From Terriglobales bacterium (GTDB taxonomy: Bacteria > Acidobacteriota > Terriglobia > Terriglobales > Acidobacteriaceae), in the NCBI GenBank assembly GCA_015655195.1, contig JAATFM010000116.1, forward strand, positions 1 to 37,828: a stretch of 37,828 bases of DNA, given 5' to 3'. The notes under the pieces were generated by a model, which saw nothing but the letters and a program-made list of their open reading frames with translations, did not search any database and was not told the DNA's origin. Within the stretch, counting starts at the first letter, position 1, and each line of letters opens with the position of its first letter. The position numbers and the translations under genes are program-made. This document shows, piece by piece, positions 1 to 37,828 of this stretch.

Positions 1-231
1 CTTACTGACGAGTGCGAGGTGCAATACAAGTGCACAGGAATCTACAACTCGGCTGGAGAATCCGGAATCTCTTACAAAGATCCGGAAATTGGTATTGATT
101 GGCCACTTACAGACATCCTTGTTTCCCCCAAGGACGCTAATGCGCAGTCATTGAGTCAGTGGCTCGCGTCGCCGTTTGCTGAGAACATTATCTACCAACC
201 ACAAGCAGTTGTTGCCGAAGGAGTGAAATAG
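1..231 (+). CDS. dTDP-4-dehydrorhamnose 3,5-epimerase-like protein, C-terminal part (truncated by window start)
   Basis: Frame is open from base 1 (LTDECEVQYKCTGIYNSAGESGISYKDPEIGIDWPL...); the DPEIGIDWP motif is typical of the RmlC C-terminus; sits next to epimerase and RmlD-like genes. Confidence 0.8.
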   Translation, partial: LTDECEVQYKCTGIYNSAGESGISYKDPEIGIDWPLTDILVSPKDANAQSLSQWLASPFAENIIYQPQAVVAEGVK

Positions 232-232
232 T

Positions 233-1240
233 ATGCGCATTTTAATCGCAGGTGGCGCGGGATACGTAGGCTCCGTCTTGATACCCAAACTTCAGGATCG
301 CGGCTACAAGATCGACGTTGTAGACCTGTTCTGGTTTGGCAATAATCTCCCGAGCAATGTCGGGGTCCTACAGAGCGACATCTTCAGCCTGCGCGCGTCC
401 GACCTTTCCGGCTATGATCAGGTGATTTTTCTGGGAGGCCTCTCGAATGACCCGATGGCGGATTTTTCGCCGGCAAAGAACTTTGTATTTAACGCGTCGG
501 CACCGGCCTATCTGGCCTACATAGCCAAGCTCGCTGGAGTCAAGCGCTATATCTACGCTAGCTCCTGCTCTGTTTACGGCTACACCGAGAATGAGTTGTT
601 CGATGAGGATTGCCCGGTCAACTCCTCTTATCCTTATGGCATCTCGAAGCTGCAGGGAGAACGTGCCGTTATGCAAATGGTGGATTCCAAGTTCTCCGTG
701 ATTGCTCTCCGCAAGGGGACGGTGTCGGGCTATAGCCCGCGTATGCGCTATGACCTGCTTATCAACACGATGTTCAAATGTGCCATGAAGGATGGCGCAA
801 TCTTCGTCAACGACCCGGCGATCTGGCGCCCGTTTCTCAGCATTGAAGATGCAGCCATGGCTTACACGCGCGCCATCGAGGCCAACGAATCCATCAGCGG
901 AATCTTTAATGTCGCATCCGGCAATCACACCGTGGGTGAGGTCGCGGACCTGGTGAAACTCACTCTCGAAGAAGAGCTCAACCATAAGGTCGCTCTTGAG
1001 ATTCGCAGCATCAAGGATTTGCGGAACTACAAAGTCTCGATTAGCCGGGCCGAGACAATCCTGAGCTTCCATCCCCACCAGAGTGTAAAGTCAATCGTGC
1101 GCAACCTCATCAACAACATGGATAAGTGCAGCGACTGGGACAACCCGAAGTATTACAACATCAATGTCTTCAAACAGCTTGAGAAGTCAGGCTCCGCTGA
1201 GACGGTGATGTTGCCCGCTATCGCCGGAGGGAGCAGATGA
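233..1240 (+). CDS. NAD-dependent epimerase/dehydratase (extended SDR)
   Basis: N-terminal GGAGYVGS Rossmann motif, SSCSVYG, YPYGISKLQGE (YxxxK catalytic motif), full-length ORF. Confidence 0.9.
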   Translation: MRILIAGGAGYVGSVLIPKLQDRGYKIDVVDLFWFGNNLPSNVGVLQSDIFSLRASDLSGYDQVIFLGGLSNDPMADFSPAKNFVFNASAPAYLAYIAKLAGVKRYIYASSCSVYGYTENELFDEDCPVNSSYPYGISKLQGERAVMQMVDSKFSVIALRKGTVSGYSPRMRYDLLINTMFKCAMKDGAIFVNDPAIWRPFLSIEDAAMAYTRAIEANESISGIFNVASGNHTVGEVADLVKLTLEEELNHKVALEIRSIKDLRNYKVSISRAETILSFHPHQSVKSIVRNLINNMDKCSDWDNPKYYNINVFKQLEKSGSAETVMLPAIAGGSR

Positions 1241-2118
1241 GAGTTGCTGTCATCGGAGCCAATGGGCAGCTCGGCAGTGATGTGGTCGCCGCATTCTTGC
1301 GCAATGGCGACGAGGTTTTCGGCTTCACGCACTCCGATATCGAGCTGGATTCTGCTACGTCGGTGGAAGCTGTTCTCTCGGTTTGCTGCCCGGAGTTCAT
1401 CGTTAATACTGCGGCCATGCACCACGTCGAGAAATGCGAGTCCGATCCCAGAGATGCTTTCGCAGTCAATGCACTCGGAGCGAAAAGCGTAGCTACGTTT
1501 GCACAGCGGGAAGGTGCGACGGTAGCGCATATCAGCACGGATTATGTCTTCGATGGTCACAAAGGCGCTCCCTATGTGGAGACCGATGCCGCGGCTCCGC
1601 TAAACGCTTACGGCATCACTAAGCTGGCCGGAGAGAACTTTACATCAGCAGTTGCAACAAAGCACTTTGTGCTTCGCGTATCGGCCATCTATGGACAGCA
1701 GCCATGCCGCGCCAAGGGTGGGCTGAACTTTGTTGAGCTGATGCTGAAGCTGAGTCGCGAGCGTGATGAACTCCGCGTTGTCGACGACGAGTTCGTTACT
1801 CCCACGCCAACTGTGCAAATAGCCACGCAGTTGGTTACGCTTAGCCGGTCAAGCAGCTATGGCCTTTACCATGCGACTGCTGAGGGCAGTTGCTCCTGGT
1901 ATGAATTTGCGCGTGAGATATTCGAGGCCACCGGCACAAAGGTTCGTCTGGAAAAGGCCCGCCCCGGCGAGTTTCCCGCAAAAGTGCCTCGTCCGCGATA
2001 TTCTGTCCTCGAAAACCGAGCTCTCAAGACTATCGGCGCGAATATATTTACAGACTGGCGCGATGGGTTGCACGAGTATCTCAATATTCGATCTCAGATG
2101 GCAGTTACAACGTCGTAA
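1237..2118 (+). CDS. RmlD-like dTDP-4-dehydrorhamnose reductase family SDR
   Basis: VIGANGQLGSDV, VNTAAMHHVEKCE, STDYVFDG, YGITKLAGE motifs; ATGA overlap with the upstream gene. Confidence 0.88.
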   Translation: MRVAVIGANGQLGSDVVAAFLRNGDEVFGFTHSDIELDSATSVEAVLSVCCPEFIVNTAAMHHVEKCESDPRDAFAVNALGAKSVATFAQREGATVAHISTDYVFDGHKGAPYVETDAAAPLNAYGITKLAGENFTSAVATKHFVLRVSAIYGQQPCRAKGGLNFVELMLKLSRERDELRVVDDEFVTPTPTVQIATQLVTLSRSSSYGLYHATAEGSCSWYEFAREIFEATGTKVRLEKARPGEFPAKVPRPRYSVLENRALKTIGANIFTDWRDGLHEYLNIRSQMAVTTS

Positions 2119-2133
2119 TGGCGACGACTCTCT

Positions 2134-3399
2134 ATGAATGACCAACGCTGTGATGTAGCGATTATTGGAGCTGGCATTGTAGGGCTCGCTGTGGGCCTAC
2201 AACTCCAGCGCAAAATGCCCGGCCTGAATGTCGTCGTCCTCGATAAAGAAAGCAGGGTCGCTGCACATCAGACCGGCCATAACAGCGGCGTCCTGCACTC
2301 GGGCTTGTATTACAAGCCCGGCTCGTTAAAGGCGGAGCTTTGTGTCACGGGCAGAGCTGCCATGATTGACTTCTGCGAGGAGCACGAGATTCCATACGAA
2401 ATTTGTGGCAAGATCATTGTCGCAACGGAAGAAAGTCACCTGCCAGGTCTTAAGGAGCTATTACGCCGCGGACAGGCAAATGGTGTGGCAGACCTTCGGG
2501 AGCTCAATGCGCAGCAGATCCATGAAATAGAGCCCTATGCGTCAGGTATACGGGGCATTCACGTGCCGGGCACTGGCATCACCGATTTCAAGATGGTCTC
2601 GGCCAAGTATGCGGAGCTCATCCAGAAGGGCGGCGGCGAGGTTCTTACCGGTGCCGGAGTCGAGCGCATCGCGCACGAGCCGGGAGGCATTGTTCTTGAA
2701 ACTTCCAGCGGCGTCATGCGCGCGCGCTTCGTTGTGAATTGTGCCGGCTTGCAGAGCGACCGCATCGCGAAAATGGCCGGAGCCGGCCTTGGTCTTCGCA
2801 TCGTGCCATTCCGCGGGGAATACTATGAGTTAGTACCTTCGAAGCACCACCTTATTCATGGGCTCCTGTATCCGGTTGCAGACCCGCGGTTCCCATTCCT
2901 GGGCGTGCACTTCACCAGGCGCATTCATGGAGGCGTCGAAGCGGGCCCCAACGCAGTGCTCTCCTTCAAGCGCGAGGGCTATAGTCGAACGTCCTTCAAC
3001 GTAGGGGACACATTCTCGACTTTTGCGTTCGGCGGCTTCTGGAGGATGGCTTCAAGGTACTGGCAGAGCGGCTTCGAGGAGTTCTACCGCTCCTGGAGCA
3101 AGCTGGCCTTTACACATGCCCTGCAAAAGTTGGTACCGAGTCTGACCGACCAGGATATTCAGCCTGGAGGTTCCGGTGTGCGGGCTCAGGCGCTGGATAG
3201 CACGGGCAAGTTATTGGACGATTTTCACTTTGTCTATCAGGATTCGATCCTGCACGTCTGCAACGTTCCGTCTCCGGCCGCTACAGCCTCATTGGTAATT
3301 GCGGAGAGAATTGTCGCTAAGCTGGAAGAGAATGCCGACCTTAATAAAGTCAAGGTTGCCATCGCGCATCAAGTGCAATCAATTCACTCCGATCATTAA
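2134..3399 (+). CDS. lhgO: L-2-hydroxyglutarate oxidase-like FAD-dependent oxidoreductase
   Basis: VAIIGAGIVGLAVG FAD-binding motif, HQTGHNSGVLHSGLYYKPGSLKA, GVHFTRRIHGGVEAGPNAVL; characteristic LhgO/YgaF family sequence. Confidence 0.88.
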   Translation: MNDQRCDVAIIGAGIVGLAVGLQLQRKMPGLNVVVLDKESRVAAHQTGHNSGVLHSGLYYKPGSLKAELCVTGRAAMIDFCEEHEIPYEICGKIIVATEESHLPGLKELLRRGQANGVADLRELNAQQIHEIEPYASGIRGIHVPGTGITDFKMVSAKYAELIQKGGGEVLTGAGVERIAHEPGGIVLETSSGVMRARFVVNCAGLQSDRIAKMAGAGLGLRIVPFRGEYYELVPSKHHLIHGLLYPVADPRFPFLGVHFTRRIHGGVEAGPNAVLSFKREGYSRTSFNVGDTFSTFAFGGFWRMASRYWQSGFEEFYRSWSKLAFTHALQKLVPSLTDQDIQPGGSGVRAQALDSTGKLLDDFHFVYQDSILHVCNVPSPAATASLVIAERIVAKLEENADLNKVKVAIAHQVQSIHSDH

Positions 3400-3549
3400 G
3401 TCCTGCTCGATCCGATTGGCAGGCAAGAAAATTACGTCCGCGATGACTCCGGCCTTGTGTGGAAACTTCTGGTCAGCTTCTCGAACATTCGTCTGACCAA
3501 TATTGTTAGTTGATCCAAGCGGTTTGTAGCGCCGTCGCAGCAGCCGTTC

Positions 3550-3590
3550 AAAAAGCGCCTGATCCAGTCTTCTGGATCAGGCGCTTTTTT
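3550..3590. terminator. Bidirectional intrinsic terminator
   Basis: Perfect 18-bp inverted repeat aaaaagcgcctgatccag / ctggatcaggcgcttttt with a 4-nt loop (tctt), T-tract on + and A-tract at the left end; lies between convergent genes. Confidence 0.93.
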
Positions 3591-3685
3591 GTGCTGACAG
3601 GAGCTGTTATACGTTGCTGCACTTAACCCAGGTACCCAGGTACGAATAACCTGATATGAAGCAATCGCATCCACCCTTCAGCCAA

Positions 3686-5101
3686 CTATGCGGAAATCTT
3701 GTGCTGTTGGATCTTATACAGCAACGACCGATAGCTGATGTTGAGGTTGTTCGCGGCACGCCGGCGATTCCATCCTGAAGCCGAAAGAGCTTCCTTAATC
3801 ATGCGCACCTCGGCTTCATATTTCATGTCGCTCACAACACTCTTCATGCCTGAATGGCTGCTGGCAACCGGAAAACTCTGAGTGTACTGGATGGTATTCG
3901 CAAACTTCGACCTTGTTTTCGCTCTGAGGCCTTCATAGGCCGCATCCTGGTCTCCAAGCACAAGCAGGCGATGCACAAAGTTGCGAAGCTCACGCAGGTT
4001 GCCGGGCCAGTGATACTCCAGGGCCGCTTCCATCAGCTTGTCGCGCAGGGAAAATGGCTCAAGACCTGTGCTCGCAGCTCCTCGAAGAATCATCTGCTTG
4101 ATGAGCAGAGGAATTTCTTCCCGGCGCTCACGAAGTGGCGGGATAGTCATGGTGAAGGTGCTGAGCCGGTAGTAAAGGTCTTCGCGGAAGCGCTTTTGAG
4201 CGATTGCTTCTTCCATATTCACGTTTGTGGCGGCCAGAATATGAACGTCTACACGAGTGGAAAACTGTGCGCCGAGCCGGCTGAACGATCCATCCTGCAG
4301 CACGTGCAGAAGCTTTGTCTGCATCTGCAGGTTCATCTCTCCAATTTCGTCCAGAAGCAATGTGCCCTTATTCGCGAGCTCAAATTTTCCCAGCTTCGCC
4401 TTGAGTGCTCCTGTAAATGCACCGGCCTCATAACCGAATAGCTCGCTTTCCAGAAGCTCGCTCGGAATGGCGGCTGTGTTGATGTTGAAGAAGTTCTCTT
4501 TCGCGCGGTAGTGATGCTTGTGCAGCAGCCTCGCGACAACTTCCTTGCCCACTCCACTCTCGCCGAGAATCAGCACCGGAAAGTCTACGGATGCAAGAAT
4601 GCGAATCTCCTTGTAGATTCGCCGCATAGTGGGACTGGCCGCCAGAAAGAAGCCACAGGAACCTAACTCTTCCAGCACGCAAGGTTCGTCTTCCTGTGTT
4701 GCCTCCACCGAGTCGCTCTGCAAAATTTCCTCGGAAGTGACCGGGATCGAGATCAGCTTTTCCATATCCTGCCGCTGCAGCGGCCGCATGAGAACATTAC
4801 GGACATTCCACTGCTCTGCGTGTTTTTCCCAGAACATATCGCGTGTATCAGTCAAAATACACAGACTTTCTGTTTTGATTCTCTGCTCCAGCGCACGCGA
4901 GAAGAGTGCGCCTGGATCCTGGCGAATGCTGGCGTCGTACAAAAGAAGATTCCAATCGGTACCGCTGCTCAATGCGTGGATTGCCTCCTCGACCGACGAT
5001 ACGCAGAGCGCCTGATGTCCTTCGGATTCCAGGGAATGCTTGATCAGGTCGCAAGCACGAGAATCTTCGCTAACGGCTAGAAGTCTTACAACAGAGCACA
5101 T
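3686..5101 (-). CDS. Sigma54-dependent transcriptional activator (degenerate receiver, AAA+, Fis-type HTH)
   Basis: Walker A GESGVGKE, GAFTGA loop, LLLDEIGEM Walker B, C-terminal MIKEALSASGWNRRRAANNLNISYRSLLYKIQ Fis HTH. Confidence 0.95.
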   Translation of the reverse strand: MCSVVRLLAVSEDSRACDLIKHSLESEGHQALCVSSVEEAIHALSSGTDWNLLLYDASIRQDPGALFSRALEQRIKTESLCILTDTRDMFWEKHAEQWNVRNVLMRPLQRQDMEKLISIPVTSEEILQSDSVEATQEDEPCVLEELGSCGFFLAASPTMRRIYKEIRILASVDFPVLILGESGVGKEVVARLLHKHHYRAKENFFNINTAAIPSELLESELFGYEAGAFTGALKAKLGKFELANKGTLLLDEIGEMNLQMQTKLLHVLQDGSFSRLGAQFSTRVDVHILAATNVNMEEAIAQKRFREDLYYRLSTFTMTIPPLRERREEIPLLIKQMILRGAASTGLEPFSLRDKLMEAALEYHWPGNLRELRNFVHRLLVLGDQDAAYEGLRAKTRSKFANTIQYTQSFPVASSHSGMKSVVSDMKYEAEVRMIKEALSASGWNRRRAANNLNISYRSLLYKIQQHKISA

Positions 5102-5756
5102 GGCAACACCTCAACTCAGATTCAACGGAGAAATGTGAACAGCCCAACAGATATTGAAGGCATGGATGTTTCTTCGTATCCTGCTACGGTTAGTGGACCG
5201 CAGCAGGTGTAGCAGCTCGGAGGTATGGCTGCCTTAATACAACAAGGGGAAACGTGACGCAACGCGCGAATTGGTATGGTTCGGGGATGTTTCCTGACCT
5301 TCGGCTCATGGAAGTCGCGTGCATTCGCCTGTTAGCCGCTGGGAGAATGAACCCGGCAGCCCAGGATGTTGCATCCGCACAAACGAAGAGCGATCTTTCC
5401 ATAACTCCCTCGCAGTTCCATGAGTCCCGCACCTGACAACACGTCAATACCAACGCCGCCAATGCAGCGCCTGGTCTGTTGAATTCAAGTACGGAGAAGA
5501 ACCAAAGCATCAGTCGAGCAAGAATGAATCAACAACCTGTGTCCTTGCACAAATCCTGACCTCACCAATTCACGACCATTGAAAAAAGTGACGGCCGCAT
5601 TGCATGAGTACTGCCAATCAGAATTACGGCAAATAGACCAGTCGCGCATCGAATTCGCTATGCCATCGTCGTTAGGCGCGAAGGCTTAATCGATTGTTAC
5701 TGGGGCCCAAAATAACGCATCCTTGGAACGATTAGTTATCGTTCGTCCAGGCCGCG

Positions 5757-6068
5757 TTAAGGTCGAAGCAGACGCAAGCGTGAGAACCGAACTGAGATCA
5801 TTGAAGCTTGTTCCGACGTCTCAGTTACCCCCCGGCACATCACTTTTACGCCTCCTTCGCCTGCCAGTTTGATTGGCAGGGTAAAAGTCAGCTCCACCGG
5901 CGTATTCGGCTCAATCATTTGCTCTCCATGGAATAGTACGCTGATGCGGCTGATCGTTTCAGTCATTCCGTCGTGCCAGTTTCGTTCGCCACGAACGCGA
6001 TAGCGCAGCGCAGTTTGAATTGCGTAATCCAGGGCACGTCTGTCATCACGCTGCTTTTCATGATTCAT
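5757..6068 (-). CDS. PilZ-domain-like small protein
   Basis: DRR...LRYRV N-terminal motif, TETISRISVLF..., PNTPVELTFTLP segment; size and layout fit single PilZ domain proteins. Family call is by eye. Confidence 0.65.
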   Translation of the reverse strand: MNHEKQRDDRRALDYAIQTALRYRVRGERNWHDGMTETISRISVLFHGEQMIEPNTPVELTFTLPIKLAGEGGVKVMCRGVTETSEQASMISVRFSRLRLLRP

Positions 6069-6429
6069 TTGGAAGTCAAATCCCGGGCGATTAAGGCCGA
6101 GTTTGTACCCTTATCCTGAGTTACACACGCACGCATACCTCGCTTAGCCTCATCGCAGTTTGACTGGAGCCGGGGGAACCGTGCGTTGCGAATGTTATTT
6201 TGGAACGCATGATTAAGCTACTGCGCCTGCGATACAGAAACAATAGCCAGATGGTGCCCTATCATTTTGACCCATAGTGCCACGACAATGGCACTCCACG
6301 AATGGGGGAGTAGGGGTAGGCTTTTGGGGGATGCAAATAGCCCAGCGCAACAGGTGCATGCCGCATTGGTAACTTGCAAAGGCCGTTACTGTCCGTAGAT
6401 GCTACAGCCTTCGCAATTACCGGCAGCCG

Positions 6430-7167
6430 TCATGCTCCGTTTTCGACAAGGTTATGGTTTACGGCGAACAATGCCAGTTCCACTCGACTATATACACCGA
6501 GTTTGTCGAAAACATGTGTGAGATGGTGCTTGACAGTCTGTTCACTCAGAGCAAGCTTTTCGGCAATCTCCGGATTCGAGTATCCCGAAACTACCGCAAC
6601 AACAATTTCGAGTTCCCGTGGTGTCAGTCCGAACTTGAGACTCGGGACGCCCGCTCTCTGCGTGGAGGTTTTCAGGCGCTCAACCAGGCCCGCAACGCTT
6701 TCCCGAGAGATCCAGTACTCACCGTCCATCACCTTGCGGATAGCTCGAAAGAGTATCGCGCTGGTGGACGTATTCAGAATCACTCCACGCGCCCCCAAAT
6801 TAAGAGCCTGCACAGAGATGTCTTTCCCAACGTCCGCAGTAAGAATCAGCACACGCGCGGAAAGATTCGCGCGGCGCAGCTGCCGCAGGACATCGAGTCC
6901 GTTTCGCTTCGGCATCATCATGTCCAGCAGTAGAATGTCCGGCTGGATTCTGGCCGCAAGATGCACGGCTTCTTCGCCATCGGAAGCTTCCCCGATCACG
7001 TCAAAGTCGGTTTCCATCTGAAGCAGAACTCGCAGGCCATCCCGAAAAATCGCATGGCTGACGGCGATCAGGATAGTAATTGGTTTCTTCTCGTCTGGAG
7101 AAACGGGAATTTGGAAGTTGGTTGCATCAACGGAGTGACCGTTTGGAGATTTCTCGCCGATCGGCAT
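6430..7167 (-). CDS. NarL/FixJ-type response regulator with LuxR HTH and atypical receiver
   Basis: Receiver-like domain (PDILLLDMMMPKRNGLDVLRQLR) followed by LTPRELEIVVAVVSGYSNPEIAEKLALSEQTVKHHLTHVFDKLGVYSRVELALFA. Confidence 0.93.
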   Translation of the reverse strand: MPIGEKSPNGHSVDATNFQIPVSPDEKKPITILIAVSHAIFRDGLRVLLQMETDFDVIGEASDGEEAVHLAARIQPDILLLDMMMPKRNGLDVLRQLRRANLSARVLILTADVGKDISVQALNLGARGVILNTSTSAILFRAIRKVMDGEYWISRESVAGLVERLKTSTQRAGVPSLKFGLTPRELEIVVAVVSGYSNPEIAEKLALSEQTVKHHLTHVFDKLGVYSRVELALFAVNHNLVENGA

Positions 7168-7959
7168 TTTTTCCTCCGGTCATTATGGTCCCCCGCAGAG
7201 TCGTGTTGTCCATACTTATGTCCCTGCTCTGGGGGACTGGGATTTTCGGGCTGCATAGCCCCTATGGCCCCGTCTACTGGTCAAGTAAAACCTGAGTAGA
7301 TTGTTGTGGATTGCAAGGTCGAAATTCATGGTTAAGGTAACACTCGTTTATCAAAGGGTCAATAAAAAGTTATGTGTAGCCTGCGTTTTCAAGGGCATCT
7401 GGCTCCTGTCAGATACTTGCGGGCCTTTAGTTTCAGAAGTCACTCAGAAGCTGTCTAATTACGAAACAAAAGCGCAATCCTGTCTGAGTTCCAACGCAGA
7501 TACGCATCTGCAATTGTTACCCTGCAGATGGATTTCCTCATATTTGAGGTGTAATTGAGATAGCGCCCGAGCCAATCTCTGACTCGTTCCCGGCAGTTCG
7601 CGCTGCGTGGCAAACGTCTGCCCGCCATGCCGGAGAAATATATCCATCTCGTTACAAAAAGCAGCAAGCGGTCCTTCCTCAAGGCTGTCGGGGAGACCAG
7701 AAGCCGTGAAAGGCCCAGCGAAGAAGCTATGACCAATGCGAGTTAGAGTGCAGGCTGAAACCGGGAATTACAACGGACAGTTGGATACAATCCAAGGCTT
7801 TTAGATTGTGTTAGGTGACCTGATCGGGATCGAAGCGATGACCTCCTCCATGTCATGTTGCAATCATCCTCGATGTCATTGACAAAAAATGACTTATAGA
7901 GCGAGTTGGATGATACACGCGGCACGTTCGGTGCAAATTGACGCCAAATTAGCTCCAAT

Positions 7960-8200
7960 TCAGAGAGGCAACTCAGGCAGGATGGAAGCCAGCGCTACGG
8001 GCACATTGTGTCCACCGAGGATCATGTGGACCTGGGGAGTGAAATTGGCAAGACGCTCGATGGATTTCTGAAAAGCTGCGGTGTCGGAGTCTGTGCCGAA
8101 GATGTAAATAGGGCCTGGATAGTAAGTATCGCCGGTGAAGAGAAGGCCGTTCGTCCGGTCGAAGAGACAGATGGAATCGGCAATCGATGCGGAGGCTGCC
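7960..8200 (-). pseudogene. Remnant of a metallo-beta-lactamase-fold hydrolase (C-terminal segment only)
   Basis: Minus frame encodes DSICLFDRTNGLLFTGDTYYPGPIYIFGTDSDTAAFQKSIERLANFTPQVHMILGGHNVPVALASILPEL, typical of the MBL C-terminal half (TGDT...GGHNVP). No N-terminal HxHxDH half in any frame nearby; the 5' side overlaps another gene. Confidence 0.7.
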
Positions 8201-8294
8201 GGTTCATTTACCCCATTAGACCGCCTGCGCGAGCAGGGAATTTGGTATGCTCTGCTCTGCAACAGTCCGCTCCAACAGCTTCCGGAGGCCAGCA

Positions 8295-9521
8295 ATGAAA
8301 TACCTTTTCCGTGACGGCGATAGCGGGTTCAAGGAAGTGCAGGGAGAACCTGTCGATAAGGCTGGTCCTTTCCGGCCCTGGGCGCTGACCCCCGATGGCC
8401 GCGTAGTCTACGCAGAGTGGAAGCAGACGGGTTCTGGCGTGCAGAGCATTTTCGACCTCGCGTTCAGCGGCTTTCAGCAGCGGACCACGCTGCGGAGCTA
8501 CGATAAGGCCGTAAGCCAAACGCGTCGGCGCGAATTTGAGACGGAGTTGGTCCGCGACGCCGGCGCTCACGTCGAGTGTGTAAAGCAGGCGTTGGACTCG
8601 GTCACGCATGGCTTGCAGATGTACATGATGCAGCGTGCCCATATGGTGAATGGCGGTGTCGGAGAAGTGATCGAAAAGGCGGGCAACGTGGTCAAGACCC
8701 GCTGTTACAGCAACACTGGCTCTGGCCGCCTGGGCACAGAAGTGCAGCGGCCCACGAACGGCTTAGACGCCTGGGAAATTGCAATTAAGGAGCTTCGGGG
8801 AACCGATATCCCTAAGATTATCGGCATCCAGACCGCGTTGGCGAATGTACTGACGCGCGACCTGAAGTTCAGTGACGCGCAGGAAAAAATCTATAAAGAT
8901 ACGGCGAGCAAGGTCGCACCCAGTCAGGGCTATCTTTATTCCTGGTTCGATGCGACACAGGGCACGCCACTGGACGGCGAGCGTCGCGGGCGTGAAAAGA
9001 CCGGCGGCGCAACTCCCACAACCGCCCCCGGTCTGACAAATCCCGGCCTCGTGGTCAACGGCGACGGTGAGGCTCGCAAACGCGGCATGGACGAGTGGCA
9101 GCGTAATAAGACAGCATCGCCCTTTCTTAAAGGCATCGACGATCGGAACATGGTCTTCGGAGCAGGCCGGTCTGGAACAACGGGGGAATTGCTGAAGACG
9201 TACCGGACCTTCGGCAGCACCGCGGTGGACGAGACATTCAAGCAATATCTGCTGGCCTGTGTAGTGTACCTGGTCGGTGGCGGGCATCATACTTGCCACG
9301 AGATCTTCAGCGTGGCGAATCTGCTGACACCGGGAGGCGGCCCCAAAGAACCGAATGCCAAACTTAGTAGTATTTCTTCCTTGGTAAAAGGAGCGTATGT
9401 GCCGGGCAAGTACGTTCGGCATCTGCCGGATTCGTACCTGGCGGCGAGTCATTTCCATGCGCTGCAAGAGAAGTATTGGGACATCGCGATGTTGGGGCAT
9501 CTGCACGGGATTTTTCGGTAA
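8295..9521 (+). CDS. Hypothetical protein (~409 aa, no recognised family)
   Basis: Long ORF; ATG at 8295 preceded by GGAGG at 8284-8288; balanced composition; ORF track opens upstream at 8247 but the SD supports 8295. Confidence 0.75.
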   Translation: MKYLFRDGDSGFKEVQGEPVDKAGPFRPWALTPDGRVVYAEWKQTGSGVQSIFDLAFSGFQQRTTLRSYDKAVSQTRRREFETELVRDAGAHVECVKQALDSVTHGLQMYMMQRAHMVNGGVGEVIEKAGNVVKTRCYSNTGSGRLGTEVQRPTNGLDAWEIAIKELRGTDIPKIIGIQTALANVLTRDLKFSDAQEKIYKDTASKVAPSQGYLYSWFDATQGTPLDGERRGREKTGGATPTTAPGLTNPGLVVNGDGEARKRGMDEWQRNKTASPFLKGIDDRNMVFGAGRSGTTGELLKTYRTFGSTAVDETFKQYLLACVVYLVGGGHHTCHEIFSVANLLTPGGGPKEPNAKLSSISSLVKGAYVPGKYVRHLPDSYLAASHFHALQEKYWDIAMLGHLHGIFR

Positions 9522-9587
9522 ATCAAACCCGAAAACTGTACCAGAATCTCGCTGACGGGCGCCTGTAGGGAATGGACCGAATATCCC

Positions 9588-11849
9588 CTACGCACGCGTT
9601 TGCCACTTCGCGGATAATGCAGCCAACTTATCTTCGAAGGTGGCGGGCGGTGGTGGCACCTGTTTCTTCGGTGCAGGCCGCGAGGCCGGCGTAGAGAGCG
9701 CCTTGACGGAAAGCCCGATTCGTTTGGCTTTGGTGTCCACGCTCAACACCTTCACCTTCACAATCTGCCCTGCCTTGACTGCCTCGGAAGGATCCTTGAT
9801 GAAGCGGTTTGAGAGTTCGCTGATGTGAACCAGCCCGTCCTGGTGAACGCCTATATCGACGAACGCGCCGAACTTTGTCACGTTTGTCACCACGCCTTCC
9901 AGCACCATTCCCGCCTGCACATCGTCGATCGTGCGCACCTCTTCGCGGAAGCTGGGCGCCACAAACTTGTCACGAGGATCGCGGCCGGGCTTGCGCAGTT
10001 CCGCCAGAATATCGTCCAGCGTGTAGGCGCCCGCGGAAAGCTGGCTACGATTGACCTTTTCCAGTAGTTGCGGCTGACGAATAATCTCGTCCACAGAAGT
10101 CTGGAGCGATTGAGCAATTTGCTCTACCACCGGGTACGATTCGGGATGTACTGCAGTCATGTCCAGCGGATTATCGCCATTGCGAATGCGCAGGAAGCCG
10201 GCAGCCTGCTCGAAGGTCTTTGGGCCAATGCCCGGCACCTCCAGCACCTGTAGCCGGGAGCGGAAACTGCCATTCTGGTTGCGATGGCTCACAATGTTCA
10301 ATGCGGTACGCTCGGTGATGCCGGCAACGTGCCGCAGCAGCGTCCACGACGAAGTATTCAGGTCCACGCCGACGCGATTGACGCAACTCTCCACCACGCT
10401 CTCCAGCGATTCCGCCAGTTGCCGCTGGTCTACGTCATGTTGATACTGGCCTACGCCAATCGACTTGGGATCGACCTTCACCAGCTCCGAGAGCGGGTCT
10501 TGCAGGCGTCGGGCAATCGAGATGGCGCCGCGGACCGTCAGGTCGAGATCGGGAAATTCCTGTCTTGCTACATCCGACGCAGAGTAGACACTGGCGCCGG
10601 CTTCACTCACTGTGGCTGAAAAAATATCCGCGATTTCCTTGTCGCGCAAAAAGCCACGCACAAAGGCGTCGGTTTCGCGGGATGCGGTGCCGTTGCCAAT
10701 GGCGATAGCGCGCACATTGTGCTGCCGCAACAGGGCTTCCAGTTTGGGTGCGGCTTCGGCATTGCCGTGCTTGGATGTGTGCAGATAAAACACATCGTGG
10801 GCCAGGAGCTTGCCGGTCTGGTCTACCACTGCCACCTTGCAGCCAGTGCGCAGACCGGGATCGATGCCCAGAACCGAGATGGGACCGGCGGGCGGGGCAA
10901 GCAGAAGATGATATAGATTGTCGCGGAAGACTTGGATAGCTTCGGTGTCCGAGCGCCGTTTCAACTCAAGCCGAATCTCTCCCTGAATCGACGAGTTCAG
11001 CAGGCGTTTCCACGCATCTTCGATGGCCAGCTCAAGTTGCGGCGTCCAGTCGCCTTGCTGGCGCAGCACGTTCCTGTGCAGCAGGGCAGTTGCGCGCTCC
11101 GGCTCAATCTCGATCAGGAAGTAGAGCACGTTTTCGCTCTCTCCGCGACGGATGGCCAGCATACGGTGCGAGGGGATGCTCTTCACCGGCTCCTTGTACT
11201 CGTAGTACATCTTGAATTTTTCCTGCTCATCGACCGCGTCTGCCGTGCGGCGGCTCACAATCACGCCTTCTTCAAAGACCAGTTGGCGCAGGGGCTTGCG
11301 CAGATCGGCGCTCTCGCTGATCCACTCCGCCACGATGTGTCGCGCGCCCTCCAATGCTTCGTCGGCGGTTGCCACGCCAAGTTCCGCGTTTACAAATCCA
11401 GCGGCCAGCGTCGCGAGCGATTCGGCTGCTGGCTGCTGCGCCCATAGGTACGCAGCCAGCGGCTCCAGTCCTTTTTCGCGTGCGATGGTGGCTTTGGTGC
11501 GGCGCTTCGGCCTGTACGGCAGATACAGGTCTTCCAACTCGTTCCTGTCCAGCACGGCCTCAATGCGCGCTTTCAGTTCATCGGTCAACTTGCCTTGTTC
11601 GCCGATGGAGGCCAGAATGGTTTCGCGCCGCTCCTCAAGCTCGCGAAAGTAGGCGAGATTCTCTTCAATAGCCCGAATCTGGACTTCATCCAGGTTGCCC
11701 GTTGCCTCTTTGCGATAGCGGGCAATGAATGGCACGGTGCCGCCGTCATCCAGCAGTTCAATCACTGCGCAGAGTCCGCGAAGCGGAAGATTCAGGGTTT
11801 GTGCGATGTGAGCGAGGATTGCGGGAGAGAGAGTTTTCTTGTCCGTCAT
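9588..11849 (-). CDS. tex: Tex family transcription accessory protein (YqgF-like, HhH, S1 RNA-binding)
   Basis: TVPFIARYRKEATGNLDEVQIRAIEE, VLGIDPGLRTGCKVAVVD, VRGAISIARRLQDPLSELVKVDPKSIGVGQYQHDV, C-terminal S1 domain GVVTNVTKFGAFVDIGVHQDGLVHISELS. Confidence 0.97.
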   Translation of the reverse strand: MTDKKTLSPAILAHIAQTLNLPLRGLCAVIELLDDGGTVPFIARYRKEATGNLDEVQIRAIEENLAYFRELEERRETILASIGEQGKLTDELKARIEAVLDRNELEDLYLPYRPKRRTKATIAREKGLEPLAAYLWAQQPAAESLATLAAGFVNAELGVATADEALEGARHIVAEWISESADLRKPLRQLVFEEGVIVSRRTADAVDEQEKFKMYYEYKEPVKSIPSHRMLAIRRGESENVLYFLIEIEPERATALLHRNVLRQQGDWTPQLELAIEDAWKRLLNSSIQGEIRLELKRRSDTEAIQVFRDNLYHLLLAPPAGPISVLGIDPGLRTGCKVAVVDQTGKLLAHDVFYLHTSKHGNAEAAPKLEALLRQHNVRAIAIGNGTASRETDAFVRGFLRDKEIADIFSATVSEAGASVYSASDVARQEFPDLDLTVRGAISIARRLQDPLSELVKVDPKSIGVGQYQHDVDQRQLAESLESVVESCVNRVGVDLNTSSWTLLRHVAGITERTALNIVSHRNQNGSFRSRLQVLEVPGIGPKTFEQAAGFLRIRNGDNPLDMTAVHPESYPVVEQIAQSLQTSVDEIIRQPQLLEKVNRSQLSAGAYTLDDILAELRKPGRDPRDKFVAPSFREEVRTIDDVQAGMVLEGVVTNVTKFGAFVDIGVHQDGLVHISELSNRFIKDPSEAVKAGQIVKVKVLSVDTKAKRIGLSVKALSTPASRPAPKKQVPPPPATFEDKLAALSAKWQTRA

Positions 11850-12063
11850 GATTGGTCCTTGTCCATCCTAAACGGACACAGGCTGTCGCAGTCGGCTCTG
11901 AGTTGTGCAAAACGCGGAGTGCCGACATCAAACCCTTTGCGCCCATCTGCGGGTTGCAGTCGTAATGCGCGTTTATCGTTGTCCTGGATGACAGCAGGTG
12001 ACTGTATTCAGTACAAAACTCCGGGACTAAACACCTAATCCGTAATTTTCCTGGGAATTTTGC

Positions 12064-12090
12064 GGCACGGCTAAAGCCGTGCCCTTTCAA
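12064..12090. repeat. Palindromic intergenic repeat, copy 1 (GGCACGGCT-AA-AGCCGTGCC + CTTTCAA)
   Basis: Perfect 9-bp inverted repeat at 12064-12083 followed by ctttcaaaa; related sequence at 35579-35614. Confidence 0.6.
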
Positions 12091-12154
12091 AACCGATTTA
12101 TGAGATAGCTTCTAGAGTCAGTGCTATTCGGCTACGTCTCGTTTATTTCTTGTC

Positions 12155-12922
12155 CTAGTTCTTCCCGGATAGTTTTTCCGTGGCCGGAACCATTGGGAGA
12201 ATAATGCGGAGAAGGTGTGCTGAAGATGCGGCATTTGGAATCACCGTTGCACTCTGCGACGAAGGCAGCCAACGAACCGCCCCGGCTTCGATCGCTTCTC
12301 TTTGTTGTTCCTCATCTGCCACCATAGAGAGCGGAGTGAAAGCAACCAGCAGTGAAGGAGCCTGAACTGGCTTTATCATGCAGCGGGAGGCGGCTGCACA
12401 GATAATCCGTTCGATTTGCACCCCGGAATCTGTGAACTCCACCGTATCCAGACTCTGCTGGAGGCTCTGTGGAGCCTTCCCTCGAAATGCCTCTCCCTGC
12501 TGAAATGAAACCTGCTTCAGTTCAATCCGTAGAAAATCGGAGCTCTTGTCTCCCAGGTTTTCGATGCTATGCCGTTCTGCCATTCCGGCGACGACTCGAA
12601 AGGAGCCCATGACGGTCGGCGGTCGTACTACGGAGAACTGATTGTTCCCGTCATGATCGATGCGAACCGGGCTGGAGTCGTTGAGATAGACAAACACTGT
12701 TGAAACACCGGCATGGTCGTGGACAGGTATTTTTTCATGCGGGCCATAGTGCGCGCGGATTACCGTTAGAGCCGCATTGTCGAATACAGAACGGTAGTTG
12801 TTGGGCAGGGTTTTCAGGGGATCCTGAGCGTAGATCGCCATCGACGATAAGCTGGCCGCAATCAGCAAAGCCAGCATTCCTCTGTTTCGAACAGTTCGAG
12901 GTCGGGGCCAATAGGACATCAT
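12155..12922 (-). CDS. Secreted cupin-like protein
   Basis: N-terminal hydrophobic signal (MLALLIAASLSSMAIYAQ); HYGPHEKIPVHDHAGVSTVFVYL resembles a cupin metal-binding motif. Confidence 0.7.
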   Translation of the reverse strand: MMSYWPRPRTVRNRGMLALLIAASLSSMAIYAQDPLKTLPNNYRSVFDNAALTVIRAHYGPHEKIPVHDHAGVSTVFVYLNDSSPVRIDHDGNNQFSVVRPPTVMGSFRVVAGMAERHSIENLGDKSSDFLRIELKQVSFQQGEAFRGKAPQSLQQSLDTVEFTDSGVQIERIICAAASRCMIKPVQAPSLLVAFTPLSMVADEEQQREAIEAGAVRWLPSSQSATVIPNAASSAHLLRIILPMVPATEKLSGKN

Positions 12923-13290
12923 GATCTCCTATTGGGATTGTAGGTGAGGACTTCCAGGCAGATACCCTGAAACGAAGGGAACAACACCATGAAGACTCTC
13001 GGACGAGGATGATTCGGTCTCGTGGTAAAGGAGCTATGACCGATGCGAGTCCACTGAGCAATGTGGCCCATTACAAGCCACATTGCCACCGAAGACGCAT
13101 TTCTCGAGATTCATGACAAAGGTCTAATTCTGCTATCTCTGCCTTTTCTTCGCATCCTGGTCCACTAATTTCGCATAGAGAATCGCTATGGCCAGCGGCG
13201 GATAACGGTCATGCAAGCAATGGATATGGAAAACTCGCCAAGATGGACTTCCGCCCTGAAATGATTAGCAGAGCGGAAGACAAGAATGGA

Positions 13291-15033
13291 CTATGCAAGT
13301 TCGACTTCGATGGCTTTGGTTGCAGAGTCGAGCCTGGTGATTTTGAAGGTGCGGATCTGGCCTGCCTGCAGTGGCTCGGGTTGATTGGTGGAGGCGGGCG
13401 CACTGCCCTTCCAGCGAGCCTGCAGCATCGAGGTTAACGAGGACAGGTCGGCTTTGGCAGGTGTCGTGGACATAGCTGCGTTGATAGCCGGCGCTGAGAG
13501 TACGGCATGCGTGCCGCAAGCAGCGCGGATGCCTTCGCCTAATTCGATGACGGCCGGCGACTCGACGAGCACGCGACCAGAGACTTTGTCGCCCACCTTG
13601 TGTTCGGCGATGTACTCGTCGAGGCCGGTAGGGATGAGTTGCTTCATGCTGAGCTTGATCTGACGCTTGCCGGCATCGATGGCGAGCACCTGCGCCTGCA
13701 CGGTTTGGCCGACGTGAAGCACTTCCGAGGGATGGTTGAGGCGGCGGTCGGCGACGATTTCGCTGATATGTACAAGGCCTTCGACGCCTTCGGCTATTTG
13801 CACAAATGCACCAAACGCCATGAACCTGGTGACAGAGCCATGGACCTGAGAGCCAACAGAAAATTTCTGCGCAACCTCGGTCCACGGATCGGTGAGGGTC
13901 TGTTTGAGGCCGAGCGAAATGCGACCAGCCTGATGCGGACCTTCAGGCGGCGTGATGGAAAGTATGATGGCATCGACGCGCTCGCCGGGTTTCACAATAT
14001 CGCTGGCAACGCGAACCTTTTTGCCCCAGGACATCTCTGAAACGTGGATAAGCCCCTCAACGCCGGGTTCGATCTCGACGAAGGCGCCAAAGTCGGTGAC
14101 GCGTGTAACGGAACCGCTGATGCGCTGGCCCGGTTGATAGTGCTCGGTGACGGCTTGCCATGGCTCGGGCTGAAGTTGCTTAAGGCCGAGAGAGATCTTT
14201 CTCGTATCGGAATCGATCTTGAGAATTTTGACTTCAAGTTTCTGCCCGGCCGCGAGCACATCTTCAGGCTTGGCGATGCGTGTCCATGCAATGTCACTGA
14301 CGTGTAGAAGGCCGTCGATGCCGCCGAGATCGAGAAATGCGCCGTAGGGCATGAAGGTACGCACAGTGCCGGTAACCGTATCGCCTTCTTTCAGTGCTGC
14401 GTAACGGCCCTCAGCCTCGATGCGCACCTGCTCTTCGAGGACAACGCGGCGGTCGACAACAACATCTTCATCGGCGACATCGAGTTTGGTGATACGGCAG
14501 GTGATCTGCTGACCGACCAAGACCTCCAGCGCGGCGGCATCGTGGGTTCCGCTGCGGCTGGCGGGCATGAAAGCACGAACGCCAATGTCGACGCTGGCGC
14601 CGCCTTTAACAACCGCTGTGACCGTACCAATAACCGCAATCTTCTGCGCAAAGGCTTCTTCGAGGGCAGACCAGTCTTTGGGCTGGGCAACCTTGAAGCG
14701 CGAGAGATCGTAGTAGCCTTCCTCATTACGACCGGTGATGGAGACGGGATAGGTCTGGCCGGGCGCTACATCCGCGGCGTTGTGATCGAAAGCGGAGCGT
14801 GGAAGGGCGCCTTCGATCTTATAACCAATGTCGAGAAAGACCTGGTCCGCAGAAACGGAGATCACCGTTCCTTCAAGCTGTTGCTGTCCTGCTTGCGGAG
14901 GATGTGCGTGGGACCTCTCGAATTGGACGAGCAGGTCTCCGAAGTTTTCCGTGGATTCAGCAGCGGCTTCGGTCACGGACTCGGAAGTGATTTCAGGAAT
15001 GGGCTGATTTTCAGGTGCGGTATCGTAGCTCAT
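13291..15033 (-). CDS. rpsA: Ribosomal protein S1 (multiple S1 domains)
   Basis: Tandem S1 domains: EGTVISVSADQVFLDIGYKIEGALP, VTGTVRTFMPYGAFLDLGGIDGLLHVSDI, ISGSVTRVTDFGAFVEIEPGVEGLIHVSEMSW, VHGSVTRFMAFGAFVQIAEGVEGLVHISEI. Confidence 0.95.
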   Translation of the reverse strand: MSYDTAPENQPIPEITSESVTEAAAESTENFGDLLVQFERSHAHPPQAGQQQLEGTVISVSADQVFLDIGYKIEGALPRSAFDHNAADVAPGQTYPVSITGRNEEGYYDLSRFKVAQPKDWSALEEAFAQKIAVIGTVTAVVKGGASVDIGVRAFMPASRSGTHDAAALEVLVGQQITCRITKLDVADEDVVVDRRVVLEEQVRIEAEGRYAALKEGDTVTGTVRTFMPYGAFLDLGGIDGLLHVSDIAWTRIAKPEDVLAAGQKLEVKILKIDSDTRKISLGLKQLQPEPWQAVTEHYQPGQRISGSVTRVTDFGAFVEIEPGVEGLIHVSEMSWGKKVRVASDIVKPGERVDAIILSITPPEGPHQAGRISLGLKQTLTDPWTEVAQKFSVGSQVHGSVTRFMAFGAFVQIAEGVEGLVHISEIVADRRLNHPSEVLHVGQTVQAQVLAIDAGKRQIKLSMKQLIPTGLDEYIAEHKVGDKVSGRVLVESPAVIELGEGIRAACGTHAVLSAPAINAAMSTTPAKADLSSLTSMLQARWKGSAPASTNQPEPLQAGQIRTFKITRLDSATKAIEVELA

Positions 15034-16233
15034 GGTGGATATGCCTTATTGTTTCATGGCTTTGTCCGGCGAGTCTTGCGAACCGTCTCGCAGCATCGCG
15101 CAATGACCTCGATTCTCGATGCACGGTATGAGCGCGAAATCACCTCATGTTATGGCAGGAGTTGAAGTTTGCTCGAACACGGGATGGCACATAAACTCTT
15201 TACAGAATTCCCGATTGACGCATAATCGCGGAGTCTCTCATTAGACGTGCATTGGTAAAGCCGAGCCGCAATCCGTGAGGTGTAAACGCCGCAGTCATAA
15301 TGCAAATTTGTCGCGCGGTGCAACTTCCAGAGCACACTGTCTTTTCGTGTAGTCCAAAGGTCCGCATGGCGCGCACACTTGGGCAGAGGCAATTTGCACC
15401 TCTGCGAGGTTATTCAATTGATCGCGCTCAACTGTTATGTGAATACGCTCCACCGTTAGTTTTACCGTGGTAAATCGGAGAGGGGCCGTTCTGAATCTCA
15501 CCGGAAGCGCCTGAGGCTTCACATAGATTCTTCCGCACTGCAGTCTCGACGAGACGTGCACGGTGGCTATCCTCGATCCTTCAGACTGTGGCGCCGCCAA
15601 TGCACGCGGTATCGCCGTTGCAGCGGAAGTCGGAGTCTACGCAGAGGTTCCGGCGATGCTTGATCTGCGGTCATTGCGGGTCTAATAATTCATCGTGGTT
15701 TCACAATTCTTGTGGGATTCAGGATGTATATCTCTAGTTGTTCCATCCCTCCAAATGTAGTAATCCCCGTTATCACCTCTTTGCGTCTGTGCGCAGGATC
15801 CTTCAAAAAAAATTTCTCAGGTGGTTGGGAAACTGGCATGTTCTCCGTTATAAGAAGGGGACCTTTTTTTAGCCTTAGTCAGAACCAACACTGTTCGACA
15901 TCTTGGTCGAAGTGCTGCTAAGTCCAGTCACCGGTTTGCTTAGCCGGCTGGATAAGAAATTTCCTCGAGTAATTAACCGGGAATTGCAACAGGGATTAGT
16001 GCGCCTCCGGGCCATACCTTCCAGTTGAGTTCATGGTGCCGAAAACGTGTGTCGCATGTTGCGGCATACTGTCGCAGCAATTTCTGATGCTGCGGCGAGT
16101 GTTGTTATCTGCCATCCGGTCGGATCGCGAAACTGCGCCGAAGCCGTACCGAATGAGTGTTTCTGTGTCTTTGAGTTTTAACCAGCAGTGTGAAACCGAG
16201 TAACCAGAACGTCGTATTTACGGAGTAAGATTC

Positions 16234-16992
16234 GTGCCACTATCGAAAGCCCACAACCTCTCGCAAAAATCGGGAGTACTGGTTGCAAGCTGTGCCGAAA
16301 CACAGGTTCAAGGATCCATGGGCTCAGTCGAGAGGATAGTGAGCGTGCTTTGGCTACGCTCCTGTGGAGAAGAGGTGGCGCCTGTGGTTGGAATCAAACG
16401 ATCTGCACGGAGAGTGGATGAGAAGCAGGATGGGAAGGGTTGGGCTTCCGACACCAGTTCGAAGGTAATTCCCTTGAAGGACCCAGGGAAAGCTGGATGG
16501 CGTCAGCAGGCTTTATCCCTCTACGATTCGCTCGGACCGAAGCTTTCGCAATTTCTGCGACGCCTCGGGCTGAATAAAGATGAGATCGACGACGTCATCC
16601 AGGAATCGTTCCTTCGACTCGCGGGACACCTCAAGCAAGGAGCTAATAGCGATGACAACCTGAGTTCATGGGTATACCGGGTTGCACGCAATCTTGCGAT
16701 GGATGTCCATAGATTGAACCGCCGCGAGCATGAGGAAGTTGAATTGGAGTTTGAACCCAAAGAAGAACCCGTTGATCCCAGGGCTAACCCCGAGTGGGTC
16801 TACTTGCAGAAAGAGCAGGCCAAACAATTGAAAGCGGCGATGGCACAACTGACGACACAGCAGTACAACAGTATTCTTTTGCGGACTCAAGGGATGCGCT
16901 ATCGGGAGATCGGCGACCTACTCGGGATAAGTGAGCAGCGCGCGACGCACCTGGTAAAGCGGGCTTTGCAAAGACTCATGGGAGGTTTGTAA
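16234..16992 (+). CDS. ECF-like sigma-70 family RNA polymerase sigma factor
   Basis: Region 2: DEIDDVIQESFLRLAGHL...SSWVYRVARNLAMDVHR; region 4: MAQLTTQQYNSILLRTQGMRYREIGDLLGISEQRATHLVKRALQRL. Start at GTG 16234 with cggag SD-like sequence upstream; a later start is possible. Confidence 0.9.
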   Translation: MPLSKAHNLSQKSGVLVASCAETQVQGSMGSVERIVSVLWLRSCGEEVAPVVGIKRSARRVDEKQDGKGWASDTSSKVIPLKDPGKAGWRQQALSLYDSLGPKLSQFLRRLGLNKDEIDDVIQESFLRLAGHLKQGANSDDNLSSWVYRVARNLAMDVHRLNRREHEEVELEFEPKEEPVDPRANPEWVYLQKEQAKQLKAAMAQLTTQQYNSILLRTQGMRYREIGDLLGISEQRATHLVKRALQRLMGGL

Positions 16993-16997
16993 GTTCC

Positions 16998-18764
16998 TTG
17001 ATTCGTGAATTGCACAGTTTTCTTCGCGGACATCTCTCCGATGGCGAGCTCAGCCTTCTGATCACTGGCGGCCTGCCCTCTCGCAAGCAGGCAAGGGTTG
17101 AACGGCATCTTGCGGCGTGCAGTGCTTGTCGTGCACGATGCGATCGCTTCGAAGATGTGTTTTCGCAGGTAAAGGCATACCACATACGCCGCACCATGGC
17201 AGACAGGTTGGATGATCGCGCGCGTCGCGCGCGGCTGGTAGCGCAGCTATACCAGATGCCGGACGATGTGCCAGACACGGAGGTACAACGCCCTGAGAAG
17301 GCAAGAGCGCAGTATGGGGGCCTGCTCCCAATGAATCCGATACTTGTCAGTGGGTTTTTTCTTGCAGTAGCGTCCATCGCCTGTGTGTTTTTGTGGATGC
17401 AGCAATCGAAGCCCGATATTACTTCGAATACTCTGCTTGTCCGAGCGGAGGCCTGGGACACGCCCGCAGCGCACGAGAGTGCGCCCAGAGTGATTCGCCA
17501 GATCGTGAAGATTGCGACTCGGGATAAAACCCTGAAACATACGATCTATCGAGACGTGCAAGGTAAGCGGAAGGCCAAAGAAGAACGCCTGACAGGAGGC
17601 GAAGACTTGCTGAGGCGGAGACTTGCGGAAGCTTATGTCTCCTGGGATGCGCCGCTTTCTGCAACCAGCTATCAGGACTGGCATGATGGACAGCGGGTGC
17701 GCGCAGACCAGATTCAACGTTCTCCTGGTCATTTATTGGTTCTCACCACAACCACGCCGAATGGGGTAGTAGCTGCACAATCGCTGACTGTGCGCGATAC
17801 CGATTTTCACCCGGTTCGTCGTACTGTCTTGTTTCGCGATAAGGAAACGGTGGAGATCGCAGAATTGGATTATTCAGTTCTGCCCTGGACTCCGGCAGCC
17901 AGCAGCCTGTTTCAGTCGGAGGAAGAGATGCGCGCGGACGGTCTGACAAGACCGCAGCCTCCGCGCGGTCCGATTCCCCCACCGCTTCTTACCGAAGAGC
18001 AACTGGACGAAGCGGAACTCAGCACAAGGCTGACACTGAACCGTCTCCATGCCGACACCGGCGAACAGATCGAGGTGGCTCGTGGGTCTCACGGTGTTGA
18101 GGTCCGCGGGATCACGGATACCAAGGAACGGAAGCATGAGCTGGAAGCGGAGTTGCACATGCTTCCTCATGTGGCAGCGTCCATCACGAGCATTGAGGAG
18201 ATGAAAGCAAAACCCTCCGAACCGGGCGAGTTGTCCGGTGTGCAGGTAATGGAAATGCAGACACGGGCGACTCCGCTCGAAACCTACTATCTCGCGCATG
18301 GGCGCAACGTCGCTCCGCTTGGCGATCTTGCGCAGCGGTTATTCAATAGTGCCTTTGCGATCAATCTGGAGAGCAGGGCAATCGATGATCTTCAGCAGAG
18401 GTTCTCGGAACGTGATGGTATCTCGTCAGTTGCTTCAGCTACTCTTACCGACCTTCTGTTCACGCATAAGCACAAGCTGCTGGCCTCAATAGCGGACGAG
18501 GAGCAGTTGCTCGCCAAAGCTCAGATTGAAGTTTCCCATTCAAAGCAAGATACATCGACGCACGACGCAGGCGTGCCACTGGCAACCCGGGCAGAGCAGA
18601 ACCTTGCACTTACCAGGGAACTGGCGCTGGGCAAGGGCGGAAGCAGCCGATCTGCGGAAGCGATCGCCTCGGAACTCGCTGCATCCATGGACGAGCTAAA
18701 CCTCCAGGCACATGCCATACAGGTGGCTCCGCAGGATTCCACGAAGCTGGACAAAAGGAAGTAA
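16998..18764 (+). CDS. Zinc-finger (HxxxCxxC) single-TM protein with large C-terminal region; putative anti-sigma factor
   Basis: TTG start 5 nt after the sigma gene; N-terminal ARVERHLAACSACRARCDRF zf-HC2-like motif; TM segment ILVSGFFLAVASIACVFLWM; long predicted periplasmic part. Confidence 0.8.
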   Translation: MIRELHSFLRGHLSDGELSLLITGGLPSRKQARVERHLAACSACRARCDRFEDVFSQVKAYHIRRTMADRLDDRARRARLVAQLYQMPDDVPDTEVQRPEKARAQYGGLLPMNPILVSGFFLAVASIACVFLWMQQSKPDITSNTLLVRAEAWDTPAAHESAPRVIRQIVKIATRDKTLKHTIYRDVQGKRKAKEERLTGGEDLLRRRLAEAYVSWDAPLSATSYQDWHDGQRVRADQIQRSPGHLLVLTTTTPNGVVAAQSLTVRDTDFHPVRRTVLFRDKETVEIAELDYSVLPWTPAASSLFQSEEEMRADGLTRPQPPRGPIPPPLLTEEQLDEAELSTRLTLNRLHADTGEQIEVARGSHGVEVRGITDTKERKHELEAELHMLPHVAASITSIEEMKAKPSEPGELSGVQVMEMQTRATPLETYYLAHGRNVAPLGDLAQRLFNSAFAINLESRAIDDLQQRFSERDGISSVASATLTDLLFTHKHKLLASIADEEQLLAKAQIEVSHSKQDTSTHDAGVPLATRAEQNLALTRELALGKGGSSRSAEAIASELAASMDELNLQAHAIQVAPQDSTKLDKRK

Positions 18765-18781
18765 AGGGTTTTTAGGAGACC

Positions 18782-21700
18782 ATGTCGCTTAATTCGAATC
18801 CATCTTCGTCTATTTGTTTGACGCGCGTTGATGCTCGCCACCAGTGCTCAGTGTTGTGGGTTCTTGTACTGTTGTCGGTTGCTTCCTCGTCGATGGCGTT
18901 TCTGTCCGGTTGCGGCAGCAGCGTGGCGACGAAGGCCGGAGCCATCTCCGTGACTTATCCGAGCGGAGTGACGGCGGACCAGTTCCCGGTCTTGAGCACC
19001 GTCGCAGTTTCGATGGCTCCACTAAACGAGAAAGTCAACGCCGGCGTGGACTGGACACTGACGTGCGGAGGGAGCCCTCTGGCTCCGCCGGTGTCCGGCG
19101 TGACCTCGGTCGGGTGTGGCACGTTGCTACCCGCTCATACGGCAAGCGGTGTCCCTGCGACCTACACCGCTCCCGCGCTGATTCCCGTGGGAACCACGGT
19201 GACGATCACCGCGGCGGTGACAAGCGATCCATCGCAGACCTCGACTCTTGCTCTTACGATTGTGAATTTGCCGGTCGTCGTGGCGCTTACATCTCCGCCA
19301 GCATCGATGGCCGTGAGTGCGATGGCGCACCTCAGCGCTTCCCTGACCAACGACACCAACGAAGCCGGGGCCACATGGAAGGTAAGCTGCGGTTCGAGCG
19401 ACTGCGGCTCGTTTAATCCGATGCAAACCGGGGACAATGCTCAAACGACATATACGGCACCGGCGAAAGTTCCGGCGGGCGGCACGGTAACAATCACCGC
19501 GACCTCTGCCGCCAATACCGCCGACTCAGCCAGCGCGACAATTTCGATCCTGCCCATTGCAGTGAGAGTGTCACCGGTAACGTACAACGTGGCGGCATCG
19601 GGAACTGCGAATTTTACTGCAACAATCACAAACGATGTGAAGAACTCGGGCGTGACATGGAGCTGCAGCCCGGCCGATTGCGGCGGGAGCGGGAGTTTCA
19701 TTCCAGCAACCACTTCGAGCGGAACAGCGACAACCTATACGGCCCCGGCTGCTGCGCCTGCGAGCGCGGTGGTGACTATCATTGCCACTTCGGTGACCGA
19801 TGGAACGACCAGCGGCTCTGCAACTGCGACGATTAGTGCATCGCCGGTCATCAGCGTTGCGATGACTCGCACAGTACCGACATCGTTGGCCGAAAGCAAG
19901 ACCGCCACGCTGGCTGCGACCGTTACCGGCGATTCGACGAACGCGGGCGTGGACTGGACCGCGACATGCGGGAGCAGCGCGTCAGGAGCGTGCGGCACCT
20001 TCAATCCGGGAACCACGAACAGCGGATCGACGACTACCTATACGGCGCCCACTTCACTGCCTCCGACAAATCCGGTGACCATCACCGCTACCTCACGTGC
20101 CTACGACCTCAACCCTGCACTTGTCGCAAACGCAGCTACCGCGGCGACAACCATCACGGCACCGGCCACGATTGCGTTTATTGAGCAGCCGCCCACGACC
20201 ATTGCGACTACCGGGCAGGCGGTCGTCAGCGCGTCGGTGACCAACGACGCAACTCCCAGCGGCGTTACCTGGTCGGTGCAGTGTAGCAATACTGCGGCGG
20301 GCGCCTGCGGGTATGTAACTCCTTATCAAACGGCGAACGGAGTAACGTCCACCTATGTAGCGCCGCCTACGGTTCCGGGTGTGCCGGTACAAATTCGTGC
20401 CAGCTCGACAGCGTTTCCGGCTATCTCGATTCTGTCGACTGCGATAACGATTACACAGTCGACATTGCATTCGATCGCCTTTGTCCCCTTTGCCCCATCG
20501 CAGCTATTGCAGGGGACAACAGTGACGCTCAACGCTGCGGTCACAAACGATCCATCCCACGCGGGTGTTGACTGGACAGTCTGTGGGAGCGGGTGCGGGT
20601 TCTTCACGATTGTGCCGGCACGACCGGCGATACCGGCAGTTCCTCCGAGTCCAGGAAATCCGGGAAGCCCGTATATCCCTCCTATGCCGGCGGTGACCGC
20701 GACCAGCGCTCAAGGCTGGCCGAATGGGGTTCCCGTCACATATACCGCACCCTCTGTGGCACCGGAGAATGGAACCGTACTTATCACCGCGGCGGCTACG
20801 GCGGACCGGCTGAATAACGTAGTCACTCCGGCGACCGCAGTCTCGACCACTACGATCACCTCGGAGGCGATGGGGCCTGACCTGAACGGAGTTGTGCAGG
20901 CTGGAACGCAACCCGTTGTCGGAGCATCGATCTACCTCTATGCGGCTGGCACAAGCGGTTACGCCTCGGCGTCGATACTGATCTCCTCGCCGAACGCAAC
21001 AAGCACTATCGCGACAGACTCGACGGGGAGCTTTAAGATTCCGGCGGGCTATGCCTGCCCGCAACTCACCAGCCAGGTTTATCTGGTCGCGGTCGGCGGA
21101 CAGGTCGGATTGAGCACTCCGAATTCGAATCTGGCATTGATGACTGCCCTCGGCGCGTGCAGCAATCTCAGCTCTTCTCCGGTCGTCGTCAACGAAGTCA
21201 CGACCGTAGCCTCCGCCTCCGCTCTGGCTCCATTCTCGGCCGACAACGCGCTGACCGGCAACAGCAGCTATCTGAACATCGGTTCGAGCAGCACCAACGC
21301 GACAACCGGACTCGTGAATGCCTTTGCGGCCGTAAACAACCTCGTGAATATCGGAACCGGCCGGCCCTTGTACAACACTCTCGCCGGCAACGCCGCAGTG
21401 CCGTATGTCGAGATCAATACCCTGGCAGACGTGCTTAATGCGTGTGTGATTAGCTCGGGAGGATCTGCGGGAGACGGCTCTTCCTGCGGAAACCTCTTCG
21501 CCGATGCCAATCCTCTTCAAGGGGCTGACACTGCGGCTGCACCGACAGACACCCTTCAAGCTGTATTCGATCTAGTGAAGCCTCCCGATCATTCAATAAC
21601 TACATCACCCCAACTTACCGCGATCTACGGGGTGGCCCATGCGTCGTCACCCTATCAACCGATCCTGACGAGCGCGCCCCACGACTGGTCGATTGCGCTG

Positions 21701-22747
21701 AACTATACCACCGGTGGTGGCGTAGGTGGTGCGGGGTCCGGATCTTCCGCGTTCGCGCTGGACGGCGCGGGAAACCTCTGGATCACGAACGCGAATACGA
21801 ACAGCGTCAGCGAATGGAGCGCTTTGGGCGCTCCCATTTCTCCTGCGGTATTGAGCGGTACTGCGGGCGGATTCATGCCCGCGGGCCTGAATGCTCCCGG
21901 GCCAATAGCCGTCGATGCCAACGGTTACGTCTGGATTGCAAACGGCAACGGAAGCATGGCAGAGCTTGACGGTACCGCCACGCCGGTCAACGGAAGCCCC
22001 TTCCTTGGTGGCGGTCTGGCAACGCCAGCCGGCATGGCCATCGATCAGACCGGCAGCATCTGGGTAACGAACAGCGGATCGCCAGGCAACATTGCGAAGT
22101 TCAACAGCGGTGGAATCGCGCTATCTCCGGCCAACGGATACACGAGCGGAGTGGCGAACCCGCTCGCCATCACTATCGACGGATCGGGCAATGTGTGGAT
22201 TCAGGATGCGAACGAGCAGACGGATACCTACGGAATCACGGAACTGAACGGTGCAAGTGGCACGCCGCTTATACCCTCGTCGGGAAGCAATCCTGTCGGG
22301 GTAGCCGGCCAGCGCCAGATGGCAGCGGACGGTTCAGGGAACATCTGGGTGGCGATTCACTGCGGTATCCAGTCTGTAATACCCCGCTCCACCGATCTCG
22401 GAGTTCTTGACAGCACGATCAACCAGAGCCTACAGACTATCGGGAATCCGAGTGCAGTAGCGATTGACGGAGCCAACAGGGCATGGGTAGCCGGTGCTGG
22501 CGGATCGAACTGTACCACCCAGGGCACTGTGCCGCCGAGCGTGGTGCTGCCCGATGCAGCGAATGGTTACGCCCTTGTAGACCAGAGTCTGTCGAACGGT
22601 CCCATGTTCCTGGCCGTCGACGGTTCCGGAAATCTATGGGTCCTATTGAACAACAACACAGTGACGGAGTTTGTGGGAGTGGCGGCTCCAGCGGTAACCC
22701 CGCTTGCATCCGCTGTGAAGAACAACAAGCTCGGAGCGAAGCCGTAA
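18782..22747 (+). CDS. Large lipoprotein with tandem Ig-like repeats and C-terminal NHL/beta-propeller-like module
   Basis: Lipobox-like LSGCG; six approx. 100-aa repeats ending in TTYTAPxxxPxGxxVTITATS; C-terminal DGAGNLWITNANTNSVSEW / DANGYVWIANGNG / DGSGNLWVLLNN repeats. Confidence 0.88.
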   Translation: MSLNSNPSSSICLTRVDARHQCSVLWVLVLLSVASSSMAFLSGCGSSVATKAGAISVTYPSGVTADQFPVLSTVAVSMAPLNEKVNAGVDWTLTCGGSPLAPPVSGVTSVGCGTLLPAHTASGVPATYTAPALIPVGTTVTITAAVTSDPSQTSTLALTIVNLPVVVALTSPPASMAVSAMAHLSASLTNDTNEAGATWKVSCGSSDCGSFNPMQTGDNAQTTYTAPAKVPAGGTVTITATSAANTADSASATISILPIAVRVSPVTYNVAASGTANFTATITNDVKNSGVTWSCSPADCGGSGSFIPATTSSGTATTYTAPAAAPASAVVTIIATSVTDGTTSGSATATISASPVISVAMTRTVPTSLAESKTATLAATVTGDSTNAGVDWTATCGSSASGACGTFNPGTTNSGSTTTYTAPTSLPPTNPVTITATSRAYDLNPALVANAATAATTITAPATIAFIEQPPTTIATTGQAVVSASVTNDATPSGVTWSVQCSNTAAGACGYVTPYQTANGVTSTYVAPPTVPGVPVQIRASSTAFPAISILSTAITITQSTLHSIAFVPFAPSQLLQGTTVTLNAAVTNDPSHAGVDWTVCGSGCGFFTIVPARPAIPAVPPSPGNPGSPYIPPMPAVTATSAQGWPNGVPVTYTAPSVAPENGTVLITAAATADRLNNVVTPATAVSTTTITSEAMGPDLNGVVQAGTQPVVGASIYLYAAGTSGYASASILISSPNATSTIATDSTGSFKIPAGYACPQLTSQVYLVAVGGQVGLSTPNSNLALMTALGACSNLSSSPVVVNEVTTVASASALAPFSADNALTGNSSYLNIGSSSTNATTGLVNAFAAVNNLVNIGTGRPLYNTLAGNAAVPYVEINTLADVLNACVISSGGSAGDGSSCGNLFADANPLQGADTAAAPTDTLQAVFDLVKPPDHSITTSPQLTAIYGVAHASSPYQPILTSAPHDWSIALNYTTGGGVGGAGSGSSAFALDGAGNLWITNANTNSVSEWSALGAPISPAVLSGTAGGFMPAGLNAPGPIAVDANGYVWIANGNGSMAELDGTATPVNGSPFLGGGLATPAGMAIDQTGSIWVTNSGSPGNIAKFNSGGIALSPANGYTSGVANPLAITIDGSGNVWIQDANEQTDTYGITELNGASGTPLIPSSGSNPVGVAGQRQMAADGSGNIWVAIHCGIQSVIPRSTDLGVLDSTINQSLQTIGNPSAVAIDGANRAWVAGAGGSNCTTQGTVPPSVVLPDAANGYALVDQSLSNGPMFLAVDGSGNLWVLLNNNTVTEFVGVAAPAVTPLASAVKNNKLGAKP

Positions 22748-23667
22748 TGCGACCGAAGAAGGATCGAATGACAGGACTTGAGAAGGCCATGAGGATCAGA
22801 AACGACATCGCAATATCGGACTCGCGCCGGATCGTGTTCCGTACGGAAACCGGGAAGGTCTCCTTCCTACGGCTTCTTTCAGGCACGAGCCAGAGGTTCG
22901 TCCGCACATTTGTTCTTTGTTTTTCCGCAGCGGTGTCCCTGGCCTTTTCCGGATGCGGCGCAACTTCGGTGAAGCCGGATGTTGGCTCGATCACGGTCAC
23001 GGACATCAATGGCGTTTCGCAGCCCGCCATCAAGTCGCTAACGGTTGGTGGCGGAACGTATCTTGACGTCGCGCTTGCGAACGACAAGGATCTCTTAGGA
23101 GCGGACTGGACGGTGAGTTGCGGCAGTGCGCTGCCTCCTGGGACTCCACTGCCGCCGGGTCAGACGATCGATACCTCCTGCGGCTACTTCACCCCTATTC
23201 ACACCGCGAGTGCTCCCGTCCCTGCCTATGCCCAAAATGCGGATGGCATTGTGACTTATTACACTGCCCCAGCCGCGCCACCCAAGGCTGGAACTGTCAC
23301 TTTATACGCAAGTTCTTCGATCGATCATTCGCGATTCTCGGCCCTCACGTTAGTCGTCGAGGGGCAACCCATTTCCGTTGCCATCGTGGCTTCGACACCG
23401 CCGCCTTTCAACCTTCCACTCAGTGAAACGATGTCGCTCACCGGCACGCTGAGCAACGACTACACGGTTGGCGGAGGAAGCATCAGTTGGTCTCTTTCGT
23501 GCCAGTCGAGCGACTGCGGCTCTCTGAGCGCAACAAAGACCGCTAACGGAACAGCGGTTACTTATACGGCCCCAGCTACTGTGCCGACGGGGAACACTGT
23601 CACGGTTACCGCAACGTCTGTCACGGACCCGACTGTATCGAACAGCATCATCATCACGATTACTTAA
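22747..23667 (+). CDS. Lipoprotein with two Ig-like TYTAP repeats
   Basis: ATG at 22747 overlaps the preceding TAA (TAATG); signal/lipobox FVLCFSAAVSLAFSGCG; repeats WTVSCG...YYTAPAAPPKAGTVTLYASS and WSLSCQSSDCGS...VTYTAPATVPTGNTVTVTATS. Confidence 0.85.
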   Translation: MRPKKDRMTGLEKAMRIRNDIAISDSRRIVFRTETGKVSFLRLLSGTSQRFVRTFVLCFSAAVSLAFSGCGATSVKPDVGSITVTDINGVSQPAIKSLTVGGGTYLDVALANDKDLLGADWTVSCGSALPPGTPLPPGQTIDTSCGYFTPIHTASAPVPAYAQNADGIVTYYTAPAAPPKAGTVTLYASSSIDHSRFSALTLVVEGQPISVAIVASTPPPFNLPLSETMSLTGTLSNDYTVGGGSISWSLSCQSSDCGSLSATKTANGTAVTYTAPATVPTGNTVTVTATSVTDPTVSNSIIITIT

Positions 23668-23800
23668 CGCCGGCACCGGAAGGCATTGAGGTGCACGGAG
23701 GGCAGCCGAACGAGCTTCCACGAGCACTACCAGAAAAAGCCGGATGACGGATGGGAATCACCCGGCCGGAAAAACAGAATCAAGGAGAGGTCAGATAACC

Positions 23801-25648
23801 ATGAGCAGAAAAACCTTTGTAGTCCTTCTGATGGCTATTAGCCTCGTGGGTGCTCAGGCGCAGAACTCGGTGAATCAGGCTCAAGCGAAGCACAGTCGGG
23901 TCAAGCCAAAGACCGAGGAACAAGTGCTCCTCGAACAACTGAGCGAAAAGCTCCAGACCCTTGACCGGGTGAGCGACAAGGTTGACGGTCTCGAACAGCA
24001 GGTCCAGGACCTGAAGCGTCAACTGCAGGAATCGAACAAGACTGCTGAAGCGGCGAAGGCGGAAGCGGCCGAGACCAGGAAAGAACTGGAGAATGCGCGG
24101 CAAATCGTCGGCCACAACGATGAGCAGTTCGCCACCCTGCAGAGTGCAGTGTCGGACCTGAAGTCTACGTCGACTTCGATTGTCGAGACGGTGCAGACTC
24201 AGCAAAAAGAACAGCATGAGCTGGAGCATCCCGATTCGCTGCACTTCAAGGGAATCGAATTAAGGCCGGGCGGCTTCCTTGCCGCAGAGACGGTGGACCG
24301 CCAGCGCGGCATCGGTGGCGACGTGAATACGCAGTTTTCCGGCATTCCGTTTGCCGGCCAGACTGCGGGTGTGCTCTCCGAGTTCAACGCCAGCGGCCGG
24401 CAGTCGCGGGTTTCTCTGCTTGCGGAAGGCAAGCTGTCCAAGTCCACTGTGCGCGGCTACTATGAAGCGGACTTCCTTTCCGCCGGCACGACCTCCAACG
24501 ACAACCAATCGAACAGCTACACGCTGCGCCAGCGGCAGGTCTGGGCGCAGGCTGCGCTCAACAGCGGCTGGACACTAACAGGCGGTCAGATGTGGTCGCT
24601 TGCCACCGAGTACAAACATGGCCTTGAGAACAATGCGGAGGCCATACCGCTCACCATCGATGCGCAGTACAACGTCGGCTTCACCTGGGAGCGGCAATAC
24701 GGTTTCCGCGTAACCAAGAGCCTCGGCTCCAAACTCTGGGTTGGCGGCGCGGTTGAAGAGGCGCAGACCCTCAATCTCGGCGGACATAACTTGCCGACCG
24801 TTGTTTACCAGCAGGCAGGCAATGGAAGCGGTCTCTACAACTCGGCAGCGAACTACAGCTTTAACTACGCTCCCGATCTGGTTGCCAAAATCGCCTACGA
24901 GCCGGGCTTCGGGCATTACGAGATCTTCGGTGTTGGACGCTTCTTCCGCGCTCGCGCATTTCCGAACGCGCAGTTGGCCAGCGGGGCTTCGGCTCTCGGC
25001 GCCTTCACCACGAAGGCCGCGGGCGGCGGCGTAGGCGCGAATGCGCGCGTTCCTCTGTTTGCAAAGCGACTGGACCTTGGCGCACACATTCTGGTCGGCG
25101 ACGGCATTGGCCGTTACAGCACGACGACTCTGCCGGATGCGACGGCGCACCCCGATGGTTCGCTTGAACTCCTTGCAGGTGGCTCGGTCTTAGGCAGCGC
25201 GGAGTGGCATACGACACACCGTCTCGATCTCTATGGCTATTATGGCGGCGAGTACGTGAAGCGGGCTTTCTATCCCAACGGCCTCTTTGTCACAACTCCT
25301 GGACCAACCTATGGCCAGCCGATCCTCGTCGGCTATGGCGCTCCGAACAACGTTGTGACCGGATGCTACACCGAAGTTCTGCCTGTTACCTCACCGAACG
25401 GCGGCGGCTATGTTCCCGGTAGCGCATTGAACTGTGCCGCCGACAACCGCAACATTCAGGAAGGGACCGTTGGCTACTGGTTCCGCTTCTACAAAGGCCC
25501 TCGCGGGACCTTCCAGCAGGGAATCCAGTACTCCTATGCGGAACGGCACACCTGGCAGGGCATCGGCGATCCGCTGACCGGCCTCGGCGGTTCGCCCAAA
25601 GCTATCGACAACATGTGGTTCACTTCGTTCCGCTACTACCTGCCCTAA
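23801..25648 (+). CDS. Outer-membrane porin-like protein with N-terminal coiled coil (DcaP-like architecture)
   Basis: ATG 23801 with aaggagagg SD; signal peptide MSRKTFVVLLMAISLVGAQAQ; coiled coil LSEKLQTLDRVSDKVDGLEQQVQDLKRQLQ; then alternating beta-barrel-like sequence ending FTSFRYYLP. Confidence 0.82.
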   Translation: MSRKTFVVLLMAISLVGAQAQNSVNQAQAKHSRVKPKTEEQVLLEQLSEKLQTLDRVSDKVDGLEQQVQDLKRQLQESNKTAEAAKAEAAETRKELENARQIVGHNDEQFATLQSAVSDLKSTSTSIVETVQTQQKEQHELEHPDSLHFKGIELRPGGFLAAETVDRQRGIGGDVNTQFSGIPFAGQTAGVLSEFNASGRQSRVSLLAEGKLSKSTVRGYYEADFLSAGTTSNDNQSNSYTLRQRQVWAQAALNSGWTLTGGQMWSLATEYKHGLENNAEAIPLTIDAQYNVGFTWERQYGFRVTKSLGSKLWVGGAVEEAQTLNLGGHNLPTVVYQQAGNGSGLYNSAANYSFNYAPDLVAKIAYEPGFGHYEIFGVGRFFRARAFPNAQLASGASALGAFTTKAAGGGVGANARVPLFAKRLDLGAHILVGDGIGRYSTTTLPDATAHPDGSLELLAGGSVLGSAEWHTTHRLDLYGYYGGEYVKRAFYPNGLFVTTPGPTYGQPILVGYGAPNNVVTGCYTEVLPVTSPNGGGYVPGSALNCAADNRNIQEGTVGYWFRFYKGPRGTFQQGIQYSYAERHTWQGIGDPLTGLGGSPKAIDNMWFTSFRYYLP

Positions 25649-25698
25649 TAGGACGCATCGCGCAAGCGCTACTGAAGAGAGACACGGGAGTAAAACGA

Positions 25699-28600
25699 AT
25701 GCTTCGATTTTTCGCTCGACTGCTGATCACGGCGCTGGGATTGATTGCGCTTGGCGGCACAGTCGGCTTTGCACAGAGCGGCCAGATCTCAGGGCGTGTC
25801 ACGGACCAGCAGGGAGCGGTCATTCCGGATGCTGCGGTTCAGATCGTCAACCAGGACAGAAATTTCAAGCGGGACACTACAACCAATAACCAAGGAACCT
25901 ATTCCGCGTCGTATCTGCCGGCGGGCAAGTATGAAGTGAACGTCAAGAAGGAAGGGTTCAGCAGTGGGAACAGGGTCGTTCAACTGGCAGTAGGACAGGC
26001 ACTCGTTCTCGATATTCAAATGACCGTTGCGTCGACCAACACCGATGTCACGGTCGAGGCCGAGATGTCCAATCAGATCGAACTTGGTACGGCCTCTCTC
26101 TCCACCACCATGTCCAATGAAGAGGTTGCAGCCTACGGCCTGAATGGCCGTAATTTCTCGCAGTTGATAACCATGGCGCCAGGTGTAAGCAACCAGACCA
26201 ACCAGGACGAAGCCAAAGTCGGTGTTGCCGGCAGCGCCAAATTCAGCGTGAACGGCGGGCGCGTCGAATACAACACCTTTGAGGTTGATGGCAGCGACGT
26301 GCTGAACACGAGCATCAACGCCAGCCGCGGCCAGGGCGAGCCGCTGATGGTCTATCCCAGCATCGATGCGATCCAGGAGATGAAGGTTCTGACCGGAGAC
26401 TATAGCGCTCTTTACGGAAAGAGCGCTTCGGGCAGTGTGCTGGTCACGACCAAATCAGGCGGACCTCAGTTTCATGGCAATCTCTACGGCTTCGTCCGCA
26501 ACGAGATGTTCAACGCCCGCAATTACTTCGATCCGATTTTCACGGGCACCAACGGACAGAGTGAGAAACGAACACCTCTCTATCGAAGACAGGATTACGG
26601 TGGGACTATTGGCGGCCCACTCTATATTCCTGGGAAGTACAACACGAAGAAGGACAAGACCTTCTTTTTCTGGTCCGAAGAACTGCGCCTGGAAGAGACG
26701 CCCGTGGACTACAACCAGGCGGTGCCAACCATGGCTGAAAGGAGCGGGGATTTCAGCGATGTCTGCCCAGTCTCCGTACCGGGCAGTAGCACAAATAGCA
26801 ATTTGGACATTACACAGTATCCGGACTGTCCGCGCGTTCCGGCTGCCAATGTCGTTGCAGGTTCCGCATATAACGCAGGGCGAACCGTAAGTACTGGATA
26901 CATCAGCAAAGCGGTCTTGGATACCGGCATTATTCCGGAACCCAATTCGGTTTTCGGATGCGATACCACGAACCCATCTACCCAACCACGCTGCTATCTT
27001 GCAGCAGTTTCGCCTCCGACCTATTGGCGCGAGGAACTCTTCCGTATCGATCATGTTCTGACGCCCAACGAACAGGTGGACTTTCGCTATATCCACGATG
27101 CCTGGGACACGACCACGCTGGCGCCGCAGTGGGGTGTTGTGCAGAACTCGTTTCCCACGGTCGAGAACCGGCTCTTCGGTCCCGGACTCGATCTGGTGGC
27201 GAGTCTTGCTTCGGTCCTGCCGCACAGCGTGTTGAACCGGTTCACGCTCAGTTATGCCGTCGAGCACATCACGTTGACTCCGCAACCTGGCCCCGGTGTT
27301 ACGTCGCTCTCGCGGCCCACGGTTCTCGATAACCCCTCGTCCGTTCTTGGCAATGCTGTAGGTGGCACGGCCTGCGGCATTGCGACTGGGCCTACTCCGA
27401 CAAGTGGACAACCGGCGCAACAGGTTACGGAATGCCCAATGGGATATATTTTCGCCAACGGCTTTGGCGGGAACAAACCGGGCGGCCTGCCGCTGATGCC
27501 GGGCCTCGTCTTCCAGGGCACGAATGGCGCCTACGGTGGCCACGGCTTTGCGGCGGATACCGGCTACGCGCCGTGGAATCAAGCCAACCCCACGTACTCC
27601 ATTCGAGATGATCTCAGCAAAACCTGGGGACGGCACACTATTCAGGCCGGCTTTGAAGCAACCTATGCTCAGCAGAACGAGTTGAGCGCGGTGAGCGGAG
27701 CCAATTCAGGCGACCTGCAGGGACTACTCACATTCAGCAATCAGGAGTCGAAGTACACGTCCGGCAATGCCTTTGCGGATTTCCTCGCCGGACCGGGGCT
27801 TTTATCGCAGGCCCAGGTGAACAATGACGCCAACCCCAATGACTATTACTCGCGAACCGCCATCAAGAGCTACACCCAGGATAGTGGGCAGGCAAAATAC
27901 TATAACCGTTACAAAACGGCTGATATTTATCTCCAGGACGACTTCCGCGTAAACAGCCGTTTCACGCTGAACCTCGGCTTGCGTGCAAGTTTGTTCGGGG
28001 CCTGGTACAACCCCAGGAATACGGCATACAACTGGAGGCCGGAAGCCTTCGATAAATCCATCGGCGGCTCTATCGATGTGGATAACAACAACGGATATCT
28101 GGTGAACAAGATAGCCGGCACGCCTGTTCCGCTGAATCTTTCCAAGCTCGATCCCTCTATCACTAATGGCCTGGTGCAATGCGGCCAAAACGGTGTGCCG
28201 AATAGCTGCATGTCGAGCAGCGTCTTTCATCCCGGTCCACGCTTCGGATTTTCCTGGGACCCGTTTGGAAACGGAAAGACGGCGATTCGCGGCGGCTATG
28301 GCCTTTTCTGGGAGCATGGGACCGGCTACGAAGCCAACGTGGGCTCCCTCATCGGCAGTGCGCCGCTGGTTCTCAGCGAAACCCAGACCGATCCTGGCGG
28401 TCCGGTGAAGCAGGGAACAACACAGGTCAATGGCAGCTATAACACCATCGGGTATTCCTGCCAGGAAGGAGCTACTCAATGCGGCAGCGCGAGCACGATG
28501 GGCAGCACGACCTATCCCTTGAATGTCACCTCGATTCCTACCAAGGCTACTTATCCCTATACCCAGCAATGGAGCGTCAGCGTGCAACACGAGATTCAGA

Positions 28601-29877
28601 AGAACCTGATCGCGCAGGTCGCCTATGTGGGAACCAAGGGAACTCACCTGACCGCGGTGCGCGATCTCAACCAGTTATCACCGTTCGCCCCAGGCTTAAA
28701 TCCCTTTTCGCCTGGGCAGCCGATCACATCGTCGGTGTGCAACGACGCCGTGGTCGGGGACTATTTCCCTGTGTCGGGAACGAACCCACCGGGAACAAGG
28801 GTGCCTGGAATCGGACCGAGTTCGCCCGGCTGGACCAATATGATCGTGGCCTGCACAGGCAACCCGGGATTCGCCTCCTACATAAACAATGAATACGTGC
28901 TGTTGGGAACCAGCGCCGATACAGTCCGGCTTTATCCGGGATTCAGCAACATCATCTCGGTCGAAAACATCGCTAATTCCTCGTATCACGCTCTGCAGGG
29001 CACGCTGCGCGAGGTTACAGGGCCTCTGACGATCGGTGTGGCCTATACCTACAGCCATTCCATCGATGATTCGTCCGACCGATCCAGTGCCAACTTCACG
29101 AACTCCCTTGACATCCGCACCAACCGCGGAAGCTCGGATTTCGACCAGCGCCATATGCTCAACGTCAACTATGTCTACAGCCTTCCGCTGATTCGCTGGA
29201 TCGACGGCTTTGCGGACCTCCTGGGATCTGACGACTCCGATTCGGGGTCGCCTTCGCGCGCCAACTCCGGCCGCCAGCTTCGCAACGCCCTCTTTGATAA
29301 CTGGCAGCTTGCCGGCATTACCACATACCAAACGGGTACGCCGTTCAGCATCATCAACGGCGGCTCCGGAGACGGGACAGGCCCTTCGGACAACGCGGGC
29401 GTCGGAGACGGTCTGGGCGTGGGATCTTATCCCGACGTGATTGGAAGCCCGCATAGCATCAAGCCTTATGTCTCGAGTTCGTCAAACGGTTCCACTATCG
29501 GGCCTCTCCTTGGCAGTCCCGGAGCTTTCGTTGCGCCGCAGGGCCTCACCTTCGGCAATGCCGGTCGCAACTTTATGAACAATCCCACACGCATTAATTT
29601 CAATGTCTCGTTGCTGAAGCACTTCAAGGCGTTTCACGAAAAAAGCGACGTCGAGTTTAGGGCAGAAGCATTCAACGTATTCAACCACACCCAGTTTCGT
29701 GTTTACGATCCGAGCCATCCCGGTAATACCGGCAACAACGTGATCAATTGCTACGGAGACATCACGGCGCAATATTCGGCCGGGGCGTCGAGTTGTCTTG
29801 CCGGCAATTCCTTCCTGCATCCGGTAGACGCGCACGACCCGCGCATTCTGCAGTTTGCACTCAAGCTGGCTTTCTAG
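25699..29877 (+). CDS. TonB-dependent receptor with N-terminal carboxypeptidase-regulatory-like domain (Oar-like)
   Basis: Signal peptide MLRFFARLLITALGLIALGGTVGFAQ; GQISGRVTDQQGAVIPDAAVQIVNQDR (CarboxypepD_reg); plug-like LNGRNFSQLITMAPGV...FEVDGSD...SALYGKSASGSVLVTTKSG; large barrel. Confidence 0.93.
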   Translation: MLRFFARLLITALGLIALGGTVGFAQSGQISGRVTDQQGAVIPDAAVQIVNQDRNFKRDTTTNNQGTYSASYLPAGKYEVNVKKEGFSSGNRVVQLAVGQALVLDIQMTVASTNTDVTVEAEMSNQIELGTASLSTTMSNEEVAAYGLNGRNFSQLITMAPGVSNQTNQDEAKVGVAGSAKFSVNGGRVEYNTFEVDGSDVLNTSINASRGQGEPLMVYPSIDAIQEMKVLTGDYSALYGKSASGSVLVTTKSGGPQFHGNLYGFVRNEMFNARNYFDPIFTGTNGQSEKRTPLYRRQDYGGTIGGPLYIPGKYNTKKDKTFFFWSEELRLEETPVDYNQAVPTMAERSGDFSDVCPVSVPGSSTNSNLDITQYPDCPRVPAANVVAGSAYNAGRTVSTGYISKAVLDTGIIPEPNSVFGCDTTNPSTQPRCYLAAVSPPTYWREELFRIDHVLTPNEQVDFRYIHDAWDTTTLAPQWGVVQNSFPTVENRLFGPGLDLVASLASVLPHSVLNRFTLSYAVEHITLTPQPGPGVTSLSRPTVLDNPSSVLGNAVGGTACGIATGPTPTSGQPAQQVTECPMGYIFANGFGGNKPGGLPLMPGLVFQGTNGAYGGHGFAADTGYAPWNQANPTYSIRDDLSKTWGRHTIQAGFEATYAQQNELSAVSGANSGDLQGLLTFSNQESKYTSGNAFADFLAGPGLLSQAQVNNDANPNDYYSRTAIKSYTQDSGQAKYYNRYKTADIYLQDDFRVNSRFTLNLGLRASLFGAWYNPRNTAYNWRPEAFDKSIGGSIDVDNNNGYLVNKIAGTPVPLNLSKLDPSITNGLVQCGQNGVPNSCMSSSVFHPGPRFGFSWDPFGNGKTAIRGGYGLFWEHGTGYEANVGSLIGSAPLVLSETQTDPGGPVKQGTTQVNGSYNTIGYSCQEGATQCGSASTMGSTTYPLNVTSIPTKATYPYTQQWSVSVQHEIQKNLIAQVAYVGTKGTHLTAVRDLNQLSPFAPGLNPFSPGQPITSSVCNDAVVGDYFPVSGTNPPGTRVPGIGPSSPGWTNMIVACTGNPGFASYINNEYVLLGTSADTVRLYPGFSNIISVENIANSSYHALQGTLREVTGPLTIGVAYTYSHSIDDSSDRSSANFTNSLDIRTNRGSSDFDQRHMLNVNYVYSLPLIRWIDGFADLLGSDDSDSGSPSRANSGRQLRNALFDNWQLAGITTYQTGTPFSIINGGSGDGTGPSDNAGVGDGLGVGSYPDVIGSPHSIKPYVSSSSNGSTIGPLLGSPGAFVAPQGLTFGNAGRNFMNNPTRINFNVSLLKHFKAFHEKSDVEFRAEAFNVFNHTQFRVYDPSHPGNTGNNVINCYGDITAQYSAGASSCLAGNSFLHPVDAHDPRILQFALKLAF

Positions 29878-29888
29878 GGGAGACAGGA

Positions 29889-31271
29889 ATGATGACGTTT
29901 CTGAAGCAACAGACATTCGTATCGAGAGGACAGGCTCCCCCGACGCGCTTTGCGCCGGCATTGCTTACCGCTGCACTGGCTGCGATGCTGAGCGCTTGTG
30001 GTTCGTCAGCTCATATCCCGGTCGCTACCGCGAGCGGACCGCAGGTATACATGACGCCGGTAGTCGCGGGCGGAGACGCGACTCACGCTACCGCCTCCCT
30101 GGCAACCTATTCCATCGACGATGACAGGAAGACTTTCGTGCAGGCGACCTATTCCTCCAGTGGAGAGCAGGTGAATTATGCGGGCAGCATTGCGCCGTTC
30201 CAGCGTGGTCTCCTGAGTCTTGGAGTTACCAACAGCGATAACTCTGTCACCAAAGTGACCAACGGCTGGGCGTTCGAACTGGCCGATCAGGCCGGGGGAT
30301 TGGTCGCTTTGCAAAACCAGCCGTTTGCTCCGCTGGTTCCCGCCTTGTCATGTCCGGCGATGACGACTCCTGAGACGTTTCTGTTTATCACGCTGCCCGC
30401 TCCGCCAACTACAGGCGCACAGCAACTCCTGCAGTGGAATCCGCAAACCGAAACCGCCTATGGAAGCGTCGACATCGACGCCAGCGGCACAACAGTCACT
30501 CTGAACAATATCAGCCAGCACACCCTGCCTTCGAGCGGTGGAACTGGCGTTCCCTCAGACCCATCCCCGACAAGCGTCACCGGGGCCTGCTCGTCCACCG
30601 TATACGGGAACACCATCAGCATTTCGGCGCAGGTGACAATCACCAATCCCGGAAGCGGACAGAACGTCACGCCGCAGGCACTTCTGGGCATCGGACCGTC
30701 GGGTCTGCTAGTCGAAAACAATGGCATGAATTCGTCTACTATACCGCTCTATGAGAATGCTCTCGGGGCCGGGACCGGGGCCATTGGACTGCCGAAGCCG
30801 TCTGCCGCAGTGAACACAGGCTCTCTTGTGAGCGCGCAGTATCTAGGCTTCTTTTTCGGCACGGGCACAGGTTTTAGCGACTCCAACACGAATTGGTCCA
30901 CTTCGCTGGCATCGTTCGGATTTTCGAGCCCGCCCGCAAGCTGCGCTTCGATTACTCCGCAGACCGACACGATGCTCTACGGCGGAGACTTCACGAACAA
31001 CGACCCCACGTCCTCTACAACCGGCTATGGCAACTGCGATTTCGCTATCGATCTCGGCACGCAGGATGCAGCGAACAACGGTCTCTATCCTGCGGCAACC
31101 GTCTATGTGGGCTCCGGGTTCGGCGCGAATATCACAGGCAAGACCTATAGTTTTCCGGCAGTCGCCATCGCTGGGCAATTGAATGGCAAATACGCCATCT
31201 TCCTGATCGGCACGGACTCGGTAGGTTCCCCAAACCAGGCGTGGGGGATTTATCTCCTGCAATCGAACTGA
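29889..31271 (+). CDS. Lipoprotein of unknown function
   Basis: ATG at 29889, 11 nt after the TonB receptor stop; signal/lipobox LTAALAAMLSACGSS; no recognised domain. Confidence 0.82.
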   Translation: MMTFLKQQTFVSRGQAPPTRFAPALLTAALAAMLSACGSSAHIPVATASGPQVYMTPVVAGGDATHATASLATYSIDDDRKTFVQATYSSSGEQVNYAGSIAPFQRGLLSLGVTNSDNSVTKVTNGWAFELADQAGGLVALQNQPFAPLVPALSCPAMTTPETFLFITLPAPPTTGAQQLLQWNPQTETAYGSVDIDASGTTVTLNNISQHTLPSSGGTGVPSDPSPTSVTGACSSTVYGNTISISAQVTITNPGSGQNVTPQALLGIGPSGLLVENNGMNSSTIPLYENALGAGTGAIGLPKPSAAVNTGSLVSAQYLGFFFGTGTGFSDSNTNWSTSLASFGFSSPPASCASITPQTDTMLYGGDFTNNDPTSSTTGYGNCDFAIDLGTQDAANNGLYPAATVYVGSGFGANITGKTYSFPAVAIAGQLNGKYAIFLIGTDSVGSPNQAWGIYLLQSN

Positions 31272-31391
31272 CGCAAGCGCACGGCGCGCCTGAACGGATG
31301 CCGAGCCAAAAACGGATTGCTTGCACTCATTCCCCCGAGTGCTCGCTCGAAGACAAGCGCAACTGCAACATCAACGAAAGGACGCGGAACC

Positions 31392-34300
31392 GTGAATTCA
31401 TCGATTTTGATTAGAAAAAGGGGCCTTGCGATTCAAGGCTTACCAAAGCTGCGCGGGAACCGCACTGGCGTGGTTGCTGCACTATTCGCAATGTTTCTCC
31501 TTATTGTCGGCTGCGGTGGCAACTCGAAGAGCCCAACGCCGACGCCTACCTTTACCCCGGCTGCGGGCTCTTACTCGTCGGCACAGAATGTGACTGTTGC
31601 CGATAGCAATCAAAGCGCGGTGCTCTACTGCACCACCGATGGCAGCGTACCGACAACTTCCTCCCCGCAGTGCGCAAACCCCATTAAGGTTTCACAGAGT
31701 CAGACTCTTAATGCCATTGCGATTGCGCCGGGCATGAACCCCAGCGCCGTGGCGGCTGCGCAGTACACCATCGGTTCTACTCCGACGACACCCACGGTTA
31801 CCGGCATCGGCCCAGCCACCGGACCAACCTCGGGCGGTACCGCCGTCACCATCATTGGCACCAACTTCACCGGGGCCACCGCGGTCAACTTCGGCACTCT
31901 TCCGGCGACCAGCTACGTGGTCAACTCCGCCAGCAGCATCACGGCGACCTCGCCCGCCGCTGGAGCTGGTGCCGTGAACATCACCGTCGTTACCCCTGCA
32001 GGCACCACCGCGACGAACAACGCGGACCTGTTCACATACACGATTTCTCCGACCCCATCCATCACCAGCATCACGCCCAACTCCGGCCTGGTTGGTTCTT
32101 CCGTTGCTATCCTCGGCAGCAACTTCGGCTCCACGCAGGGCAGCAGCACCGTCAGCTTCAACGGCACGCTCGCCGCTGCCGCTACTACCTGGACCTCTAC
32201 CGGAATCGTCGTCACAGTGCCAATCGGCGCGACCAGCGGCAATGTGGTTGTCACCGTGGGCGGGGTTGCGAGCGTTGGAGTTCCATTCGCCGTCACAATT
32301 CCGGCACCGACCATCAGTCTTATCACTCCGAATACCGGGGGGATTGGCACCTCTGTGACGATCGTTGGCACGAACTTTGGAACAGCAAAAGGTTCCGTGA
32401 GTTTTAACGGTACTCCAGCAACGATCACAAGTTGGGGCGACCAGGCAATTGTGGTGCTTGTGCCATCCGGCCTGAGCGCCGGCGGGGTTCCCGTATTGGT
32501 TACCACAGCCGACAACCAGACGGCTACCACCACCTTTACCGTTGCCGCTCCTGCTCCCACGATCAGCGGCATTACACCTGGTTCCGGTACTGCGGGGACC
32601 ACAGTGACAATCAGCGGTTCTGGATTTGGTTCGTCACAAGGCACCGTTACCTTCGACAATATACCGGCCACGATCAAGGGTTGGTCCGATGGGTCGATCA
32701 GTGTGACGGTTCCTTCGGGATTGACCGCAGGCAGCGTCAATGTGGCCGTCACCACGACCGGCAATCAAACAGCCAACGTATCGTTCACCGTTACCGTCTC
32801 TGGTCCCACCATCAGCAGCATTGATCCAACCTCGGGTACGGCTGGAACCACGGTGACAATTATGGGTTCGGGCTTTGGTTCGACACCGGGCACGGTGTCC
32901 TTCGGCAATACGCAAGCCACTGTTGCAAGTGGGAACTGGGCTGATGGCTCAATTACGACTACGGTTCCTTCCGGCGTGAGCGCGGGTAGTGCCACTGTGA
33001 CCGTAACCACAGCCAACAACCAGACAGCCAGCACATCGTTCACCGTCAGTCCGAGCTTGCCGACGATCAGCGGAATCGTAGTCAGCGGCCCTGCAAGCAG
33101 CGGCGCGCCGATCAGCGCGTCGGTGCAGCTCTATGCCGCGGGAACAACCGGTTACGGCGCGGGCGCGCAGGCGATAGGAGATCCCGTGCAGACCGATTCG
33201 ACGACCGGAGCCTTTTCCGGAATCGCCTATGACTGCTCGACTCTCGTTGCACCGGGTGATCAGTTGTATCTGGAAGCTATCGGCGACAGCTCTCAAGTGG
33301 TTTTCATGGCGGCGCTGGGTTCGTGTGGTGCACTGAACACTTCCGGGACGATAGTCACCGTCAACGAGGTGACGACGATCGCCTCGGCCTACGCGCTCTC
33401 GGCTTTTGCCGACATCGATTCGAAAGGCGGGATCGATGTGGGTGCGCCCGCGACCGGCTCGTCCTGCAATGCTGCTGGTGGATGGAAGAGCACCGGCCCA
33501 TCCACCTGCAATTACATCGGTCTCGCGAACGCCTTTGCGACGGCCAACAACCTGATCGATCTCCCGAGCGGTACTGCCCTCAGCGTCACTCCAGCGTATA
33601 AGTCGAACAACGTAGCAGGCTACAACACCAGCATCGTGCCCCAGGCGCGCATCAATTCGCTGGCGGATGCTCTGTCCTCCTGCGCTAACCCGACCACCGG
33701 CAGCAGTGCCAACTGCGGCAGCCTCTTCGGTGACGCCACGGTTGGCACAAGTGTGCCGGCAGATACGCTCCAGGCTACGCTGAACATTGCGCAGAATCCG
33801 GGCAACAATGCCACGCAAATTGCAAGCCTGGCTGCGGCAAACGCTTCTTTCCCGTCAGCTTTGACATCCACCCAGCTTTCTGCTCTCACGGATTGGGCAT
33901 TGCCCATCATCTATCAGGGGGCGGGGATAGGCAATACCACAACGCAGCCAACCGGCATGGCGGTCGATGGGGCGGGGAATATCTGGATAACCGCCCAAAA
34001 CACTTCCACGCTTCCGACCGGAACAGGAACAGAAACAGGCGGACTGGTGGCGCTGTTCAGCAACCAGGGCGCGCCGATCTCGCCGTCGGCTACCTCGGCG
34101 AGCAGTCCCGGCGGGTATGTGAGTGGCGGCATTCTTAACCCTCAGGCTATCGCCATCGACCAGAACAATTATGCCTGGATCGGCAACTTTGTGCCGCAGG
34201 GCGGCACGGCAGGCAGCATTACCGTGCTCGATAAGAACGGGCATCCGCAGTACGGCACCGACGCGGCTGCTTACACGACCCCGTTACTGATGCTCCCGAA

Positions 34301-35240
34301 TCGATATGGCATCGCCGTAGATGCCGATAACGACGTGTGGATTTCCTCCAATAATGCCGCCGGTTGGAGCAACAATGGCGGGATTACGGTTTGTGGCGGC
34401 GGTACTGGCAGTGGTCCGTATGGCGGCGACATCCTTGGGCTTAAGGTCTCTGGAAATGCCGTAAGCACTAACGGCGTCATAGCGGACTACTTTTCGACGG
34501 ACAATAGCACCTGCCCAACGTTTCTCGCGATCGACCAGAACAGCAACATGTGGACTTTTGACTACGGGAACTTCAACGGGTTGGAAGGCAGTCAATATGA
34601 TGGCCCCGGCCTGGAGTTGTTCCGTACTGCGGACGGTTCTTTGGCCGGAGGCGCATATTTTAATGCGTATCCATTTGACATGGAAAGCAATCTCGTCATC
34701 GACAGTGGAGCATATGGCTGGTCGGTGGAAGCTTTCCAGGGCATCGGGAACTCTTCAGTTCAAGAGGGTGGGACGAGCAAGATGCCTAATTTCAATGGCA
34801 TTACCGATCCGACCGTGATAGGCGTCTTCGGACCTCCCACCCCCTATGACCCAACGGTCTTTAACCCGAGTTCGACTACTGCTTTTCAGAGCTCGGTCGC
34901 AATCGATGGGGCAGGACAGGTATGGGTGGCGGGTGCCAACGGCCCCGAAGCCGGCCTGTTCGCAGTAAACAATGCCAACACTCAGCTTCTGTCACCGGCA
35001 AATGGGTACATCGACAATGACACGACTGGCGCCGAAACAATATACACGGCCTCCGGTAACCCAGTGGTTACGGCCATAGACAACTCGGGCAATGTCTGGG
35101 TCGTGGGTGAGTCCTATAACAAGGCTACAGGCAATAACCAGGGCAATCAGTTAGCGGAGTATGTCGGCATCGGCGTACCTGTCCAAACTCCACTGGTTTC
35201 CGGCCTCGTCAACGGCAACACTCCGGGCACCAAACCTTAA
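31392..35240 (+). CDS. Large lipoprotein: chitobiase-like segment, five IPT/TIG domains, C-terminal NHL-like module
   Basis: GTG start at 31392 (ORF track uses TTG at 31317); lipobox LLIVGCGG; five copies of TIS.I.P.SGT.GT.VTI.GS.FG...G.V.F; C-terminal DGAGNIWITAQN / DADNDVWISSNN / DNSGNVWVVGES repeats. Confidence 0.87.
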   Translation: MNSSILIRKRGLAIQGLPKLRGNRTGVVAALFAMFLLIVGCGGNSKSPTPTPTFTPAAGSYSSAQNVTVADSNQSAVLYCTTDGSVPTTSSPQCANPIKVSQSQTLNAIAIAPGMNPSAVAAAQYTIGSTPTTPTVTGIGPATGPTSGGTAVTIIGTNFTGATAVNFGTLPATSYVVNSASSITATSPAAGAGAVNITVVTPAGTTATNNADLFTYTISPTPSITSITPNSGLVGSSVAILGSNFGSTQGSSTVSFNGTLAAAATTWTSTGIVVTVPIGATSGNVVVTVGGVASVGVPFAVTIPAPTISLITPNTGGIGTSVTIVGTNFGTAKGSVSFNGTPATITSWGDQAIVVLVPSGLSAGGVPVLVTTADNQTATTTFTVAAPAPTISGITPGSGTAGTTVTISGSGFGSSQGTVTFDNIPATIKGWSDGSISVTVPSGLTAGSVNVAVTTTGNQTANVSFTVTVSGPTISSIDPTSGTAGTTVTIMGSGFGSTPGTVSFGNTQATVASGNWADGSITTTVPSGVSAGSATVTVTTANNQTASTSFTVSPSLPTISGIVVSGPASSGAPISASVQLYAAGTTGYGAGAQAIGDPVQTDSTTGAFSGIAYDCSTLVAPGDQLYLEAIGDSSQVVFMAALGSCGALNTSGTIVTVNEVTTIASAYALSAFADIDSKGGIDVGAPATGSSCNAAGGWKSTGPSTCNYIGLANAFATANNLIDLPSGTALSVTPAYKSNNVAGYNTSIVPQARINSLADALSSCANPTTGSSANCGSLFGDATVGTSVPADTLQATLNIAQNPGNNATQIASLAAANASFPSALTSTQLSALTDWALPIIYQGAGIGNTTTQPTGMAVDGAGNIWITAQNTSTLPTGTGTETGGLVALFSNQGAPISPSATSASSPGGYVSGGILNPQAIAIDQNNYAWIGNFVPQGGTAGSITVLDKNGHPQYGTDAAAYTTPLLMLPNRYGIAVDADNDVWISSNNAAGWSNNGGITVCGGGTGSGPYGGDILGLKVSGNAVSTNGVIADYFSTDNSTCPTFLAIDQNSNMWTFDYGNFNGLEGSQYDGPGLELFRTADGSLAGGAYFNAYPFDMESNLVIDSGAYGWSVEAFQGIGNSSVQEGGTSKMPNFNGITDPTVIGVFGPPTPYDPTVFNPSSTTAFQSSVAIDGAGQVWVAGANGPEAGLFAVNNANTQLLSPANGYIDNDTTGAETIYTASGNPVVTAIDNSGNVWVVGESYNKATGNNQGNQLAEYVGIGVPVQTPLVSGLVNGNTPGTKP

Positions 35241-35257
35241 GAATCGTAGCAAACAGT

Positions 35258-35289
35258 TTCCAGCCTCTGGCTTGTGCCAGAGGCTGGAA
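35258..35289 (+). terminator. Probable intrinsic terminator hairpin downstream of the IPT lipoprotein gene
   Basis: Perfect 14-bp inverted repeat ttccagcctctggc / gccagaggctggaa with a 4-nt loop; no good T-tract (ttcagtttc), so termination is only probable. Confidence 0.6.
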
Positions 35290-35578
35290 TTCAGTTTCAA
35301 TGTTATTCACCGTAAAAGAAAAGATAATAAGGAAAATACACATTCATTCTTGCTCTATTGGCCCTCTCCTCCATCGCGCCGTTGTATGTGTAGAAAGGAG
35401 GTTGTGTGGGCTTGCCCGCCCTGAAGGTTTTGCCGCCATCCTCGTGCTGGCGAGTTGTTCCCATATCGTCAGGGGCCATCTTAGAAACCCTCTTAAAAAC
35501 AGAAGCAAAGGTGTATCCCGGGGATCCTCTCCTTCATTCAGCAGAGACTCGCTCTAAGCCGATGCAAAGTTCAGACTT

Positions 35579-35614
35579 TAAAGGAGTGCGGCCTCAGCCG
35601 TGCCATTTCAAAGC
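35579..35614. repeat. Palindromic intergenic repeat, degenerate copy 2 (…GCGGCCTCAGCCGTGCCATTTCAAAGC)
   Basis: Shares AGCCGTGCC-n-TTTCAAA with the copy at 12064; left arm is degenerate. Confidence 0.45.
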
Positions 35615-35948
35615 ATTTTTCCAGGTAAAGGAACAGCGCGTGAGGCACAAGAAGCAATAACTCCATGATCTAACTATGAGTTATCTCATACCAGTTCCAA
35701 ATAGTTAGTTTCTAAGCCTGTTTGACCGTTCAACGGCGTTCTATGAATGCACGATGATTCCTCGATGAATTCGCGCTCCTGCCAGTTTGGAAACGGATGC
35801 TCCCAACGTTTTACAAGTAGAAAAGACCAGTAAGGCTTTGCCCCAACGCGAAGCAAAGGCTCGCTGGAGCATCCACTTTCCGACGGCGTATTTTCCCCTC
35901 AAAGGCGTAAATTACTCTGCGCTTCTCGCCGCGGCTAACCGGAATGCC

Positions 35949-37640
35949 ATGGAGCAGCAAATGCGAATGATGAGGAATCTTTTCGGACTCGCCGTGGTGC
36001 TGATTGCACTCGCGGTCGGTGCAAACGCTCAAACTGTAGTCTTCAATGGAATTGGCTCTTCCGCCTTGTTTCTTGAACTCGGGCAGGGGGCGCACAGCAC
36101 CGCTACGGGCGCTCCTGGCGCGGCGTGCGTGTGGAGCAACAATACAGGCGTCTTCCAGGCTACGGACCCAACCACCGGACAGCCTGAAAGCGGCAATTTC
36201 TGGGTTGCCTGGACGACGGGTGGCGGTCATGGAACTTGCAGCTCTCCTGCCTCAGGCTACGTTATCTATGCCTACCTTCAAACAGACTCGACGGTGGGAG
36301 ATCGCTGCCTCTTTAACGGCTGCACGATCGGTACAACCTCCACCAGCCCAACTACCCTTGCGACCAATAATCTGATTCTTCCGACGGGGGAACAAACCAA
36401 CCTGCCTTCCGTTGTTTGGACCGCGCTGGATGGTCTTGCCGTGAGCGTGGCCGGGACAGATATTCGCCCCGAAGACGCCGCATTTGCTACCCTGCGCGCA
36501 ACCAAGCCTTGCGGTACACCAGTCGTTAGCGGTTCGCAATATCTGGGCCTCGGCTACAACCAAACAACCCCTGCCTATCACCTCCCGATCGAAAGCGCAT
36601 ACAGCTCCAGCAGCTTCAATGTCACCCCTTTCACCCTTCCAAGTTCTTTTACAGTAACTAGGCTGGGAGCAGTACCCATCGTGGTTTTCGCGAACCCGGG
36701 GAATGCAACCGGATTCGGATCGCTCACCAATCTCACGCGCACTCAACTGGCTCACTTCCTGGATGGGAGCTATGGAAAGACGAGCGATGTCGGCACTTCG
36801 GGCAGCTTCCCAACAACCGTTCTCATCCGCGAGCCGCTCTCTGGAACCTATAACACCATGGAGTATGCGGTTCCGAACACAACAACGAACTCTCTGAACA
36901 CGGGCCTTAACCTCGAAACCTCGCAGGATGTGGGTAAAAACCAGCTGACCACTCCGATCGTCGAAGAGAACTGCAACGGGACGATTCCGCGGACCAACCC
37001 ATTGAACATCGAAAGCGAAGATGAGTCGGGCGCCTACCGCAACCGCGTCATTGGCACGGGCCAGATGGTCAGCACGGTGCTGAACCTTCCCAACCCGATT
37101 TCGCCATTGCCGGCTCAGACCACGGACACGCTCGGCTACGCATTCTGGAGCACGGCGAACTTCGCGAATGCGACCTCGACGTTTAACAGCACACTGCATG
37201 AATGGATTCCGGGGAATGCCAAGTACATTCAGATCGATGGCGTTGACCCGCTGCTTGATAACTACACCACCAGCAACGGCGCACTTCCCACCAGTGGCAA
37301 TAGCCTATTGGGCGATGTGACCTTCAACAACCTCAAGAACGGAGACTATCCTATCTGGTCTTTCCTGCGTCTGGTCAACTTGTCGACCGCATCCACCGAT
37401 ACCACGGATGCGGTCGCAGCGTTGAACGCCGCGGCGCAGACCTTTGTATCGGGGCCGACAGCCACAGAGCCTGACTTCGTGCCGATTTCGTCGATCAATA
37501 TCCTTCGTTCTCACTTCATGCCTCCGGGGATTACCACCACTCCTTCCAACGGAACGTCGGGATGCACTTCCGAAGCTGGCGGCGATGTAGGTGGAGTCAT
37601 CGTCAATGCTGGGGATTGCACAACCGGCCTGCGCATGTAA
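35949..37640 (+). CDS. Secreted substrate-binding-like (PstS/PBP-like) protein
   Basis: ATG 35949 then signal peptide MRMMRNLFGLAVVLIALAVGANAQ; FNGIGSSALFLELGQ; VPIVVFANPGNATGFGSLTNLTRTQLAHFLDG...TVLIREPLSGTYNTMEYAV; NGDYPIWSFLRLVN. These follow the order of segments in PstS-like binding proteins. Family call is by eye. Confidence 0.65.
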   Translation: MEQQMRMMRNLFGLAVVLIALAVGANAQTVVFNGIGSSALFLELGQGAHSTATGAPGAACVWSNNTGVFQATDPTTGQPESGNFWVAWTTGGGHGTCSSPASGYVIYAYLQTDSTVGDRCLFNGCTIGTTSTSPTTLATNNLILPTGEQTNLPSVVWTALDGLAVSVAGTDIRPEDAAFATLRATKPCGTPVVSGSQYLGLGYNQTTPAYHLPIESAYSSSSFNVTPFTLPSSFTVTRLGAVPIVVFANPGNATGFGSLTNLTRTQLAHFLDGSYGKTSDVGTSGSFPTTVLIREPLSGTYNTMEYAVPNTTTNSLNTGLNLETSQDVGKNQLTTPIVEENCNGTIPRTNPLNIESEDESGAYRNRVIGTGQMVSTVLNLPNPISPLPAQTTDTLGYAFWSTANFANATSTFNSTLHEWIPGNAKYIQIDGVDPLLDNYTTSNGALPTSGNSLLGDVTFNNLKNGDYPIWSFLRLVNLSTASTDTTDAVAALNAAAQTFVSGPTATEPDFVPISSINILRSHFMPPGITTTPSNGTSGCTSEAGGDVGGVIVNAGDCTTGLRM

Positions 37641-37668
37641 GCAGGCGTTCATTACGCATCACACCTGT

Positions 37669-37708
37669 AGGTAAAGTCCCGCGAGCGCGCGGGACTTTAC
37701 CTGTTTTT
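37669..37708 (+). terminator. Intrinsic terminator
   Basis: 15-bp perfect inverted repeat aggtaaagtcccgcg / cgcgggactttacct followed by gttttt. Confidence 0.9.
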
Positions 37709-37794
37709 CCGCGTTTCGACACGCAGCGGTATTCGTGGAAGAACTTGACCGCGGAAACCAATAATAACCTCTACCCAAACACCGGAGTTGCGCG

Positions 37795-37828
37795 ATGAAT
37801 CTTTATCCACTGCTTATGACAGCAATGA
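37795..37828 (+). CDS. Possible start of a further CDS (MNLYPLLMTAM...), truncated by window end
   Basis: ATG at 37795 with a purine-rich ggag upstream, immediately after a terminator; only 11 codons visible. Confidence 0.35.
   Translation, partial: MNLYPLLMTAM

Follow-up and report, generated by a model that had tools for sequence, protein, structure and literature searches.

In the FecIRA and FoxIRA systems, an ECF sigma factor, a single-pass anti-sigma factor of the FecR type and a TonB receptor with an STN domain are encoded together, the regulon is local and apparently autoregulated, and for FoxR regulated proteolysis of the anti-sigma factor has been described (PMC11637429). IutY of Pseudomonas putida, an ECF243 hybrid, unites ECF sigma domain, transmembrane (TM) segment and periplasmic part in a single protein whose gene adjoins a TonB receptor gene, and its proteolytic activation as a sigma/anti-sigma hybrid was shown by experiment (PMC5411451, PMC8999054). 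In RseA/RseB and MucA/MucB, a LolA-fold domain is linked to a membrane anti-sigma factor, and in MucB this domain gates anti-sigma proteolysis by lipid (PMC7400510). Sigma/anti-sigma fusion (IutY; ECF48/52/53) and LolA-fold anti-sigma regulators as separate proteins (RseB, MucB) were thus known beforehand. A LolA-like domain inside an anti-sigma factor linked to Oar-type receptors was not found described in the literature searched, which was covered in part, key ECF classification papers included, and an earlier account is possible.

The DNA analyzed here (the window, 37,828 nt) is the whole contig C163 of a 4.76-Mb source genome (G000), whose closest named relatives are Acidobacteriales MAGs and Acidobacteriaceae strain ZG23-2. 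As in FecIRA and FoxIRA, an ECF sigma factor and a single-pass anti-sigma factor are encoded with a TonB receptor. However, the anti-sigma factor has a zf-HC2, a LolA/RseB-like and a BON-like domain in place of FecR, the receptor has CarboxypepD_reg and no STN domain, and the unit adds giant Ig/TIG lipoproteins, a porin and a hydrolase. Since FecR and STN, two defining features, were not found, the locus was not filed as FecIRA despite a mode of working that resembles cell-surface signalling. Four paralogues in G000 resemble IutY but differ from it in an HxxxCxxC finger, an extra cytoplasmic domain and a LolA-like module, and the window itself has the split form. In RseA/RseB and MucA/MucB the LolA fold is a separate protein and the output is general envelope stress, whereas in the window the fold lies inside the anti-sigma chain and the output would be a surface uptake regulon. 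ECF48/52/53 proteins (e.g., SCO4117) resemble only the fused paralogues, with sigma, zinc finger and TM in one chain, but are actinobacterial, have other extracytoplasmic domains and lack a TonB receptor. An anti-sigma class that spans both membranes and has been reported from Bacteroidota only is likewise tied to the envelope and to surface-locus expression; no such protein was seen in the window. We interpret the window locus as a form of cell-surface signalling in which a sensor of the LolA/RseB type takes the place of FecR and STN.

Gene content and layout

The earlier note had placed eight co-directional genes at 16234-35240, and the ORFs, strand and gaps all matched with starts at lipoboxes or signal peptides. 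The mechanical ORF starts were too far 5' for several genes and were corrected for LP2 (22747), POR (23801), TBDT (25699), LPs (29889) and LP3 (about 31392). The features are as follows.

15822-15853 (quoted at 15824), + strand: ECF-type promoter TGGTTGGGAAAC-N12-CGTTATAA, about 380 nt 5' of SIG
16234-16992, + strand: SIG, ECF sigma factor (Sigma70_r2 2.9e-11, r4_2 1.9e-7, TIGR02937 77 bits)
16998-18764, + strand: ANTI, zf-HC2 anti-sigma factor (Pfam, AF2, Foldseek)
18782-22747, + strand: LP1, giant lipoprotein (lipobox LSGC; orthologues at the same position)
22747-23667, + strand: LP2, lipoprotein (true start 22747, not 22483)
23801-25648, + strand: POR, coiled-coil and porin-like outer-membrane protein (64-82% identity between loci)
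25699-29877, + strand: TBDT, Oar-like TonB-dependent receptor (CarboxypepD_reg, Plug and OMP_b-brl_4 domains)
29889-31271, + strand: LPs, small lipoprotein (lipobox LSAC)
31392 (approximate start)-35240, + strand: LP3, giant lipoprotein (CHB_HEX_C_1, five TIG domains, propeller-like C terminus)
35258-35289, no strand assigned: hairpin of 14 pairs, likely terminator 3' of LP3
35783-35814, + strand: weaker ECF-type promoter site 5' of the exported protein gene (second-best site in the window, 13.8 bits)
35964-37640, + strand: conserved exported protein (at least nine genomes have an orthologue at this locus)
37670-37701, + strand: hairpin followed by TGTTTTT, likely terminator, as read from the sequence
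37795-37828, + strand: start of an exported S15/DLH-type hydrolase gene that continues to C230:1145 (Peptidase_S15 1.4e-7, DLH 7.5e-5; Pfam)

With the corrected starts, the gaps are 5 nt (SIG-ANTI), 17 nt (ANTI-LP1), 133 nt (LP2-POR), 50 nt (POR-TBDT), 11 nt (TBDT-LPs) and about 120 nt (LPs-LP3), and LP1 and LP2 overlap by 1 nt. SIG starts with GTG, as do its counterparts in loci L033-L035, and has an N-terminal extension of about 85 aa that is kept in close relatives. LP1 is built of Ig-like TYTAP repeats, a middle domain and an NHL/propeller-like C terminus (weak NHL/Reg_prop matches); LP2 is 42% identical to the N-terminal repeats of LP1, and LP1, LP2, LPs and LP3 each show a lipobox. The domain search found Sigma r2/r4, zf-HC2, CarboxypepD_reg with Plug and OMP_b-brl_4, five TIG domains and one CHB_HEX_C_1 domain, and the hairpin at 35258 was indeed the strongest terminator-like hairpin. 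Porin identity of POR was unsupported by profile: the domain search gave no Pfam porin match and profile searches gave coiled-coil matches only. A barrel is presumed. The domain search found no STN domain in TBDT, and no SusD family match was found at the locus; with a receptor of the OMP_b-brl_4 type, the locus was therefore not classed as a SusCD system or polysaccharide utilization locus.

The eight-gene block stood, but its end at 35240 did not, since the exported protein and the hydrolase are also part of the locus, as in ZG23-2 and Paracidobacterium. Positions 37688-37828 are identical to the first 141 bases of another contig of the same genome (G000:C230:1-141), and because the contig ends are identical, as in an assembly overlap, C230 continues the window. 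We describe the locus as a block of about ten neighbouring genes. For the exported protein, Pfam and PDB profile searches gave no match and the AF2 model was unusable (pLDDT 38). A PstS-like identity, suspected by eye, was rejected, with an hhalign probability of 1.2% against the genome's own PstS and no Pfam or PDB support.

The anti-sigma factor in split and fused form

ANTI had been named a ZnF-TM protein. Zinc finger and TM part are present, but the name is incomplete, for the AF2 model and Foldseek make ANTI a large anti-sigma factor with a LolA/RseB-like sensor domain. The zf-HC2 domain (aa 18-45; motif HLAACSAC) scored 26.1 bits in Pfam against a cut-off of 22.2, which some orthologues do not reach; as in ZAS proteins, the HxxxCxxC N terminus is encoded next to the sigma gene. 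There follow a TM helix (about aa 114-136), a LolA/RseB-like region (about 143-306), a BON-like region (about 333-404) and a helical region (about 426-573), and Pfam gave no domain in the periplasmic part. An AF2 model built from 21 sequences (pLDDT 80, about 90 in the first domain) consists of the TM helix followed by a half-barrel, a second domain of the order alpha-beta-beta-alpha-beta and a set of four helices. The predicted half-barrel matched solved LolA, RseB and MucB structures: the leading Foldseek matches were LolA structures (probability 1.00, best E 5e-6), with MucB/RseB lower down (probability 0.99), at moderate TM-scores of about 0.3-0.57 normalized to the target and rmsd of 5-9 A. 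By predicted secondary structure and sequence reading, the second domain looks BON-like. Pfam found no FecR domain in ANTI, and neither a FecR nor an STN fold was among the listed Foldseek matches. Across G000, STN was nowhere over the cut-off and FecR had one match, elsewhere in the genome; in the genus sample, 1 of 13 genomes had STN over the cut-off.

The same periplasmic module is found four more times in G000 (C127, C270, C98, C298), at the end of proteins of 955-1016 aa with sigma and membrane anti-sigma part in one ORF. They start with an ECF sigma domain (NCBIfam sigma models, residues about 14-180), followed by the invariant HxxxCxxC finger, the extra cytoplasmic domain and the TM helix. 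This extra domain (about 150 aa, HRPRSLxLxVNGxV..., between finger and TM) had no Pfam match in L022, L024, L054, L104 and L105. An Oar-like receptor is the next gene after each of the four; three of these loci also carry an LPs homologue and a giant NHL/Ig protein, and in the fourth the contig breaks off within the receptor gene. In P. acidisoli, split and fused loci together number seven. LPs lies directly 3' of the receptor in loci with split sigma/anti-sigma (class A) and in most of the fused type.

Outside class A, the gene 3' of the anti-sigma gene, where readable, is an Oar-like receptor in 20 of 21 loci, the exception (L029) matching only in the zinc finger; in remoter relatives the order is again mostly sigma-anti-sigma-receptor. 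The domain search and the loci of relatives bore out the claim that the sigma pair leads an Oar-like CarboxypepD_reg receptor, and showed neither STN nor FecR. Of the proposed "undescribed envelope system," the conserved envelope locus holds, but it is not one of a kind: the trio of sigma factor, large anti-sigma factor and Oar-like receptor turns up repeatedly in Acidobacteriaceae. By their sigma domains, the split and the fused proteins fall into two groups with a long, fully supported branch between them. Since the two forms share the periplasmic domains, one sensor sits on two distinct sigma heads. A single fused clade was also considered for the periplasmic domains; the free tree disagrees and nests class A beside some fused rows, yet the AU test does not reject monophyly (P = 0.065).

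Conservation and promoters

The single-protein search of the genus with ANTI found few relatives, and profiles were required. A profile of the membrane/periplasmic region of ANTI (A1) found 22 named loci, all from Acidobacteriales/Acidobacteriaceae except one MAG record, with 34 of 250 family genomes positive; a wider profile found 45 of 298 genomes of the order, every one in the window's family. The module is patchy, and in the window's own genus only a few out of many genomes carry it, which suggests loss or transfer. The order SIG-ANTI-LP1-LP2-POR-TBDT is identical among the class A loci of Granulicella, Silvibacterium, Paracidobacterium, ZG23-2 and several MAGs, and LPs follows the receptor wherever the flank was fetched. 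Orthologues in other genera keep this order at roughly 35-82% protein identity, highest in porin and receptor; therefore, the genes are real. ZG23-2 and Paracidobacterium continue like the window, with LPs, LP3, exported protein and hydrolase. LP3 is downstream in the window, in ZG23-2 and in one Paracidobacterium locus, and lies directly 5' of SIG in nine other loci, of which eight carry the exported protein gene still farther 5', on the opposite strand; in L037 no such gene was seen. The co-occurrence across relatives that the earlier note had called for was thus found in Acidobacteriaceae, and the gene set is conserved as a group, but LP3 and the exported protein vary in position between genomes.

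The porin family is near-universal (208 of 250 Acidobacteriaceae genomes), but POR belongs to a locus-specific branch of 15 sequences above 950 bits, the next scoring 680. For 13 of the 15, a class A ANTI gene is at most about 8 kb away. One exception (G179) is on a 5.5-kb contig with different neighbours; the other (G168) has SIG-LP1-POR-TBDT-LPs-LP3 without ANTI. In this last locus (L102; G168:C15:84001-104000, positions 5728-19322), the promoter is at 5473, the SIG gene runs to 6501, the ORF of LP1 begins at 6557 and LP2 was not called; this looks like a natural anti-sigma deletion, with expression of the regulon perhaps constitutive.

In the window and five related loci, an A-rich tract plus GGTGGTTGGGAAA-N13-CGTTA lies about 260-410 nt 5' of SIG, with constant spacing within the element across the six loci in poorly conserved surrounding DNA. 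Nine LP3-first loci have the equivalent element GTTGAGAA-N14,15-GTCA 5' of LP3, so that all 15 tested loci carry one or the other form 5' of the first gene. Both patterns were drawn up with the alignments already known; shuffled DNA yielded each strict pattern in 0-1% of trials per locus. With a matrix trained without the window, the SIG promoter ranked first in the window (28.9 bits) and the site 5' of the exported protein second. The same matrix found a 25.2-bit site at the same place in ZG23-2, 5' of the exported protein, and Paracidobacterium sites 5' of LP3 (33.4 bits) and of the hydrolase (14.8 bits). Further ECF-type sites lie 5' of LP3 in L095, 5' of the exported protein in L038 and L049 as in ZG23-2, and 5' of the hydrolase in L038, L039 and L095 (type-B for the exported protein site of L049 and the hydrolase sites of L038 and L039). 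In the whole of G000, the strict pattern had two sites, 5' of SIG and just 3' of the hydrolase on C230. In five genomes other than G000 the type-B pattern had 18 sites against 1 for the reversed control, those of class A loci mostly 5' of LP3; the sites at a distance from the loci resemble chance occurrences. A wide regulon for GTTGAGAA-N14,15-GTCA was rejected, the sites away from the loci being mostly inside genes. From sequence, the regulon thus appears to be local and autoregulated.

Promoter and SIG start are separated by a leader of some 380 nt (15850-16234), which is patchily conserved in the window clade and had no Rfam match to a known structured RNA. The class A motif was searched for 5' of the fused genes and not found. 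About 60-90 nt 5' of several of them (e.g., L051 at about 8470, L105, L025 on C298, L050) is a block resembling AATGTTAAGA-N5-GCGAAT, which is unlike the class A promoter.

Signalling model and competing explanations

The locus is probably a self-contained, autoregulated cell-surface signalling and uptake regulon with a LolA/RseB-type sensor instead of FecR/STN. ANTI, in which the zf-HC2 domain was observed, would hold SIG at the inner membrane by means of this domain, and its LolA/RseB-like, BON-like and helical regions would sense the state of the outer-membrane apparatus. The signal would most likely come from the periplasmic side of the ligand-loaded Oar-like receptor and, by analogy with IutY, FoxR and RseA/MucA, may lead to stepwise cleavage of ANTI. 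Freed SIG could then transcribe from GTTGRGAA-N13-16-[CG]GT[TC], sites of which are present at its own operon, LP3, the exported protein and the hydrolase. Because the products are lipoproteins, an S15/DLH-type enzyme, a porin and a TonB receptor, capture, hydrolysis and uptake of one substrate are suggested: the Ig/TIG/propeller surface lipoproteins may bind a polymer or complex, the exported hydrolase may trim the bound material, and porin and TonB receptor may import the products. In the second arrangement, the same sensor on the other sigma head goes with further Oar-like receptors.

If the LolA/RseB-like domain bound lipid, lipopolysaccharide (LPS) or acyl chains directly, the circuit would report on its own lipoprotein trafficking or on lipid stress, and the receptor would be a mere regulated product. 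The predicted similarity of ANTI to LolA, MucB and RseB, the four lipoproteins encoded in the operon and the description of MucB/RseB as lipid/LPS sensors (PMC7400510) speak for this. However, a TonB receptor is the recurrent neighbour of the sensor in all architectures, even without a giant lipoprotein (e.g., L046, L050, L053, L094), and the regulon looks local and not like a general stress regulon; we consider a sensor of envelope quality unlikely, though deserving of some weight.

The receptor lacks a signalling domain of the known STN kind, and zf-HC2 anti-sigma factors often respond to other cues, which favours an ordinary zf-HC2 pair that answers an unrelated cytoplasmic or envelope cue and drives the outer-membrane operon incidentally, receptor and lipoproteins having no signalling role. 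A large conserved periplasmic sensor strictly linked to one receptor type in many loci argues against such a pair, to which we give little credence. Chance neighbourhood of independent genes could account for the shifting positions of LP3 and the exported protein, but is refuted by the conserved order and the shared promoter element, as well as countered by the locus-specific porin branch, and hardly any likelihood is left to it. Against signalling from the receptor through ANTI counts that ANTI is dispensable in G168, and adjacency of ANTI and receptor genes could reflect co-regulation only.

Acidobacteria are abundant in soils and rich in Oar-like TonB receptors, and for most of these both regulation and substrates are obscure. 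If the receptor-sensing model is true, many such receptors have a sigma circuit of their own, with a sensor unlike FecR/STN, and the promoter motif common to the loci is a ready reporter with which to find the inducing substrate. The presence of one sensor on both a split and a fused sigma head is also a natural experiment on the rewiring of sigma/anti-sigma signalling. More tentatively, there could be a class of trans-envelope signalling, so far in Acidobacteriaceae only, in which the covalently attached LolA/RseB-like sensor monitors an Oar-type receptor or its lipoprotein partners and which is modular on two heads, with five to seven private receptor-linked sigma circuits in one genome. Beyond the strict site just 3' of the hydrolase (L108, G000:C230, positions 1263-1380) comes a perfect inverted repeat of 15 bp, GATTGCGCCAATATC...GATATTGGCGCAATC; an obvious gene was not seen on that strand, and the site perhaps marks a small RNA.
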